From: Corynebacterium frankenforstense DSM 45800
GTDB lineage: Bacteria; Actinomycetota; Actinomycetes; Mycobacteriales; Mycobacteriaceae
Reading direction: 5' to 3'
DNA: 64,000 nucleotides
Assembly (NCBI RefSeq): GCF_001941485.1
Contig: NZ_CP009247.1
Coordinates: 992,001 to 1,056,000, forward strand
Shown here in pieces: positions 1 through 64,000 of the stretch (the stretch's first letter is position 1; every line of letters starts with the position of its first letter). The position numbers and the translations under genes were made by a program. A model generated the notes under the pieces. It saw nothing but the letters and a program-made list of their open reading frames with translations. It searched no databases and was not told the origin of the DNA.

Positions 1-1049
1 ACGCCGAAGAAGACGGAGAGCAGCACCGCCGGCACCGGCACCTTGTTCTCGGAGACGCGGGCGAAGACGCGCGGGGCGTCGCCGCGGGTGGCCAGCGAGT
101 AGCACAGGCGCGAGGAGCCGTAGAGCTGGGCGTTGAACGCCGAGAGCAGCGCGATGACGATGACCAGCTCCATGATGCCGACGATGCCCGGGATGTTCGC
201 CATCTCGAGCACCATGGTGAACGGGCTCTCGGCGGCGGTCTCCGCGCCCTGGATCTGGTCGAAGGGCAGCAGGAAGGCGATCACGAGCACCGAGCCGATG
301 TAGAAGACGCCGATGCGCCAGATGATCGAGTTCACGGCGGTCTGCACGGAGCGCTCCGGGTCCTCGGACTCGGCGGCGGCGATGGTGACCAGCTCGATGC
401 CGCCGAAGGCGAAGGCCACGGCCAGCAGGCCGGCGGCCACGCCGGAGACACCGTTGGGCATCAGGCCCTCGGCGGCGAGGTTGCCGGTGCCCACGAACGA
501 GTGGCCCGGCAGCCAGCCGAAGATCAGCGCGATGCCGATGACCAGGAAGGCGATGATGACGGCGACCTTGATGAAGGCGAACCAGAACTCGAACTCGCCG
601 AAGCCGCGCACGGCCGTCAGGTTGACCACCGCGAGCACGGCCACGCACACCGCGGCCGGGATCCAGGGCGCGACGTCGAACCAGGCGCCCATGATCGCGG
701 CGGCGCCGGTCATCTCGGCGCCCATGATCATCACCATCATGAACCAGTACAGCCAGCCCACCGAGAAGCCGGCCCACGGGCCGTAGGCCTGCTCGGCGTA
801 GGAGGAGAAGGAGCCGGCCGACGGGCGGGCGGCGACCATCTCGCCGAGCATGCGCATGATCAACACGGTGATCACACCGGTGATCAGGTAGGCGAGCACG
901 ACGGCCGGCCCGGCGGCGCGGATGCCCACCCCGGTGCCGAGGAAGAGCCCGGCGCCGATGGCGGAGCCGAGCCCCATCATGGTCAGGTGGCGGGTGCGCA
1001 GCCCGCGGCTGAGCACCGCGGAGCCTTCCCGGGTTGCTGATTGCGACAT
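1..1049 (-). CDS. Amino-acid permease of the APC/AAT family (3' end cut by window)
   Basis: The first 349 codons of a membrane transporter of the AAT subgroup (GABA, proline or aromatic amino-acid permease type) read leftward and run off the window, so the C-terminus is missing. The N-terminus has the family signature of a short cytoplasmic tail (SRGLRTRHLTMMGLGSAIG) followed by GAGLFLGTG in the first membrane segment. At least eight hydrophobic segments are visible. The conserved FAFGGIELVTIAAAE motif of segment 6 is present, as is the LSAFNAQLYGSSR region. The start is ATG at 1049; an ATG 9 nt upstream is followed at once by a stop. The exact amino-acid substrate cannot be read from sequence. 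It is transcribed away from dapE. Confidence 0.9.
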   Translation of the reverse strand, partial: MSQSATREGSAVLSRGLRTRHLTMMGLGSAIGAGLFLGTGVGIRAAGPAVVLAYLITGVITVLIMRMLGEMVAARPSAGSFSSYAEQAYGPWAGFSVGWLYWFMMVMIMGAEMTGAAAIMGAWFDVAPWIPAAVCVAVLAVVNLTAVRGFGEFEFWFAFIKVAVIIAFLVIGIALIFGWLPGHSFVGTGNLAAEGLMPNGVSGVAAGLLAVAFAFGGIELVTIAAAESEDPERSVQTAVNSIIWRIGVFYIGSVLVIAFLLPFDQIQGAETAAESPFTMVLEMANIPGIVGIMELVIVIALLSAFNAQLYGSSRLCYSLATRGDAPRVFARVSENKVPVPAVLLSVFFG

Positions 1050-1112
1050 GGGTTACATCGTATTCCCACGGGGTGCACACCGGCGGTTCAGGGCACGGGT
1101 GTAGCGCGCGGG

Positions 1113-1118
1113 TAGCCT
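1113..1118 (+). promoter_or_regulatory. -10 element of dapE (leaderless type)
   Basis: TAGCCT lies 8 nt upstream of the ATG at 1127. Transcription would begin at or within 2 nt of the start codon. No ribosome binding site is visible. Confidence 0.5.
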
Positions 1119-1126
1119 CTGATGGC

Positions 1127-2242
1127 ATGAACGCGCACGCCGAACTCGCCGCAGCCCTTCACGACCCGGTCAAGCTGACCGGGCTCCTCATCGACATCGA
1201 GAGCCCCTCCCACCACGAGGGCGCGATCGCCGACGCCGTCGAGGCGGTGCTCCGCGGCCTCGACGGGGTGAGCGTCGAGCGCACCGGCGACGGCGGCAAC
1301 ACGTTGGTCGCCCGCACCGACCGGGGGCTCTCCCAGCGCGTGGTGCTCGCCGGCCACCTGGACACCGTGCCGCTGGCCGACAACACCCCGCACCGGCTGG
1401 CCGACGGCGTGCTGCACGGCTGCGGGTCGGTGGACATGAAGTCCGGCCTGGCCGTCTACCTCTCCGCCTTCGCCCGCCTGGCCGCACACCCCGACCTGGC
1501 CCGCGACATGACCTTCATCGCCTACGAGGGCGAGGAGGTCGCCACCGAGTACAACGGCCTGGGCCACGTCGAGCGCGACCACCCCGAGTGGCTGGCCGGC
1601 GACGTCGCCCTGCTGGGCGAGCCGACCGGCGGGATGATCGAGGCCGGCTGCCAGGGCTCCATCCGCGTCATCTGCACCGCCCGCGGCACCCGCGCGCACT
1701 CCGCGCGCGCCTGGCTCGGCGACAACGCCGTGCACCGCCTGGTGCCCCTGCTGGCGCGGGTGGCCGACTACACCCCGCGCGACCGGGTCGACGTCGACGG
1801 CTGCATCTACCGCGAGGGCCTCAACGTCGTGCGCCTCGAGGCCGGGGTGGCCAACAACACCATCCCCGACGAGGCCGTGTGCGCCGTGAACTTCCGTTTC
1901 GCGCCCGACCGCACCGCCGACGAGGCCATGGCGCACCTGCGCGAGGTCCTCGGCGAGCACGAGGGCGTGGATATCACCGTCGACGACGTCGCGCCGCCGG
2001 CCGCCCCGGGGCTGAACGCCCCCGCGGCAGCCGAACTGGTGGACGCCCTGGGCGGGCGCGTGCGCGCCAAGTACGGCTGGACCGACGTCGCCCGCTTCGC
2101 CGAGCTCGGCGTCCCCGCCGTCAACCTCGGCTGCGGCGACCCCGGTCAGGCGCACAAGCCGGAGGAACACTGCCCGGTCGAGCACATCACGCAGCTCGCG
2201 GCCGCCCTCGACGGCTACCTGCTCGGCGGAGAGCGCGCCTGA
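1127..2242 (+). CDS. dapE: Succinyl-diaminopimelate desuccinylase
   Basis: This enzyme hydrolyses N-succinyl-LL-diaminopimelate in the lysine and meso-DAP pathway, so it feeds cell-wall synthesis. The 371-residue protein is an M20 metallopeptidase-fold enzyme. Zinc-site motifs are visible: GHLDTVP near residue 75, the bridging Asp in CGSVDMKSG near 105, the catalytic Glu pair in YEGEEV near 133, LGEP near 163 and the C-terminal His in HKPEEH near 342. The frame is open upstream to 1034, but MNAHAEL at 1127 is the family-like N-terminus and follows a leaderless -10 at 1113. dapE next to a LOG-family gene is the order found in mycobacteria and corynebacteria. Confidence 0.95.
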   Translation: MNAHAELAAALHDPVKLTGLLIDIESPSHHEGAIADAVEAVLRGLDGVSVERTGDGGNTLVARTDRGLSQRVVLAGHLDTVPLADNTPHRLADGVLHGCGSVDMKSGLAVYLSAFARLAAHPDLARDMTFIAYEGEEVATEYNGLGHVERDHPEWLAGDVALLGEPTGGMIEAGCQGSIRVICTARGTRAHSARAWLGDNAVHRLVPLLARVADYTPRDRVDVDGCIYREGLNVVRLEAGVANNTIPDEAVCAVNFRFAPDRTADEAMAHLREVLGEHEGVDITVDDVAPPAAPGLNAPAAAELVDALGGRVRAKYGWTDVARFAELGVPAVNLGCGDPGQAHKPEEHCPVEHITQLAAALDGYLLGGERA

Positions 2243-2246
2243 GCGG

Positions 2247-2252
2247 TATTTT
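2247..2252 (+). promoter_or_regulatory. -10 element of the LOG-family gene (leaderless type)
   Basis: TATTTT begins 5 nt after the dapE stop codon, with a 7-nt gap to the ATG at 2260. No Shine-Dalgarno sequence is present, so a leaderless transcript is likely. Confidence 0.5.
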
Positions 2253-2259
2253 CGAGCAC

Positions 2260-3222
2260 ATGACACCGAACATCACCCCGAGCGAGGAGAAGCGGCGGAT
2301 GCTGCGTGGGCCCGTGCTCATGCGGTTCGAGGCCGACCAGCCGTCCACCTACGACCAGCGGCTGCTGGAGATGACGGCGGACCACGACTGGATCCACGCC
2401 GACCCCTGGCGCGTGCTGCGCATCCAGAGCGAATTCGTCTCCGGGTTCGACGCGCTGTCCTCCCTGCCGCCCGCGGTGACCGTCTTCGGCTCCGCCCGCG
2501 TGCCCGAGGACGACCCGCTCTACGCCCAGGGCCGCGAGGTCGGCGAGAAGCTGGCCGAGGCCGGCTACGCCGTGATCACCGGCGGGGGACCGGGCCTGAT
2601 GGAGGCGCCCAACCGCGGCGCCTTCGAGGCCGACGGGCTCTCCGTGGGCCTCGGTATCGAGCTGCCCCACGAGCAGGTGCTCAACGACTGGGTCGACCTG
2701 GGGCTGAACTTCCGCTACTTCTTCGTGCGCAAGACCATGTTCCTGAAGTACTCGGAGGGCTTCGTCTGTCTGCCCGGCGGATTCGGCACCCTCGACGAGC
2801 TCTTCGAGGTGCTGTGCATGGTGCAGACCAAGAAGGTCACCAACTACCCGATCGCGCTCATCGGCAGCGACTACTGGGGCCCGCTGGTCGGCTGGCTGCG
2901 CGAGCAGGTGGTCACCCGCGGCATGATCGCGGAGGAGGACCTCGACCTCTTCCTGGTGACCGACTCCGCCGAGGAGGCCGTCGAGCACATCCGCAGCGCG
3001 CCGACGCGGCGGCGCCACATCGCCACCGACGACGGCCACCTGCAGGCCCGGCAGCGCCGCGGCCGGCGCGGCACCGGGGTCGGCGGGAATGGCGCCCGCG
3101 GTGCCGAGGCTGCCACCGACGCCGGCGGCGCCGGTACCGACGGCGCCGGTACCGACGGTGCCGGTACCGGCGACGGTGACGGGCGCGGCTTCGGCAATTC
3201 CGGCGCGGAAGGGGAGCGCTGA
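2260..3222 (+). CDS. LOG-family (TIGR00730) Rossmann-fold protein
   Basis: This is a LONELY GUY family protein. Members are nucleoside-5'-monophosphate phosphoribohydrolases (cytokinin-activating in plants) or lysine-decarboxylase-like proteins. The 320-residue protein has a GGGPGLMEAPNRGA nucleotide loop near residue 106 and the diagnostic PGGFGTLDE motif near 172. The N-terminal 70 residues resemble those of the mycobacterial homologue next to dapE. The last 60 residues are Gly/Ala/Thr-rich and encoded partly by three copies of a 15-bp unit (3128-3172) and look like a disordered tail. The bacterial role is uncertain. folP2 follows with only 2 nt between, so the two are probably co-transcribed. 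Confidence 0.85.
   Translation: MTPNITPSEEKRRMLRGPVLMRFEADQPSTYDQRLLEMTADHDWIHADPWRVLRIQSEFVSGFDALSSLPPAVTVFGSARVPEDDPLYAQGREVGEKLAEAGYAVITGGGPGLMEAPNRGAFEADGLSVGLGIELPHEQVLNDWVDLGLNFRYFFVRKTMFLKYSEGFVCLPGGFGTLDELFEVLCMVQTKKVTNYPIALIGSDYWGPLVGWLREQVVTRGMIAEEDLDLFLVTDSAEEAVEHIRSAPTRRRHIATDDGHLQARQRRGRRGTGVGGNGARGAEAATDAGGAGTDGAGTDGAGTGDGDGRGFGNSGAEGER
3128..3172. repeat. 15-bp tandem repeat in LOG-family gene tail
   Basis: Three near-identical copies of a 15-bp unit containing GGTACC encode a GAGTD-type repeat at the C-terminus. They are in frame with the gene, so copy changes would only lengthen the tail. Confidence 0.6.
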
Positions 3223-3224
3223 CC

Positions 3225-4133
3225 TTGGCCGCAGCTCAGGACAGGGCCGCGGTCGAGGGTGACGAACGCCAGCGCGCCATCCGGCGTGAGGGCGCCGGCG
3301 CGCCAGGCCTGGCGAAGGTGATGGGCATCGTCAACCGCACGCCCGACTCCTTCTACGACAAGGGCGCGACCTTCACCGACACGCTCGCGCTCGCACGGGC
3401 CGACGAGGTCGTCGCGCAGGGCGCGGCGATCGTGGACATCGGCGGGGTCAAGGCCGGCCCCGGCGACGCGGTCGACGCCGCCGAGGAGATCGACCGCGTG
3501 GTGCCCGTCATCGCCGCGGTCCACGAGCGCCACCCCGAGGTGACCGTCTCCGTGGACACGTGGCGCGCCGAGGTCGCCGAGCGGGCCATCGCCGCCGGCG
3601 CCGGGCTGGTCAACGACACCTGGGCCGGGGTCGACCCCGAGCTCGTCGAGGTCGCCGGCCACCACGGGGTCGGCTACGTCTGTTCGCACACCGGCGGGGC
3701 CGTGCCGCGCACCCGCCCGCACCGCGTGCACTACGACGACGTGGTCGCCGACGTGATCGCCGAGACCACCCGGCTCGCCGAGCGCGCCGTCGACTGCGGC
3801 GTGCCCGAGGACAGGGTGCTGCTGGACCCCACGCACGACTTCGGCAAGAACACCTTCCACGGCCTCGAGCTGCTGCGCCGCATCGACGAGGTCGTCGCGA
3901 CCGGCTGGCCGGTGCTCATGGCGCTGTCCAACAAGGACTTCATCGGCGAGACCTGCGCGCGCCCCGTCGGCGGGCGCGTGGCCGGCACCCTGGCCGCCAC
4001 CGCCTGGGCCGCCGCGCACGGCGTGGCCGCCTTCCGCGTGCACGAGGTCGGCGAGACCGTCGACGTGATCCGCATGACCGCGGCGATCGCCGGGACCGTC
4101 GGCCCCCTGGACACGATCCGGGGCCTGGCGTGA
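3225..4133 (+). CDS. folP2: Dihydropteroate synthase homologue (FolP2 type)
   Basis: The fold is that of dihydropteroate synthase, which joins pABA to the pterin pyrophosphate in folate synthesis. The first conserved loop reads MGIVNRTPDSFYDKGATF, and DPTHDFGK and FRVHEV are present. The usual SRK motif reads SNK (LSNKDFIGE), and the N-V-TPDSF loop has Arg. These changes and the position next to gpgS match mycobacterial FolP2 (Rv1207), which has been reported to lack normal DHPS activity. True folate synthesis is therefore likely encoded elsewhere. The best start is TTG 3225. The stop overlaps the GTG of gpgS (GTGA), so the two are translationally coupled. Confidence 0.85.
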   Translation: MAAAQDRAAVEGDERQRAIRREGAGAPGLAKVMGIVNRTPDSFYDKGATFTDTLALARADEVVAQGAAIVDIGGVKAGPGDAVDAAEEIDRVVPVIAAVHERHPEVTVSVDTWRAEVAERAIAAGAGLVNDTWAGVDPELVEVAGHHGVGYVCSHTGGAVPRTRPHRVHYDDVVADVIAETTRLAERAVDCGVPEDRVLLDPTHDFGKNTFHGLELLRRIDEVVATGWPVLMALSNKDFIGETCARPVGGRVAGTLAATAWAAAHGVAAFRVHEVGETVDVIRMTAAIAGTVGPLDTIRGLA

Positions 4134-4879
4134 GCGCCGTCGCGCGCGCGAGTGTGGTCATCCCGGCGCTCAACGAGGAGGCGACCGTCGCCGACGTGGT
4201 CGCCGCCGTGCGTGCCGACACCCCGCTGGAGACGATCGTCGTCGACGCCGACTCCACGGACCGCACCGCCGAGCGCGCCGCGGCCGCCGGTGCGCGCGTG
4301 CTCAACTGGCGCGAGGTGCTGCCGGGTGTCGAGCCGCGCCCCGGCAAGGGCGAGTCGCTGTGGCGCGGGGTCGCCGCCGCCGAGGGCGAGTTCGTCGTCT
4401 TCGTCGACGCCGACCTGCACACCGCGCGCCCCGGCATGGTCGCCGAGCTCGTCGCGCCGTTCGCGGATGACAGTGTGCAGCTGGTCAAGGCCGACTACGT
4501 GCGCGACTACCGGGGCCGGCCCGGCGACGGCGGGCGCGTGACCGAGCTGACGGCGCGCCCGTTGCTGCGGCTGCTGCTGCCCGAGCTTTCCGACGTCGCG
4601 CAGCCCCTCGGCGGCGAGTACGCCCTGCGCCGCGCGGCGGCGCTGGAGCTGCCCTTCGTCGAGGGCTACGGCGTGGAGTCCGGCCTGCTCATCGACGTGG
4701 CGCGTCGCTGGGGCCGCGGCGCGATCGCCGAGGTGGACCTGGGGCGCCGCGCCCACCGCAACCGGCCGCTGGCCCAGCTGGGGCCGATGGCGGAGACCGT
4801 CGCCGCCACGATCCTCGCCCGCGCCGGCGTGGACGGAGTCGCGGTGCCCGAGCGCCCGGCGCTGTCCACTATCCTCTGA
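4130..4879 (+). CDS. gpgS: Glucosyl-3-phosphoglycerate synthase
   Basis: This GT81 retaining glycosyltransferase makes glucosyl-3-phosphoglycerate from a nucleotide-glucose and 3-phosphoglycerate, the first step to glucosylglycerate and, in mycobacteria, methylglucose lipopolysaccharides. The 249-residue protein has an N-terminal GT-A start (VVIPALNEEATV), the metal-binding DxD in VDADLH near residue 92, PGKGESLWRG, and the RRAHRNRPL motif near the C-terminus. It starts with GTG overlapping the folP2 stop by 4 nt. Neighbouring glgA and glgC also use activated glucose. The promoter of the next gene lies inside its 3' end. Confidence 0.92.
   Translation: MSAVARASVVIPALNEEATVADVVAAVRADTPLETIVVDADSTDRTAERAAAAGARVLNWREVLPGVEPRPGKGESLWRGVAAAEGEFVVFVDADLHTARPGMVAELVAPFADDSVQLVKADYVRDYRGRPGDGGRVTELTARPLLRLLLPELSDVAQPLGGEYALRRAAALELPFVEGYGVESGLLIDVARRWGRGAIAEVDLGRRAHRNRPLAQLGPMAETVAATILARAGVDGVAVPERPALSTIL
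4870..4875 (+). promoter_or_regulatory. -10 element inside the gpgS 3' end
   Basis: TATCCT overlaps the last gpgS codons and lies 7 nt before the ATG at 4883. A leaderless transcript of the small downstream gene is likely. Confidence 0.5.
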
Positions 4880-4882
4880 GCC

Positions 4883-5344
4883 ATGCTCTCCTGGATCTTC
4901 CTCATCGTCGTCCTGGTCCTGCTGGTGATCGTGGGCACCTGGGCCGCCGGCCGGCTGCTCGGCCGCGGCGAGCCCGAGCCCGCCGCCGACCCGCAGGAGG
5001 TCGCCGCCGCCAACGCGCGTGCCGTGGCCGCAGGCGACCTGGACGCGGTGCGCTTCGAGCTCGTGCCGCGCGGCTACCGGCCCGAACAGGTCGAGGCCGT
5101 GCTCGATCAGCTCGCCGGGGGAGAGGGGCGCGGCGCCGGGCGCGGTGCGGCCCGGGGCGCCGAGCGTTCCGGCGACCGCGCGGCGGTGCGTCAGGAGGAT
5201 CCGGCGCGCGGGGCGGAACGGGCTCGCCTCGGGGACGGAGAGGTGCGGGAGGACGACCGCGCGACGCTTTCCGGGGACCGGGCGGCCGGGTCTCGACCGC
5301 TCGGCTGGGCGCAGGAGCGCGGCGGGAATTCGGGCTCGAAGTAG
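4883..5344 (+). CDS. Small membrane-anchored DivIVA-domain-like protein
   Basis: The 153-residue protein begins with a single strongly hydrophobic helix (residues 2-25), followed by an Ala/Glu linker and a short motif, VRFELVPRGYRPEQVEAVLD (near residues 54-73). That motif resembles the DivIVA N-terminal segment that binds curved membranes. The last 70 residues are Gly/Arg/Asp-rich and look disordered. Homologues occupy the same place next to gpgS in Corynebacteriales. A role at the cell pole or in envelope growth is a guess from the domain. Confidence 0.75.
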   Translation: MLSWIFLIVVLVLLVIVGTWAAGRLLGRGEPEPAADPQEVAAANARAVAAGDLDAVRFELVPRGYRPEQVEAVLDQLAGGEGRGAGRGAARGAERSGDRAAVRQEDPARGAERARLGDGEVREDDRATLSGDRAAGSRPLGWAQERGGNSGSK

Positions 5345-5422
5345 CAGGTAAGCGCCGTTTCGGGTGCTGTAGTTTCGGGGCGGTGGGCGGACTCACGCCG
5401 TCCGCGCGGCGGAAAAATCGAC

Positions 5423-5428
5423 TATCAT
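5423..5428 (+). promoter_or_regulatory. Candidate -10 of the DUF3117 gene
   Basis: TATCAT in an AT-richer patch 43 nt upstream of the start. A convincing -35 is not visible. Confidence 0.3.
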
Positions 5429-5470
5429 AGCGAAAGTAACCGTCGTGTGCACGAAAAGGAGCCCTGAAAC

Positions 5471-5638
5471 ATGGCAGCGATGAAGCCCCGTACCGGAAGC
5501 GGACCCATGGAGGCCGTGGAGGAGAATCGCAAGATCGTCATGCGCATCCCCTCGGACGGCGGTGGGCGCCTCGTCATCGAGCTGAACAAGGAGGAGGCCG
5601 CCGAGCTGGGTGGCCTGCTGACCGAGGCCGCCGAGTAG
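5471..5638 (+). CDS. DUF3117 small conserved protein
   Basis: This 55-residue protein begins MAAMKPRTGSGPMEA and continues with IVMRIPSDGGGRLVIEL. It is highly similar to the small DUF3117 protein found beside glgA and glgC in mycobacteria (Rv1211). The start is supported by a strong AAAAGGAG at 5454-5461 with 9-nt spacing. It has no cysteines, membrane segment or signal peptide, and its function is unknown. Its conservation and strong ribosome site suggest an abundant housekeeping protein. A hairpin terminator follows at 5659. Confidence 0.9.
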   Translation: MAAMKPRTGSGPMEAVEENRKIVMRIPSDGGGRLVIELNKEEAAELGGLLTEAAE

Positions 5639-5658
5639 CCTCGCGCCACTCACGCCAC

Positions 5659-5677
5659 CGGGCCCCGAGGCCCGTTT
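5659..5677 (+). terminator. Intrinsic terminator after the DUF3117 gene
   Basis: A 6-bp perfect stem CGGGCC/GGCCCG with a CCGA loop is followed by TTT. A second perfect 8-bp hairpin (CCGCCCCG/CGGGGCGG) follows at 5678-5696. The rest of the gap to 5979 holds nothing else but the promoter at 5928. Confidence 0.65.
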
Positions 5678-5927
5678 CCGCCCCGCGACGGGGCGGCGCC
5701 GTGACAGACCCCGTGGACCGGAGTCGTGCGGACCGGAAGATCCGGCCCGACGCCCCGGCCGCGGGGTTTTCCGCGTGTCCGGGGCGCCGCGGCGCGCTGT
5801 CGGCGGGGCACCGGAGGAGGCGCGTGGCTGCACCCGGGGAGGGGCCGGGGGTGCTGAGCGGCGGCACAGCTGAGTGCCTCGGCGCGCCGCGGGCGGGGCT
5901 GGTGTGATGTGTGCCGCCGGATCCGGT

Positions 5928-5933
5928 TAGGCT
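5928..5933 (+). promoter_or_regulatory. -10 element of the RlmA-like gene
   Basis: TAGGCT 46 nt upstream of the start codon. The transcript would carry a leader of about 40 nt with the AAAGGA ribosome site at 5962. Confidence 0.4.
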
Positions 5934-5979
5934 TGGAACATCGCCAAGGACGCCGCCACGGAAAGGAACCGTAGCCAAG

Positions 5980-6849
5980 ATGCTGGCTGATGTGATCGAT
6001 GTTCTCGCCGACCCGGTGGACGGCTCCGCGCTCGAGGGGGCCGACGACTTCCGTCGGCTCGTCTCGGAGACCGGACACTCCTACGACGTCGCCCGTCAGG
6101 GCTACGTGACCCTGGCCGGGGGAGCGGGCCTGAAGCACAAGGGCGACGGCCCGGAGATGGTCGCCGCCCGGGAGACCTTCCTGGGCCGCGGCCACTTCGC
6201 GCCCTTCGTCGAGTCCGTCACCGACACCGTCGAGGACGCTCTCGAAGCCGCCGGCGTGCCCGAGGACGCCCACCCCGTCATCTGCGAGGTCGGTGCCGGC
6301 ACCGGCTACTACCTGGCGCACACCCTCGACACCGTCGCCGGTGCGCGCGGCGTGGGCATCGACGTCTCGGCGGCCGCCGCCAAGCACCTCGCCAAGGCGC
6401 ACCCGCGCCTCGGTGCCGTCGTCGCCGACGTCTGGGCCGGCATGCCGGTCCGCGACCACTCCGTCGACGTGATCACCGTGCTCTTCGCCCCGCGCAACCC
6501 CGGGGAGTTCGCCCGCGTGCTCACCCCGGGCGGCCAGGCCGTCGTGCTCACCGCCGACCCGGGCCACCTCGACGAGCTGCGCGAGCCGCTCGGCATCATC
6601 GGCGTCGAGGAGGGCAAGGTCGACCGCCTGCTCGAGCAGTCGAAGGGCCACCTCGAGCAGGTCGGCGAGCTCGAGCACATCGAGTTCAAGATGGACCTCG
6701 ACCAGGAGTCGATCGCCTCGCAGATCGGCATGAGCCCCTCGGCGCGCCACATCGCCCCCGACGTGCTCGCCGAGCGCATCTCGCGGCTGCCCGCGACCAT
6801 GACCGTCACCGCCAAGGCGACGGTCACCCGGCTGACCCCGGTCGCGTAG
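5980..6849 (+). CDS. RlmA-like SAM-dependent methyltransferase
   Basis: The 289-residue class I methyltransferase is most like RlmA, the 23S rRNA guanine-N1 methyltransferase. The SAM-binding loop is EVGAGTGYYL near residue 103, with acidic strand-end residue in GVGIDVS near 127 and the VLFAPRNPGEFARVL segment typical of RlmA near 168. The N-terminal four-Cys zinc finger of Escherichia coli RlmA is absent: the equivalent segment (DPVDGSALEGADDFRRLV) has no cysteine. The substrate may therefore be recognised differently. AAAGGA at 5962-5967 supports ATG 5980 over upstream in-frame starts. Confidence 0.8.
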   Translation: MLADVIDVLADPVDGSALEGADDFRRLVSETGHSYDVARQGYVTLAGGAGLKHKGDGPEMVAARETFLGRGHFAPFVESVTDTVEDALEAAGVPEDAHPVICEVGAGTGYYLAHTLDTVAGARGVGIDVSAAAAKHLAKAHPRLGAVVADVWAGMPVRDHSVDVITVLFAPRNPGEFARVLTPGGQAVVLTADPGHLDELREPLGIIGVEEGKVDRLLEQSKGHLEQVGELEHIEFKMDLDQESIASQIGMSPSARHIAPDVLAERISRLPATMTVTAKATVTRLTPVA

Positions 6850-6866
6850 GGCTCGAGCACCGGCGG

Positions 6867-8378
6867 CTACCGGAACTCGGTGTCCAGGCGCGGGGCCGCC
6901 CACTCGGGGATGACCGGGGAGATCGTCTCCGGGCCGCGGGTGAAGTGCTTCTCCACCGTGGCCTCGCCCTCGAGGTTCACCCGGAAGTCCTGCACACCGC
7001 CGTCGATGTAGACGCGGCTGGCCATGGCCACCGCGCCGCCGTCGGCGAAGACCTCGACGGTGGAGCCGTCGACCAGGATGGTCAGCGAGTCCGAGTCGCC
7101 CTCGGCCAGCGGGGCCTGGGCCACCCCGTCGCCGGCGTGGTGGGGGTTCATCGAGCGATCCAGCTCGAGCACGTCGCCCTGGTGGGTCACCCGCGCGGCG
7201 GTCTCGCCGGCGGCGTCGAGGATGTCGACGGAGAGCTCGGAGCCGACCGGGATCTCGCACAGCGCGGTCCACATGCGGGCGTGGTCGGTGCGGGTGACCG
7301 CGTCGACGAGGCCGGCCGCCGGGGTCTGGAAGAGCATGCCGCCCTGCAGGCTGACCACGCGCGGCACGGAGACCACGTTCGCCCAACCGGACTCGGTCCA
7401 GGACAGGTGCTTGGCCGGGTCGTCGAAGCGGCCCACCCCGTTGAGCACGCCGACGATCGCGCCGCGGCGCCAGCGCGGGTCCGCCGGCTCGGAGAGGTTC
7501 GTGTTGCGCGGCCGGGTGAAGTCGTGGCCGAAGTCGATGCGGTGGAACGGGCGGGTGACCGTGAAGGTCGCGCCGGTCAGCCGGCCGACCAGGTAGCCGG
7601 AGATGTCGATGCCGTCGTGCTCGATGGTGACCAGGATGATGTCGTAGATCTCGCCGTCGACCTCGTCGCGCAGGCGGATGATCCTGGGGGAGACCACCTG
7701 GGTCTCGGCCTCCAGGCCCGAGTCGCCGTCGAGAACCAGCGGGCCGTCGAGGTGCCAGTCCACGCCGTCGGCCGAGCGCAGCACCGCCAGCTGCGGCGAG
7801 TCCTGCGCGCCGGTCACCGAGAGCATCAGCCAGCCGGCCAGGCCCTCGTCGCGGTCCTCGTCGCTGGCCCAGTCCGGGACCACGCACGGCGAGCGGAAGT
7901 CGAAGAGCCCGGCGGCCTCGCCCTGCGCGTCACCGACGACCTCGCCGCGGCGGACCACCTGCGAATCGAGGGAGAGCGGGTCGTCGGAGATGTCCGCGGT
8001 GGTCGCGGCCGGGTCGTCGATGCGCGCCAGGTGCACGGCGGTGCCGGACTCGGTCACGGAGGTGAAGTACACGTTGAAGCCGCCGTCGGCGGCGACCACG
8101 GAGCCGGCGCGCACGAGCGTCTCGTCGCCCTCGGCGGCCAGCACGTCGTCGCAGGTCTCCCACTCGTAGGGGTTGTCCTCGGAGAACTGGTGGCCCCAGC
8201 GCGCCGGCGCGTCCAGCGACGGGCGGTACTGGTGGAAGAGGTGCCAGGTCTGGCCGTCGAGCATCACGGCGGCCGGCGCCATGAGCACGCCGGCGTCGGC
8301 GGTCACGTGCAGCTCGGGGCGGTGGATGTCGCTGCCCCCGGTCGTCTCGGCTCCGGTGGGCTCGGCCATGTCGGTCAC
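6867..8378 (-). CDS. GH32-fold protein lacking the catalytic triad
   Basis: The 503-residue protein has a five-blade propeller start (residues 22-330) and a C-terminal beta-sandwich (EVFADGG near 430) as in glycoside hydrolase family 32 fructosidases. WGH at 61-63, AGSVV and HLFHQYRP align well with that family. The nucleophile motif NDPNG is replaced by MAPAA (33-37), the RDP stabiliser motif reads FRSP (161-164), and the acid/base motif ECP reads VSP (229-231). All three catalytic carboxylates appear lost. No signal peptide is seen. GTG 8378 is preceded by GGAAAGG at a good distance. It is probably a sugar-binding or regulatory pseudoenzyme rather than an active levanase or sucrase. Confidence 0.8.
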   Translation of the reverse strand: MTDMAEPTGAETTGGSDIHRPELHVTADAGVLMAPAAVMLDGQTWHLFHQYRPSLDAPARWGHQFSEDNPYEWETCDDVLAAEGDETLVRAGSVVAADGGFNVYFTSVTESGTAVHLARIDDPAATTADISDDPLSLDSQVVRRGEVVGDAQGEAAGLFDFRSPCVVPDWASDEDRDEGLAGWLMLSVTGAQDSPQLAVLRSADGVDWHLDGPLVLDGDSGLEAETQVVSPRIIRLRDEVDGEIYDIILVTIEHDGIDISGYLVGRLTGATFTVTRPFHRIDFGHDFTRPRNTNLSEPADPRWRRGAIVGVLNGVGRFDDPAKHLSWTESGWANVVSVPRVVSLQGGMLFQTPAAGLVDAVTRTDHARMWTALCEIPVGSELSVDILDAAGETAARVTHQGDVLELDRSMNPHHAGDGVAQAPLAEGDSDSLTILVDGSTVEVFADGGAVAMASRVYIDGGVQDFRVNLEGEATVEKHFTRGPETISPVIPEWAAPRLDTEFR

Positions 8379-8521
8379 GGTGTCCTTTCCTCGGTCTCCT
8401 CGCTCGTCCCGGCTCCCCGGGGCGCCGCCGGGTCTCTCCCGGGGCGGGTTCTGGCCCCCGTTCTACCCGAAAAGCGCCCGGCACGTCCCCGCCCCGGCGC
8501 CCGGGGGTGGCGGCCGGCGCG

Positions 8522-8567
8522 CGTCCGGCCGGGCCGCCGCCGCACGTCCGGCCGGGCCGCCGCCGGC
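8522..8567. repeat. 23-bp direct repeat, two copies
   Basis: Two adjacent copies of a 23-bp unit starting CGTCCGGCCGGGCCGCC fill most of the gap between the acetolactate decarboxylase stop and the GH32-like gene promoter region. No coding potential was seen here. Confidence 0.6.
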
Positions 8568-8586
8568 CGGATAGTTCAGCCGCGGA

Positions 8587-9327
8587 TCAGTCCTTGACCT
8601 CGGTCTGGTGGATCTGGCGGTCGAGGTCCTCGGGGCTGAGTTCCGCGTCGGAGAACTGCGTGGTCAGCGGCAGCCGCAGGTTGAGGTCGGTGCCCGGGCA
8701 CAGCTCGACGGTGCCGCGGGCGAGCGTGAAGTCCAGGACGTGGCCGCCGGAGGTGCGCGCGTCGTCGACGAAGTGCACGTGGCAGCCGGGCACGCCGATG
8801 CCCTTCTCGTAGACGGGCGTGCGGAAGCCGCCGAGGACGCCGTCGACGTCGGTGAAGTGCAGCTCGGCGTCGTCGCCGGTGGCCTCCGTCATCGGCCGGT
8901 AGGGCTTGTCCTGCCTGGTCACCGTGCGCACCGTGACGTCGCTGAACCGGCCGGAGATGCGCACGGCGTACATGTAGTTCTCGCTCGGCTGCACCGAGTC
9001 GATGAACTCGGCCAGCTCGCTGCGGCGCAGCCCCTCCGGCGGGGTGGCGCTGATCAGGGGCACGAAGTTGGTCATCACCGTGAAGGGGGAGCGCTGCATC
9101 AGGTCGGCGCGCTCGGCGGTGCCGTCGCCGCGCACCTGGTAGCAGACCCCGTCGAGGACGATCATCTCGCCGTCGAGGGCGTCGAAGGTGCCGATGCCGA
9201 AGTTGCCGTGGCCGAGCAGCTCACCGACGGTCATCTCGCCGTCGTAGATGCCGTCGAGCAGCGCGGACATCAGGGAATTCTGGAAGATGGTGTGCCGCTG
9301 GGTCGGCAGCCGCTTGTCTGGTTCCAT
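8587..9327 (-). CDS. budA: Acetolactate decarboxylase
   Basis: This enzyme converts 2-acetolactate to acetoin in the cytosol, draining pyruvate to a neutral product. The 246-residue protein aligns over the full AlsD/BudA length: the N-terminal FQNSLMSALLDGIYDGEMT, the GHGNFGIGTFDALDGEM core and the zinc cluster HVHF near residue 180 with GGHVLDF shortly after. No acetolactate synthase gene is adjacent, so substrate must come from the valine pathway enzyme elsewhere. The start is ATG 9327, 6 nt after a leaderless -10. With the GH32-like gene it interrupts the usual glg neighbourhood. Confidence 0.93.
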   Translation of the reverse strand: MEPDKRLPTQRHTIFQNSLMSALLDGIYDGEMTVGELLGHGNFGIGTFDALDGEMIVLDGVCYQVRGDGTAERADLMQRSPFTVMTNFVPLISATPPEGLRRSELAEFIDSVQPSENYMYAVRISGRFSDVTVRTVTRQDKPYRPMTEATGDDAELHFTDVDGVLGGFRTPVYEKGIGVPGCHVHFVDDARTSGGHVLDFTLARGTVELCPGTDLNLRLPLTTQFSDAELSPEDLDRQIHQTEVKD

Positions 9328-9333
9328 GCCCCC

Positions 9334-9339
9334 AATCTA
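9334..9339 (-). promoter_or_regulatory. -10 element of budA (leaderless type)
   Basis: On the minus strand TAGATT is separated from the ATG at 9327 by 6 nt. No ribosome site is present. Confidence 0.5.
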
Positions 9340-9358
9340 TCCGGGCCGGACACGACGG

Positions 9359-9396
9359 CGCCCCGGGCACCGTCCACGCGGACGGTGCCCGGGGCG
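9359..9396. terminator. Strong hairpin between glgA and budA
   Basis: A perfect 17-bp GC-rich stem with an ACGC loop lies between the glgA stop (9494) and the budA promoter. It has no U-tract but would terminate or shield glgA transcription. Confidence 0.65.
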
Positions 9397-9404
9397 GGCG
9401 AGGG

Positions 9405-9448
9405 GCGCGACGTCGTCAATTGAACCCCGGATGCTTGACGACGCGCGC
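9405..9448. repeat. Inverted pair of the TTGACGACG dispersed motif
   Basis: One copy reads on the minus strand (9405-9420) and one on the plus strand (9434-9448). They face each other across 13 nt and can form a stem of about 14 bp with one bulge, just downstream of glgA. Confidence 0.75.
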
Positions 9449-9493
9449 GGCGTCGCCACGCTGCGACGCCTGGTGGGCGCCGTGCGGTGGGTG

Positions 9494-10690
9494 CTAGAGC
9501 AGCGACTCGTAGACGTCGACGGTCTGGCGGGCGATGGTGGCCCAGGAGAACTCCTCGATGGCGCGCTTGCGGCCGGCCTCGCCGTAGGCCTTCACCTTCT
9601 GCTCGTCGGCGGCCAGGGCGTTGACGGCCTCGGCGATGCCGTGCTCGAAGGCGGCGGCGTCGTTCTCGTCGTAGGGCACCAGGGTGCCGGTCTCGCCGTC
9701 GACGACGACCTCCGGGATGCCGCCGACGTTGGAGGCGACCACGGCGGTGCCGCAGGCCATGGCCTCGAGGTTGACGATGCCCAGCGGCTCGTAGATCGAC
9801 GGGCAGACGAAGATGTCCGAGGCCGACTCGATCTCCTGGATCTTGTCCTTGGACAGCATCTCGGAGACCCAGTGCACGCCGTCGCGGCCGGCGCGCAGCT
9901 CGTCGACGAGCTTCTGGGTGCGCTCGGCGATCTCCGGGGTGTCCGGGGCGCCGGCGCAGAGCACCAGCTGGATGGCCGGGTCGAACTCGCGGGCGGCCTT
10001 GACCAGGTGCTCGACGCCCTTCTGACGGGTGATGCGGCCGACGAAGGAGACGATCGGGCGGGTCGGGTCCACGCCGAGCTCCTTGAGCACCGAGGAGCCG
10101 TTCTCGGCCTCGGCCTCGTCGAAGGTGGGCCGCGGCTGCCACAGCTCGGTGTCGATGCCGTTGAGCACCACGTGGATCTTGTCCGGGTCGATGGCCGGGT
10201 AGGCCTCGAGGATCGAGCCCTTCATCTTATTCGAGACGGCGATGAGCGCGTCGGCGTTCTCCATGGCGTTCTTCTCCGACCAGGAGGAGACGTCGTAGCC
10301 GCCGCCGAGCTGCTCGCGCTTCCACGGGCGGTCCGGCTCCAGGGAGTGTGCCGTGGCCACGTGGGGGATGTCGTAGAGGCGGGCGGCCAGGTGGCCGCCG
10401 AGGCCCGCGTACCAGGTGTGCGAGTGCACCACGTCGACGCCGCCGGCCGCGTTGGCCATGCGCAGGCCGGTCGACAGGGTCTTGATGGCGGGGTTGGCCT
10501 CGGCCAGCTCCGGGTCCACGCCGTGGACGTAGGTGTCCGGCATGTCACGCTCGGCGCCCATGCAGTGGACGTCGACCGGAACGATCTCGCGCATGAAGCG
10601 GGTCAGCTCGGTCACGTGCACGCCGGCGCCGCCGTAGACCTCCGGCGGGTACTCGCGGGTCATCATCCCGACTCGGTTCAGTTTCGTCAT
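9494..10690 (-). CDS. glgA: Glycogen synthase / alpha-maltose-1-phosphate synthase (GT4)
   Basis: This GT-B glycosyltransferase uses ADP-glucose to extend or start alpha-1,4-glucan; mycobacterial relatives (GlgM) make maltose-1-phosphate. The 398-residue protein has the N-terminal REYPPEVYGGAGVHVTEL loop, DVVHSHTWYAGLGGH, the GRITRQKG phosphate-binding motif near residue 210 and the GT4 E-X7-E motif in YEPLGIVNLEAMACG near 310. The length matches actinobacterial GlgA rather than the longer GT5 enzyme of enteric bacteria. ATG 10690 follows a leaderless -10. It is divergent from glgC, giving a paired supply and use of ADP-glucose. Confidence 0.93.
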   Translation of the reverse strand: MTKLNRVGMMTREYPPEVYGGAGVHVTELTRFMREIVPVDVHCMGAERDMPDTYVHGVDPELAEANPAIKTLSTGLRMANAAGGVDVVHSHTWYAGLGGHLAARLYDIPHVATAHSLEPDRPWKREQLGGGYDVSSWSEKNAMENADALIAVSNKMKGSILEAYPAIDPDKIHVVLNGIDTELWQPRPTFDEAEAENGSSVLKELGVDPTRPIVSFVGRITRQKGVEHLVKAAREFDPAIQLVLCAGAPDTPEIAERTQKLVDELRAGRDGVHWVSEMLSKDKIQEIESASDIFVCPSIYEPLGIVNLEAMACGTAVVASNVGGIPEVVVDGETGTLVPYDENDAAAFEHGIAEAVNALAADEQKVKAYGEAGRKRAIEEFSWATIARQTVDVYESLL

Positions 10691-10697
10691 GACTACC

Positions 10698-10703
10698 AGC
10701 GTA
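10698..10703 (-). promoter_or_regulatory. -10 element of glgA (leaderless type)
   Basis: TACGCT on the minus strand, 7 nt from the ATG at 10690. Confidence 0.5.
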
Positions 10704-10888
10704 TTCGTGTCCCCGCCATCCTGCAGGGGCGACGGCGCGATCGCGCCGCCGGCGCGGGCCGGAACGCGGCGCCGGCGCCTGCCCGAACGGGCTGAGCCGA
10801 CGTCAGACGGGGGTGGCGGGCGGGGGCGTGAAGGGTGTGGGCTGTGACCGAATTGGCCGCCCGGGCGGCATCGTGCGGTGATTTTCAA

Positions 10889-10894
10889 TAGATT
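10889..10894 (+). promoter_or_regulatory. -10 element of glgC (leaderless type)
   Basis: TAGATT lies 7 nt before GTG 10902. This decides the glgC start in favour of 10902 over GTG 10878, which lies upstream of the -10. Confidence 0.55.
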
Positions 10895-10901
10895 GGTTCT
10901 T

Positions 10902-12119
10902 GTGAGGAGCCAACCAAATGTCCTGAGCATTGTCCTCGCCGGAGGCGAGGGCAAGCGCCTTTATCCCCTGACCGAAGACCGAGCGAAGCCCGCGGTTCCG
11001 TTCGGCGGCACCTACCGTCTCATCGACTTCGTGCTGTCGAACCTCGTCAACGCCGGCTTCATGAAGATCGCGGTGCTGACCCAGTACAAGTCGCACTCGC
11101 TGGACCGCCACATCTCGCAGGCGTGGCAGCTGTCCGGTCCCATCGACCAGTACATCGCTTCCGTGCCCGCCCAGCAGCGCCTGGGCAAGCGGTGGTACAT
11201 GGGTTCCGCGGACGCCATCCTGCAGTCGCTGAACCTGATCTTCGACGAGAACCCCGAGTACGTCATCGTCCTCGGCGCCGACCACGTCTACCGCATGGAC
11301 GTCGGGCAGATGCTCGATGACCACATCGCCTCGGGCAAGGCCTGCACCGTCGCCGGCATCCGCGTGCCGCGCCGCGAGGCCACCGCCTTCGGCTGCATCG
11401 AGGCCGACGACGACGGCACGATCACCGAGTTCCTGGAGAAGCCGGCCGACCCGCCCGGCACCCCGGACGACCCGGAGGTCACCTACGCCTCGATGGGCAA
11501 CTACATCTTCACCGCCGACGCGCTGGTGGAGGCCCTGCGTGCCGACGAGGACAACGAGGGCTCGGACCACGACATGGGCGGCGACATCATCCCCGCCTTC
11601 GTCTCGCGCAACGAGGCCCACGTCTACGACTTCTCGGGCAACGAGGTCCCCGGCGCCACCGACCGCGACCGCGGCTACTGGCGTGACGTCGGCACCATCG
11701 ACGCCTTCTACGAGGCGCACATGGACCTCATCTCCATCCACCCGGTGTTCAACCTGTACAACCACGCCTGGCCGATCCACTCGACCGAGCGCTCGAACCT
11801 GCCCCCGGCGAAGTTCGTGCAGGGCGGCATCGCGCAGTCGTCGATGGTCGCCTCCGGGTCGATCATCTCCGGCGGCACGGTGCGCAACTCCGTGCTCTCG
11901 AGCGACGTGCACGTCTCCGAGGGCGCGACGGTGGAGGGCTCCGTGCTCATGCCCGGCGTGCGCGTGGGCAAGGGCGCCGTGGTCCGCCACGCGATCCTGG
12001 ACAAGAACGTCCAGGTCCGCGAGGGCGAGATCATCGGCGTCGACCGCAAGCGCGACGAGGAGCGCTTCACGATCTCGGCCGGCGGCGTCGTGGTCGTCGG
12101 CAAGAACACGGTCGTCTAG
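10902..12119 (+). CDS. glgC: Glucose-1-phosphate adenylyltransferase
   Basis: This enzyme makes ADP-glucose from ATP and glucose-1-phosphate, the committed step of glycogen synthesis. The protein of 405 residues has the nucleotidyltransferase motif [29 protein letters not shown], the catalytic Asp in GADHVYRMD, and [13 protein letters not shown] left-handed beta-helix lies at the C-terminus. It is nearly collinear with the Corynebacterium glutamicum enzyme as I recall it, whose N-terminus also begins a few residues before [16 protein letters not shown] 10902 is chosen because of the -10 at 10889. A strong terminator follows. Confidence 0.95.
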
Positions 12120-12161
12120 CCGCCGGTCCGGCCGCCCGCTGCGGCGGCCACGGACAGGGCG

Positions 12162-12203
12162 CGGAGAGGGCGCCTCCCCGGGGTGGGGGAGGCGCCCTCT
12201 CCG
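12162..12203 (+). terminator. Intrinsic terminator of glgC
   Basis: A perfect 18-bp stem CGGAGAGGGCGCCTCCCC and its complement with a GGGGTG loop, followed by TGT. It lies between convergent glgC and the methyltransferase gene. Confidence 0.8.
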
Positions 12204-12210
12204 TGTATTG

Positions 12211-12335
12211 ATTGACGACGCTCGCGCGGCGCGCGCAGGTGCGGAACGTGCGGTCGCGCGCAGGTGCGGAAGGCACGGCGCGCACGGACGGCGCGGGTCC
12301 CGCGCCCGGGCGCGTGGCACGCACCCGTCGTCAAT
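12211..12335. repeat. 125-bp segment bounded by inverted TTGACGACG motifs
   Basis: ATTGACGACG at 12211 and CGTCGTCAAT ending at 12335 form perfect 10-bp terminal inverted repeats around a GC-rich interior. The interior holds a direct repeat of GCGCGCAGGTGCGGAA. The segment fills the gap between the convergent ends of glgC and the methyltransferase gene. Confidence 0.7.
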
Positions 12336-12342
12336 GGGGCGC

Positions 12343-13026
12343 TCAGCGCCGGCGGGTGAGCACCGTCAGGCCCGCACCGAGCGGCAGGTGGGTGACCAGG
12401 GCGCCGGCCTCGGGGTCGGCGGCGAGCTCGGCGACGCGGGCGTGCGCCTCGCGGGCGGCGGCGGTGGAGCGGTCGGTGCGCGAGTCGTCGGCGATGGTGG
12501 CGTCGAGCAGCGCGTCGGCGAGCACCAGGGAGCCGCCCGGGGCGAGCAGCGGCCAGGCCGCGTCGATGAAGGCCTTGAGGTCCATGGGGGAGACCTGGGC
12601 GAAGACGAGCTGGTAGGCGCCCGGCGCCATGCGGCCGAGCACCTCGAGCGGGCGCGCGGTGAGGAAGCGGCCGCGGGCGGCGGGGTAGCCGGCCTCGCGG
12701 AAGGACTCCCGGGCGCGCCGGGTGTGCTCGGCCTCGGGGTCGATGCAGGTCACCGCGGCCTGCTCGGTCAGGCCCTCGAGCACGTAGAGGCCCACGACGG
12801 CGGCCGCCGGGCTGGCGACGATCGCCCCGGCGGGCTCCTCCCCGGCACCCGAGGCCGCGAGCGCCGCGACGAGCCGGCCGGTCGCCTCGTCGGGGGCGGG
12901 CAGCTCGTACTCGGCGGCGTCACGGCGGGCGTGCGTAACCGCCTCGGGGGCGGGGCTCAGCGGCGCCGAGGCGGACTCGATGAACTCGACCAACGGGTCG
13001 CGGGAGGTGTTCGTAGTCTCACTCAC
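12343..13026 (-). CDS. O-methyltransferase-like SAM enzyme (Rv1220c type)
   Basis: The 227-residue protein belongs to the class I O-methyltransferase group found beside sigE in mycobacteria. Visible are a SAM-binding strand ([14 protein letters not shown]), an acidic residue at the next strand end (TCIDPEAEH) and the [36 protein letters not shown] region split over residues 130-165. The canonical glycine loop is weak ([17 protein letters not shown]), so SAM binding is probable but not certain. GTG 13026 lies 7 nt from a TACACT -10 on the minus strand. It is divergent from sigE. Confidence 0.8.
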
Positions 13027-13033
13027 GCCCCCG

Positions 13034-13039
13034 AGTGTA
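13034..13039 (-). promoter_or_regulatory. -10 element of the O-methyltransferase gene
   Basis: TACACT on the minus strand, 7 nt from the GTG at 13026; leaderless type. Confidence 0.5.
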
Positions 13040-13286
13040 CGGGGGCGACCCACGCGCCGGTGCCAGGCTCGCGGGACGGCCGGCGCCCGGCCCGCGGATG
13101 TGCCGGTGCCCGGCCCGCGGGGTAGGGGCACCCGGTGCCCGGTGCGGTGGATCGGGGCGCTGTGCGGCGGCTGCGGGGCCGTGCGGTGGGCGAATACCTA
13201 TCACCCGGGAAACCGCCCACGGGTTCACAGCAGGTGAGCAGGCTTCCATGTGGAGTTTGTCATGGATCTTTGGAATGATAATCCCC

Positions 13287-13937
13287 ATGAAAGCACGTCG
13301 GCCCGAGACCGTTTCCGCACCGGACGCCCCCGAGGGGCGGGAGCCGGATGCGGCGGATCTGACGGGCACGGCGGCCTTCGACGCCGGCGTCGCCGAGATG
13401 CCCAGCTGGTCCGAGCTCGTCGCCGAGCACGCCGACAGCGTCTACCGCCTGGCCTTCCGCCTCTCCGGCAACAAGCACGACGCGGAGGACCTGACCCAGG
13501 AGACCTTCATGCGCGTCTTCCGCTCGCTGAAGGACTACCGCCCCGGCGGTTTCCGCGGCTGGCTGCACCGCATCACCACCAACCTCTTCCTCGACATGGT
13601 CCGCCACCGCGCCACGGTGCGCATGGAGGCCCTGCCCGAGGACTACGAGCGGGTGCCCGGCTCCGAGCTGACACCCGAGCAGGCCTACCAGGTCAACCAC
13701 CTGACGCCGGCGCTGCAGGACGCGCTCGACCAGCTCAGCCCCGAGTTCCGCGTCGTGGTCGTGCTCTGTGACGTCGCGGACATGACCTACGACGAGATCG
13801 CCGAGACCCTGGGCCTGAAGATGGGCACCGTGCGCTCGCGCATCCACCGCGGCCGCTCGCAGCTGCGCGAGGCGCTCATGGCCGCCGCACGCGACGACGA
13901 GGAGGCCCGCCTCCTGCTGCCGCAGTCCGCGCGCTGA
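13287..13937 (+). CDS. sigE: ECF sigma factor SigE
   Basis: This extracytoplasmic-function sigma factor directs RNA polymerase to cell-envelope stress promoters. The 216-residue protein has sigma region 2 ([24 protein letters not shown] split near residues 53-77, with DLTQETF typical) and region 4 with the helix-turn-helix [20 protein letters not shown] near 168-187. The first 45 residues are a variable tail. ATG 13287 is the preferred start; ATG 13248 is also in frame but adds non-family residues. The anti-sigma gene follows, as in Corynebacterium sigE-cseE. Confidence 0.93.
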
Positions 13938-13965
13938 GACCGCATCTGCGCAGCCCGCGCCGTCG

Positions 13966-13981
13966 ATTGACGACGCCGCGC
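13966..13981 (+). repeat. TTGACGACG dispersed motif copy
   Basis: ATTGACGACGCCGCGC sits in the sigE to anti-sigma gap, in plus orientation. Confidence 0.7.
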
Positions 13982-14039
13982 ACCTCGCCCGCGTGCCCTC
14001 CCGTGCGGCGGGCCGTGGTCCCCGTCGCCCGGGCGCGGG

Positions 14040-14045
14040 TAGGTT
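14040..14045 (+). promoter_or_regulatory. -10 element of the anti-sigma gene
   Basis: TAGGTT lies 6 nt before the ATG at 14052. The anti-sigma factor can thus be transcribed separately from sigE, with a leaderless mRNA. Confidence 0.5.
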
Positions 14046-14051
14046 GGGGGC

Positions 14052-14462
14052 ATGAGAGAAACGGCTGACGGCGAGGCGCGCACCTTCGGCGCGCGGCGCA
14101 CCCCGCGCCGGCGCCGCTTCGCCTCAGTGGACCACCTGGGCCCCGAGGCCGTCGTCTCCTTCGTCGACGGCGAGCTCACGGCGTCGGCGCTGCACCGCGC
14201 CCGCGTGCACCTCGTGCACTGCCCGGAGTGCCGCGCGGAGGTCCGCGCCCAGCGGCGCACCTCCGAGGTCGTCCACGACTCGAACTTCACCTCCGAGGTC
14301 AGCATGCCGGCGGATCTCTTCGCCCGGCTCAAGAGCATGGCGGAGACCGGCTGCCCCGACGGCCCCGACGCCGCCGCGACCCCGACGCCGCGGCCCGAGG
14401 GCGTGCTCGACCGCGTCGAGACGCTGCTGCGTGCCGTGCGCCGCGGCGGACGCGCCGACTGA
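14052..14462 (+). CDS. cseE: Zinc-binding anti-sigma factor of SigE (CseE/RseA type)
   Basis: This soluble zinc-associated anti-sigma protein holds SigE inactive in the cytoplasm until stress. The 136-residue protein has the anti-sigma-domain helix (LGPEAVVSFVDGELTASAL) and the HX3CX2C zinc motif in HLVHCPEC near residues 55-62. No membrane segment is present. It follows sigE by 114 nt and precedes tatB, the conserved order in this group. The gene ends in the first of four 10-bp tandem repeats (14459-14498). Confidence 0.9.
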   Translation: MRETADGEARTFGARRTPRRRRFASVDHLGPEAVVSFVDGELTASALHRARVHLVHCPECRAEVRAQRRTSEVVHDSNFTSEVSMPADLFARLKSMAETGCPDGPDAAATPTPRPEGVLDRVETLLRAVRRGGRAD

Positions 14463-14498
14463 CGCTCGCTGACGCCCGCTGACGTCCGCTGATGCTCG
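14459..14498. repeat. 10-bp tandem repeat, four copies
   Basis: CTGACGCTCG, CTGACGCCCG, CTGACGTCCG and CTGATGCTCG follow each other without gaps. The first copy contains the stop codon of the anti-sigma gene. Confidence 0.75.
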
Positions 14499-14620
14499 CG
14501 CGGCGCCAGCGGTGGCGTCGGCGGTGGCCCCGCCGGCGGGGGCTCACGTAGGCGTCGGCGCCGTCAGCGCCCGTGCGCTCGGCCGGAGCGCCGGGCTGCG
14601 GACCGGCGGGCCCGGCTGGG

Positions 14621-14626
14621 TAGGCT
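14621..14626 (+). promoter_or_regulatory. -10 element of tatB (leaderless type)
   Basis: TAGGCT lies 6 nt before GTG 14633. No ribosome site is visible. Confidence 0.5.
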
Positions 14627-14632
14627 GGTCAT

Positions 14633-15370
14633 GTGTTCCAGAACATCGGTTGGGGAGAAATCTTCCTCATTGTGGTCGTCGGCCTGATCATCATCGGCCC
14701 CGAGCGCCTGCCGGGGCTGATCACTGACGTGCGCGCGGCGCTCTTCGCCGCCCGCAAGGCGATCAACAACGCCAAGAAGGAGATGGACGGCGAGTTCGGC
14801 GCGGAGTTCGACGAGATCCGCAAGCCGATCGCCGAGGTGGCCAAGTGGCGCTCCATGGGGCCCAAGGCCGCGCTGACCCACGCCCTGTTCGACGACGACG
14901 AGAAGTTCCTCGACTCCTTCGACCCGAAGAAGATCATGTCCGAGGACACCGCCGGGCAGGCCTACCGCGAGGCGCTGGCCCGCGGCGAGGAGCCTCCGAC
15001 CACGCGCGCCCCGCGCGACTCGCGGAAGTCGGGCGCTACGGGTGCGGCCGGGAACGCCGGCACGGGAGCGGCCGGGAACGCCGGCGACGGTGCCGGGGGA
15101 GCAACCGGCCACGGCGCGTCGGGGGCGGGTGCCGCCCGAGCGGCTGGCCCCGGTTCGGCCGGCGCCGGCACGCACGGCACGGCGGGCCACGCCGGGGGCG
15201 CTGCCGGTGCCGGAGGCGCGGCGGCCAACGGCGCGCACGGCGCGGCCGGGGCAGGCGGCGCGAACAACACGAACGGCTCCGGGCGTCCCGGGGCCGCGGG
15301 CGGGGCGGCCTCGCCGAACCCCGGGAGCTCCGGCCTCGACGGCGGGTTCTCCTGGGACGACATCATGTGA
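14633..15370 (+). CDS. tatB: Twin-arginine translocase subunit TatB
   Basis: TatB is the membrane receptor subunit for folded proteins with twin-arginine signals. The 245-residue protein starts with the typical short N-terminus and single membrane helix ([20 protein letters not shown]), then an amphipathic helix ([20 protein letters not shown]) and a charged region. From about residue 130 a Gly/Ala-rich tail of about 100 residues ([14 protein letters not shown] type) ends in a conserved-looking FSWDDIM. The tail makes it longer than usual for TatB. The GTG start is supported by the -10 element at 14621. Its place after the SigE pair is conserved in this order. Confidence 0.92.
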
Positions 15371-15426
15371 CCGTCACGGGTACGACCGTGGCCGCCTGCG
15401 CGCACGGGGCGCACCCGGCGCAGCAC

Positions 15427-15442
15427 GCGCGGCGTCGTCAAT
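15427..15442 (-). repeat. TTGACGACG dispersed motif copy upstream of feoA
   Basis: GCGCGGCGTCGTCAAT, minus orientation, in the gap between tatB and feoA. Confidence 0.7.
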
Positions 15443-15468
15443 CCTGCGCGGCACATATTTTGAATGCT

Positions 15469-15503
15469 GTTCACTTAGGGCAGGCGTGGGTCAATTTGTG
15501 AAC
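15469..15503. promoter_or_regulatory. Inverted repeat upstream of feoA
   Basis: GTTCAC and GTGAAC flank 23 nt that contain TTAGGGCAGGCG, a weak match to the DtxR half-site TTAGG. It may be a regulator binding region. Confidence 0.35.
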
Positions 15504-15565
15504 TTGCCCACCGGGGCGGTCGGGGATATAGGTTCCGGGATATGCCAGTTGTAAGATGTCCTTCG

Positions 15566-15581
15566 TAAGGATAGGTTTATC
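15566..15581. promoter_or_regulatory. Candidate DtxR iron box at the feo promoter
   Basis: TAAGGATAGGTTTATC partly matches the DtxR consensus TTAGGTTAGSCTAACCTAA, at about 11 of the aligned positions. It lies 40 nt upstream of feoA and overlaps a possible TAGGTT -10. Iron-dependent repression of feoAB by DtxR is known in corynebacteria, so the placement makes sense. Confidence 0.45.
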
Positions 15582-15621
15582 GTATGTCTGCGATTGTGGA
15601 CGTACGGGCTCGAGGAACAAC

Positions 15622-15948
15622 ATGAGGACAAGATCCCATCATTCCGAAGCCGACCCCCGGAGGGACGGCGAAAGCAGTACCTGCGCGCTCAATGAGCTGC
15701 GCCCCGGAGAACGCGGCCGGATCGTCGCCACCGACGACACCGCCGCCGACGAGCAGCACCGCAGGCTGCTCGCCCGCCTGCAGAACCTCGGCTTCGTGCC
15801 GGGCGCGGTCGTCGAACCGCACCGCAGGGCCCCGATGAAGGACCCCACGGTCTACCGCATCGCCGACTACGAACTCGCCCTGCGCGGCCGCGACGCCGCC
15901 ACCATCACCGTCACCCGGCTCGCCGACGAACCGGCGGGGGAGGACTGA
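15622..15948 (+). CDS. feoA: Ferrous iron transport protein A
   Basis: FeoA is a small SH3-like cytosolic partner of the FeoB Fe(II) transporter. In the 108-residue protein the FeoA core runs from LNELRPGERGRIV through LLARLQNLGFVPGAVVEPHRRAP to YELALRGRDAATI. The first 20 residues are variable. The start ATG 15622 has GAGG 6 nt upstream; an upstream in-frame start at 15556 would place the coding region over the candidate DtxR box and is disfavoured. feoB follows after 3 nt. Confidence 0.9.
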   Translation: MRTRSHHSEADPRRDGESSTCALNELRPGERGRIVATDDTAADEQHRRLLARLQNLGFVPGAVVEPHRRAPMKDPTVYRIADYELALRGRDAATITVTRLADEPAGED

Positions 15949-15951
15949 GAG

Positions 15952-18075
15952 ATGACCACCGCGAACAAGCCCGTGCACGCGGGCGTGCACCCGGACCACG
16001 ACTGCCACTCCGGCGCCGACTGCCACTGCGGCGGCGGCGACGGCGCGGTCAACCCGGAGGCGCCGACCGTCGCCCTCGTCGGCAGCCCGAACGCCGGCAA
16101 GACCTCCGTCTACAACGCGCTGACCGGCCTGCACGCCAAGACCGGCAACTACCCGGGCGTGACCGTCTCGCGCTCGCGGGGCACCTGCGTGGTCGAGACC
16201 CACGAGGTCACCGTCGAGGATCTGCCCGGCACCTACTCGCTGCAGCCGATCAGCCCGGACGAGGAGATCGTCCACGACGTGCTCGCCGGTGAGCAGTACG
16301 GCGTCGAGCGCCCCCAGGCCGTCGTGCTCGTCATCGACTCGACGACGCTGCGCCGCTCGATGAACCTGCTGGCCGAGGTGCTCTCCGTGGGCCTGCCGAC
16401 CTGCCTGGCCGTGACCATGACCGACGAGCTGACCCGCCGCGGCGGCGGCCTGGACATCGAGGCCTTCGGCGAGGCCGTCGGCGTGCCGGCGGTGCGCGTC
16501 ATCGGCCACCGCGGCATCGGCATCGACGAGCTGCGCGAGCAGCTCATCGACATCGAGGACTGGCGGCGCACGCCGCTGACCCCGCCGAGCGACCCGGTCG
16601 AGCTGGCCGCCTGGAGCGACTCCATCCTCGAGGCCGCCGACTACCGCCCGCCGCACGAGGACCCGGTCACCCGCCGCCTGGACGCCGTCTTCCTGCACCC
16701 GCTGTGGGGCACCCTGGTCTTCCTCGGCGTGATGTTCCTGTTCTTCCAGGCCATCTTCGTCTGGGCCGAGCCCTTCAAGGGCTGGCTCGAGGACTTCTTC
16801 GGCTGGGCCGGATCGAGCGTGCACGACGCCCTCGACGGCTCGGCGCCGCTGCTGGCGGGGCTGCTCGCCGACGGCGTGATCGGCGGTGTGGGCGCCGTGC
16901 TGAGCTTCTTCCCGCAGATCGTCATCATGTTCCTGCTCATCTCCCTGCTCGAGGGCGTGGGCTACATGGCGCGCGCGGCGTTCCTGATGGACAAGGTGAT
17001 GTCCAAGGCCGGCCTCGAGGGCCGCGCCTTCGTGGCCATGCTCTCCTCGGTGGCCTGCGCCATCCCGGGTGTCATGGCCACCCGCACCCTGCCCAACGCC
17101 AAGGACCGCCTGGCCACGATCATGGCCGCGCCGCTGATGACCTGCTCGGCGCGCCTGCCCGTCTACATCATCATGGTCGGCCTGCTCGTGCCCGACGGCG
17201 CTCGCGTGGGCCCGTTCTCGGCGGCCGGCTTCGCGATGTTCCTGCTCTACCTGGGCGGCACGCTCGCGGCGATGATCGTCGCGTGGGTGGTCAAGAAGAT
17301 CACCGACCGCGGCGGCATGCTGCTGCCGTTCTACATGGAGATCCCGCCCTACCGCCTGCCGCGGCCCAAGACCATCGGCATCATGGTCTGGGACTCCTGC
17401 AAGGGCTTCCTGCGCAAGGCCGGCACCATCATCCTGACGACCACCGTCGTGCTGTGGGTGCTGCTCAACGTGCCGATGCGCAGTGACGACGAGTTCGACG
17501 CCTTCTGCGCCCAGGACACCGCGTGCACCGCCGTGGCCGCCGCCGTCGAGGACCCGGCCAACTCCACGGTCACCGACGACGAGGACGGCGCAGTGGTCGA
17601 CGACCCGGAGGAGCTCGAGGCGCTGCTGGACGCCCAGCGCACCGCCTACACGATGGACAACTCCGCGGCCGCCGCCGTCGGTCGCTTCCTCGAGCCCGTC
17701 TTCGCTCCGCTGGGCTTCGACTGGCGCCTCAACGTCGGCGTCGTCTCCTCGCTGGCGGCCCGCGAGACCTTCGTGGCCACCCTGGGCCAGATCGCCGCGG
17801 CCGAGGACCCGGAGGAGCCGGTCGCGCAGATGGAGTCGATGACCTACCAGCACGACACCGTCCTGCACGCCGCCGGCGACAACGTCTTCAACCCGGCGAC
17901 CATCTCCGCCGTGCTCGTGTTCTTCATGTTCGCGATGCAGTGCATGGCCACCGCCGGCGCGATGCGCCGCGAGACCGGCACCTGGAAGTGGCCGCTGGTC
18001 GCCTACGGCTACATGTTCGCCCTGGCCTGGGGACTCGGCGCGCTGACGCACACCGTCGTCGCGCTGTCGATGTAG
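15952..18075 (+). CDS. feoB: Ferrous iron transporter FeoB
   Basis: FeoB is the GTPase-linked inner-membrane Fe(II) permease. The 707-residue protein has an N-terminal His/Cys-rich extension (HPDHDCHSGADCHCGGG, residues 13-29), which may bind metal. The G domain follows: G1 GSPNAGKT near residue 43, G2 in NYPGVTVSRSRG, G3 DLPGTYS near 90. The expected NxxD G4 motif reads TMTD (AVTMTDELTRR), losing Asn. Two Gate domains in the membrane region carry the conserved Cys of SVACAIPGVMATRT and the SLAARETFVATLG motif. A 60-residue acidic loop separates the two halves. It is co-transcribed with feoA, and an Nfu-type gene follows. Confidence 0.94.
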   Translation: MTTANKPVHAGVHPDHDCHSGADCHCGGGDGAVNPEAPTVALVGSPNAGKTSVYNALTGLHAKTGNYPGVTVSRSRGTCVVETHEVTVEDLPGTYSLQPISPDEEIVHDVLAGEQYGVERPQAVVLVIDSTTLRRSMNLLAEVLSVGLPTCLAVTMTDELTRRGGGLDIEAFGEAVGVPAVRVIGHRGIGIDELREQLIDIEDWRRTPLTPPSDPVELAAWSDSILEAADYRPPHEDPVTRRLDAVFLHPLWGTLVFLGVMFLFFQAIFVWAEPFKGWLEDFFGWAGSSVHDALDGSAPLLAGLLADGVIGGVGAVLSFFPQIVIMFLLISLLEGVGYMARAAFLMDKVMSKAGLEGRAFVAMLSSVACAIPGVMATRTLPNAKDRLATIMAAPLMTCSARLPVYIIMVGLLVPDGARVGPFSAAGFAMFLLYLGGTLAAMIVAWVVKKITDRGGMLLPFYMEIPPYRLPRPKTIGIMVWDSCKGFLRKAGTIILTTTVVLWVLLNVPMRSDDEFDAFCAQDTACTAVAAAVEDPANSTVTDDEDGAVVDDPEELEALLDAQRTAYTMDNSAAAAVGRFLEPVFAPLGFDWRLNVGVVSSLAARETFVATLGQIAAAEDPEEPVAQMESMTYQHDTVLHAAGDNVFNPATISAVLVFFMFAMQCMATAGAMRRETGTWKWPLVAYGYMFALAWGLGALTHTVVALSM

Positions 18076-18078
18076 GCT
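18073..18078 (+). promoter_or_regulatory. -10 element of the nfu-like gene
   Basis: TAGGCT overlaps the feoB stop codon and lies 7 nt before ATG 18086. The Fe-S scaffold gene may therefore be expressed both with feoB and alone. Confidence 0.5.
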
Positions 18079-18085
18079 CGCGGCC

Positions 18086-18616
18086 ATGCTGGTCCCGACC
18101 CACCCCGAGGCGACCGCCGACCCGGCGACACTGCGCTGGGTCATCCCGGACGGCCACCTCGGCTTCGCCGGCGACGTCGCCGGGGTGCCGGGCCTCCTGC
18201 AGGCCCTGCTCGACGACGGCACGCTCGCCCGCGTCGAGGTGCGCACCGACGCCGTCCTGACGACGCTCGCGCCCGGGAACGACTGGGCGGGGAGAGGTGC
18301 GGCCGTGCGCCGCGCGGTCACGGACGCATTGACGACGCCGCGCAGGTGGCGCCCTGCGTCCGACGCCCGTGCGACGGGCCCGGACGAGGTGCTCCGGAAC
18401 GCCGCGCGCGACGTCGCCGACGTGCGCCTCGGGCGCTACATCGCCTCCCACGGTGGGCGCTTCGAGGTCGTCGGCGTGCGCGACGGCGTGGTCGACGTCG
18501 CCCTGCGCGGAGAGTGCTCCGACTGCGCGGCCGCCGTGGTGACGATGCACGCCCGCTTCGAGCACCTGCTGCGCAGGCGCTGCCCGTGGCTCAAGGAGGT
18601 CCGCCGGGCCGCGTAG
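18086..18616 (+). CDS. Nfu/NifU C-terminal domain Fe-S scaffold protein
   Basis: The 176-residue protein ends in a NifU C-terminal (Nfu) domain. The conserved stretch is VDVALRGECSDCAAAVVTMHARFEHLL split near residues 135-160, with the CX2C pair that holds a bridging [4Fe-4S] cluster. Residues 1-55 resemble the N-terminal domain of NfuA-like proteins. The middle linker contains two copies of the dispersed TTGACGACG motif (18257 and 18328). Placement directly after feoB suggests that imported Fe(II) is linked to cluster assembly; this is inference. A long perfect terminator follows. Confidence 0.82.
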   Translation: MLVPTHPEATADPATLRWVIPDGHLGFAGDVAGVPGLLQALLDDGTLARVEVRTDAVLTTLAPGNDWAGRGAAVRRAVTDALTTPRRWRPASDARATGPDEVLRNAARDVADVRLGRYIASHGGRFEVVGVRDGVVDVALRGECSDCAAAVVTMHARFEHLLRRRCPWLKEVRRAA

Positions 18617-18635
18617 GCGTCGGAGGGCATGAGAG

Positions 18636-18669
18636 AAGGGGCGGAAGGCTGACAAGCCTTCCGCCCCTT
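18636..18669. terminator. Bidirectional-type terminator after the feo cluster
   Basis: A perfect 15-bp stem AAGGGGCGGAAGGCT and its complement with a GACA loop. It separates the feoAB-nfu unit from the convergent mrp gene. Confidence 0.85.
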
Positions 18670-18710
18670 GCTCTGTCGTCTGTGCACGTGTCCGTGCGCG
18701 GGACCCGTGT

Positions 18711-18789
18711 GACGGGTACCCGGGTGGGTCGACGGGTACCCGGGTGGGCCGGCGGTGCCCGGGTGGGCCGGCGGGTATCCGGGTGGTCC
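18711..18789. repeat. 19-20-bp tandem repeat, four copies
   Basis: Four units of the form GACGGGTACCCGGGTGGGTC with small changes stand between the nfu terminator and the mrp stop codon. Each contains the palindrome-like GGGTACCCGGGT core or a variant of it. Confidence 0.8.
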
Positions 18790-18796
18790 GCGCCGG

Positions 18797-19927
18797 CTAG
18801 TTGGGCGTGACGCCCAGGCCCAGCGGCTTGCCCGCCAGGGAGTCGCGGCGCACCGCCAGCTTGTCGGCGATCGCGGCGAACGCCTCGGCCGACGGGGTCT
18901 CGGGCTCGGCGAGGACGACCGGGGTGCCCTCGTCGCCGTGGGTGCGCAGGGCCGGGTCCAGCGGGATCTGGCCGAGCAGCGGCACCTCGCCGCCGGTCAG
19001 GGCGGTCAGGCGCTCGCTGACGCGCTCGCCGCCGCCGGAGCCGAAGATCTCCATGGTGCTGCCGTCCGGCATGACCATCGCGGACATGTTCTCCACCACG
19101 CCGGCGACGCGCTGGCGGGTCTGCTGGGCGATCGTGCCCGCGCGCTCGGCGACCTCGGCCGCCGCGTGCTGCGGGGTGGTCACCACGATCAGCTCCGCGT
19201 TCGGGATCAGCTGCGCGACCGAGATGGCCACGTCGCCGGTGCCGGGCGGCAGGTCGAGCAGGAGCACGTCGAGGTCGCCCCAGAAGACGTCGGTGAGGAA
19301 CTGCTGCAGGGCGCGGTGCAGCATCGGCCCGCGCCAGACCACCGGCGCGTTGCCCTCGATGAAGTGGCCGATGGAGATGATCTTGACCCCGTGCGCGATC
19401 GGCGGGAGGATCATGTCCTCCTCCATCACGCTGGGCTGCTGGTCCGAGCCCATCAGGGTCGGCACCGAGTGGCCGTAGATGTCCGCGTCGACGATGCCCA
19501 CGCGCAGGCCCTTGGCCGCCAGGGCGGCGGCCAGGTTGACCGTCACCGAGGACTTGCCCACGCCGCCCTTGCCGGACGCGATCGCGAAGACGCGGGTGGT
19601 GGTGCCCGGCTGGGCGAAGGGGATGACCGGCTCGGCGCCGCCGCGCAGCTGGTCGCGCAGCGCCTTGCGTTGGGCGTCGTCCATCACGTCGGTGGTGACG
19701 GTGACGTCGTCGACGCCGTCGAGCTCGGCGACGGCCGCGTACGTGTTCTGCTGGAGCGTGTCGCGCATCGGGCAGCCGGCGATGGTCAGGTAGATCTCCA
19801 CCGCGACGGAGGAGCCGTCGACGTCGACGGACTTGACCATGCCCAGCTCGGTGATCGGGCGACCCAGCTCGGGGTCCTCGACGCGGGAGAGCGCCTCGCG
19901 GACCTGATCTTCGGTGACAGTAGACAT
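18797..19927 (-). CDS. mrp: Mrp/ApbC-family P-loop ATPase, Fe-S cluster carrier
   Basis: Mrp proteins carry Fe-S clusters to target enzymes. The 376-residue protein has an N-terminal MIP18/DUF59 domain (ALSRVEDPELGRPITELGMV; GCPMRDTL near residue 60) and a deviant Walker A, ASGKGGVGKSSVTVN near 125-139. Switch I (DADIYGHSVPTLMG) and DLPPGTGD follow. The CX2C pair expected after VENMS is replaced by AMVMPDGS, as in other Corynebacteriales, so cluster binding must differ from E. coli ApbC. The start is ATG 19927; TAGAGT lies 10 nt upstream. The nearby nfu gene may give a local Fe-S theme. Confidence 0.92.
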   Translation of the reverse strand: MSTVTEDQVREALSRVEDPELGRPITELGMVKSVDVDGSSVAVEIYLTIAGCPMRDTLQQNTYAAVAELDGVDDVTVTTDVMDDAQRKALRDQLRGGAEPVIPFAQPGTTTRVFAIASGKGGVGKSSVTVNLAAALAAKGLRVGIVDADIYGHSVPTLMGSDQQPSVMEEDMILPPIAHGVKIISIGHFIEGNAPVVWRGPMLHRALQQFLTDVFWGDLDVLLLDLPPGTGDVAISVAQLIPNAELIVVTTPQHAAAEVAERAGTIAQQTRQRVAGVVENMSAMVMPDGSTMEIFGSGGGERVSERLTALTGGEVPLLGQIPLDPALRTHGDEGTPVVLAEPETPSAEAFAAIADKLAVRRDSLAGKPLGLGVTPN

Positions 19928-19980
19928 AACGCCCACGACTCTAGCCGCGCGCACCGGCGGAGACCATGCCCGGGGCGCGC

Positions 19981-20523
19981 TCAGCCCTTGGTCGGCTCGG
20001 ACAGCTCGGAGGGGTGCTCCTGGTCGTCGGCCGCGGCGTCGTCAATCTTGGCCTCGATGCGGCCGAGGACGTCGTGCAGCTCCTCGAGCTCGCCGCGCAG
20101 GTAGTCACGCGAGACCATGTCGCCGACGGCGAGGCGCACGCCGGCGAGCTCGCGGGCGAGGAACTCGGTGTCGGCCTTCGTCTGCTCGGCGCGGCGCCGG
20201 TCGTTCTGCAGCGTGACCTTGTCGCGGTCCTCCTGGCGGTTCTGCGCGAGCAGGATCAGCGGGGCGGCGTAGGCGGCCTGGGTGGAGAACGCCAGGTTGA
20301 GCAGGATGAACGGGTAGGGGTCCCAGTTCCAGGCGAAGCCGCCGATGTTCAGGGCGATCCAGACGACCACGACGACGGTCTGCCACATCAGGTAGCGGCC
20401 CGTGCCGAAGAAGCGGGCGACCTTCTCGGCGACGGCGCCCACCGAGTCGTCGGTGATGTTGAACAGCCTGCGGCGCCCGGCGGCGACCGGGGTGTCCAGT
20501 GCGTTGCGCTCGGACTCAGCCAT
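19981..20523 (-). CDS. DUF1003 membrane protein
   Basis: The 180-residue protein has the DUF1003 core: RYLMWQTVVVVVWIALNIGG as one membrane helix, then WDPYPFILLNLAFSTQAAYAAPLILLAQNRQ, split over two more segments. A charged helical tail follows with DYLRGELEELHDVLGRIEAKIDD, probably coiled coil. Its start codon overlaps the stop of the upstream MgtE-like gene (ATGGCTGA), so the two proteins are translationally coupled and may act together. A dispersed TTGACGACG motif encodes IDDAA in the tail (20031-20046). Confidence 0.88.
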   Translation of the reverse strand: MAESERNALDTPVAAGRRRLFNITDDSVGAVAEKVARFFGTGRYLMWQTVVVVVWIALNIGGFAWNWDPYPFILLNLAFSTQAAYAAPLILLAQNRQEDRDKVTLQNDRRRAEQTKADTEFLARELAGVRLAVGDMVSRDYLRGELEELHDVLGRIEAKIDDAAADDQEHPSELSEPTKG

Positions 20524-21973
20524 CGTGGTCCTCCTTCTGCGGCTCGGTGGGGGTGGACTGCGTGGCCTGGCCGGGCTGGGTCTCCTGGCCGGGCTGGGTG
20601 GCCTGACCGGGCCGGGTGCTCTGGCCGGCCTGGGTGGCCTGGCCGGACTGCGTGGTCTGCCCGGCCTGGGCGGTCGGCTCGGCCTGCGAGGCGGGGCGGG
20701 CGGACTCCGGGCGCAGGCCCGTCTCGCGCCAGTCCTCGGGCAGCAGGTGGTCGAGCAGGTCGTCGACGGCCACGGCACCCAGCAGGTGCTTGTCGTCGTC
20801 GAGGACCGGGCCGCACACCAGGTTGTAGGTGGCGAAGTAGCGCGCGGCGGTCTCCTGGGAGTCGTCGGCGTACAGCGGCGGCAGGTCGGGGGAGAGGATG
20901 CCCGAGATCAGCGTCGACGGCGGCTCGCGCAGCATCCGCTGCAGGTGCACGCAGCCGAGGTACCGCCCGGTCGGCGTGGCCGTCGGCGGGCGCACGACGA
21001 AGACCAGCGAGGCCAGCGAGGTCGTCAGCTCCGGGTCGCGCGCCAGGGCGAGCGCCTCGGCCACGGTGGTCTGCGGCGGCAGGATCAGCGGCTCCGAGGT
21101 CATCAGGGCGCCGACCGTGTCCGGCGAGAAGCTCATCAGGCGACGGACCGGGGCGGACTCCTCGGGGTCCATCAGGTCCAGCAGCACTTCGGCGGTGGTG
21201 TCGGGCAGCTCCTGGAGGATGTCGGCGGCGTCGTCGGGGTCCATCTCCTCGAGGACGTCCGCGGCGCGCTCGATGTCGAGGGCCTCGAGCATCTCGGCCT
21301 GGTAGTCCTCGGGCAGCTCCTGGAGGATGTCCGCCAGGCGTTCGTCGTTGATCTGCTCGGCGAGCTGGTGGCGCGCGGCCGGGGCGAGGTTGTGCAGGTA
21401 GTTGGCCACGTCGGCCGGGCGCATGTCGCGGAAGGCCGCGATCGTCTCGGCCAGCGTGTCCGTCTGACCGACGCCGCCGGCGCTGACACCGTGCACGTGC
21501 GACCACTCCACGACGACGGGCTCGCGGGCGCGGCCGAAGCGGGAACGCCCCGGCACCAGCGCGATGCGCGAGATTACCCAGTCGCGGGTGCGGCTGCGCT
21601 CGAACTCGACGTCGGCGATCTCCACGGCGCGGCCGTGCAGCTGCTCGGCGTCCGGGTCGTCGGTGTGCACCTTGGCGCCGACCAGGTCGCCCTGGACGGT
21701 CAGCTCGCCGGCGCGGACCTGGAAGACGCGCATGGACACCGAGCCGGAGGTCAGGGTGATCTCGCCGGGCTCGATGGCGGCGACGCGCAGCATCGGCACG
21801 AAGACGCGACGCTTGGTCACCAGCTCGATGACCAGGCCGAGGGCACGGGAGGGCTGCGGCTGGGGACGCACTGTGACCACGACGTCTCGAACGCGGCCGA
21901 TGGCGTCCATGTCGGGGCCGCGCACGGTCATGCCCGCCAGACGGCCGGCGTAGACGCGGGAAATGGCACTCAT
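20516..21973 (-). CDS. Soluble PRC-barrel / MgtE N-domain / CBS-domain protein
   Basis: The 485-residue protein has a PRC-barrel-like N-terminus (residues 1-90). A MgtE intracellular superhelical domain follows (RPADVANYLHNLAPAARHQLAEQ; acidic repeats DERLADILQELPEDY and DPDDAADILQELPD, near 185-280). Two CBS motifs span about 285-410 (GALMTSEPLILPPQTTVAEAL; VVFVVRPP). The MgtE membrane domain is absent. The final 60 residues are a GQATQ-type repeat tail. Mg2+ sensing by the MgtE_N/CBS part is known for MgtE; here the partner could be the coupled DUF1003 membrane protein. TAGCAT 8 nt upstream suggests a nearly leaderless transcript. Confidence 0.85.
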   Translation of the reverse strand: MSAISRVYAGRLAGMTVRGPDMDAIGRVRDVVVTVRPQPQPSRALGLVIELVTKRRVFVPMLRVAAIEPGEITLTSGSVSMRVFQVRAGELTVQGDLVGAKVHTDDPDAEQLHGRAVEIADVEFERSRTRDWVISRIALVPGRSRFGRAREPVVVEWSHVHGVSAGGVGQTDTLAETIAAFRDMRPADVANYLHNLAPAARHQLAEQINDERLADILQELPEDYQAEMLEALDIERAADVLEEMDPDDAADILQELPDTTAEVLLDLMDPEESAPVRRLMSFSPDTVGALMTSEPLILPPQTTVAEALALARDPELTTSLASLVFVVRPPTATPTGRYLGCVHLQRMLREPPSTLISGILSPDLPPLYADDSQETAARYFATYNLVCGPVLDDDKHLLGAVAVDDLLDHLLPEDWRETGLRPESARPASQAEPTAQAGQTTQSGQATQAGQSTRPGQATQPGQETQPGQATQSTPTEPQKEDHDG

Positions 21974-21981
21974 GCGACCTG

Positions 21982-21987
21982 ATGCTA
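21982..21987 (-). promoter_or_regulatory. -10 element of the MgtE-like gene
   Basis: TAGCAT on the minus strand, 8 nt from the ATG at 21973. Confidence 0.45.
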
Positions 21988-22138
21988 GCCGTCGACCGGG
22001 AACTTTTCGGGGTCGGCCGCGCGTTGTATCAGGTGGATGCAGGGCCGATGAGGACCCGTGCCACAGCGGGCCCCACGGGAATCTGCGGTCACACCGCAGG
22101 GTTTCCCGGCCACCGCAGGCGTGCGGCCGCGACATCCG

Positions 22139-22216
22139 GACGCAGCCACGTGGTCGTGACACCCGACGCAGCCACGTGGCCACGGCACCCGACGCAGGCG
22201 CGTGGCCGCCGGTCGC
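22139..22216. repeat. 26-bp tandem repeat, three copies
   Basis: Units start at 22139, 22165 and 22191, each of the form GACGCAGCCACGTGGYCR. The first two are nearly identical and the third is diverged. The repeats sit in the divergent promoter region between the MgtE-like gene and the stress protein and include CACGTG twice. They could be an operator array. Confidence 0.7.
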
Positions 22217-22353
22217 CGGAGCCACCGGCCAAGTCACGACCGCCGGTCACGATGACCGGTCGCAGCCGTGGCTGCCTGCCGTGGCCGCCGACCGCCGGCC
22301 CTGCCCCGGACGAAGACGCGAGAGCGGACACAGACGATGAAGGAGAAGAACAG

Positions 22354-23190
22354 ATGACGAATCCCCGAGGCACCACCGGCGCCGGCCGCCGGCCCCTGCG
22401 CGAGCGCCCCGCCGGCTGGCCGGTGGGCAGCTTCGACAGCTACGCCGACGCCCAGGAGGCGGTGGACAACCTCTCCGACCGCGAGTTCCCGGTGGACAAG
22501 CTGGTCATCGTCGGCGTCGACCTCATGGAGGTCGAGAGCGTGACCGGGCGCCTGACCTGGGGCCGCGTGCTCGCCGGTGGTGCCGCCTCCGGCGCGTGGA
22601 TGGGTATCTTCTTCGGCCTGCTCTTCGGGCTGTTCACGCCGAACGCCTTCTTCCTGCCGATCCTGGCGGGAATCGTCGTCGGCGCGATCTTCGGCATGGT
22701 GCTCGCCGCCGTGCCCTACGGGATGAGCCAGGGCGCGCGCGACTTCACCTCGCAGACCCAGATCGTCGCCGGCCGCTACGACATCCTCTGCGACCCGCAG
22801 CTGGCCCCGCAGGCCCGCGACGCCATCGCCGGGATGAACCTGGGCCACCGTGGCCGCGCCGGCCTGCCGCAGACCCCGGCCCCGGCCGCCACCGCCGGAC
22901 CGACCGAGCCCGCCGCGCCCCAGACCCCGGCGCCGGGCGCGCAGAACACGGGCGGTTGGGCCGGAGAGTCCGGCACCACCGCCCGCCCCGTGCACGACGA
23001 CGCCCCGATTGACGACGTCGCGCGTGACGACGTCCCGCGTACCGACGCCGTGGGCGGCGAGACCGTGCGTGGCGACGCCGTCCGTGGTGACGCCCCGATT
23101 GACGACGTCGCGCGTGACGAGGCTGCGCGTGAAGGTGTCGTGGGGGACGACACGGTGGGCGGCGACCCCGAGGCGGGTCGGCGGGACTGA
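22354..23190 (+). CDS. General stress protein with glycine-rich membrane domain
   Basis: The 278-residue protein has an N-terminal general-stress-protein 17M-like region (VGSFDSYADAQEAVDNLSD, residues 28-46; FPVDKLVIVGVDL). Two membrane helices follow, rich in glycine (ASGAWMGIFFGLLFGLFT; ILAGIVVGAIFGMVLAAV). The C-terminal 110 residues are a Pro/Ala then Asp/Arg repeat tail. The tail includes two in-frame copies of GDAPIDDVARD or DDAPIDDVARD, exactly 90 bp apart and both encoded by the dispersed TTGACGACG motif. AAGGAG 8 nt upstream supports ATG 22354. The gene lies at the mycobacterial Rv1234 position. Biochemical function is unknown. Confidence 0.82.
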   Translation: MTNPRGTTGAGRRPLRERPAGWPVGSFDSYADAQEAVDNLSDREFPVDKLVIVGVDLMEVESVTGRLTWGRVLAGGAASGAWMGIFFGLLFGLFTPNAFFLPILAGIVVGAIFGMVLAAVPYGMSQGARDFTSQTQIVAGRYDILCDPQLAPQARDAIAGMNLGHRGRAGLPQTPAPAATAGPTEPAAPQTPAPGAQNTGGWAGESGTTARPVHDDAPIDDVARDDVPRTDAVGGETVRGDAVRGDAPIDDVARDEAAREGVVGDDTVGGDPEAGRRD

Positions 23191-23203
23191 GACCCGCCCC
23201 GGC

Positions 23204-23209
23204 TAGGAT
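23204..23209 (+). promoter_or_regulatory. -10 element of the lipoprotein gene
   Basis: TAGGAT lies 7 nt before ATG 23217 and overlaps the alternative ATG 23208. This favours 23217 as the start of a leaderless mRNA. Confidence 0.5.
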
Positions 23210-23216
23210 GAGGCGC

Positions 23217-23975
23217 ATGCGCGCTGCCCGGAAGACCACCGCGGTCCTGGCCGGCCTGGCCACCATGGCAGGCCTGGCCGGCTGCACGAACGAGGCCACC
23301 CCCACCTACCTCGTCGGCGACGACGACGGCGAGGTGGTCATCCAGGTCTCCGCCGCCGACCCCGAGAACCGGGTGCTCGCGGAGATCTACCGCCGGGCGC
23401 TGGCAAGCGGCGACGTCCACGGCGTCGTCGAGACCGTCGACCCCGACTCCGAGCGTGGGAAGGCCGGCCAGCTCGAGTGGCTCGCCGACGGCGGCGCCGA
23501 CCTCGTCATCGGCTGCACCGGCCAGCTGCTCGCCGACGCCCAGCCCGAGGCCGCCGAGACGCTCGACGAGGAGTTCAACGCCGAAGAGGACTCCGACAAC
23601 CCCACCGCCGGCGACGCCGGCCAGCGCACCTATGACGCCCTGCTGGGCGCGCTGCCCGGCGATTACGACGTGCCCGATCCCTCGCCCGCCGAGGGCTGTT
23701 CGCAGGGCGCGGTGCCCGACGCCAAGGTGGACAAGGACGCATCGGGGGAGGGCGCGACGTCGGAAAGCGCGGGGGAGGCGCTGCCGCAGAACATCGTGCC
23801 CATCTACCGCAAGACGTCCGTCAACCGCTGGGGCAAGAAGGGCCTCAACGATCTGACGCGCCTGCTGACCACGCATGACCTGCAGGAGATGACCGAGCAG
23901 GTCGAGGACGGCGGGGAGCCCGACCACGTCGTCGGCGAGTGGCTCGGCGAGTCCAACTCCGACATGCTCGAGTAG
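23217..23975 (+). CDS. LpqZ-like lipoprotein with OpuAC-type binding fold
   Basis: The 252-residue protein has a lipoprotein signal peptide (MRAARKTTAVLAGLATMAGL) and the lipobox LAGC, so it is exported and lipid-anchored. The mature part shows the glycine-betaine/choline binding-protein pattern of OpuAC (ENRVLAEIYRRALASGD; GGADLVIGCTGQLL). No permease or ATPase gene is nearby. LpqZ stands at this place near kgd in M. tuberculosis. A low-complexity loop includes a TT(G/T)CCGACG-type motif copy at 23752. Ligand is unknown. A 19-bp hairpin terminator follows. Confidence 0.8.
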   Translation: MRAARKTTAVLAGLATMAGLAGCTNEATPTYLVGDDDGEVVIQVSAADPENRVLAEIYRRALASGDVHGVVETVDPDSERGKAGQLEWLADGGADLVIGCTGQLLADAQPEAAETLDEEFNAEEDSDNPTAGDAGQRTYDALLGALPGDYDVPDPSPAEGCSQGAVPDAKVDKDASGEGATSESAGEALPQNIVPIYRKTSVNRWGKKGLNDLTRLLTTHDLQEMTEQVEDGGEPDHVVGEWLGESNSDMLE

Positions 23976-23993
23976 GGCCCGGCCCGAAGTACA

Positions 23994-24035
23994 CGAAGAA
24001 GCGGCCCCCGGGAGAACCCGGGGGCCGCTTCTTCG
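23994..24035. terminator. Shared terminator of the lipoprotein gene and odhA
   Basis: A perfect 19-bp stem with an AGAA loop lies between two convergent genes. The AAGAAG/CTTCTT base gives short U-runs in both directions. Confidence 0.85.
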
Positions 24036-24091
24036 CGCGTCAGCCCCACCGCCCGGTGTCACCCGGGGCGGCCGGGGCGGTCACGCGGCGC

Positions 24092-27000
24092 TCAGTCGGC
24101 GAAGATCTCGTCGAGGAGCTTGGCCTGCTCGGCGTGGTGCACCTTGGCCATGCCGGTCGCCGTCGAGGACTGCGCACGACGCGAGACGCGACGCAGCGGC
24201 GGCATGTCCGGGATCAGCTCCGGCAGGTGCTCGTGCAGGAACGGCCACGGACCCTGGTTGGCCGGCTCGTCCTGGCAGAACACGACCTCCTCGGCGTTCG
24301 GGAAGCACTCGAAGGCCTCACGCAGCCGGTTGAAGGGGATCGGGTGCAGCATCTCCTGGCGGATGATCGCGATGTCCTCGCGCTCGTCCTCCGCGCGGCG
24401 CTTCTCCAGCTCCCAGTAGAGCTTGCCGGAGACCAGCAGGATGCGGGTGACCTTGTCGGCGTCGCCGATGACGTTGCCGTCCAGGTCGACCAGGCGCGGG
24501 TCGTTGATCACCGAGTGGAACTTGGTGACCTCCGTGAAGTCCTCCACCGAGGAGGTGGCGGCCTTGTTGCGCAGCATCGACTTCGGGGTGAAGACGACCA
24601 GCGGGCGCGACATGGTGCCCAGCGCGTGGCGGCGCAGCAGGTGGAAGTGGTTGGCCGGGGTGGACGGCTGGGCGATGGTCATCGAGCCCTCGGCGGCCAT
24701 CTGCAGGTAGCGCTCGATGCGGGCGGAGGAGTGGTCCGGGCCCTGGCCCTCGTAGCCGTGCGGCAGGAGGAGCACGACCTTGGACAGCTGGCCCCACTTG
24801 GCCTCACCGGAGGAGATGTACTCGTCGATGATGGTCTGGGCGCCGTTGGCGAAGTCGCCGAACTGCGCCTCCCAGGCGACGAAGGCGTCCGGGTTGCCCA
24901 CGGAGTAGCCGTACTCGAAGCCCATGCCCGCGTACTCGGTCAGCGCCGAGTTGTAGATCATGACCTTGCCGCCGTTGCCCTTGGCCTCGGCGAGGTCGCC
25001 CAGCGGGTTGGCCTCCTCGCCCGTCTTCGGGTCGAAGACGATGCCGTGGCGCTGGGTGAAGGTGCCGCGGCGGGTGTCCTCACCGGCGATGCGGACGGTC
25101 TTGCCGCCGTTGGCCAGCGAGGACAGGGCGATCAGCTCGCCCCAGCCCCAGTCGATGCCGCCCTCGCGGACCGACTGTAGACGACGCTTGGCCACCGGGC
25201 GCACGCGGCGGTGGAACTCGAAGTCCTCGCTGCCGGCGTCCGAGTAGGCCTGGCCGATCTCGTAGAGCTCCTCCTTGGAGATGGAGGTGTCCAGCCCGCG
25301 GGTGAGCTCCTGCGAGGAGGTGATGCCGGTCTGCTCGAGCTCCGGCTCGCCCTCGGACTCCTTGACGTCGTTGAAGACGGCCTCCATCTGGTCGTGGAAG
25401 TCGCGCGCGGCGGCCTCCGCGTCGGCCTCGGTGAGGTCGCCGCGGCCGATGAGGTCCTCGGTGTACTTGGCGCGCACGGAGTCGCGGGTGTCGATGCGGG
25501 AGTACATCTCCGGCTGGGTCATCGACGGGTCGTCGGCCTCGTTGTGGCCGCGCTTGCGGTAGCAGACCAGGTCGATGAAGACGTCCTTGCCGAAGCGGCG
25601 GCGGTACTCGGTGGCCAGGTGGCCGACCCACACGACGGCCTCCGGGTCGTCGCCGTTGACGTGGAAGACCGGGCAGCCGTACGCCTTGGCGATGTCGGTG
25701 GCGTAGTAGGAGGAACGCCCCGAGTCCGGCGTGGTGGTGAAGCCGATCTGGTTGTTGACCACGATGTGGACGGTGCCGCCGACGGTGTAGCCGCGCAGCT
25801 GGGAAAGGTTCAGGGTCTCCTGGACCACGCCCAGGCCGGTGAAGGAGGCGTCGCCGTGCAGCATCAGCGGCATGACGGTCTTGCCCTCGGCGCCCTTGTC
25901 CAGGATGTCCTGCTTGGCGCGCGCGATGCCCACCATGACCGGGTCGACCGCCTCGAGGTGCGAGGGGTTGGCGGCCAGGGTGATGTCGATCTCGCCGTCG
26001 CCGAACATCTGGATGTGCTTGCCGGTCATGCCCAGGTGGTACTTGACGTCGCCGGAACCGCCGGTCTGGCCGGGGTTCTCCTGGGTGCCCTCGAACTCGT
26101 GGAAGATCGTCGCCAGCGGCTTGCCCACGATGTTGAACAGCACGTTGAGGCGGCCACGGTGCGGCATGCCGATGACGACCTCGTCGAGGCCCTGGCCGGC
26201 GGCGGTGTCGATGGCGGCGTCCATCAGCGGGATCAGCGCCTCGGCGCCCTCCAGCGAGAAGCGCTTCTGGCCGACGTACTTGGTCTGCAGGAAGTTCTCG
26301 AAGGCCTCCGCGGCGTTGAGCTTCTGCAGGATGTACTTCTGCTCGGCGTTGGTCGGCTTGGGCATGCCCGCCTCGAGGCGGTCCTGCAGCCAGTTGCGCT
26401 CCTCGTTGTCGAGGATGTGCGTGTACTCGGAGCCGACCTTGAGGGTGTAGGCGTCGCGCAGGCGCTTGAGCGTCTCGCGCAGCGTCATGGACTCCTTGCC
26501 GCCGAAGCCGCCCACGTTGAAGGTGCGGTCCAGGTCCCAGATGGTCAGGCCGTGGCTCTCGATGGAGAGATCCGAGTGGTCCGGCATCGGCAGGCCCGGC
26601 TGGTGCCAGCTCAGCGGGTTGATGTCCGCGATGAGGTGGCCGCGGGAGCGGTAGGCCTCGATGAGCTGCATGACGCGGGTGTTCTTGTCGATGCCCGTGT
26701 TCGGCAGGTCCTGGGCCCAGCGCATCGGCGAGTAGGGGATGCCCATGGCCTCGAAGATCTCGTCGTAGAACTCGTCGTCGACGAGCAGGCGCGACATCTC
26801 ACGCAGGAACTCGCCGGACTCCGCGCCCTGGATGACGCGGTGGTCGTAGGTCGAGGTCATGGTGACGAGCTTGCCGACGCCCAGCTCGGCCAGGCGGTCC
26901 GTGGACGCGCCGGCGAACTCGGCCGGGTAATCCATCGCGCCGACGCCGATGATCGTGCCCTGGCCGGTGGTCAGGCGCGGGATCGAGTGGCGGGTGCCGA

Positions 27001-27862
27001 TGCCGCCCGGGTTGGTCAGCTGGATGGTCACACCCTGGAAGTCGTCCATCGTCAGCTTGCCCTTGCGGGAGCGGGCGACGATGTCCTCGTAAGCCTCGAC
27101 GAACCCGTCGAAGGTCTTGGTCTCGCACTCCTTGATCGCGGCGACGACCAGGCTGCGCGAGCCGTCCTTCTTCGGCAGGTCGATGGCCAGGCCGAGGTTG
27201 ACGTGCTCGGGGTTGACCACGTGCGGCTTGCCGTCGATCTCCTCGTAACGGACGTTCATCGCCGGGTGGATCTGGACGGCCTTGATCATGGCCCAGCCGA
27301 TGATGTGGGTAAAGGAGATCTTCCCGCCGCGCGTGCGCTTGAGGTGGTCGTTGATCATCGACCGGTTCTCGAACATCAGGCGCGCCGGCATGTCGCGCAC
27401 GGTGGTCGCCGTCGGGATGGACAGCGAGGCCTCCATGTTCTTCGCAATCGCCTTGAACGCGCCCTTGAGCTGCTTCTCGCCGGGCTCCGGCAGCTCCTTG
27501 ACGGCGCTGAGCGGGGACTCCGGCTTGGTGCGCACGCGGGGCTGACGCGCCGGGGCGTCGCCCGGGGTCGCCTCCGGGTTCTTGCCGGCGCCGCCGCGCT
27601 TGTCGGTCAGGTTGGTGGCCGGGCCGTCACCGGCCGCCGCGCGGGCCGTGGCGTCGGGCCGGGTCACGTCACCCTCGCCCTTCTTAGCGGTGCCGGTGTG
27701 GCCCGACTCGCCGACCTTCGGCGCGTCCGGGGCCTCCGGGGCGCCCTTCTTCTCGAAGAGGGCGGCCCACTCCTTGTCGACGGAGTTGGGGTCGTCCTTC
27801 CACTGCTGGAACATCTCGTCGACCAGCCACTGATTCTGGCCGAAAGTGCTAGGGCTGCTCAC
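24092..27862 (-). CDS. odhA: 2-oxoglutarate dehydrogenase E1 with fused E2-type domain
   Basis: This is the large subunit (1256 residues) of the actinobacterial 2-oxoglutarate dehydrogenase complex, central to the TCA cycle. The order is an N-terminal [19 protein letters not shown] segment, a Lys/Pro/Ala linker (about 40-115), a succinyltransferase catalytic domain without lipoyl domain ([44 protein letters not shown]), then the thiamine-diphosphate E1 part ([38 protein letters not shown]). GTG 27862 matches the N-terminus of C. glutamicum OdhA; ATG 27880 upstream is also in frame. Lipoyl groups would come from the pyruvate dehydrogenase E2 elsewhere. Confidence 0.96.
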
Positions 27863-28202
27863 GGCAGTTTCTCGCCTCATTTCGATTGCTGTCTGTCGTC
27901 TTTGTCTCAACTGTAGTTCGCGGTACACGGTGAGTGGTCACGTCCGCCGCCGACCGGGGGAGACGGGCGGGGGTGACCCCTGTCCGGGGTTGTTCCCCGG
28001 GGTCGGATCCACATCCGGGGGTGGATCGATCGCCGGGCAGACAATACAGCCCGCATCCGTGCCCGCTATGGTACGCGGGCGCGCGGGTGGTCGCCGTCAC
28101 CCGGGGTGGGTTGTTGTCCTGTCACCCGCACGGCGGGGTGGAAGGTCGCCGCCTATGCGAGGTCGCGGGGTGCGGCGGAACGGTGTGAGCGGGCCGGGCG
28201 GT
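27863..28202. other. Upstream region of odhA
   Basis: GC-rich non-coding stretch. It holds a local inverted repeat around CCGGGG and, near 28030-28075, a short AT-richer patch. No ORF with family resemblance and no clear operator was recognised. Confidence 0.4.
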
Positions 28203-28308
28203 GCACAGGAGAGGTTGGCGCGGGAGGGGTACAAGTGACAGCGGTGCGGACGGGGGCACAGGAGAGGCCGGCGCGGGAGGGGTACAAGAGACAGCGGCGG
28301 GGGAGGAA
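28203..28308. repeat. 53-bp tandem repeat, two copies
   Basis: Two consecutive copies of a 53-bp purine-rich unit containing GGCGCGGGAGGGGTACAAG start at 28203 and 28256. A partial third copy runs to about 28320. The array lies between odhA and the terminator at 28326. Confidence 0.75.
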
Positions 28309-28325
28309 CACAAGAGATATAAGGA

Positions 28326-28352
28326 GACCCCGGAGCGCGAGGCTCCGGGGTC
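28326..28352 (-). terminator. Terminator downstream of the gene at 28487-29353
   Basis: An 11-bp perfect stem GACCCCGGAGC/GCTCCGGGGTC with a GCGAG loop. Confidence 0.65.
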
Positions 28353-28486
28353 GTGTGCGTCAGCTGTCCGTCAACTGACCGCCAACTAGGCTTCGGCACG
28401 GCTCTTCAGCACGCATTCAGCACAAGGGCAGCTCGGCGCGCGTGGTCCGCGGTGTGCCCGGCCGAGGCCGGGTGACTACTTCGCGG

Positions 28487-29353
28487 CTACTGCGCGTCCG
28501 CCTTGCTGTCCGTGGTGCCGCCGTCTGCGGTGTCGGCGCCCGCGGCGCTCTCCGCACCCGCGCCGATCGGGGTGTTCGGCTCCGCGTCGATGACGCCGCC
28601 GCGCGGCAGGCCCTCGCCGAAGCGGGCGGGCCCGAGGGCCTCGTTGGTGTGCTCGATGACGTGGGCGGCCAGCTTGCGGTTGGCCACCGAGCCGACGACC
28701 ACGCCGACGCCCATCGGCAGCAGCTTGCCGAGCCAGGCGCGGCGGATGCGCTTGCTCACGCTCTTCAGTGCCGTGCGCACCAGCCGGTTGTTGACCTCGT
28801 TGAGGGTCGGCCCGCTCAGCCGCGACAGGCTGGCCACGGCCGGCAGGCCGGTGGTGGACAGGCCCTCGGGCAGCAGCGTGTCGATGACCACGGAGCCCTT
28901 GGAACCCAGCAGGCTGACCAGGACGATGGTGCGGCGTTCGCGCGGGTTACGGATGTCGATGCCGCGCAGGTAGGCGCTGGCCATCGTGTAGGCGACCACG
29001 AAGTCGACGAAGACGACCGATTCCGCGCCGATGGCCACCGCACCGGTGACGAATCCGATGCCGGGGATGGCCGACGCCCCGCCCGAGGAGGCGCCGGTGC
29101 CCGTCACGGCGTTGCGGAACTGGGTGTCCAGCTTGTCCTGCAGCTCGGCGGCGTCGGCGTCGGGGTTCTTGCGCTTGAGCCGGTCGACGTGCTTCTCGAC
29201 GACGGAGGTCTGCACGCGCGCGGCGCGGTCGAGGATGGCGACGAGCCACTTGGCCGAGCCGTCGACCTCGACGTCTGCGAGAGCCTCGAGATCGGTCTCG
29301 GGCTCCGGGTCGAGGACCTCGGGTTCGTCTTTCTTGCGGCGGAACAGGGCCAC
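28487..29353 (-). CDS. Uncharacterised EcsC-like protein
   Basis: The 288-residue protein starts with MALFRRKK and an acidic stretch (EVLDPEPETDLEALAD). A charged helix follows (VVEKHVDRLKRKNPDADAAE). Then comes a Gly-rich hydrophobic segment (ASAIPGIGFVTGAVAIGA; VFVDFVVAYTMASAYLRG) and the GIDIRNPRERRTIVLVSLLG motif. The C-terminus is a Gly/Ala/Glu tail. The pattern resembles EcsC-type and related actinobacterial proteins near kgd, but I cannot assign a function. It is probably membrane-associated. It sits 246 nt downstream of aroE in the same direction. Confidence 0.65.
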   Translation of the reverse strand: MALFRRKKDEPEVLDPEPETDLEALADVEVDGSAKWLVAILDRAARVQTSVVEKHVDRLKRKNPDADAAELQDKLDTQFRNAVTGTGASSGGASAIPGIGFVTGAVAIGAESVVFVDFVVAYTMASAYLRGIDIRNPRERRTIVLVSLLGSKGSVVIDTLLPEGLSTTGLPAVASLSRLSGPTLNEVNNRLVRTALKSVSKRIRRAWLGKLLPMGVGVVVGSVANRKLAAHVIEHTNEALGPARFGEGLPRGGVIDAEPNTPIGAGAESAAGADTADGGTTDSKADAQ

Positions 29354-29579
29354 GGGCGGGCCTCCTCGTCAGTCGGTCGGGGCGCCCGGCTCCTCGGGGT
29401 AAGGACATGTGCCGGGCATTGGACGCAGGCCAGCCTACGCCCGGCGGTTCGCGCGCACCGGGCGGGGAGGCCGGCGTAACAACGCGGCGCCGGCGCGGGA
29501 GCCGGGGCGACAACACAGCGACGGCGTGGGCGGCGGCGGCAACACGCAGCACCCGCGCGGGAACCGCGGCGGGGGAGCG

Positions 29580-29595
29580 GCGCGGCGTCGGAAAT
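29580..29595 (-). repeat. Dispersed motif variant before the aroE-like stop
   Basis: GCGCGGCGTCGGAAAT (the TTTCCGACG variant) lies just 4 nt beyond the aroE-like stop codon. Confidence 0.55.
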
Positions 29596-29599
29596 CGAA

Positions 29600-30430
29600 C
29601 TAGCGCTGCGAGGCGTAGTCCTCGGCGGCGGCGACCTGCTCGGCGGTGGGGCGCACGCCGGTGTAGAGGGCGAACTGCTCGGCGGCCTGCAGGGCGGCGA
29701 CCTCGGCACCCGAGATGACCGGCTTGCCGGCCTCGCGGGCGGCGCGGATCAGCGGGGTGTTGACCGGGGAGGCCACGACGTCGAAGACGACCTCGGCGCG
29801 GTCGATCTCCTCGGGGGAGAAGGACAGCTCGTCGGCCAGGTCGCCCTCCATGCCGATCGGGGTGACGTTGACCAGCAGGCGGGCGTCCTCGGGAACCACG
29901 CCGGAGAACTCCCAGTCGTAGCGGCCGGCCAGCGAGGTGCCCGTGACGTGGTTGCGGGCGACGACGGTGCCGCGCATGCCGTGGTCGGTCAGCGCGGCGA
30001 CGACGGCGTTGGCCATCCCGCCCGAGCCGCGCACGGCCACCGGCAGCGTCTGGTCCACGCCGTGCTGCTCCAGCAGCGAGGCCACGGCCGTGTAGTCGGT
30101 GTTGTAGCCGGTCAGCTCGCCTTCGTCGTTGACGATGGTGTTGACCGCGTCGATGCGCGCCGCCGAGTCCTCGAGGTGGTCGATCAGCGGGATGACCTCC
30201 TGCTTGTACGGCATGGAGACCCCGGCGCCGCGGATCCCGAGGCCGCGGATGCCGGCGACGGCCGCGGTGATGTCCGCGGGCGCGATCGGCTTGTAGACGA
30301 AGTTCAGTCCGAGCTCGGCGTAGAGGTAGTTGTGGAAGCGCACGCCGTGGTTCGAGGGGCGCGCGGCCAGGGAGATGCACAGTGCGGTCTCGCGGTCGAG
30401 ACGGTTGACCTGTTGCCGGGAAGTGAGCAT
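29600..30430 (-). CDS. aroE: Shikimate dehydrogenase family protein
   Basis: The enzyme family reduces 3-dehydroshikimate to shikimate with NADPH, or acts on quinate or related compounds. The 276-residue protein has the N-terminal substrate domain (SLAARPSNHGVRFHNYLY; GAGVSMPYKQEVIPLID, with the catalytic Lys; NTIVNDEGELTGYNTDY with the conserved Asn and Asp). The nucleotide loop reads VRGSGGMANAVVAAL, in which the usual GAGG is altered. SxSxxxG of standard AroE reads SLAARPS, so a divergent, non-canonical substrate is possible. ATG 30430 is 7 nt from a TACGGT -10. No other aro genes are adjacent. Confidence 0.85.
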   Translation of the reverse strand: MLTSRQQVNRLDRETALCISLAARPSNHGVRFHNYLYAELGLNFVYKPIAPADITAAVAGIRGLGIRGAGVSMPYKQEVIPLIDHLEDSAARIDAVNTIVNDEGELTGYNTDYTAVASLLEQHGVDQTLPVAVRGSGGMANAVVAALTDHGMRGTVVARNHVTGTSLAGRYDWEFSGVVPEDARLLVNVTPIGMEGDLADELSFSPEEIDRAEVVFDVVASPVNTPLIRAAREAGKPVISGAEVAALQAAEQFALYTGVRPTAEQVAAAEDYASQR

Positions 30431-30437
30431 GGGGCCC

Positions 30438-30443
30438 ACCGTA
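30438..30443 (-). promoter_or_regulatory. -10 element of the aroE-like gene
   Basis: TACGGT on the minus strand, 7 nt from ATG 30430; leaderless type. Confidence 0.45.
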
Positions 30444-30570
30444 GAACATTCCGGGAGCCACCCGCGAACTCTCCGGGCGGTGCCGGTGTGCCGGGTCACA
30501 GGCGCATTCGGGGGTGCGGTGCGGCGCCTTGGGGGTGGCTCGGCGCCGGTGCCGGCGCCGCCGGGAGTCG

Positions 30571-30586
30571 ATTGACGACGTCGCGC
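30571..30586 (+). repeat. TTGACGACG dispersed motif copy
   Basis: ATTGACGACGTCGCGC, the best-conserved form, lies intergenically between the divergent aroE-like gene and the acidic-protein operon. Confidence 0.7.
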
Positions 30587-30614
30587 ACGAGACGTCCGCG
30601 GGGACTGGTGCGGG

Positions 30615-30801
30615 TGTGCGCGGGGCGGGCTGCGAGGCGCGAGGCCGGGTGCGTGGCGGGTGTGCGCGGGGCTGTGTGGCGGTGTGCGCGGGGTAGTGCC
30701 GGGGTGCGCGACGGGGTGTGCGCGGGGCGGTGCCGTGGTGCGCGCGGGGTAGTGCCGGGGTGCGCGACGGGGTGTGCGCGGGGCGGTGCCGTGGTGCGCG
30801 G
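30615..30801. repeat. GTGTGCGCGGGG repeat array with two 56-bp units
   Basis: The dodecamer GTGTGCGCGGGG or a close variant recurs about six times. The distal part is two consecutive, almost identical 56-bp units (30690-30745 and 30746-30801). The 527-nt gap 30431-30957 otherwise holds only the aroE promoter and the leader of the next gene. Confidence 0.75.
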
Positions 30802-30957
30802 CGCGGGACGGGACGGGGCGGGTGCCGCTAGGCTGGGCGGCGGTTCGTCCCCGGGGTGCCGCCCCGGACGGTGCGGGCCGTGTTCGATCGCCCAGTTCTG
30901 TTGGACTCTCTTGGACCGTTCCTGACGGAATCTCTCCCCAGTGGAAGGTAAATGGAC

Positions 30958-32070
30958 ATGAGCTTTTTCGAGGACATCGCAACGGCGCTGGACAGCGACG
31001 GCATCGAGTCGAGGGTCGGCGGTGAGGTGCTCTTCGTGCCGATCACCTCGGACGTGGAGATCCAGTTCGTCGAGGTGGACCCGCACCTGCCGGCCGCGAA
31101 CGTCTACATCGCCGCCGCCGACGTCGACGAGGACGACGAGGACTTCTCGGCCGCCCTGGTCTCGGTCGTCTTCTCCGTGGCGGACGCCGTGCGCACCGTC
31201 GCCGCGCACATGGCCGAGGACCAGGTGATCACCGTCCTGCGCGACCTGCTCGACGGCACCGACGAGCGGATCGGGGACCTGGAGTTCTTCCAGGACCCGA
31301 CCGACCCGAACCTGGTGCGCGCCGAGGTGGGCGCCGCCTCCGAGCTGCAGGTGCTCGTCGCCGCGGTCGACGACGTCCCGCGCGCCTCCGTCAGCTTCGT
31401 GACCACCAGCGACGAGTACGAGGACATGGTCGACCAGGCCATCGACGAGCTGTGGGAGAGCAACTCCGAGGACGACGCCGTGCTCACCGAGGCCGACCGG
31501 CAGCGCCTCTTCGCGCACCTCTCCGACGAGGCCGCGCTGGCCTCCCAGGAGATCCTGGAGCTGGGCTCCTTCGCTGACTTCGACAAGCTCTTCGACGTGC
31601 TGGCGCTGGCCGCCGAGCAGGCCGAGAACTGGGAGAGCCAGCTGATGCCCGTCGACGACGACCTCCTCGAGCCGGACGTCTACGACCTCTACGGCGCCGA
31701 CCACGATGATGTGGTGGCCACCTCCGCCGCCGGGCTGCTCGGCCACGGTGAGCTGGACGACGGCGACCTCGACGACGATGACGACCTCGAGTGGGACATC
31801 GACGACGACCTCGACGGCGAGGACGAGGACGACGATGATCTCGACGGCGACGATGATGACGACGAAGACCTCGACGATGACGACCTCGATGATGAGGACG
31901 ACGACGAGGACGATGACGACGACTTCGACGATGATGATGAGGACGACTTCATCGACGACGAAGACGACGAAGACTCGGACGACGACTCCGATGACGGCGT
32001 GAGCGGAGCCGAGGCCGGGAAGACGGCGGGGGACACCACTGGGAAGCCCGAGAAGCCGGCCGACCGGTGA
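30958..32070 (+). CDS. Hypothetical protein with a long Asp/Glu tail
   Basis: The 370-residue protein has a structured N-terminal half (MSFFEDIATALDSDGIESRV; SDEYEDMVDQAIDELWESNS). From about residue 265 to 345 it becomes an almost pure Asp/Glu run with scattered Leu (DLDDDDLDDEDDDEDDDDD). The N-terminal part has the alpha/beta pattern of the YbjN or type III secretion chaperone-like fold, a loose impression only. GGAAGG at 30943 has proper spacing to ATG 30958, not to ATG 30952. The stop overlaps the GTG of the nucleoside hydrolase (GTGA), so this gene is first in the operon. Function is unknown. Confidence 0.75.
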   Translation: MSFFEDIATALDSDGIESRVGGEVLFVPITSDVEIQFVEVDPHLPAANVYIAAADVDEDDEDFSAALVSVVFSVADAVRTVAAHMAEDQVITVLRDLLDGTDERIGDLEFFQDPTDPNLVRAEVGAASELQVLVAAVDDVPRASVSFVTTSDEYEDMVDQAIDELWESNSEDDAVLTEADRQRLFAHLSDEAALASQEILELGSFADFDKLFDVLALAAEQAENWESQLMPVDDDLLEPDVYDLYGADHDDVVATSAAGLLGHGELDDGDLDDDDDLEWDIDDDLDGEDEDDDDLDGDDDDDEDLDDDDLDDEDDDEDDDDDFDDDDEDDFIDDEDDEDSDDDSDDGVSGAEAGKTAGDTTGKPEKPADR

Positions 32071-33116
32071 CCCTCGAGCGCCCTGCCGGCGTCGACTCCG
32101 GCGGACCCGGTCGCGCCGAGGCCGGCCGCGTCGATGGCGCCGATGCCGCCGCCGGTTCCGGCGGGGCCCCGCGCGTCCTCCTCGACTGCGACACCGGCAT
32201 CGACGACGCTCTCGCGCTCGTCTATCTCGCCGGCCTGCACGTCGCAGGCGAGATCACCCTGGCGGGCGTCAGCGCCACCGCCGGCAACACCACCGCGCAC
32301 CAGGCCGCGGCCAACAGCGCCTGGATTTTGCGTCTGTGCGGCCTCGGCGACATTCCCGTCGTCGCGGGGCTCCCCGCACCCGAGCACGTCGAGCTGACCA
32401 CCACCCCGGACACCCACGGGCCCACCGGCACCGGCTACCTGCGCGCCGAGGTCGACCCGCAGCGCCTGCCCGCGGGGCCGGAGGCCCTGACCGACCTGTG
32501 GGGCCGCGTCGAGGCTGACCGGCTGATCGTCACCGGCCCGGCCACCGACGCCGCCTTCCGGCTCCGAAGCGGGGCCCGCCTGCCGCGGACCACCCTGATG
32601 GGTGGGACCTACGACTACCCGGGAAACACAACCCCGTTCGCGGAGTGGAACTCCTGGGTCGACCCGCACGCCGCCGCCGAGCTCTTCGACTCCGGAACCG
32701 CCGTGACCGTCTGCTCGCTCGCGGTCACCGAACGCTTCACCGTCGACCCGGACTTCCTGGGCGAGCTCATCGCCGCCTTAGGACCGGTGCCCGTGGCGAA
32801 GCGCCTGCCCGAGATGCTGCGCTGGTACTTCGAGTTCCACCGCGCCGTCGGCGAGGGCTACCTCGCCCAGATCCACGACGCCGTGACCTGCATGATCGCC
32901 CTGGGAACCGTCGACTTCACCGCCACGCCCGCCCGCGTGCACGTCGACACCGAGGGCGAGCACCGCGGCCGGACCACCGCCGACCGGGAGGGAAACGCCA
33001 CGTCGGAGGGCGGGACGTCGGCAAGCAACGCCCTGATCGTCGACGACGTCGACGTGGCCGGGGCGCGCGCCGAGCTGCTGCGCTCGGCGACACTGCTGGC
33101 TGGTTTCCTGCGTTGA
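32067..33116 (+). CDS. Inosine-uridine-type nucleoside hydrolase
   Basis: The 349-residue enzyme would split ribonucleosides into base and ribose. The Ca2+-binding DCDTGIDDALAL motif near residue 40 is diagnostic; other family features are GVSATAGNT, LIVTGPATD, FAEWNSWVDPHAA (with the conserved Asn/Asp) and the catalytic-type His in QIHDAVT near 272. The N-terminal 34 residues are an extra Ala/Gly-rich extension. A motif copy (33010) encodes part of a loop near the C-terminus. GTG 32067 overlaps the preceding stop by 4 nt. The ECF transporter genes that follow suggest salvage of an imported nucleoside. Confidence 0.9.
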   Translation: MTLERPAGVDSGGPGRAEAGRVDGADAAAGSGGAPRVLLDCDTGIDDALALVYLAGLHVAGEITLAGVSATAGNTTAHQAAANSAWILRLCGLGDIPVVAGLPAPEHVELTTTPDTHGPTGTGYLRAEVDPQRLPAGPEALTDLWGRVEADRLIVTGPATDAAFRLRSGARLPRTTLMGGTYDYPGNTTPFAEWNSWVDPHAAAELFDSGTAVTVCSLAVTERFTVDPDFLGELIAALGPVPVAKRLPEMLRWYFEFHRAVGEGYLAQIHDAVTCMIALGTVDFTATPARVHVDTEGEHRGRTTADREGNATSEGGTSASNALIVDDVDVAGARAELLRSATLLAGFLR

Positions 33117-33250
33117 AGCGCCCGCGAGGTAGCATGCGCGGGGTAGAAGGGGACCGTCCCGGCGAGGTGACATAGCCGGGGCGTACCGCGGGCCACACCG
33201 CGGCCCGTCCACGCCGGCGCACCGCGCGCCGCCCGACGCAGAGGAACACC

Positions 33251-34147
33251 ATGTCACCGAAGACCGCCCACAACGCCGCGGACGACTCCGCGAAGACGAC
33301 TCCCGCCTGGACGCCGCTGCAGCGCGCCGGGGCCATCGCCGGCGGACTGCTGATCGCCGGCACCTGGCTTTTCCTGGTGCTCACCCGCCCGGGCGACTGG
33401 GAGAGCGTCGGTGGGTCCTGGCAGGCCGTGGTCACGCTGCTCGGCTACCTGGGCGGGGCGGTGCTGCTGCTGTGCGCGACCGTGCCGCGACTTCCCGTGC
33501 GCACCGTCTCGGTGATCCCGGTGGCCATCGCGCTGAACATCGTCGTCGGCCAGATCGTCGGCACCATGACCCCGCTGCCGCTCTACCTGGACTCGTTGGG
33601 CACCGCGCTGGTCGCCGCGCTCGGCGGGCCCGTGGCGGGCCTGGCCACCGGCGCGCTCAGCTCCGTGGTCTGGGGCGTGTTCAACCCCTCGGCCCTGCCG
33701 TTCGCCGCGGGCTCGGCGGTGACCGGCCTGCTCATCGGCTGGGCCGTGCGCCGCGGGGTGCTGCGCAACATCGTGCTCACGGCCGTGGTCGGCGCGCTGA
33801 TCGGCGTGGTCACCGCGATGATCGCCGCCCCGGTGGCCGCCTTCGTCTACGGCGGCACCTCGGGGCTGGGAACGGGTGCGGTCGTCTCGCTCTTCCGCGA
33901 GATGGGCAACTCGCTGCTCGGCTCGGTCACCCTGCAGTCGATCCTGTCCGACCCGCTGGACAAGGCGCTGGTCATGCTCGCCGTGTGGGGCACCGTCAAG
34001 GCGCTGCCGAAGCGCACGCTGCGCGCCTTCCGGGCCCCCGACGCGGTGCCGGCCGTGCGTGGCCGGGGTGCGGATGCCGCCGGTGCCGCCGGTACCGCCG
34101 GTGCCTCGGGTACCGCGGGTGCCGTCGACGGTGGTGCCGGCGCGTAG
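33251..34147 (+). CDS. ECF transporter substrate-binding (S) component
   Basis: The 298-residue membrane protein has six to seven hydrophobic segments (AGAIAGGLLIAGTWLFLVL; VVTLLGYLGGAVLLLCATV; VSVIPVAIALNIVVGQIVG). The PLYLDSLGTALVAALGGPVAGLATG motif, spanning about residues 115-139, is typical of S components. Together with the downstream EcfT and EcfA it makes a complete group-I ECF importer. The co-transcribed nucleoside hydrolase suggests a nucleoside or related vitamin precursor as substrate; this is inference. The C-terminal 35 residues are Gly/Ala repeats. GAGG at 33241 supports ATG 33251. Confidence 0.82.
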   Translation: MSPKTAHNAADDSAKTTPAWTPLQRAGAIAGGLLIAGTWLFLVLTRPGDWESVGGSWQAVVTLLGYLGGAVLLLCATVPRLPVRTVSVIPVAIALNIVVGQIVGTMTPLPLYLDSLGTALVAALGGPVAGLATGALSSVVWGVFNPSALPFAAGSAVTGLLIGWAVRRGVLRNIVLTAVVGALIGVVTAMIAAPVAAFVYGGTSGLGTGAVVSLFREMGNSLLGSVTLQSILSDPLDKALVMLAVWGTVKALPKRTLRAFRAPDAVPAVRGRGADAAGAAGTAGASGTAGAVDGGAGA

Positions 34148-34859
34148 GGCGGGCGGCAACCCGCTGACCGGGTTCGCGCTCGCCGCGGCCGCCTGGCTGC
34201 TCGTCCTCGGGGTCAACCGGGCGTGGTTCTCGGCGGCCGTCGTCACGCTCGTCTTCGCCCACGCTGTACTGCGTGGGCGGGCGCGCACCGTCATCCCGGG
34301 CAGCCTGCTGGTCGCCGTGCCGGTCGCCGCCAGCGCCGCGATCATCCACATCCCCTTCGGCGAGCAGCGCGTGGCCCCCGGCATCACCCTCGACGGGGCG
34401 GCCGTGGCCGGGGTGCTGGGCCTGCGGGTGCTCGCGCTGGTGGCCGTCGTGATCGCCGCCGCTGCGGCCGCCGACGTTCCACGCCTGGCCGTGGCCATGC
34501 AGCAGGCCGGTCTCGGCGGCAAGCCCGCCTACCTGGTCGCCGGCGCCCTGCAGACCGTGCCCGAGGCCCGCGACGCCGCCCGCACCGTCGGCGAGGCCAA
34601 CCGCCTGGCCGGGCGCCGCGTCGGCGTGCGCACCGTGCTGCCGTGGACCGTGGTGCCGCTGGTCTCGCTGCTGATGACACGGGCGGTCGGTCGCGCAGGC
34701 GCCCTGGAGGCCGCCGGCGTGGGGCTCGCGGGAAAACGCACCACCTTCCGCCCGATTGACGACGTCCCGGGCGAGCGCGTGCTGCGCCTGTTCGCCGTCC
34801 CGTGCGCGGCGCTTGTGGTCGCCGCGGTGTGGGCGGCGCGTGCGGGGTGGTTGCCGTGA
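34131..34859 (+). CDS. ECF transporter transmembrane (T) component
   Basis: The 242-residue protein has four to five membrane segments (LTGFALAAAAWLLVLGV; AAVVTLVFAHAVLRG; VIPGSLLVAVPVAASAAI; LRVLALVAVVIAAAAAA). The cytoplasmic helix region carries the T-component ATPase-coupling motifs (ARDAARTVGEANRLAGRR; GRAGALEAAGVGLAG). The start is uncertain: GTG 34131 and 34134 are both in frame and overlap the S-component gene. A dispersed motif copy at 34755 encodes PIDDVPGE before the last helix. The stop overlaps the ATG of the ATPase gene (TGATG). Confidence 0.82.
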   Translation: MVPARRAGGNPLTGFALAAAAWLLVLGVNRAWFSAAVVTLVFAHAVLRGRARTVIPGSLLVAVPVAASAAIIHIPFGEQRVAPGITLDGAAVAGVLGLRVLALVAVVIAAAAAADVPRLAVAMQQAGLGGKPAYLVAGALQTVPEARDAARTVGEANRLAGRRVGVRTVLPWTVVPLVSLLMTRAVGRAGALEAAGVGLAGKRTTFRPIDDVPGERVLRLFAVPCAALVVAAVWAARAGWLP

Positions 34860-36373
34860 TGGGAGATGCTGAGGCAGGAGATGCTGCGATGGGAGATGCT
34901 GCGGCAGGAGACCCTGTGGCTGGAGACGCTCTGGCAGACGACGGCGTGGACGGCATGCGGGTCGACGCTCTCGTGGACGCCGTGGCCGGTGAGCTTGCGG
35001 CGGGGGAGGTCCTGCAGCTGGTCGCCCCGTCCGGGTCGGGGCTCAGCCGGTTGGGCACCCGGCTGCGCGCGCAGCCGCCGACCGGGTGGGGCGCGGTTGG
35101 TTTGGTCGAGCAGGACGCGCACCTGCACGTCACGGGGCTTAGAGCGACCGTGGCCGAGGAGCTGGCCTTCCCCCTCGAGCAGCGCGGCGTGGAGCGCGCC
35201 GAGATGGAGGCGCGTGTCTCCGGGCTGCTGGCTGAGGAGGGCCTGGGGCTCTCCGGGCTTTCGGAGCGCGACCCCGCGCGGCTCTCCGGCGGGCAGACAC
35301 GCAGGCTCGCGGTCGGTTGCGTGCTGGCCACGGATCCGGACGTACTGGTCCTCGACGACTCGTTCGCCGGGTTGGATCCGCGGGCGCGGGAGCGACTGGC
35401 CGGGCTGTGCCGCCGGTTCGCCGGTCGTGGTGGCCGGGTGCTGGTGCTGGGTACGTCCCCGGTTGCCGAGCTCGGCGGGGTGCGGGCCGTGAGTCCGGCG
35501 TCCGGCGCGGACGGACGGATGCGGCTGGTGGCGTTCACGGATCCGGGACCGGTGGAACTGCCGGAGCGGGTCGGGCCGGCCGGTGAAAACGGCGCCGGTG
35601 ACGGTGATCAGGCTGACGCGGGTTGCGCGGGTGATGGTGCTGATGTCTCCTGCGCGGATGAGGCCGCAACCGGAGCCCACCGGCCAAAGACGGTCGCGGT
35701 GATCCGCGGGCTGGTCGCCCGTCCGGGATACGCACCGGAGCCGAAGGGGCGCGTCCGTCGGGTGCTCGGGAAGCTCTTCTCCCGGAAGTCGAAGGCCGCC
35801 CGGGTGGTTCCGGAGGCCACCGGGGCTGCCTCCGCACCCGGGCATGACCACAGGACCGGCGACTGGTTCGGGCCGGTCGACCTGAGCCTTGCCGCAGGCG
35901 AGGTGGTCTGGCTGCGCGGTCCGAACGGCTCGGGCAAGACCACGCTGCTGCGGGCGCTGGCCGGACTGGGGCCGACGCCGGCCGAGGTCGACGCCTCCGT
36001 CGCCATGGCCGTCCAGGACCCCGACGACCAGGCCGTCGACCCGACGGTCGGGCGGTGGGTCGGCTCGGCCGAGAGGTGCACGGCCTGCGGGCTCGACCCG
36101 GAGGAGCACCCGCTGGATCTGGCGCGGGCCGACCTGCGCGTCGCGCAGCTGGCAGCAGTGACCGGGCTGGGCCGGGAGGTGGTGCTTCTCGACGAGCCCG
36201 ACGTGGGACTCGATCACGCGGGGCGCCGGCGGGCGCACCGGTTGATCGCAGAGGCACTGGCCTCGGGTGCCGCGGTGGTTCTGACCTGCCACGATGTCGG
36301 TTTCGTCGGAGAGGTCGGCGGTTACGCGACGGTTCGACAGGTCGATCTGGCGGCACCGCGCGAGACGCGATGA
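34859..36373 (+). CDS. ECF transporter ATPase, two fused halves with one live site
   Basis: A 504-residue fusion of two ABC ATPase halves energises the preceding S and T proteins. Half 1 has a broken Walker A (APSGSGLS, 56-63; Lys replaced by Leu62), intact LSGGQ (142-146), Walker B LVLDD with Glu changed to Asp, and Ser200 where the H-loop His should be. Half 2 has intact Walker A GPNGSGKT (354-361), VVLLDE (441-446) and His478, but no LSGGQ (LARADLRVAQ, 421-430). Only the composite site of half 2 plus the half 1 signature can hydrolyse ATP. The first 30 residues are a repeat tail (GDAAAGDPVAGDA). Confidence 0.85.
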   Translation: MGDAEAGDAAMGDAAAGDPVAGDALADDGVDGMRVDALVDAVAGELAAGEVLQLVAPSGSGLSRLGTRLRAQPPTGWGAVGLVEQDAHLHVTGLRATVAEELAFPLEQRGVERAEMEARVSGLLAEEGLGLSGLSERDPARLSGGQTRRLAVGCVLATDPDVLVLDDSFAGLDPRARERLAGLCRRFAGRGGRVLVLGTSPVAELGGVRAVSPASGADGRMRLVAFTDPGPVELPERVGPAGENGAGDGDQADAGCAGDGADVSCADEAATGAHRPKTVAVIRGLVARPGYAPEPKGRVRRVLGKLFSRKSKAARVVPEATGAASAPGHDHRTGDWFGPVDLSLAAGEVVWLRGPNGSGKTTLLRALAGLGPTPAEVDASVAMAVQDPDDQAVDPTVGRWVGSAERCTACGLDPEEHPLDLARADLRVAQLAAVTGLGREVVLLDEPDVGLDHAGRRRAHRLIAEALASGAAVVLTCHDVGFVGEVGGYATVRQVDLAAPRETR

Positions 36374-36398
36374 CGCCGGTCAGGCGATGCGACACCCG

Positions 36399-38654
36399 TC
36401 AGGCGATGAAGAGCCCGGGCTGCATCCAGCCGCCGTTGTCATCGTTGTCCCCGTCATCCTCGTTGGAGCTGAGGTGATCGGAGTAGTGGGCGTCCACGGT
36501 GTCGTCGAAGCTGGCGCCTTCGGAGGCGTCACCGCAGTGGTCGCCGTCCATGGCGTCGTCGCAGCTGGCGCCGTCGGAGGCGTTACTGGGGTAGCCGCCA
36601 TCCATGGCGTCGCCGAAGACATCGCCGTGGCCGGCATGGTCGGTCGCGTCGGACTCTTCGTGTTTGGCCCGTTCGGCGAGGTAGTCCTCGTAGTCGTCGA
36701 GCCAGTCGGGCGCCTCGGGTACAGGTGTCCCGGGATCATTGGTCGGTTCAGAGTTATCGGTTGCCCCGGGGGCACCTGCGCGCGGGGGACTGCCCTCCGG
36801 TGGGTCGGCGTTGGCGTCGCGGATCTTCGACCCGGCGGCTCGGCGTGCCCGGGAGGTCTCGTTGAGGTCCACCGGGGTCAGCCCGTCGGCCGTGTGGAAT
36901 CCGGTGTGTCCGACTCTTCCGGTCTCGGGGTCTCTGTCGGCCCATCCGCGTTTCCACTGGGGATCTCGTCTGTCGTTGTTGTCTCCGTGGTGGTCCTTGC
37001 ATCTGAGCGTGAGGTTCTCGACGTCTGTGCGGCCGCCGAGCAGCCAGGCGACGAGGTGGTGGACCTCGCAGGCGATGGCCGGCTCGGTGCAACCGGGGTA
37101 GGAGCAGACCAGCTCAGTGGCGACCAGGGCCGCCTTCTGCATGAAGCTCGCCGGCCGCAGCGAGCGCCCGGCGTGCAGCGGGTCGCCATTGCGGGAGTGC
37201 AGGATCTCGATGTCGTAGGCCGAGGCCTGCAGAGCGAGCATGTCGAAGAGAGTCAGGTCCACCGAGGTGTTGGTGGGGTAGGCCTTGCGCCAGACCGGGA
37301 TCCTGTCCGGGTCCACGCGACCGGCGTCGCCCAGGGTCTCGAGATTCCTGCTGATGGCCGAGGCGGCCTCATCGATCTCGTCGAGGTGCTCGGCGGTCAG
37401 CGAGATCAGCAGGCCGGCGCAGCCCCTGGCCTTGTCCGTCGCTGCGGCGTAGTGGGCCAGGGCCTGGAAGAAGGCGTCGCACTTGCGCTGCTTGGCGGTG
37501 CGGTTGTCCTTCTTCTTGGTGGGCTTCGGCCCGTCGCCCGGAGGGGTGTCGGGGGTGAGGTCGGGGATGTCGGTGCCGGGCTTCAGCGCGTCGGCGAAGA
37601 GCTCCTCGACCAGCGCGACCATCGGCGGGGTCAGCTTCGCCTGGAGTGTCGCCGATCCATCGGCGCTGATCGGGGAGAGCCAGGCGTAGCGGTTCTTGTA
37701 CGGGGCGAGCGGGTCGCGGGCCCCGAGGTTGACCTCGGCAATCCGGGAGCGCAGCCAGGCGCGCAGGTCCTCCGGGGAGCGTTTGTCGGCCTCGAGGATG
37801 GCCTCCTTGCGCAGCTCCTCGCGACCGATGATCGCGGAGTCGAGCAGGGTCTTGAGCTCGGTGTCGATGATGCGGGCCTTCTCGGCGGCGAGTTTCCTGG
37901 CGCGGGCGAGGCGGTTGGCCTCGCGTTTGTCGGCCTCCGCCTTGCGGCGGCGCTCCTCGGCGGCACGGCGCTTGGCCTCCTCGCGTGCACGTTCCTCGTC
38001 CTCGCGGCGGCGGCGTTCTTCACGTTCACGCTGCTCGCGTTCGCGCTTCTCCCGCTCCTGCTGCTCGTGCTGCTGCTGTTCGCGCTCTGAGCCGAAGGGA
38101 GCGAAGGTGTTGAAGGGGTTGAAGGTGCCGTCGGCGGACTCGTCGCCGGAGGTGCTGCTGGAGTCACCGTCGGTGTGGGTGGAGCTTTCGGCGTCCGCGG
38201 CCTGGCCGTCACTGTCAGCCTGGCCGTTACCGTCCGTTTGACCGGAACTGTCCTGGTCGGCGCCGGGGCTCCCGGTCCCCGGATCCCCCGGCCCGGCCGC
38301 GGCGGGCTGGGCGGGACCGTAGATGGACTTCGCGGCCTCGATACGGGCCCAGGCCTCCTTGCGCGAGATCCCCAGCGTCTCGGTGAGGAAGAGGTGGGTC
38401 TTCGAGGTGCCGGCCAGGTTGCCGGCGCGGTGGACCTCGGAGAGGTGGGCGAAGGCCGCGTCGACCATCGCCTTGGAGGCCAGGGAGGTCTCGAGCTCCT
38501 TGATCGCGGGGATGGTCGCGGTGAACGTGTGGGCGTCGAGGCCGCTGTCGAGAATCTCGGAGATCTTCTCCATGGACTCGGCGCAGGTGCGGGCCAGAGC
38601 GGTGATCTCCGCGACGCGCGGGTCATCGGAGCGGTTCTTGGTGGTCGCGGTCAT
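36399..38654 (-). CDS. DUF222 / HNH nuclease-domain protein
   Basis: The 751-residue protein belongs to the actinobacterial 13E12/REP-like family: an N-terminal DUF222 domain, split by a Gly/Ser/Asp linker and a long charged coiled coil (EREQQQHEQQEREKREREQ and onward, about residues 195-270). A C-terminal HNH motif follows, with CX4C (CSYPGC) and HHLVAWLLGGRTDVENL near 560. DHHGD completes the metal site. The acidic C-terminus contains three 18-residue repeats from 54-bp DNA repeats (36493-36646). ATG 38654 is preferred for its GGGG-rich upstream; GTG 38663 is in frame. Function is unproven; such genes multiply in actinobacteria and may be mobile. Confidence 0.85.
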   Translation of the reverse strand: MTATTKNRSDDPRVAEITALARTCAESMEKISEILDSGLDAHTFTATIPAIKELETSLASKAMVDAAFAHLSEVHRAGNLAGTSKTHLFLTETLGISRKEAWARIEAAKSIYGPAQPAAAGPGDPGTGSPGADQDSSGQTDGNGQADSDGQAADAESSTHTDGDSSSTSGDESADGTFNPFNTFAPFGSEREQQQHEQQEREKREREQREREERRRREDEERAREEAKRRAAEERRRKAEADKREANRLARARKLAAEKARIIDTELKTLLDSAIIGREELRKEAILEADKRSPEDLRAWLRSRIAEVNLGARDPLAPYKNRYAWLSPISADGSATLQAKLTPPMVALVEELFADALKPGTDIPDLTPDTPPGDGPKPTKKKDNRTAKQRKCDAFFQALAHYAAATDKARGCAGLLISLTAEHLDEIDEAASAISRNLETLGDAGRVDPDRIPVWRKAYPTNTSVDLTLFDMLALQASAYDIEILHSRNGDPLHAGRSLRPASFMQKAALVATELVCSYPGCTEPAIACEVHHLVAWLLGGRTDVENLTLRCKDHHGDNNDRRDPQWKRGWADRDPETGRVGHTGFHTADGLTPVDLNETSRARRAAGSKIRDANADPPEGSPPRAGAPGATDNSEPTNDPGTPVPEAPDWLDDYEDYLAERAKHEESDATDHAGHGDVFGDAMDGGYPSNASDGASCDDAMDGDHCGDASEGASFDDTVDAHYSDHLSSNEDDGDNDDNGGWMQPGLFIA
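36493..36646. repeat. 54-bp tandem repeat inside the HNH gene
   Basis: Units start at 36493, 36547 and 36601 and encode an 18-residue acidic repeat of the DAMDGxxxxDASxGASxD kind. The last copy is partial. Confidence 0.75.
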
Positions 38655-39062
38655 CAGAGTCACCCCCTCGGCGGTGATGGTCCGTTCCCGGTGGTGCGGC
38701 CCCTCGCCGCGTGAATTTCCCCCGAGTGTTGTTCGTGCTTTCCGGTGTCGAGCCTAGCGATCCATGCGATAGAACGCAAGTGTGTTCGAGTATATTTTTC
38801 GAAGTTTCTTGGGGTCCGTCCGCTGATTATCCGGTGTGTGCGGCGAGATCCAGGCGGGTTGTGACTGTTTGGCCGAGGCAAACGCGTGGTCGAACATGGT
38901 CTGCATCCGTATCCACGCTCACGGATGTGTGCCCGCCCTGCCGCCCGCGCCTGTCCGGCCTGCCGGTCCCTGCTTGCCCGGCCGTGCCAGCCGTGCCGGC
39001 CGCGCCCGACCGCCCTGCCGGCCGCGCCGGTCCGGCCGCCGGGCCCCGCCCGCCGAACCCCG
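38655..39062. other. Upstream region of the HNH gene
   Basis: The stretch contains an AT-rich patch (38760-38815) with the imperfect palindrome TTCGAGTATATTTTTCGAA at 38785-38803, a likely promoter or operator area for the HNH gene. The distal part (38930-39062) is a monotonous CCGGCC-rich sequence with no gene. Confidence 0.45.
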
Positions 39063-39734
39063 TCAGGCCGCCTCGCCGGCGGTGAACAGCGACGCGGGGG
39101 AGTGGACCGGCGCGAAGTCGCGGTCGACGAACCAGCAGAAGGTCGGTGCGGTCTCGCCGGTGAGCTGGTGGACGGCGTCAGCTGCGGCGGTGGGCACCAG
39201 GGCGCGCACCCAGGCCTCCGGGGTGGCCGCGGGCAGTTCCTTCTCGGTCGCGCTGAAGCGCAGCATGAGCAGGTAGGCCGGCTCGGTCTCGGAGCTCCAG
39301 CCGCGGATGCGGGCCCGCGCGCGGGTGCCCACGCGGTGGCGGCGCACGGCGACGACGGCCGCGTCCTCGCCGAGCACCTCGGGAAGCTGCAGTGTCGGTG
39401 GACGCCAGCGGGCTCCGGGACGTACCAGCGAGCGCGGGTGCCGGACCATCGAGAGCACGTTGCGCAGCGAGTCGGACTCGCGGTTCTGGATCATGCGCGC
39501 CAGCGAGCCGGCGAGATCCGGGTCCGGGGTCTCGGCGCGGTGGGTGGGGCGGCGCCGGACGCCGCGCACGTTGCGCGTGGCCGCACCGTGGCGCGCGGGG
39601 GAGCCGTCACGCGCGGCGCCGTGACGGGCCGCGCGCCCGCCACGGCTCACCGGGAAACGGCCGGCCGAAGAACGGCCGCGCCCGCCGATGGAGGAGAAAG
39701 CGTCAGAGTTGCCGGGGTTCGTGGAGTTCTTCAT
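39063..39734 (-). CDS. Conserved hypothetical protein with basic N-terminus
   Basis: The 223-residue protein has an Arg/Gly/Ser-rich N-terminal third (SSIGGRGRSSAGRFPVSRGG). It continues into a helical segment (PDPDLAGSLARMIQNRESDSLRNVLSMV) and a C-terminal part with VLGEDAAVVAVRRHRVGTRA and FCWFVDRDFAPVHSPA. The helical part loosely recalls the small Rv3235-type proteins encoded near secA in actinobacteria, but this is only an impression. No signal peptide is visible. ATG 39734 is chosen because TAATGT lies 7 nt upstream. Function unknown. Confidence 0.6.
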   Translation of the reverse strand: MKNSTNPGNSDAFSSIGGRGRSSAGRFPVSRGGRAARHGAARDGSPARHGAATRNVRGVRRRPTHRAETPDPDLAGSLARMIQNRESDSLRNVLSMVRHPRSLVRPGARWRPPTLQLPEVLGEDAAVVAVRRHRVGTRARARIRGWSSETEPAYLLMLRFSATEKELPAATPEAWVRALVPTAAADAVHQLTGETAPTFCWFVDRDFAPVHSPASLFTAGEAA

Positions 39735-39741
39735 GACCCGC

Positions 39742-39747
39742 ACATTA
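39742..39747 (-). promoter_or_regulatory. -10 element of the hypothetical gene at 39063
   Basis: TAATGT on the minus strand, 7 nt before ATG 39734; leaderless type. Confidence 0.5.
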
Positions 39748-39787
39748 AGAACGCCGCGTGACGGGAAGGCCCCACTCCGCCGCAAAA

Positions 39788-39805
39788 TTAGAACACACAT
39801 TCTAA
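39788..39805. promoter_or_regulatory. Palindromic operator candidate between divergent genes
   Basis: TTAGAA and TTCTAA flank CACACA in an AT-rich patch. The site lies 54 nt upstream of the minus-strand gene and about 180 nt upstream of the exporter pair. TetR- or MarR-type repressors bind such sites, but no regulator gene is adjacent. Confidence 0.4.
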
Positions 39806-39981
39806 AACCTGGCGCTGTCCAGGACGTTCGGTGGACTTCGTGCGCGCCCGGGGTAGGGTGGTTGCGGCATTGAGCGCCCAGAGGCCACCGGAAAGGGCGG
39901 ACGCACAGACCGCCATGGCCCGTCAGGGCCCGCCACAGGACAAGACCGCCCACAGAGCAGGGGAGCACCACCGAGAAAGCC

Positions 39982-41388
39982 ATGTCAGAGACCCAGACCG
40001 TCACAACCGCGAAGCCGAAGATCCCCACCGAGATCTGGGTGCTCGTCGCAGCAGCCTTCCTCATCGCCCTGGGCTACGGGCTGATCGCGCCGATCATCCC
40101 GCAGTTCGCGCAGAGCTTCGACGTCGGCATGGCGGCCGCGGGCGCGGTGGTCTCGATCTTCGCGTTCTCGCGCCTTCTCTTCGCGCCGGCATCGGGCAAA
40201 CTGATCGACCGGCTGGGCTCGCGCGGGGTCTACCTGACGGGCCTGTCCACGGTCGCGGTGACCACGGGTGCGGTCTCGGTCGCCCAGGAGTACTGGCACA
40301 TCCTCCTGCTGCGCGGCCTGGGCGGCATCGGCTCGACGATGTTCACCGTCTCGGCGATGAGCATCATCGTCCGCTTCGCCCCGCCGACGATCCGCGGGCG
40401 GTGCTCCTCGGCCTACGCCTCGGCGTTCCTGCTGGGCAACATCATCGGCCCCGTCCTCGGCGCGGCGCTGTCCTCGCTGGGCATGCGCGCGCCCTTCGCC
40501 ATCTACGGCGCGACGCTCTTCGTGGCCGTCGGCGTGGTGTGGTGGCGCATGCCGCACGCGGGCACGGGACGCACGGCCAAGGACCCGACTCACCCGCCGA
40601 TGACCTTCCGCGAGGCCTTCGCCGACCGCGCCTACCGCTGCGTGCTGGTCTCCGGCTTCGCCAACGGCTGGTCCAACTTCGGCGTGCGCGTGGCCACCCT
40701 GCCGCTGTTCGCGGCCGCCGTCTTCGAGCACGGCGGGGCGATCGCGGGCCTGGCGATGGCCGCCTTCGCCTTCGGCAACGCGATCTGCCTGCAGTTCTCC
40801 GGGCGCCTGGCCGACCGCGTGGGCCGCCGCCCGCTGATCCTGATCGGGCTGGCCGCCAACGGCGTCTTCACCGGCACGCTGGGCCTGGCCGACAGCTTCT
40901 ACCCGCTGCTCATCGCCTCGGCGCTGGCCGGCGCGGGCGCGGGCGTGCTCAACCCGCCGCAGCAGGCCGTGATCGCCGACGTCATCGGCAACAAGCGCTC
41001 CGGCGGCAACGTGCTGGCCAACTTCCAGATGGCCCAGGACGGCGGCACGATCCTCGGGCCCATCGTCGTCGGCGCGGTCGCGCAGGCCGCCGGCTTCCCG
41101 GTCGGCTTCGCCGTCTGCGGCGCGGTGACCGCCCTGGCCTTCCTCTCCTGGGCGCTGCACGGGCGCGAGACCCTCGAGGCCGCCGGCGGCGACCTGCGCT
41201 CAATTGCCGACGTCCCGTCCCACCCCTCCGGCGCCGAAGGTTCCACGGGCGCGCCCGGCGCCGAAGCTTCCACGGGCGGGCCCGGCGCCGCAGGCGCCGG
41301 CACCGCCGACGGTGCGGCGACCGGCGACGGTGCGGCGACCGGCGACGGTGAGCGGCGCGACGTCGGCAAGCGGAGGGGGCGCGCGTGA
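39982..41388 (+). CDS. MFS multidrug-type exporter (DHA1, 12 segments)
   Basis: The 468-residue transporter has twelve predicted membrane segments. It shows the MFS motif A variant GKLIDRLGSRGVYLTG after segment 2, motif A' GRLADRVGRRPLILIG in the second half and a GNIIGPVLGAAL motif C in segment 5, typical of drug-proton antiporters. The C-terminal 60 residues are a soluble Ala/Gly tail carrying two dispersed motif copies (41203 and 41355). The start ATG 39982 has a weak GAGAAAGCC upstream. It overlaps the next MFS gene by 4 nt (GTGA). Substrate is unknown. Confidence 0.88.
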   Translation: MSETQTVTTAKPKIPTEIWVLVAAAFLIALGYGLIAPIIPQFAQSFDVGMAAAGAVVSIFAFSRLLFAPASGKLIDRLGSRGVYLTGLSTVAVTTGAVSVAQEYWHILLLRGLGGIGSTMFTVSAMSIIVRFAPPTIRGRCSSAYASAFLLGNIIGPVLGAALSSLGMRAPFAIYGATLFVAVGVVWWRMPHAGTGRTAKDPTHPPMTFREAFADRAYRCVLVSGFANGWSNFGVRVATLPLFAAAVFEHGGAIAGLAMAAFAFGNAICLQFSGRLADRVGRRPLILIGLAANGVFTGTLGLADSFYPLLIASALAGAGAGVLNPPQQAVIADVIGNKRSGGNVLANFQMAQDGGTILGPIVVGAVAQAAGFPVGFAVCGAVTALAFLSWALHGRETLEAAGGDLRSIADVPSHPSGAEGSTGAPGAEASTGGPGAAGAGTADGAATGDGAATGDGERRDVGKRRGRA

Positions 41389-42779
41389 CGCAGGCTTCCA
41401 CGCGGCCGTGGCACGCGCTCGGGGCGCTGTGCGTGGGCCTCTTCGTCACGCTGCTCGACCAGTCCTTCGTGGCGGTGGCCCTGCCGGACATCCAGCGTGA
41501 GCTGGGCGCCTCGGTCAACCAGGCGGTGTGGGTCTCGGCGGTCTACCTGCTGACCTTCGCGGTGCCGCTCTTGGTCACCGGACGCCTCGGCGACCGGTTC
41601 GGGCAGCGCACGGTCTACCTGTGCGGCATGGCGATCTTCACCGCGTGCGCGGCCGGCTGCGCGATGGCGCCGACGATCGAGGCGCTGATCGTGCTGCGCG
41701 CCTGCCAGGGCTTCGGCGCCTCGCTGGTCAACCCCCAGCCGCTCAGCGTGATCAACCGGGTCTTCCCGGCGGACCACCGCGGCCAGGCGATGGGGGTGTG
41801 GTCGGCCGTGGCGGGCTCGACGGGGATGTTCGGGCCGGTGCTCGGCGGGTTGATCGTCGGGATCGCCGACTGGCGCTTCGCGTTCGCGGCCTACGTGCCG
41901 CTGGGCCTGGTCTCGCTGCTGCTGGTCTCGCGCTGGGTGCCGCGCCTGGAGCGCACGGCCGCGCACGTCGACCCGGTCAGTGCGCTGGTCTCGCTGGTCG
42001 CGGTGCTCGGCGTGGTCTTCGCGCTGCAGGAGGGCCCGGAGCTCGGCTGGGGCCCGGAGCTTATCGCGGTGCTGATCGTGGGGCTGGCCGCGGGTGTGGG
42101 CTTCGTGTGGCTGCAGGCCCGTGCCGGGCGCACCGGTAGGGAGGCGCTGATGCCGCTGGAGCTCTTCGCCAACAACAACTTCGCCCGCGGCGCGCTGGCG
42201 GTGGCCACGCTCGGCTTCGCGGTCTACGCGGTGCACCTGCCGATCATGCTGTACCTGCAGCAGGTCAAGGGCATGGACCCGCGGCACGCGGGGCTGATGA
42301 TGATCCCGATGGGCGTCCTCTCGGTGATCGTCGCGCCGATGGCCGGCAGGCTGACCGACCGGCTGGCGCCGGGGCTGATCTCGAAGACGGGCTTCGGCTT
42401 CCTCATCGCGGCGATGTGCTCGTTCGCGGTGGTGATGTGGCTTGAGGCTCCGGTGATGTGGACGCTGGCGCCGATCTGCCTGCTGGGTGTGGCCAACGGG
42501 GCGTGCTGGTCGCCGAACTCGACGATCTCGATGCGGGGGCTGCCCGAGCACCTGGTGGGGGCGGGCTCGGGGGTCTACAACACCTCCCGGCAGGTCGGCG
42601 CGGTGCTCGGCGCGGCCTCGCTGGGCGCGGTGCTGCAGGTGGGCACCGGGCCGCTGGGTCAGGCCGGCGCGCTGGCCGTGGGCATGCTGCTGCCGGTCGG
42701 CGGGCTGCTGGTGGGGCTCTACGCGGTCTCCGGTTTCCGCGCGACGACGCGGGTGCGCTCGCAGGACGCGGCCGGGTAG
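41385..42779 (+). CDS. MFS exporter of the DHA2 (EmrB/QacA) family
   Basis: The 464-residue protein has about fourteen membrane segments. Family marks are LLDQSFVAVALPDIQREL in segment 1, the motif A GRLGDRFGQRTVYLCG, and the segment-5 motif SVINRVFPADHRGQAMGVWS followed by GPVLGGLIVG. The Asp in segment 1 (LLDQS) is the usual proton or substrate residue. GTG 41385 overlaps the stop of the preceding MFS gene, so two drug-type exporters from different families are translationally coupled. A divergent palindromic operator candidate lies upstream of the pair. Confidence 0.88.
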   Translation: MTQASTRPWHALGALCVGLFVTLLDQSFVAVALPDIQRELGASVNQAVWVSAVYLLTFAVPLLVTGRLGDRFGQRTVYLCGMAIFTACAAGCAMAPTIEALIVLRACQGFGASLVNPQPLSVINRVFPADHRGQAMGVWSAVAGSTGMFGPVLGGLIVGIADWRFAFAAYVPLGLVSLLLVSRWVPRLERTAAHVDPVSALVSLVAVLGVVFALQEGPELGWGPELIAVLIVGLAAGVGFVWLQARAGRTGREALMPLELFANNNFARGALAVATLGFAVYAVHLPIMLYLQQVKGMDPRHAGLMMIPMGVLSVIVAPMAGRLTDRLAPGLISKTGFGFLIAAMCSFAVVMWLEAPVMWTLAPICLLGVANGACWSPNSTISMRGLPEHLVGAGSGVYNTSRQVGAVLGAASLGAVLQVGTGPLGQAGALAVGMLLPVGGLLVGLYAVSGFRATTRVRSQDAAG

Positions 42780-42867
42780 GCGGCGCCGGGCCGGTGCCCG
42801 CTGTGCACGCCGCGCACACGCCGGGTGTCCGCACATGCGCACATGCAGGGCACCCGCCCGGAGACGA

Positions 42868-44553
42868 CTACCGCGTGCGCGGGTGGCGCACGACGATGAC
42901 GGTGCGCCGCGCCCGGGCACCCGGCAGGTCGCCGGAGGAGAGCATCTCGAGCATCGCCGCGGAGCTTGCCGGGTCGAGGTGCTCGGTGGGCTCGTCGAGA
43001 AGCAGCACGGGGGAGTCAGTGAGCAGGGCTCGGGCGATGAGCAGGCGGCGGCGCTGGCCGTCGGAGAGGCTCTCCGCACCCGAGTCGAGGATGGTGGCAA
43101 GGCCCCGGGGAAGGCCCGCGACCCAGTCCTCGAGTCCGACGGCCTCGAGCACCTGGTGCATCTGGGCGTCGGTGGCGCCGGCGGCACCGACGGCGAGGTT
43201 GTCGCGCACGGTGGTGGCGAAGACGTGGGCGTCCTCGGGGGTGAAGAAGACGCCGCGGCGCAGCTCGTGGGCGGGGTAGTCGGCGGGTGCGAGCCCGCCG
43301 ATGATCACGGTGCCGCCGCGCGGGGGCAGGAGACCGGCGAGTGTGAGCAGGAGCGTGGTCTTGCCGTAGCCGGAGGGGGCGACGATCTCGCGGAAGCTGC
43401 CGAAGGGCGCCTCGAGGTCCCAGGTGGCCACGTCCGTGTCGAAGCCGACGACGAGGCCGCGTGCGACGACGTCCGGCTCGGCGGGCGGGCGCGGGCCGGA
43501 GGCCACAGCGCCGCCGGCCAAGGCCCCCTCCGCCACGGACCCGTCCGCGGCAGACCCCTCCTCAGAAGCCCCCGACCCCTCGGCGAACGCGGCGATCCGG
43601 CGCGCGGCACCGGCGGCCCGGGTGAGCGTCTCGGCCGCGGCGGGCAGCTCGCCGGTCGCTTCGAAGGCGGCCAGGGCGAGCAGCACGAGCACACCGAGCC
43701 ACTGCGGGGAGTGCCCGTCGGCCAGGTAGAGACTCCCGGCGAGCAGGATCACGCCCAGCACGGTCAGCCCGTGGATCCAGCTCTGGGCGCCGGCGGCCCA
43801 GGCGAGCGCGGGGGCCCCGGCCTCGGTGGCGCGTTCGCGCTCGCGGGCGGCGGCGTCGGCACGCGCAAGCGCGCCGTCCAGCTCGCCGCGCACACGCAGG
43901 GCGGCCGAGCCGGAGAGGACCTGGTCGACCTCGGCGGTGTAGGCCTCGCCGGCCGCCGCCCGGCGGTCCTCGGCCACCCGCACGCCGCGGGCGACCAGCC
44001 ACGGCGGCACGACGGCCGCGGCCACCAGCCCCACAGCCAGCACGAGGGCGGCGGCGGGGGAGACGAAGAGTACGAAGACGACGGAGACGGCCCCGGTGAC
44101 CACGGCGGTGCCCACGGGCACGACGGCGCGCACGATGACGTCGGCGACCTCGTCGACGTCCTCGCCGAGCCGGGTCAGCAGCGCCCCGGAGCCGAGCCCC
44201 ATGGCCTTCCGCGGGTCGCCGGCGGCGAGCAGCCGGTAGGCGCCGACGCGGGTGCGCCCGGCGGTGCCGAGTGCGAGGCGGTGGGCGGAGAGCCGCTCGA
44301 CGTAGCGCAGCAGCGCCCGGGAGATGCCGAGGGCGCGCACGGCGGTGACGGCGACCATGACGTCCATGACGAAGGGCCGCTGCCAGGCCTTGGTGATCAG
44401 CCAGGCGGAGACGACGGTCAGCGCGATGGAGGCGAGCATGGTGGCGGTCCCCGCGGTGACGGGGCCGATCAGTTCGCGCAGCCGCAGCCCGGTCAGGGGC
44501 CGGGCGGCGCGCAGGGCGGCCAGATCGCCGCGCAGGGTCTTGGTGGCGCTCAT
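42868..44553 (-). CDS. cydC: ABC exporter subunit CydC
   Basis: CydC pairs with CydD to make the heterodimeric exporter needed to assemble cytochrome bd, linked in E. coli to glutathione/cysteine export or haem. The 561-residue half-transporter has a membrane domain (residues 25-310; LASIALTVVSAWLITKAWQ) and an ATPase domain: Walker A APSGYGKTT near 370, LSDGQRRRLLIARALL near 470, LLLDEPTEHLD. A low-complexity linker (GSGASEEGSAADGSVAEG) precedes the ATPase. Its ATG overlaps the cydD stop by 4 nt. Confidence 0.9.
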   Translation of the reverse strand: MSATKTLRGDLAALRAARPLTGLRLRELIGPVTAGTATMLASIALTVVSAWLITKAWQRPFVMDVMVAVTAVRALGISRALLRYVERLSAHRLALGTAGRTRVGAYRLLAAGDPRKAMGLGSGALLTRLGEDVDEVADVIVRAVVPVGTAVVTGAVSVVFVLFVSPAAALVLAVGLVAAAVVPPWLVARGVRVAEDRRAAAGEAYTAEVDQVLSGSAALRVRGELDGALARADAAARERERATEAGAPALAWAAGAQSWIHGLTVLGVILLAGSLYLADGHSPQWLGVLVLLALAAFEATGELPAAAETLTRAAGAARRIAAFAEGSGASEEGSAADGSVAEGALAGGAVASGPRPPAEPDVVARGLVVGFDTDVATWDLEAPFGSFREIVAPSGYGKTTLLLTLAGLLPPRGGTVIIGGLAPADYPAHELRRGVFFTPEDAHVFATTVRDNLAVGAAGATDAQMHQVLEAVGLEDWVAGLPRGLATILDSGAESLSDGQRRRLLIARALLTDSPVLLLDEPTEHLDPASSAAMLEMLSSGDLPGARARRTVIVVRHPRTR

Positions 44554-46307
44554 GCGTTCACCTCGATGACACGGTCGGCGGCGGCGATGAGCAGCGGGTC
44601 GTGGCTGGCGGCGACCACGGTCACCCCGTCGGCGGCGCGCCGGCGCAGCTGATCGATCATGACCAGCGCGTTCTCCTCGTCGAGGTGGGCGGTCGGCTCG
44701 TCGCAGACCATGAGCGCGGCGTCGCGTTCGAGCTCGCGGGCGAAGGCGACGCGCTGGCGCTGGCCGAGCGAGAGCCCGGAGGTGTCGCCCACCGACGCCG
44801 GATCCAGGACGGGACGCTGCGGCAGGTAGGAGACCCGCCGCCACAGCTCGTCGCGGTCGAGCACCTCGCCGCCGGACTCGACGTGGGCGGTGCCGGTGAC
44901 CCCGTCGGTGACGATGCCGAGCAGCGCCAGCAGCGCGGTCGACTTGCCGGCGCCGTTGGGCCCGGCGAGCACGGTCAGCGCGCCGGGCTCGGCGACCCCG
45001 CTCAGGTCGTGCGGGCGCGCACCGTCGCGGTCGGGCACCGTGAGGTGTGCGAAGACGACGCGCACGCCCTCGTCGGTTTTGCTTGACGACGTCCCGTCCG
45101 CCTCCGCGTGTGCGCTTCCCGCGCGGTCGGCGTGGGCGCCGGCGCCGGCGCCCACGCCGACGCCAGCGGCCCCGGCGTCGCCTTCGGCGCGGCCGGAATC
45201 CGTGTCCCCGGTGTCCGCGGCTCCCGAACCGGTGTCCGCGGAACCAGGCCGCGCGGCACCCGCCATGGCACCGCCGGCGAGCGCCCCGAGCACGGCGTCG
45301 GTGGCGGCCAGGCCGTCCTGGGCGTCGTGGAAGCGGGTGCCCACCTCGCGGATGGGGTTGTAGACCTCGGGCGCGATGACCAGGACGGTCAGTCCCGCGG
45401 CGAGGGTCATGTTGCCGTCGAGGAGGCGGAAGCCGATGCCGACGGCCATCAGCGCCACCGAGAGGGTGGCGAGGAACTCCAGCACGAGGCTGGACAAAAA
45501 CGCGATGCGCAGCACGGAGACCGTGGAGCCGGTGTGCCGGTCGGACAGGCGGCGGACCTCGGCGAGGGTGTCGCGCTGGCGGTCGACGGTGCGCAGGGTG
45601 GGCAGCCCGGCGATGAGGTCGAGCAGCTGGTCGGTCAGGACGGAGAGGTCGCGCAGGCGGCGCTCGGTGCGCCCGGCGGTCAGTGTCCCCACCAGCCACA
45701 TGAAGAAGGGGATGAGCGGGACGGTGACCAGGGCGATCAGAAACGACGGGGTGTCGAGCCACCAGACGACGGCGAGCATGACCGGGGTGGCGATCACGGT
45801 GCCGGCGAGCGCCGGCAGGAAGCCGGTGAGATACGGCCCGAGCCCCTCGATGCCGGTGCCCAGCGTGGTGCGCCAGGCGGCGCGGTCGACTCTGCGGGGG
45901 TCGGCCAAAGCGAGGCGCTCCAGTGCCTTCGCACGCAGATCGACGGTGACGGCAGCGGCTGCCCGGTGGGCGAAGCGGGACTGGGCGAAGGAGACCGTGC
46001 CGCGCACGAGGACGGCTGCGGCCAGCGCCCCGAGGTGCCCGGCCCAGGAGCTCAAGGGCCGCCCGGGCTGTTCGATCAGCCCGGCGGTGACCAGGCCGAC
46101 CATCAGTCCCATGACCACGGTGGCCACGGACTGGCAGGCGGTCAGGAGGCCCGCCACGCCGATCCAGCGCCGGGTGGGCGCGGACAGGCGCAGCAGGCGC
46201 GGGTCGACGGGCCCGCGCCGGGGCGCGGCGTCGGCGGCGTCGGGCAGGCCCGCGGGCCCGTCCACCGGTTCGGGGACGGGCTGGGCGGGGGCGACGCCGC
46301 GGCGCAC
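44550..46307 (-). CDS. cydD: ABC exporter subunit CydD
   Basis: The 585-residue partner of CydC has a membrane domain (residues 45-320; LLTACQSVATVVMGLMVGLV; LVTVPLIPFFMWLVG) and an ATPase domain with Walker A GPNGAGKST, LSLGQRQRVAFARELE and MVCDEPTAHLD. Between them stands a 70-residue Gly/Ala/Asp linker (ADTGSGAADTGDTDSGRAEG), encoding a copy of the dispersed motif on the opposite strand (45082). GTG 46307 starts one nucleotide after the cydB stop, so cydB and cydD are closely coupled. Confidence 0.9.
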   Translation of the reverse strand: MRRGVAPAQPVPEPVDGPAGLPDAADAAPRRGPVDPRLLRLSAPTRRWIGVAGLLTACQSVATVVMGLMVGLVTAGLIEQPGRPLSSWAGHLGALAAAVLVRGTVSFAQSRFAHRAAAAVTVDLRAKALERLALADPRRVDRAAWRTTLGTGIEGLGPYLTGFLPALAGTVIATPVMLAVVWWLDTPSFLIALVTVPLIPFFMWLVGTLTAGRTERRLRDLSVLTDQLLDLIAGLPTLRTVDRQRDTLAEVRRLSDRHTGSTVSVLRIAFLSSLVLEFLATLSVALMAVGIGFRLLDGNMTLAAGLTVLVIAPEVYNPIREVGTRFHDAQDGLAATDAVLGALAGGAMAGAARPGSADTGSGAADTGDTDSGRAEGDAGAAGVGVGAGAGAHADRAGSAHAEADGTSSSKTDEGVRVVFAHLTVPDRDGARPHDLSGVAEPGALTVLAGPNGAGKSTALLALLGIVTDGVTGTAHVESGGEVLDRDELWRRVSYLPQRPVLDPASVGDTSGLSLGQRQRVAFARELERDAALMVCDEPTAHLDEENALVMIDQLRRRAADGVTVVAASHDPLLIAAADRVIEVNA

Positions 46308-46308
46308 G

Positions 46309-47367
46309 CTACCGCGCCTCGTTGACGACGTGGCGGGGCAGGGCGTCGGAAATCTCCACGTGGGCGTCCTCGGCGCGCAGGCGACGGGAGAAGACCCAGT
46401 AGGTCCAGCCCTGGTAGATGAGCACCAGCGGGGTCATGATCAGCGCGACCCAGGTCATGAACTTCAGGGTGTAGGGCGCCGAGGCGGCGTTCCACACCGT
46501 CAGCGACTCGCCTCCGGCGAGTGTGGTGGGCATGACGTCGGGGAAGAGCGAGCCGAAGAGCAGCGCGGTGCAGCAGAGCACGACCAGGCAGCTGAGCAGG
46601 AAGGCCCAGCCGTCGCGGCCGAGGTACATCATCGGGGCGGCGGCGAGCAGCAGCACGGCGGCGAGGACGGCCAGCGCCCAGGCCCAGGGCTCATTGGCGG
46701 CGATGAGCACGGTCCAGACCAGGAAGACCACGCCGCACACGGCGGTGACCGCGGCGACGGGCACGATGAAGCGCTGGGCGCGCTGGCGCACGACGCCGTC
46801 GGTCTTGAGGCGGATGAAGGTCAGGCCGTGGAAGACGAACAGGGCGGTGAAGGTCACCCCGCCCATCAGGCCGTAGGGGTTGAACACGGTCGCCAGGGCG
46901 GCGCCGGCGTCGAGGGAGTGGTCGGCCTCGAGCGGCAGGCCGCGGACGATGTTGGCGAAGGCGATGCCCCACAGGATGGCCGGGGCCCAGGAGCCGAAGG
47001 CCAGGCCGCGGTCGCACCAGCGCTCCCAGGCGGGGTCGGAGACCTTCTTGCGCCACTCGAGGGCGACGATGCGCACGATGAGGGCGACCAGGATGAGGAA
47101 CAGCGGGATGTAGAACCCGGAGAACAGCGTGGCGTACCACTCGGGGAAGGCGGCGAACATGGCCCCGCCGGCGGTGATCAGCCAGACCTCGTTGCCGTCC
47201 CAGACGGGGCCGATGGTGCCGACGAGGGTGTTGCGCTCGGCGCGGTTGCGGCCGATGAAGGGCGCGAGGATGCCGACGCCGAAGTCGAAGCCCTCGAGCA
47301 GGAAGTAGCCGGCGAAGAGCACGGCGATGAGGATGAACCAGATGACGGGAAGTTCGATGCCGAACAT
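46309..47367 (-). CDS. cydB: Cytochrome bd oxidase subunit II
   Basis: Subunit II of the quinol oxidase. The 352-residue protein begins with IELPVIWFILIAVLFAGYFLLEGFDFGVG (broken over residues 4-32) and contains GPVWDGNEVWLITAGGA, FPEWYATLFSGFYIPL and LIYQGWTYWVF near the end, all characteristic. Eight membrane segments are visible. The C-terminal tail (VEISDALPRHVVNEAR) is encoded by two dispersed motif copies (46321 and 46338), which suggests that the motif created this tail. AGGAGG upstream gives a strong ribosome site. Only 10 nt separate it from cydA. Confidence 0.95.
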   Translation of the reverse strand: MFGIELPVIWFILIAVLFAGYFLLEGFDFGVGILAPFIGRNRAERNTLVGTIGPVWDGNEVWLITAGGAMFAAFPEWYATLFSGFYIPLFLILVALIVRIVALEWRKKVSDPAWERWCDRGLAFGSWAPAILWGIAFANIVRGLPLEADHSLDAGAALATVFNPYGLMGGVTFTALFVFHGLTFIRLKTDGVVRQRAQRFIVPVAAVTAVCGVVFLVWTVLIAANEPWAWALAVLAAVLLLAAAPMMYLGRDGWAFLLSCLVVLCCTALLFGSLFPDVMPTTLAGGESLTVWNAASAPYTLKFMTWVALIMTPLVLIYQGWTYWVFSRRLRAEDAHVEISDALPRHVVNEAR

Positions 47368-47377
47368 GGTGTTCCTC

Positions 47378-48997
47378 CTAGTTCTTCCCGGGCTCGGGGG
47401 TGGACGTGGCGGCGTCGGTGCCCGTGTCCGCGGCACCGGCGTCGGGGCCGGTCACGGCGGTGGCGAAGCGCACCGGTTCGACGCTCATGGGGTGCTCGGC
47501 GCCGACCGCGGAGGCGGGGCCGGGCTGTTCGGTGCCGCCTGCGGGGTCGGGTCCGGACTCGGCCGGGGGCCCGAGGAGCACGGCGCGGCGCACCAGCCAG
47601 AACCACAGGCAGTAGAGCAGGCCGTAGAGCAGGGTGAAGCCGATGACGGTGAACCAGACGTAGGCCGCCGAGTGGTGCGAGACGCCCTCGCCGATGGTCA
47701 TGCGGATCAGCTCGGTGCGCGGGTCGCCGACGGACTCGGGGTTGGGGTGGACGATCCAGGGCTGGCGGCCCATCTCGGTGAAGACCCAGCCGGCGATATT
47801 GGCCAGGAAGGGGAAGGGCACGGCGATGAGCGAGCAGCGGGCGAACCAGGTGCCCCTCCTGCCGGTCGGTGCCTTGCCGCGGCGGGTGAACCACCAGGCG
47901 AACAGGGCCAGCAGGACCGAGCCGACCATGAGCCCGATCATGGCGCGGAAGGACCAGTAGCTGACGAAGAGGTTGGGCATGTAGTTGCCGGGGCCGTAGA
48001 GGGCCTCGTGCTCGGCCTGGAGGTCGAGCACGCCGCGCAGGGTCACGCCGGTGAACTTGCCCTCGGCCAGGAACGGCAGGACGAAGGGCACGTCGATGAG
48101 GTGGATGACGGAGTCGCAGTTGTTGTGCGTTCCCACGGTGAGCACCGAGAAGTTCGGGTCGGTCTGGGTGTGGCACAGCGACTCGGCGGAGGCCATCTTC
48201 ATCGGCTGCTGGATGAACATCAGCTTGGCCTGCAGGTCGCCGGTGAAGGCGATCGCGGCGGTGGAGATCCAGGTGGCCCACAGGCCGAGCCGGATGACGG
48301 GGCGGTGGACCTCGTGGCGGGCGCGCCGCGGGTCGTCCTCGGCCCAGTTCTCCTTGGCGGCCTGGCGGCGGGCGCGGATCAGCCACCAGCAGGACACGCC
48401 GAGGATGAAGGTCGCGCCGGTGAGGAAGGCGCCGGCGGCGGCGTGCAGGTACCCGAAGAAGGCGGTCTTGTTGAACAGCAGGGTGGCGATGTCGTTGAGC
48501 TCGGCGCGGCCGGTCTCGGGGTTGTAGACGGCGCCCTTCGGGTTCTGCATGAACGAGTTGGCCACGATGATGAAGTAGGCCGAGATGTTGGTGGCCACCG
48601 CGACGATCCAGATCGCGGTCGTGTGCAGCCAGCCGGGGACCTTGCCCCAGCCGAAGATCCACACGCCCAGGAAGACGGACTCGAGGAAGAACGCGATGAG
48701 CGCCTCGAGGGCCAGGGGGCCGCCGAAGACGTCGCCGACCATGCGGGAGTACTCGGACCAGTTCATGCCGAACTGGAACTCCTGGACGATGCCGGTGGCG
48801 ACGCCCATGGCGAAGTTGATGAGGAAGACGGTGCCGAAGAACCTGGTGGCGCGGTACCAGTAGTCGCGCCCGGTGGTCTGCCAGAACGTCTGCATCAGGG
48901 CGACGAGCGGGCCGAGTCCGATGGTCAGTGGCACGAAGAGGTAGTGGTAGACGGTCGTGATGCCGAACTGCCAGCGTGAGATGTCCAGGACATCCAC
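47378..48997 (-). CDS. cydA: Cytochrome bd oxidase subunit I
   Basis: Subunit I holds haems b558, b595 and d and oxidises menaquinol. The 539-residue protein begins DVLDISRWQFGITTVYHYLFVPLTIG, in which the first His is an axial ligand. GMNWSEYSRMVGDVFGGPLALE and FLESVFLGVWIFGW are present. The GRQPWIVHP motif near the C-terminal helices is intact. The Q-loop is short, as in other actinobacteria. A 60-residue Pro/Ala/Thr tail is species-specific. GTG 48997 is preferred because AAAGGGG stands about 10 nt upstream; TTG 49003 is too close to it. Confidence 0.95.
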   Translation of the reverse strand: MDVLDISRWQFGITTVYHYLFVPLTIGLGPLVALMQTFWQTTGRDYWYRATRFFGTVFLINFAMGVATGIVQEFQFGMNWSEYSRMVGDVFGGPLALEALIAFFLESVFLGVWIFGWGKVPGWLHTTAIWIVAVATNISAYFIIVANSFMQNPKGAVYNPETGRAELNDIATLLFNKTAFFGYLHAAAGAFLTGATFILGVSCWWLIRARRQAAKENWAEDDPRRARHEVHRPVIRLGLWATWISTAAIAFTGDLQAKLMFIQQPMKMASAESLCHTQTDPNFSVLTVGTHNNCDSVIHLIDVPFVLPFLAEGKFTGVTLRGVLDLQAEHEALYGPGNYMPNLFVSYWSFRAMIGLMVGSVLLALFAWWFTRRGKAPTGRRGTWFARCSLIAVPFPFLANIAGWVFTEMGRQPWIVHPNPESVGDPRTELIRMTIGEGVSHHSAAYVWFTVIGFTLLYGLLYCLWFWLVRRAVLLGPPAESGPDPAGGTEQPGPASAVGAEHPMSVEPVRFATAVTGPDAGAADTGTDAATSTPEPGKN

Positions 48998-49412
48998 TGT
49001 CAATCAGCCCCTTTACGTGAGCACGCTCCGGTTTCGATGAGAGACTTCACCGCCCGCCGGTCGCGTTGGCTGCGTTCACGTGCCCCCGGCACGCGGTGAG
49101 GGAAGGCGGAAGCGGCCGCAGGGGAGTGGTCGCGGGGCAGCCGGAGAATCTGCCCGGGTACCGCCGTCAATTACATTCAACCCAAAGTTGGCGGGTTAAT
49201 CGAATCCCGCGGTGGATACCTCACACGTCAGACTAGAACAGGGGTGAAAGGTCTCGTGTCGCCCGTCACTTCCGTGCGCAGGCAACTTTAGTTTCGATTC
49301 CGGTGATCTGCGGCTACGACCGGGCATGCGAAACTTACTTGAGTTGCGAAGGAACTCAACCAGGCCCCCGAAAGGGGGTGGAACAAAAATTGACGACGTC
49401 GCGGTGGTAGCC
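48998..49412. promoter_or_regulatory. cydABDC control region
   Basis: A 415-nt AT-richer gap without a gene. It contains a partial GlxR-like site CGGTGGATACCTCACA (49210-49225; only the TCACA half is good). A 7-bp inverted repeat TTGAGTT/AACTCAA with a 7-nt loop lies at 49339-49359. A short CCCCC/GGGGG hairpin at 49365-49378 may terminate the helicase gene. Redox or cAMP control of the bd oxidase is plausible from the position only. Confidence 0.45.
49389..49404 (+). repeat. TTGACGACG dispersed motif copy
   Basis: AATTGACGACGTCGCG stands 9 nt from the stop codon of the PLD-helicase gene. Confidence 0.7.
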
Positions 49413-52388
49413 CTAGGCGTCCGGGCGCGCGGTGCGCGCCTCGGTGTTGAGGTACTCGAAAAGCTCCTGCTCGATCGGTGACTCGAGCGTCAGGTCCATC
49501 GAGACGACGTCCTTCTTGACGTGATCCTTATCGGGAAGCGTTGTGGCTTCGGGGTTATCGGCCGAGACGCGACCGAGGTAGAAGAAGTCGGAGCCTTCGG
49601 CATCGCTTTTCTTAACAAAGAGCGGCATGTCGACTTCATTGGCGGCCATCGGAGCAACATCCGAGCTGGCCAGCGTGCGCCCGTGCTTGGAGTACCAGTG
49701 CATCACACTGGGGGTGATCAATTGGTCGGGGTAGCGCACGTCAACATCGAGCTCTTGGGCCTTGTTATGTGTGACGAAGATCGGGCAGGTCTGAGTATCG
49801 GCGTCGAGCTTGTAGCCGTACATCGTGCCTTCCTGGTTTTTCGCCCAGCACAGCAGGCGACAGACATCGCGGCGGGTGTAGCGCCGGCCAACGACCAGAT
49901 GTCCATCCCATTGACCGGTCTGGCGGCAACGCATCAGTCCAGTGGCGAGCACGTCATCGACATGATCGCGGAAGGATGCGGGGTTCCACTCGTGCTTGGC
50001 GCTGGGGGAGTAGGCCTCGTAGAGGTCTCGGAACTTCGGGTGCAGTCGGTATTTACCGCGAACCACATCGATAATGGGCGTGCGGCCATAGGCGTCTTTG
50101 AGCTGCTCGTTAAAGAACTCCAGCGTGAGAACCCGCTCGGTGTGCGTGATAACCGCATCGTCAGAGCGAGTGTTGTTCTCGCGAAGGAGTTCACGGAAGT
50201 CATCGCGGGTAAGTTCGCCGACTTCGAGGAGCCTCTGCAGAAGAAGAATCTCGTGCGGGCGAATACCCTTAAGCAGCTCCGCGGAAAGCATGCTCAAATA
50301 TGACTCTTCTGCAGCGCTCGGAGCCATGTCCTTTGACAGGAACTTCAGAGAGACCAGAAGCGTCCAGTAGTTCCGTGGCCGCTCGGTGGTCGCGAGTACG
50401 TAGGGATCGAGCGAGTCGAAGCGCAGGAAGTGTCGCAGCTGGGGAATCCGATTGAGGCGGTCGCGAAGCAATGTAATGGCTGCGCGCAGCTCGCGCCGGC
50501 CCGTGAGCCGAGCGCTGTCGATGGCATGCAGGACGCGCTGCTGGGCGATGCGATCGAAGCTAATGGTCGAGCCACCGGCGGTCACTGTCGGCGTCATGGT
50601 GTCGCGGCGCGCGCCTTCTTTGGTGCCGGTGTTATCGCCGGTCAGTGCCAACGGGATCATGTAGTTATTCGCGTAGTTACCGATGAAGTCGAGCACGCGA
50701 ACGTGGTCTTTACCTGCAGCCTTGCGCAGGCCGCGACCGAGCTGCTGGGTGAAGATAATGCGGGATTTTGTCTCGCGCAGCATGACAATCTGGTTGAGCT
50801 CGGGAATATCGACGCCTTCATTAAAGATGTCGACGGTGAGCAGATAGTCCAGGCGTCCGGCCTGGAGTTCCTCGACCGCCTGCTGGCGCTCCTCGTTCGT
50901 GGAGCTGCCTGTCAGCGCGCGTGTACGTAGCGGCTTGCCGTACACGAGTTGGCCATTGAGCTCCTCTGCCAGGAGCTGGCACTCGTCGACACGGCTGCAG
51001 AAGATCAGTCCCTTAGCGCCTTCGGCATGCCCATAGGTCTGCAGGTTGTCGACGATGCTGCGCACACGGCTGGAATCCGTCAGCGCGCCGAGTGAAATCT
51101 GCTCGCCGGTCTTGGTTCCTTCGCTATCGACGGGATCGGCGATGCCGTAGTAGTGGAACGGCACGAGCATTCGGCCTTTGAGCGCCTTGTCGAGGCGGAT
51201 CTCGTAGGGGACGTTGTAGTCGAAGAGCTCGAAGACGTTGAAGTTATCGGTGCGCTCGGGAGTCGCGGTCAGCCCGAGGAGAAACTCGGGCTCGAAGTGG
51301 TCGACGACCTTGCGATAGGACTTGGCACCAGAGCGGTGAACCTCGTCGATGACGATGTAATCGAAGGCCTTCTTAGCGAACTGCAACAGGTGCTCGTCGC
51401 GCGAGATGGTCTGGATGGTGGCGAAGAGATATTTCGCGTCCAGGTCATAGGTGCCACCGGAGTAAAAGCCAAAGGCCGAATCGGGTTCCTCGAGAACCTT
51501 CTGGAACTCGAGCTTTGCCTTGGCGAGGATGTCCGCGCTGTGCACGATAAAGAGCATTCGCTTCGGGGCGAACTGGCGCACCGCGAGGGCTGCGAGAATG
51601 GTCTTTCCGGTACCGGTGGCGGAAATGACTACGGCCCGTTGCTCGCCGGCATCGACAACGCGCTGAATTTGCTCGAGCGCATCAGACTGCATGACATTCG
51701 GCAGGATCCGCGTGCGGCCGTTAATGCGCTCGCCAACCCCAGAGTCGGTAACGACAAAGTCGCGGTGGTGGCGCGTCTGCTCGTAGTTTTCAATCCATTC
51801 GGCGCTCAAGGCGACCGAAGTGGACTTCTGATAGGCCACGGCCTTATCGATCTGCTCGACAATGTCGCCGCCGGGCAGGGCAGAGAACTTCAAGTTCCAT
51901 TCCTGGTTAGTGCTGAGCGCACTGCCGGTGACATCCGAGCTGCCGACGATGGCAGTCATACCGACCTCGTGGCGGAAGATATAGCCCTTGGCGTGGAAGC
52001 CATGATCGACATCCTCGTGAATGAGGACCTCGATATTGGGGTTGTCCTCGGTGAGCTGGAGGAGCTCTCGGAAAACCGCGGGCTCGTTGAAGTCCAGGTA
52101 GCGGGAAGTAATGATCGTCCCGCGGCCGGTGAAATCGAGAAGCTGCTGTTTCAGCGGCGCCAGGCCGCTCGGGGCGATAAAGGCGACCGAGAAGATGAAC
52201 TCGTTGGCCTGTCGCAGCTCGTTCTTAATCGCGGCGAGCATGGACCGATCCTCGCCGGTATTCGGCGCCGCGGAATCAGTCGAAGCATTGACGATGAGCT
52301 CGGGGTTGAAGATCTGACCGGCCGGCAGCGCGCGGTCGAGAAAGCCGAATCGAGTATCGAGGTTCAACGCCTCGGTCAGTCGGTTCAC
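49413..52388 (-). CDS. PLD-nuclease / superfamily II helicase / DUF3427 protein
   Basis: The 991-residue protein has three parts. Residues about 45-160 form a phospholipase-D-type nuclease domain with the HxK motif (FHAKGYIF, H132/K134) and GSSDVT. Residues 225-600 form an SF2 helicase with SATGTGKT (257-263), DEVH (348-351), LTATPER and QQLGRGLRKA. The C-terminal 400 residues resemble DUF3427, ending in the SPIEQELFEYL segment. Such helicases occur in defence islands and restriction-like loci. GTG 52388 overlaps the Nudix stop. GC content is clearly lower than in the flanks, so horizontal acquisition is likely. Confidence 0.85.
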   Translation of the reverse strand: MNRLTEALNLDTRFGFLDRALPAGQIFNPELIVNASTDSAAPNTGEDRSMLAAIKNELRQANEFIFSVAFIAPSGLAPLKQQLLDFTGRGTIITSRYLDFNEPAVFRELLQLTEDNPNIEVLIHEDVDHGFHAKGYIFRHEVGMTAIVGSSDVTGSALSTNQEWNLKFSALPGGDIVEQIDKAVAYQKSTSVALSAEWIENYEQTRHHRDFVVTDSGVGERINGRTRILPNVMQSDALEQIQRVVDAGEQRAVVISATGTGKTILAALAVRQFAPKRMLFIVHSADILAKAKLEFQKVLEEPDSAFGFYSGGTYDLDAKYLFATIQTISRDEHLLQFAKKAFDYIVIDEVHRSGAKSYRKVVDHFEPEFLLGLTATPERTDNFNVFELFDYNVPYEIRLDKALKGRMLVPFHYYGIADPVDSEGTKTGEQISLGALTDSSRVRSIVDNLQTYGHAEGAKGLIFCSRVDECQLLAEELNGQLVYGKPLRTRALTGSSTNEERQQAVEELQAGRLDYLLTVDIFNEGVDIPELNQIVMLRETKSRIIFTQQLGRGLRKAAGKDHVRVLDFIGNYANNYMIPLALTGDNTGTKEGARRDTMTPTVTAGGSTISFDRIAQQRVLHAIDSARLTGRRELRAAITLLRDRLNRIPQLRHFLRFDSLDPYVLATTERPRNYWTLLVSLKFLSKDMAPSAAEESYLSMLSAELLKGIRPHEILLLQRLLEVGELTRDDFRELLRENNTRSDDAVITHTERVLTLEFFNEQLKDAYGRTPIIDVVRGKYRLHPKFRDLYEAYSPSAKHEWNPASFRDHVDDVLATGLMRCRQTGQWDGHLVVGRRYTRRDVCRLLCWAKNQEGTMYGYKLDADTQTCPIFVTHNKAQELDVDVRYPDQLITPSVMHWYSKHGRTLASSDVAPMAANEVDMPLFVKKSDAEGSDFFYLGRVSADNPEATTLPDKDHVKKDVVSMDLTLESPIEQELFEYLNTEARTARPDA

Positions 52389-52792
52389 GGGTGGGCGCCT
52401 TCAACCAGCAGACGCACGGCGGGCACATCGGCCGGGGCCCACTCCAGCTCCTCAAGGCGCTCGGGAGGCAGCCACGCGAGCGCTTGGTGCTCACTCAGCT
52501 GCGGCTCGGTCCCCTCCAGAGTGCAGAAGAAGGTAGTCAGCTCAACCACCGCAGTGCCGTAGTCATGCGCGGTCGTCGTCAATTTCTCTCCCACGCTCAC
52601 GCTGCAGGAAAGCTCCTCGCGCAGCTCGCGCGCCAATGCCTCCTGCGGGGCCTCACCAGGCTCAATTTTGCCGCCGGGGAACTCCCACAGGCCCCCCTGA
52701 GATTTGTGCGCCCCGCGCTGGGCGGCCATGACAGTGCCATCGCGGACGATGACCGCGCCGGTGACGCGGATCGGGTCAGTGGCCATTCCCAT
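52385..52792 (-). CDS. MutT-like Nudix hydrolase
   Basis: A 135-residue Nudix hydrolase of the 8-oxo-dGTP diphosphatase kind. The Nudix box is GGKIEPGEAPQEALARELRE followed by ELS, with all catalytic Glu residues; the late Gly is Ser. The start ATG 52792 has AAGGAG 9 nt upstream. Its stop overlaps the GTG of the PLD-helicase (GTGA), and no other gene is in the unit, so the helicase depends on its translation. It may clean the nucleotide pool or act on a signal nucleotide for the helicase. One motif copy (52567) lies inside, encoding KLTTTAH. Confidence 0.88.
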   Translation of the reverse strand: MGMATDPIRVTGAVIVRDGTVMAAQRGAHKSQGGLWEFPGGKIEPGEAPQEALARELREELSCSVSVGEKLTTTAHDYGTAVVELTTFFCTLEGTEPQLSEHQALAWLPPERLEELEWAPADVPAVRLLVEGAHP

Positions 52793-52827
52793 CGCGGGGG
52801 ACTCCTTAATCTCGGTGTGCTCGGATT

Positions 52828-54273
52828 CTAGAGCCGCGCGCCGTCGATGTCGTTGATTCCGGGGATCCGGTGCCGGCCGGTGGCGTAGTAGAGCACCGTC
52901 ATCAGCACCAGGAAGCCCACGCCCACGGCGAGTGCGGTCCAGTACTCCGGCTCCCAGAGCATGATGCCGAAGGTGAAGATGATGAACGCGATGGCGAAGT
53001 ACTGACCCCAGGGCCACAGCGGCACCGGGAAGTCCAGGGCCTCGACCTCCTCGGCGCTCAGGTGGCGGCGCGAGGCGACGTGGGCGACGAGGATCATCAG
53101 CCAGACGTAGATCGTGGCGAAGGTGGCCAGCGCGGCGACGACCGTGAAGACCTCCTCGGGAAGCAGCCAGTTGAGCACGACGCCGACGACCAGGACGACC
53201 AACAGAGCGACCGTGGTGAACACCGGGACACCCTTGGCGGTGGTCTTCTGCATCTGCTGCGGGGCCAGGTGCTGGCGGGCCATGCCCGTGATCACGCGGC
53301 CGGCGCCGAAGAGGTCCGAGTTGATCGCGGAGAGCGCCGCGGTGATGACCACGACGTTGAGCAGCGCGGCCGCCCAGTTGACTCCCAGGGTGCTGAAGAT
53401 CTGGACGAACGGGCTCTCCTCGCCGGTGATCGAGCGCCACGGGTTGAGCAGCAGGATGACCAGGATGCTCAGCACGTAGAACAGCAGGATGCGCATCGGC
53501 ACGGTGTTGACGGCCTTCGGCACCGCCTTCTTGGGCTCCTCGGCCTCCGCGCCGGCCACGCCGATGATCTCGGTGCCGCCGAAGGCGAAGAGGACCAGGA
53601 TGAACGCGGAGATCATGCCGCCGGCGCCGTTGGGGAAGAAGCCGCCGTCGCTCCAGAGGTTGTCCACGCCCGCGGCCTGCGGGTCCGAGCCCAGGTTGAA
53701 CGCCAGGATCGCGGCACCGCCGACGATCATCGCGATCACGGCGGCGACCTTGACGATGGTGAAGGCGAACTCGAGCTCACCGAACCAGCGCACGCTGACC
53801 AGGTTCGCCGCGCCCACGACCAGCAGGGTCACGGCCACCCACACCCACTGCGGGGTGTCCGGGAACCAGAAGCCCATGTAGATCGCGATGGCCGTCAGGT
53901 CCGCCAGGCAGACGATGATCATCTCGAAGGCGTACATCCAGCCGGTGATGTAGCCGGCCCAGCCGCCCAGGTGCTCGCGGGTGTACTCGGCGAAGGACCC
54001 CGAGACCGGGTGGCGCACGGCCATCTCGCCGAGGGCGCGGAGCATGAAGTAGACCACCGCGCCGCCGAGCAGGTAGACCAGCAGCACCGAGGGGCCGGCG
54101 GCCTGGATCGCGCCGGCCGAGCCGTAGAACAGGCCGGTGCCGATCGCGGAGCCCAGCGCGATGAAATGGATGTGTCGGGCCTTCAGTCCCAGCTGCGGAC
54201 GACGCCGCTGCGGTGTCTGGGTCTGCGCCTGCGCGGACTGCGCGGCGGTGCTCTCTGAAGGCTGTGCCGACAT
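52828..54273 (-). CDS. Amino-acid permease (proline-specific permease type)
   Basis: The 481-residue APC/AAT permease has twelve membrane segments. Key parts are LKARHIHFIALGSAIGTGLF, GEMAVRHPVSGSFAEYTREH, FGGTEIIGVAGAEAEEPKKAV and the NLVSVRWFGELEFAFTIVKV region. It is closest in pattern to ProY/GabP-like proline or GABA carriers. The N-terminal 25 residues are Gln/Ser-rich. It is the second AAT permease in the window, the first lying at 1-1049. The start ATG 54273 has GTGGG-type purines upstream. It is divergent from the DEAD-box helicase gene. Confidence 0.9.
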   Translation of the reverse strand: MSAQPSESTAAQSAQAQTQTPQRRRPQLGLKARHIHFIALGSAIGTGLFYGSAGAIQAAGPSVLLVYLLGGAVVYFMLRALGEMAVRHPVSGSFAEYTREHLGGWAGYITGWMYAFEMIIVCLADLTAIAIYMGFWFPDTPQWVWVAVTLLVVGAANLVSVRWFGELEFAFTIVKVAAVIAMIVGGAAILAFNLGSDPQAAGVDNLWSDGGFFPNGAGGMISAFILVLFAFGGTEIIGVAGAEAEEPKKAVPKAVNTVPMRILLFYVLSILVILLLNPWRSITGEESPFVQIFSTLGVNWAAALLNVVVITAALSAINSDLFGAGRVITGMARQHLAPQQMQKTTAKGVPVFTTVALLVVLVVGVVLNWLLPEEVFTVVAALATFATIYVWLMILVAHVASRRHLSAEEVEALDFPVPLWPWGQYFAIAFIIFTFGIMLWEPEYWTALAVGVGFLVLMTVLYYATGRHRIPGINDIDGARL

Positions 54274-54435
54274 GACCGAGCCCACTTTCTTTTGTGTTGA
54301 ACTGACGCGCCCACGGAGACGCGCCGACGAATAGGGAGTTGCGCGGCGCACCATAGCAGTCAGGGTGACGCAGCACTCCATCGGGTCACGGAGCGAAATT
54401 GTCGGCCCGATGCGGAAAAACCGTGGTACCTGTCG

Positions 54436-54441
54436 TATTCT
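54436..54441 (+). promoter_or_regulatory. -10 element of the DEAD-box helicase gene
   Basis: TATTCT lies 9 nt before ATG 54451. TSS within 0-3 nt of the start codon is likely. Confidence 0.45.
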
Positions 54442-54450
54442 TGCAGGGCA

Positions 54451-56844
54451 ATGAGCATAACCGAAAACGCCGCCGGCGGCGAGAATGCGCCGGAGAATGT
54501 GGATGAGTCGGTGAACCGGGAAGATTCGCGCGGTGTCGAGGCCCAGACCTCGGAGAACACCAGGGCCGCGGATCAGGCCGGGCAGACCGAGAACGACGAC
54601 GAGAAGAAGGACAGCGCCGCCGAGGGCGGCGCAGAGGCCGCGGCGGACGCGCACGTGGCGGAAGGGACGGCGTCGGAAAGCGACGGCGCGGAGGACATGG
54701 ACGACAAGGAACGCGTCGAGCAGGGCGCCGAGAACGAGAACGACGACGCCAAGGGCGCCGAGAACAAGGACGACGCCGCGCAGGACGCCGGCGCCGACGG
54801 GAAGACGGAAGAGAACACGGACGACAAGTCCGGCACGTCCGGTGCGGACGAGAAGTCCGAGAAGGACGACGAGAACGACAAGAACGACGACGCCCCGGGC
54901 TTCGACGCGCTGAGCCTGCCCGACGACGTCGTCGAGGCCGTGCGCAAGGTCGGCTTCGAGCAGCCCTCGGCGATCCAGCAGGAGACCATCCCGCTGCTGA
55001 TGCAGGGCCGCGACGTGGTCGGCCTGGCCCAGACCGGCACCGGCAAGACCGCGGCGTTCGCGCTGCCGATCCTGGCGCGCATCGACCGCTCGCAGCGCCA
55101 CCCGCAGGCCCTGGTGCTCGCGCCGACGCGCGAGCTGGCCCTGCAGGTCGCCGACAGCTTCCAGCAGTTCGCCGACCACCTCGGCGGCATCCACATCCTG
55201 CCGATCTACGGCGGGCAGGCCTACGGCATCCAGCTCGGCGGCCTGCGGCGCGGCGCCCACATCATCGTGGGCACCCCGGGCCGTGTGATCGACCACCTCG
55301 AGCGCGGCTCGCTGGACATCTCCAACCTGCGCTTCCTCGTCCTCGACGAGGCCGACGAGATGCTCAACATGGGCTTCCAGGAGGACGTCGAGCGCATCCT
55401 CGAGGACACCCCGGAGCACAAGCAGGTCGCCCTGTTCTCGGCGACCATGCCCAACGGCATCCGCCGGATCTCCAAGCAGTACCTCGACAACCCCGCCGAG
55501 GTCACCGTCAAGGCGGAGACCCGCACGGCCACCAACATCACGCAGCGCTGGCTGCACGTGGCCCACCGCAACAAGCTCGACGCGCTGACCCGCATCCTCG
55601 AGGTCACCGAGTTCGAGGCCATGATCATCTTCGTGCGCACCAAGTCGGAGACCGAGGAGGTCGCCGAGAAGCTGCGCGCCCGGGGCTTCTCCGCCGCCGC
55701 CATCAACGGTGACGTCGCCCAGGCCCAGCGTGAGCGCACCGTCGACCAGCTGCGCGACGGCCGCCTGGACATCCTCGTGGCCACCGACGTCGCCGCCCGC
55801 GGCCTCGACGTCGAGCGCATCAGCCACGTGCTCAACTTCGACATCCCCCATGACACGGAGAGCTACGTCCACCGCATCGGCCGCACCGGCCGTGCCGGGC
55901 GCACCGGCGAGGCCATCCTCTTCGTCACCCCGCGCGAGCGCCGCATGCTGCGCACCATCGAGCGGGTGACCAACGCGCCGCTGGCCGAGATGGACCTGCC
56001 GACCGTCGACGAGGTCAACGAGTCGCGCAAGTCCCGCTTCGCCGACTCGATCACCGAGTCGCTGGAGGACCCGCAGCTCGAGCTGTTCCGCGGCCTGGTC
56101 AAGGCCTACTCCGAGGCGCACGACACGCCGCTGGAGGACATCGCCGCCGCCCTGGCCACCCAGGCGCAGATCGGCGACGAGTTCCTGATGAAGGAGCCGC
56201 CGAAGGACGCCAGGCGCGACCGTCGGGACCGCCGCGACCGCGACCGTGACCGCGACCGGGGCGACCGCCGCGGACGCGGCCGCTTCGAGGCCGGCGAGGG
56301 CAAGGCGATGTACCGCATCGCCGTGGGCAAGCGCCAGCACGTGCGCCCGGGTGCCATCGTCGGCGCCCTGGCCAACGAGGGCGGGCTGAACTCCCGCGAC
56401 TTCGGCCGCATCTCGATCTTCGGCTCGCACTCCCTGGTGGAGCTGCCCGAGGATCTGCCGGGCGAGGTCTTCGAGCGCCTGGAGGAGACCCGCATCTCCG
56501 GCCAGCTGATCAACCTCGAGCGCGACACCGGCCGCCCGCCGCGTGACCGCGACCGCGACAACTACCGCGACCGGGGCCGTGGCCGGCGCGACGACCGCCG
56601 GGGCGGTCACCGCGACCACCACGACCGCCGTGGCGGGCACCGTGACGACCGTCGTGACGACCGGCGTGGCGGCTACCGGGACCGCGATGACCGCCGTGGC
56701 GGTTACCGCGACCGGGACGACCGTCGGGGTGGCCACCGTGGCGGCAACCGGGACCGTGACGACCGACGCGGCGGCTACCGCGACCGGGACGACCGTCGGG
56801 GCGGCCACCGGGGCGGCAACCGAGACCGTCGCGACCGCTGGTAG
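54451..56844 (+). CDS. deaD: DEAD-box RNA helicase (DeaD/CsdA type) with acidic and RGG tails
   Basis: The 797-residue ATP-dependent RNA helicase probably acts in ribosome assembly and RNA decay. An acidic tail (residues 1-145, Glu/Asp/Lys/Asn-rich) precedes the core: Q motif FEQPSAIQQ, AQTGTGKT near 195, DEADE near 300, SAT near 330 and HRIGRTGRAGR near 475. A DbpA-type RNA-binding domain (MYRIAVGKRQHVRPGAIVGAL) lies near 620. About 100 residues of DRRGGYRDRD/GGHRGGNRD repeats end the protein. Opposite charges on the two tails could drive self-association. A dispersed motif copy lies in the acidic tail (54665). Confidence 0.92.
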   Translation: MSITENAAGGENAPENVDESVNREDSRGVEAQTSENTRAADQAGQTENDDEKKDSAAEGGAEAAADAHVAEGTASESDGAEDMDDKERVEQGAENENDDAKGAENKDDAAQDAGADGKTEENTDDKSGTSGADEKSEKDDENDKNDDAPGFDALSLPDDVVEAVRKVGFEQPSAIQQETIPLLMQGRDVVGLAQTGTGKTAAFALPILARIDRSQRHPQALVLAPTRELALQVADSFQQFADHLGGIHILPIYGGQAYGIQLGGLRRGAHIIVGTPGRVIDHLERGSLDISNLRFLVLDEADEMLNMGFQEDVERILEDTPEHKQVALFSATMPNGIRRISKQYLDNPAEVTVKAETRTATNITQRWLHVAHRNKLDALTRILEVTEFEAMIIFVRTKSETEEVAEKLRARGFSAAAINGDVAQAQRERTVDQLRDGRLDILVATDVAARGLDVERISHVLNFDIPHDTESYVHRIGRTGRAGRTGEAILFVTPRERRMLRTIERVTNAPLAEMDLPTVDEVNESRKSRFADSITESLEDPQLELFRGLVKAYSEAHDTPLEDIAAALATQAQIGDEFLMKEPPKDARRDRRDRRDRDRDRDRGDRRGRGRFEAGEGKAMYRIAVGKRQHVRPGAIVGALANEGGLNSRDFGRISIFGSHSLVELPEDLPGEVFERLEETRISGQLINLERDTGRPPRDRDRDNYRDRGRGRRDDRRGGHRDHHDRRGGHRDDRRDDRRGGYRDRDDRRGGYRDRDDRRGGHRGGNRDRDDRRGGYRDRDDRRGGHRGGNRDRRDRW

Positions 56845-56927
56845 GCGACCGGCAGCCAGTCGGCCGGCGCGCTGAGCGCGGCTCGGCCCGACGGAGCCGG
56901 CGCGCCGAGCGCGCGGCCTGACGACGT

Positions 56928-56943
56928 CGGCCCGACGGCGCCG
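56928..56943 (+). repeat. TTGACGACG-like motif copy
   Basis: CTGACGACGTCGGCCC, a weaker copy in the gap between the helicase gene and its terminator. Confidence 0.5.
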
Positions 56944-56963
56944 AGCGCCCGGCCTGACACGAA

Positions 56964-57003
56964 AACCGCCCCCGACCTCGAGAGAGGCCGGGGGGGCGGT
57001 TCT
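56964..57003 (+). terminator. Intrinsic terminator after deaD
   Basis: AACCGCCCCC pairs with GGGGGGCGGTT around a weaker inner stem. TTCTTTC follows. Confidence 0.7.
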
Positions 57004-57049
57004 TTCATGTGCCGGTCCGGGGGACCGGTTCAGTGGACCTGGGTTCCGG

Positions 57050-57526
57050 TCAGATCACCATCAGGACGGCGATGACGACCCAGAGCAGCGCGAAGATGCC
57101 GCCGAACATGGACAGCTGGCCCTTCGCCTTGTCCCAGTTGCTGACCCGGAACTTCTCGTCGGCGTCGACCTCGTCGGGGCCGAGCAGACCCAGGGCGCCG
57201 GCCATCTTCTTCTGACGCGGGATGATCAGGAAGATCAGCAGGGCCCAGGCGACCACGGACAGGCCGATGGAGGCGTGGAAGCGGCCGTCGGTCCAGTAGG
57301 TGCCGGGGTCGGTGAACATGACCGCGATACCCAGCAGCGGGGCGAGCAGCGAGAGCACGCCGTAGGTCGAGGTGACCTTGTGCAGCGTGCGGGCGGTGCC
57401 GGCGGCGCGCTCGTCACCCTTGTGGGCGGCGACGGCCTCAACCTGGAAACGGGAGACCGCGTAGGTGACCGGCCCGAGGAAGAGGACGGCCGCGATGACG
57501 TGGAGTGCGAGAAGGATGGTGTACAC
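57050..57526 (-). CDS. DUF2269-type small membrane protein
   Basis: The 158-residue integral membrane protein has four segments (ILLALHVIAAVLFLGPVTYA; YGVLSLLAPLLGIAVMFT; SIGLSVVAWALLIFLIIP; MFGGIFALLWVVIAVLMVI). LHVIAAVLFLGPVTYAVSR at the N-terminus is typical of DUF2269 proteins, which resemble CopD-like families. GTG 57526 has AAAGG 5 nt upstream. Function unknown. It is convergent with deaD. Confidence 0.78.
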   Translation of the reverse strand: MYTILLALHVIAAVLFLGPVTYAVSRFQVEAVAAHKGDERAAGTARTLHKVTSTYGVLSLLAPLLGIAVMFTDPGTYWTDGRFHASIGLSVVAWALLIFLIIPRQKKMAGALGLLGPDEVDADEKFRVSNWDKAKGQLSMFGGIFALLWVVIAVLMVI

Positions 57527-57601
57527 AGTGACCTTTCTTCGGTCCCGGAGAGTTGTGCAAGTTCCCGGCCAGTCTAACGGGCGTTGTCATGGCAGCAATA
57601 T

Positions 57602-58279
57602 TCAGCGGGGCAGCGCCGCGCCCAGTCCGCCGAGGCGGCACGCCCCGCGCATCGCCGCCCGGTCCGCCCGGGAGAGCGCGAGCCCCCAGCGCGCCGCGAC
57701 CGCCGCGACGCGGCGCGCGTACCAGCAGCGCGCCCGCGGGGCCTCGGGCAGCCACTCGGCGGGCAGCTGGTCCGACTTGTCCCGGTTGGCGGCCTTCGAG
57801 GTGGCCACGAGGTTGACCGCGTCGTTGGCGAAGGCGTGGCGGGTGCGGGTGTCCCAGGCGTGCGCGCCCATGTCCCAGGCGGCGGCCAGCGGGAAGACGT
57901 GGTCGATCTCGACCTCGTCGGTCGCCGCGAGCGCCTCGCCGGTGTAGGGGTCCTGACCGGCCCCGGCGAGCAGCCGGCAGGTCGCCTCCTCGGCGTGCAC
58001 GTCCTCGAACTGCGCGGCGATGACCGCCTGGCGGGTGGTGCACCCGCCCGGTTGCGCGGCCCACCCGGCGCCGAAGGCCTCGCGGGTGTAGCCGGGCAGC
58101 TCGGGGCGGGCGTCGAGCACGACGACGGCCGCGAGGGAATCGCCCAGGGCGGGCAGCGGGACGTCGTCAAGCGTCTCGTAGGGGCGCAGCCACGGCCACG
58201 CGGTGGCGGCCAGCGCCCAGGCGGTCAGGACGAGCAGGATGCGGCGCAGCCAGCGCGCGGGGGTCTCACTGAGGGGCAC
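57602..58279 (-). CDS. Exported HNH endonuclease (DUF1524 type)
   Basis: The 225-residue protein has an N-terminal membrane anchor or signal (WLRRILLVLTAWALAATAWPW, residues about 10-30). The catalytic core of the GmrSD/DUF1524 HNH kind reads VEIDHVFPLAAAWDMGAHAW, then FANDAVNLVATSKAANRDKS. The Asp-His of the first part and the Asn-rich second part are the metal and catalytic residues. Exported nucleases of this form are common in actinobacteria and may degrade extracellular DNA. The motif copy at 58156 encodes LDDVPLP just after the signal. GTG 58279 is the best start. Confidence 0.82.
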   Translation of the reverse strand: MPLSETPARWLRRILLVLTAWALAATAWPWLRPYETLDDVPLPALGDSLAAVVVLDARPELPGYTREAFGAGWAAQPGGCTTRQAVIAAQFEDVHAEEATCRLLAGAGQDPYTGEALAATDEVEIDHVFPLAAAWDMGAHAWDTRTRHAFANDAVNLVATSKAANRDKSDQLPAEWLPEAPRARCWYARRVAAVAARWGLALSRADRAAMRGACRLGGLGAALPR

Positions 58280-58390
58280 ACCCGGTTAGACCGCGGGTGC
58301 GCGCCGCGCGGTTCCTGCGGGCGCGGCCCCGGCGCCGAAAAGCCGGGCGCCGGAGGACCGGGCGCCGGGCACGTGAGCTGGGGGAGGGAC

Positions 58391-59962
58391 TTAAGCCTCC
58401 AGGCGCCGCCCGGCCTCGGCGATGTCGACGTCCGGGTCGGACTCGGCGATCTCGGCCAGCTTCGAGGCGCGCTCGAAGTCGGACTGCACCTCGGCGGAGG
58501 GGGCGCGGGTGACGCTCGAGACGATCCAGGTCACCAGCGCGGCCGCCGCGAAGCCGGGCACCATCTCGTAGATCGTGCCGGAGAGCGCCTCGACCGAGCC
58601 CCAGACGAAGGATACCACGGCACCGGTGACCATGCCGGCCAGGGCGCCGGCGGTGTTGAGGCGCTTCCAGTAGAGGCTGAAGAGCATCAGCGGGCCGAAG
58701 GCGGAGCCGAAGCCCGCCCAGGCGAAGGCGACCAGCCCCAGGATCGAGTCATTGGGGTTGACAGCGAGTGCGGCGGCGACCACGGAGACGGCCACGACCG
58801 CGGTGCGCGAGAGGTTGACCAGCACCATCTCCTCGGGGCGCTTCTTCAGGAAGATCGTCATCAGGTCCTCGATCAGCGAGGAGGAGACGACCAGCAGCTG
58901 CGAGCTCATCGTGGACATGATCGCGGCGAGCACCGCGGTGAGCACCAGGCCGGCGATCAGCGGGTGGAAGAGGATGCGGCCCATGTCCAGGAAGATCGTC
59001 TCGAAGGCCTCGCGGTCGGTCACCGCGATGTCCGGGTTCTGGGAGAAGAACACGGTGCCCACGGTCGCGGTGGCCAGCGCGCCGAGCACGCACAGGCCCA
59101 TCCAGAGGATGCCCCACATGCGCCCGCGGCGGGCCTCGGAGGGCCGGCGCAGCGCCATGTAGCGGATGACGATGTGCGGCTGGCCGAAGTAGCCCAGGCC
59201 CCAGGCCAGGTGCCCGATCAAGGTGGCCACGGAGACGCCGGTGAACATGGAGAAGAACTCGGGGTTGCCGGTGCCGTCGGTCCACGGGCCGTAGTCGTGC
59301 TCGGTGGCCCAGGTGAAGATGTCGGCGGGGTTGTCCAGGGTCAGCAGCGCCATGGTGGGCACGAGGATCAGGGCGAGGAACATGATCAGGCCCTGGACGA
59401 CGTCGGTGTAGGAGACCGCCAGGAAGCCGCCGATGAAGGTGTAGGCGACGGTGACGGCGGCGACGATGATCATGCCGGTCAGGTAGTCGCCGCCGAAGGT
59501 GGCCTCGAAGTAGCGCCCGCCGGAGACCATGCCGGAGGAGACGTAGAAGGTGAAGAACAGGATGATGATCAGCGCGGCCGTCACGCGCACCGAGCGGGTG
59601 TGGTCGCGCAGCCGGTTGCCGAAGAAGCTGGGCAGCGTGATCGAGTTCTGCGCGATCTCGGAGTAGCTGCGCAGCCGGGGTGCCACGATCGACCAGGAGA
59701 CGAAGCTGCCGATGAGCAGGCCGACGGCGATCCACAGCTCGGAGAGGCCGGAGACGAACAGCGCGCCGGGCAGGCCCATCAGCAGCCAGCCGGACATGTC
59801 CGAGGCGCCGGCCGAGAGCGCGGCGACGAACGGGTTCAGGCCGCGGTCGCCGAGCACGTAGTCGTCGTACTTGCTGGTGTGCACGTAGGACCAGTAGCCG
59901 ATGGCCAGCATGGTGAACATGTAGATGACGATGGCTATGACGAACCACGTCGACTCGGTCAT
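58391..59962 (-). CDS. putP: Sodium/proline symporter
   Basis: PutP imports proline with Na+. The 523-residue protein has thirteen membrane segments and the family motifs SKYDDYVLGDRGLNPFVAALS, ASDMSGWLLMGLPGALFVSG, FLAVSYTDVVQGLIMFLAL and SSQLLVVSSSLIEDL. The Asp in ASDMSGW is the Na+-site residue. ATG 59962 is preferred; upstream in-frame starts include GTG 59968 and 60016. CATAAT at 60005-60010 on the minus strand could be its -10. A proline-type permease gene lies 4 kb away. Confidence 0.95.
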   Translation of the reverse strand: MTESTWFVIAIVIYMFTMLAIGYWSYVHTSKYDDYVLGDRGLNPFVAALSAGASDMSGWLLMGLPGALFVSGLSELWIAVGLLIGSFVSWSIVAPRLRSYSEIAQNSITLPSFFGNRLRDHTRSVRVTAALIIILFFTFYVSSGMVSGGRYFEATFGGDYLTGMIIVAAVTVAYTFIGGFLAVSYTDVVQGLIMFLALILVPTMALLTLDNPADIFTWATEHDYGPWTDGTGNPEFFSMFTGVSVATLIGHLAWGLGYFGQPHIVIRYMALRRPSEARRGRMWGILWMGLCVLGALATATVGTVFFSQNPDIAVTDREAFETIFLDMGRILFHPLIAGLVLTAVLAAIMSTMSSQLLVVSSSLIEDLMTIFLKKRPEEMVLVNLSRTAVVAVSVVAAALAVNPNDSILGLVAFAWAGFGSAFGPLMLFSLYWKRLNTAGALAGMVTGAVVSFVWGSVEALSGTIYEMVPGFAAAALVTWIVSSVTRAPSAEVQSDFERASKLAEIAESDPDVDIAEAGRRLEA

Positions 59963-60067
59963 ATGCACGGGGGATGCCTCTCCGGTGGCGTACAGATCGT
60001 CGTCATTATGTCGCACAAGTCACTTCCAGGGAAATAATTCACTCATGTCTCCCCGGTGATGGGTGTG

Positions 60068-60231
60068 CTTGACGACGCCCCGGTGCGCGCCGTGGGCGCG
60101 CCCCACCCGTGGCAGCGGGGCACCCGTCTTCGCGCGGCACCCGGCCGTGGCCGCGCAGCGGCCCGCCCGCCACCGGGGCGCGCCCCACCCGTATTGGGTG
60201 CACCGACGCTGCGCTGCGCGGCGTCGTCAAT
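60068..60231. repeat. 164-bp segment bounded by inverted TTGACGACG motifs
   Basis: CTTGACGACGCC at 60068 and GGCGTCGTCAAT ending at 60231 form 11-bp perfect inverted ends. Inside are two direct copies of GGGCGCGCCCCACCCGT (near 60088 and 60177). The segment lies between the divergent putP and SNF2 genes and has no coding capacity I can support. Its architecture resembles a miniature inverted-repeat element. Confidence 0.7.
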
Positions 60232-60274
60232 TGGGAGGGGCCGAAAACGCGGCGACAATGGTAAAACGGTTCCT

Positions 60275-63415
<3,141 letters not shown>

Positions 63416-63425
63416 GAGGAAGACC

Positions 63426-64000
63426 ATGAGCGACGACGAGCAGCACGACGGCCAGGGCGGCGCCCGGCACGGGCGCAACCCGCGGCGCGACAACGTCATC
63501 TACGCCAACTTCGGCCGCCGCGACCGCGGCCGCGCGCGCGACGGCGGGGGACGCGGCGACGGGGGCGACGGGGCGCGCGCAAGCAGGAGGGCACGCCCCC
63601 TGGACGACGACCGCTCGCGGACGCTCTCGCCCGGGGCCGCACGCCTGGTGCGCGCGGTGACCGCGGCGACCGACCAGGGGCGCGTCGACCGCGGGCGCGC
63701 CTACGCCGAGGGCGGCAACGTGCTCGGCGTCGAGTTCTCCGGCGGGCGCATCACCGCCGAGGTCGCCGGGTCCCAGCCCGACCCCTTCCACACGACCATC
63801 GAGCTGCCGTACCGCTCGGCCGACGACCTCACCGAGGTCGCCCGCCGGCTCGCCGAGTCGACCGACGGGGCGCGCCGGGCACGCCAGGGCGACGTCGACG
63901 GCGAGGTGCTCGACATCCTGCTCGGTGCGGGCACCGGCGACATCCGCTTCCACTGCGACTGCCCGGACATGACGACGGCCTGCAAGCACGCCGTGGCCGT
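63426..64000 (+). CDS. SWIM zinc-finger protein (3' end cut by window)
   Basis: The visible 191 residues show an Arg/Gly/Asp-rich basic start (RRDRGRARDGGGRGDGGDG). A domain follows with GRAYAEGGNVLGVEFSGGRITAEVAG, typical of SWIM proteins. The zinc-binding motif itself is FHCDCPDMTTACKHAVAV (C-X-C-Xn-C-X-H) at the very end. GGAGGA at 63415-63420 overlaps the stop of the SNF2 gene and gives correct spacing to ATG 63426. SWIM proteins paired with SNF2 ATPases are thought to help DNA or protein binding. The reading frame is open to the last base. Confidence 0.9.
   Translation, partial: MSDDEQHDGQGGARHGRNPRRDNVIYANFGRRDRGRARDGGGRGDGGDGARASRRARPLDDDRSRTLSPGAARLVRAVTAATDQGRVDRGRAYAEGGNVLGVEFSGGRITAEVAGSQPDPFHTTIELPYRSADDLTEVARRLAESTDGARRARQGDVDGEVLDILLGAGTGDIRFHCDCPDMTTACKHAVA

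Follow-up and report, generated by a model that had tools for sequence, protein, structure and literature searches.

Abundance and sequence of the motif

What is the short word that recurs in both orientations across a 64-kb stretch of the Corynebacterium frankenforstense genome (positions 992,001 to 1,056,000 of NZ_CP009247.1, hereafter the window)? A first-pass annotation had listed about 28 copies and likened them to uptake signals or REP elements. Of the positions that it gave, 26 of 28 carry the core 9-mer TTKMCGACG, while 18257 and 56928 do not, and exact 9-mers at 4587 (+), 12095 (-), and 26871 (+) had been missed. The excess over chance that it reported is borne out, with 29 copies of the 9-mer in the window against 2.6 expected (shuffle maximum of 7) and 20 exact copies of the 14-mer TTKMCGACGYCSCG against 0.04 expected (the largest of 100 shuffles held 1). 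The excess also holds genome-wide, where the annotation had proposed a count against expectation: the whole 2.6 Mb genome contains 609 exact copies of TTKMCGACGYCSCG (297 +, 312 -) against 2 (0+2) for the control. A weight-matrix scan of 859 kb, comprising the window and 40 sampled stretches (a third of the genome), returned 301 copies, which extrapolates to approximately 900 in the genome, whereas sequence simulated to the same length with an order-5 Markov model gave 5.

In the genome sample the motif stands out as the dominant family of words. The K and M positions of its core are interdependent (GA, GC, and TC are common, while TA is seen in 1 of 301 weight-matrix copies and in none of the 29 window 9-mers), and the strong core is followed by a weaker, GC-rich second half about 20 bp further on, with little sequence common to the copies past about 30 bp. 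DNA uptake sequences (DUS) and uptake signal sequences (USS) are characteristically short words that recur hundreds to thousands of times in a genome, much more often than chance predicts, and the motif fits this description.

Within the window, intergenic copies comprise AATTGACGACGTCGCG at 9406..9421 (-), which forms a diverging inverted pair with a core 9-mer at 9435..9443 (+) that falls under the weight-matrix threshold, and again at 49388..49403 (+); GATTGACGACGCCGCG at 13965..13980 (+) and 15428..15443 (-); GATTTCCGACGCCGCG at 29581..29596 (-); GATTGACGACGTCGCG at 30570..30585 (+); and the converging pair of GCTTGACGACGCCCCG at 60067..60082 (+) and AATTGACGACGCCGCG at 60217..60232 (-). 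Genes carry GCTTTCCGACGTCGCG at 4585..4600 (+), GATTGACGACGCCGCG at 20032..20047 (-), and GCTTGACGACGTCCCG at 58157..58172 (-) in the sense direction. Antisense copies lie in genes at 3184..3199 (-; one base off the core, weight-matrix score 24.4), 23753..23768 (-; GCTTTCCGACGTCGCG), 26869..26884 (+; GCTTGCCGACGCCCAG), 33011..33026 (-; GCTTGCCGACGTCCCG), 45081..45096 (+; GCTTGACGACGTCCCG), and 54666..54681 (-; GCTTTCCGACGCCGTC). Also within genes are CATTGACGACGCCGCG at 18327..18342 (+), GATTGACGACGTCGCG at 23007..23022 (+) and 23097..23112 (+), GATTGACGACGTCCCG at 34754..34769 (+), the variant copy GCTTCTCGACGTCGCG at 61189..61204 (+; score 25.1), and GATTTCCGACGCCCTG at 46339..46354 (-), which converges with a core 9-mer at 46322..46330 (+) that is likewise under the weight-matrix threshold. 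A further converging pair consists of AATTGCCGACGTCCCG at 41202..41217 (+) and GCTTGCCGACGTCGCG at 41356..41371 (-). Degenerate copies were found in genes at 18208..18223 (+; score 17.5) and 31365..31380 (+; score 18.0), as well as at 23022..23037 (+; score 22.2), overlapping the copy at 23007..23022. Weak copies consisting of the core 9-mer alone lie at 12095..12103 (-), 12212..12220 (+), 12326..12334 (-), and 52574..52582 (-).

Dialects across the genus

TTKMCGACGYCSCG is one dialect of a motif family, GMTTNNCGAYGNC, and sister versions of the tag occur in roughly three quarters of the Corynebacterium species examined. Of 242 genomes of the genus, 184 show strong enrichment of GCTTNNCGACG or GCTTNNCGATG, 183 of them of just one of the two: CGACG is enriched in 171, CGATG in 14, both in 1, and neither in 58, where "neither" refers to the two dialects searched at the thresholds used. 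In the 171 positive genomes GCTTNNCGACG has a median of 1090 copies against 67 for the control, and strand totals are 91,999 forward and 92,100 reverse. The annotation had suggested that a strong excess in this lineage only would point to an active dispersed element. Such restriction holds for the exact TTKMCGACGYCSCG dialect, present in 609 copies here against 90 or fewer in each of the 241 other genus genomes, but not for the family, found throughout most of the genus. Outside it, none of 67 outgroup genomes reached the enriched level for GCTTNNCGACG (maximum 1.7 times its control), and CTTATCGACGCC does not exceed 3 copies in the 387 further genomes surveyed from the order. In a tree of ComEA and ComEC from 22 genomes, the CGATG dialect falls on several branches, with many nodes of low support. 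Related species thus carry dialects with a common core, as in DUS and USS.

Placement of the copies

Most weight-matrix copies (206 of 301) lie within genes, while 92 are intergenic at a 2.7-fold higher density. This distribution bears on the possibility, raised in similar form by the annotation itself, that frequent Ile/Leu-Asp/Ala/Ser-Asp-Val/Ala strings in the proteins of a GC-rich genome produce the motif as an artefact. The matching sense frame does hold 141 of the 206 coding copies, as such an artefact would require; however, 62 lie antisense, spread over two other frames, and codon strings account neither for these nor for the intergenic copies. Moreover, 30 synonymous-codon shuffles of the C. 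frankenforstense genome reduced the 14-mer from 117 copies to 7.1, although the 9-mer core fell less steeply, from 189 to 55.1. Because synonymous shuffling largely removes the motif, we reject the peptide explanation and give it almost no weight. The 11-mer core also exceeds its synonymous-shuffle level by 5.9 to 13.6-fold in eight relatives. Like DUS and USS, the motif occurs both inside genes and in the spacers separating them, and its excess is one of DNA sequence.

The annotation had further proposed mapping orientation relative to origin and terminus. With the origin taken as coordinate 0 and the terminus as the midpoint, 159 of the 301 copies are leading and 142 lagging, with no replichore bias. 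Spacing is even in C. frankenforstense (variance/mean of 0.65 per 10 kb, simulated p of 0.007), with 0 of 85 10-kb bins empty against 2.6 expected, and 7 of the 8 sampled relatives also have a ratio under 1, a purely descriptive comparison. Equal strands and an even spread are likewise features of DUS and USS. Even spacing would also suit a site for a cytoplasmic protein that binds or modifies DNA chromosome-wide, such as a nucleoid organiser, a Chi-like hot-spot, or a HIP1-like methylase word, since hundreds of evenly spaced coding and intergenic copies of a genome's dominant word family could serve structure or modification. We regard this alternative as unlikely, though it deserves consideration. 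Chi and FtsK-guiding sequences are strongly biased to one replication strand, and the replichore counts reject a signal of that type here. HIP1 of cyanobacteria, an 8 bp palindrome, is a very abundant word widespread in coding DNA, as is the Corynebacterium motif, but the latter is asymmetric, longer, and divided into dialects. These species dialects, along with the 58 of 242 genomes that lack both searched dialects, seem unusual for a site of chromosome structure.

The pairing of copies in C. frankenforstense raises two further alternatives. Neighbouring pairs within 150 bp number 29 among the 301 copies, so that most copies have no close partner; 17 of the 29 converge and 1 diverges. Four close pairs, with a gap of 3 bp, fold into hairpins, two of them just behind gene ends, one between divergent genes, and one inside a gene. 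Transcription terminators or mRNA hairpins could explain the stable hairpins behind genes, as well as the position of 42 of 65 intergenic copies with an adjoining gene end at 28 bp or less from that end, a proportion uncontrolled for intergenic length. Such a role is nonetheless very improbable for the motif as a whole, given its predominance within genes, its mostly unpaired copies, a downstream T-run after just one of 7 folded pairs (judged by eye), and two tight pairs that do not lie behind genes. Among the eight relatives sampled we found 4 converging and 4 diverging pairs and, in 6 of 8, an intergenic density below the coding density; hairpin pairs and intergenic enrichment therefore do not clearly recur.

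The dispersal of copies in both orientations, some as inverted pairs, would likewise be expected of a mobile or REP-like repeat inserted many times. REP and BIME elements are palindromic and intergenic, unlike a motif that is mostly genic and seldom paired, and the sequence common to copies is scant beyond the core and its second half. Alignment to a relative (G014) was possible for 22 copies, all coding, and 16 of these are ungapped; since they differ by substitutions only, the pattern is unlike that of an inserted repeat. In the other 6, alignment gaps vary in length and place. For coding copies we thus reject a mobile repeat, an origin that we find scarcely credible overall, and of the two classes named by the annotation the uptake signal fits best while REP fails. 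A distant-similarity DNA search of plasmids with 8 kb of the window gave no Corynebacterium among the ten genera named or among the 10 of 77 records listed. A scan of genome contigs with the FeoB protein encoded in the window gave six loci, none from Corynebacterium, in a set that may omit the source genome.

Copy density falls with codon adaptation, from 0.467 to 0.085 per kb, with the fewest copies in the most codon-adapted genes, a gradient that counts in favour of an uptake sequence but would also fit any weakly selected DNA motif. DUS are known to be depleted in foreign DNA. The least codon-typical genes of C. frankenforstense carry the motif, and therefore no such depletion was found there. 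Phage BFK20, a single phage whose host dialect may differ, has 1 copy of GCTTNNCGACG against 1.1 expected and 2 of CTTATCGACG.

Competence and pilus genes

C. frankenforstense has open tad/flp and comEA/comEC genes, encoding ComEA (with SLBB and HHH domains), ComEC, TadA, T2SSF proteins, and pilin-like proteins. A similar set, Flp pili with ComEA/ComEC, is described for transformation of Micrococcus luteus, also an actinobacterium, for which the available text of the report mentions no uptake sequence (PMC6370729). Competence and pilus genes thus accompany the motif, as in organisms with DUS and USS, yet the presence of ComEC does not follow it. The ComEC domain is retained in 241 of 242 genus genomes, motif-poor ones included, and has no power as a predictor of the motif; three motif-poor genomes inspected closely still have open comEA and comEC. 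Because of this retention, comEA/comEC presence does not track the motif, a point in favour of the cytoplasmic DNA-binding protein considered above.

Similarity of TadA to that of C. frankenforstense differs between genomes with and without the motif. Among the 58 genomes with neither dialect, identity is 47 to 54% in 35 and 56% or more in 22, and 1 has no TadA; it is 55% or more in 22 of 22 motif-rich genomes tested, which comprise all 14 with CGATG and 8 hand-picked from the 171. This difference probably reflects a clade split, and because TadA is distant or unmatched in 36 of the 58 dialect-negative genomes, clade and function are inseparable; we have therefore dropped TadA similarity as proof of a link. 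Candidates for a cognate surface receptor of the ComP or ComN type are the small tad-locus pilin-like proteins and ComEA. Comparison by eye of the Tad pilins of 18 loci across dialects yielded no clear candidate.

A putative DNA uptake sequence

We consider it probable that the motif is a Corynebacterium DUS in its species dialect, a self-recognition tag of natural transformation, and the explanation that fits best is that transformation machinery made up of Tad/Flp, ComEA, and ComEC reads this tag. In open-licence PMC literature, searched largely through titles and abstract openings, no published description of a comparable motif from Corynebacterium or Actinobacteria came to light, nor, in titles and abstract openings, did a report of natural transformation in Corynebacterium.

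Corynebacterium has a mycolate outer layer. We hypothesize that an exposed Tad/Flp pilus protein, perhaps one of the small pilin-like proteins encoded by the last genes of the tad operon, or else ComEA, binds GMTTNNCGAYG in free DNA, and that the pilus would then draw tagged DNA across the outer layer. ComEC would take in one strand, which recombination would exchange for the homologous part of the chromosome. Since fragments bearing the tag would enter more often, copies may build up by uptake-biased gene conversion, accumulating where protein constraint is weak, and as receptor preference drifts the dialect would drift too. More generally, we lean, with somewhat less assurance, towards the view that most Corynebacterium species are naturally transformable, that they tell self DNA from foreign by the genus-specific GMTTNNCGAYG, which a Tad/Flp-pilus protein reads, and that the several dialects act as partial species barriers.

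Comparison with known uptake sequences

DUS are non-palindromic and occur on both strands, in and between genes, as does the Corynebacterium motif. In Neisseriaceae, DUS are described as words of about 10 to 12 bp that each genome carries roughly a thousand times or more, with species dialects, a conserved core, and some genomes of the clade without the tag, all of which resemble the pattern described here, although the median of 1090 copies in Corynebacterium is lower than the approximately 1900 to 5900 in most DUS genomes named (PMC3630211). The two differ in that the sequences are unrelated, DUS hosts are proteobacteria rather than an actinobacterial genus with a mycolate outer layer, and DUS recognition relies on type IV pili and their minor pilin ComP, whereas Corynebacterium genomes have Tad/Flp pilus genes. 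The Corynebacterium motif also has two variable bases within its core, and its role in uptake is putative.

The second half of the USS is AT-rich, in contrast to the GC-rich second half in Corynebacterium, and sequence, phylum, and machinery differ as well. According to the available text on Pasteurellaceae, USS resemble the motif in having about a thousand copies, inverted pairs capable of forming hairpins (in our case in C. frankenforstense), and a strong core with a weaker second part some 20 bp away (PMC12616744, PMC5217627). The hairpin pairs of C. frankenforstense call to mind the paired USS found in terminators of Haemophilus; for three Corynebacterium genomes, the available text of the same study names CRISPR-related pairs only (PMC5217627).

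Should the proposed reading be correct, this would be the first uptake-sequence system beyond two families of proteobacteria, and it would have arisen independently in organisms that possess a mycolate outer membrane. As a third, unrelated case, from the Actinobacteria, it would allow the question of why uptake sequences evolve to be addressed by comparing independent inventions; to our knowledge all three groups, if Corynebacterium is counted, are bacteria with an outer membrane-like layer. In that case Corynebacterium, an industrially and medically important genus for which electroporation is the usual method, may also be naturally transformable given the right tag on the DNA, while its dialects would predict gene exchange between species.

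Abundance and anatomy of the motif

The 14-mer TTKMCGACGYCSCG, a candidate DNA uptake sequence (DUS), occurs 20 times in the window, where 0.04 copies are expected, and its 9-mer core, TTKMCGACG, occurs 29 times against an expectation of 2.6; of the 28 positions listed in the first-pass annotation, 26 were correct. The Corynebacterium frankenforstense genome, a single contig of 2,604,152 bp, carries 609 exact copies of TTKMCGACGYCSCG (297 forward and 312 reverse), compared with 2 of the reversed control. In a sample of 859 kb, consisting of the window and 40 evenly placed stretches, motif words head every list of 8-, 9- and 10-mers ranked against an order-5 Markov expectation, and a weight matrix recovers 301 copies versus 5 in simulated order-5 sequence of equal length. 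The consensus is c-G-(A/C)-T-T-(GA|GC|TC)-C-G-A-C-G-(C/T)-C-(G/C)-C-G, with a spacer dinucleotide that is mainly GA, GC or TC (the TTTA spacer form makes up 1 of the 301 copies and 0 of the 92 intergenic ones) and a weaker second half at approximately +18 to +29 that is also present in the intergenic copies taken alone. Other words enriched in this sample, 2 to 5-fold over the order-5 expectation, include TGCCGCTG/CTGCCGCT, GAGGCGCT, AGCGACTC, TCGCGCAG and ATCGCGAT.

Placement of the copies

According to a purpose-made simple gene finder, which called 86% of the sample as coding, 206 of the 301 copies lie in genes, 92 are intergenic and 3 cross gene edges, the intergenic density being 2.7 times the coding density. 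Coding copies fall into one sense frame (141) or two antisense frames (62), with 3 elsewhere. Permutation of synonymous codons with proteins kept (30 shuffles of the sample) reduced the coding 14-mers from 117 to 7.1 and the coding 9-mers from 189 to 55.1; since the shuffles remove most coding copies, the excess lies at the DNA level and is greatest for the long form. The interpretation of the motif as a peptide string fails its defining test.

Counted in 85 bins of 10 kb, none of which is empty, the copies have a variance/mean of 0.65 (simulated p 0.007) and so are spaced more evenly than random. Mapping orientation relative to origin and terminus, as the first-pass annotation had proposed, revealed no replichore bias, with 159 leading and 142 lagging copies when the origin is taken as coordinate 0. 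A Chi-like signal also fails its defining test as an identity for the motif. Density in genes falls as codon adaptation rises, being 0.467, 0.436, 0.365, 0.138 and 0.085 per kb from the lowest to the highest quintile. The least codon-typical genes do carry copies, so no depletion was seen in foreign-looking genes of this genome. Separately, a 2.1 kb FeoB-type iron transporter gene (window 15952-18075, plus strand) contains no scored copy; its best match among six loci listed from the genome collection, from which its own genome was possibly left out, is in Actinomyces vulturis (66% identity), suggesting horizontal transfer.

Among intergenic copies adjoining a gene end, 42 of 65 lie within 28 bp of it, the length of the intergenic stretch being uncontrolled. 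Neighbouring pairs no more than 150 bp apart (n=29, two being overlapping hits) comprise 17 converging, 1 diverging and 11 tandem arrangements. Four converging pairs with a 3 bp gap form hairpins with folding energies of -22.6 to -29.7 kcal/mol; of these pairs, two lie just 3' of gene ends, one between divergent genes and one in a gene. The REP-element reading, which the first-pass annotation had raised alongside uptake signals, fails its defining test. We also observed that the 12 stretches of 20 kb between about 1.30 and 2.03 Mb (L028-L039) hold 6 intergenic copies and the remaining 29 pieces of the sample (619 kb) hold 86, uncorrected for intergenic length, and that four minus-strand coding copies at 1175801-1176001 (stretch L026), in tandem at intervals of 57 to 69 bp, perhaps reflect an internal protein repeat.

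Dialects across the genus

An excess confined to this lineage holds for the exact 14-mer, which is expanded in C. frankenforstense only (the highest count among the 241 other genus genomes is 90), and does not hold for the motif family, since 184 of the 242 genus genomes carry a CGACG or CGATG form and 58 carry neither at the thresholds used. The CGACG form, scored at >=180 copies of GCTTNNCGACG and >=3 times the reversed control, was found in 171 of the 242 (median 1090 versus a control of 67), with strand totals over these 171 of 91,999 forward and 92,100 reverse. Fourteen genomes have 490 to 1337 copies of the CGATG form, GCTTNNCGATG; another 11 have 150 to 223, and the remaining 217 have fewer than 150. 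One genome (G024) passes both thresholds, and some of the 58 are intermediate (e.g. G032, G156 and G185, with 211 to 223 CGATG copies). A further word, CTTATCGACGCC, reaches 487 copies within the genus (1 in C. frankenforstense) and at most 3 in the 387 genomes of the order outside it (397 searched, 10 within the genus). In 67 outgroup genomes, where the CGACG form alone was scanned, GCTTNNCGACG is at most 1.7 times control.

In samples of eight relatives, motif-like words rank top or near-top: TTATCGACG words in G041, G025, G224, G212 and G014 (the last with a weaker signal than the others), CTTGTCGACG, CTTGACGACG and CTTGCCGACG in G149, CTT(TG/TC/GA/TT)CGACG in G070, and GCTT(GC/GT/GA)CGAT with CTTATCGATG in G027. 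The aligned samples have GMTTNNCGAYGNC in common, and in coding DNA of all eight the core is 5.9 to 13.6 times as frequent as after synonymous shuffling. Contrary to C. frankenforstense, intergenic density is lower than coding density in 6 of the 8 samples; no excess of converging pairs was found in these samples (4 converging, 4 diverging). Two relatives also carry other words: the G041 sample (L077-L086) has a longer, partly palindromic repeat with overlapping words such as TAAGCGGAAG, TCCGCATAAG and GACTTTCATT (17 to 19 copies), which may belong to a CRISPR array or be dispersed, and the G025 sample (L107-L116) has AT-rich and other words, e.g. TGTAAAAAAT and TCAGGCAGAT (10 to 24 copies), possibly from another repeat.

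Origin of the copies

The closest relative by ComEA is G014 (63% identity), which splits off together with C. frankenforstense in the ComEA/ComEC tree with a support of 100. Twenty-two motif copies, all coding, could be aligned to its sample, 16 without gaps and 6 with irregular gaps. Across the ungapped copies, 69 of 256 bases are mismatched (27%; the aligned stretches overall differ at 24%), with 1 to 7 differences each and one copy retained with a single difference. Because they are mainly ungapped and divergent, coding copies seem, from these alignments, to arise mainly by substitution, as biased gene conversion predicts and unlike transposition, and to turn over quickly. The G014 tadA (near C1:297889-298913) and ComEC domain each match in two separate pieces, as if their frames were broken; together with the weaker motif, this may indicate a decaying uptake system, or sequencing errors.

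Competence genes and interpretation

The C. frankenforstense genome encodes comEA directly before comEC (2,019,976 to 2,022,074; ComEA with SLBB and helix-hairpin-helix domains) and a tad/flp locus (296,301 to 301,623) with TadA (T2SSE) and two T2SSF-like proteins, one of which falls below the Pfam cut-off. The locus further encodes an Flp-like protein, assigned to Pfam DUF4244, and two small proteins that resemble pilins but match no Pfam family; on our reading of their sequences, the small proteins would be Flp, TadE and TadF. Another actinobacterium, Micrococcus luteus, is described as transforming by means of such a gene set (PMC6370729). ComEA has a match in 239 of the 242 genus genomes and the ComEC domain is present in 241, so the motif cannot be predicted from whether a genome has the channel. 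TadA is at least 55% identical to that of C. frankenforstense in all 22 motif-rich genomes compared; among the 58 genomes with neither form, it is only 47 to 54% identical in 35 and without a match in 1. This split fits a clade without the system, descent and function being inseparable in it.

Searches of the open-licence PMC literature for such a motif in Corynebacterium or Actinobacteria, or for natural transformation there that involves uptake sequences, showed nothing relevant among the papers listed. Recognition of the motif by a cytoplasmic binding or modifying protein is a serious rival, to which we assign a rather low probability. The motif fully shows most computable properties of a DUS, namely abundance above expectation, balance between the strands, even spacing, an excess at the DNA level, dialects and machinery; the signal is less clear for inverted pairs and for absence from foreign DNA. 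Peptide strings, REP elements and Chi-like signals each fail a defining test; we therefore judge uptake recognition to be the most likely reading, and a probable one. Import would then begin with a receptor for the motif, by steps that we infer. By function the motif would be a DUS of Corynebacterium, a provisional membership given that uptake enhancement and a receptor are the defining features.
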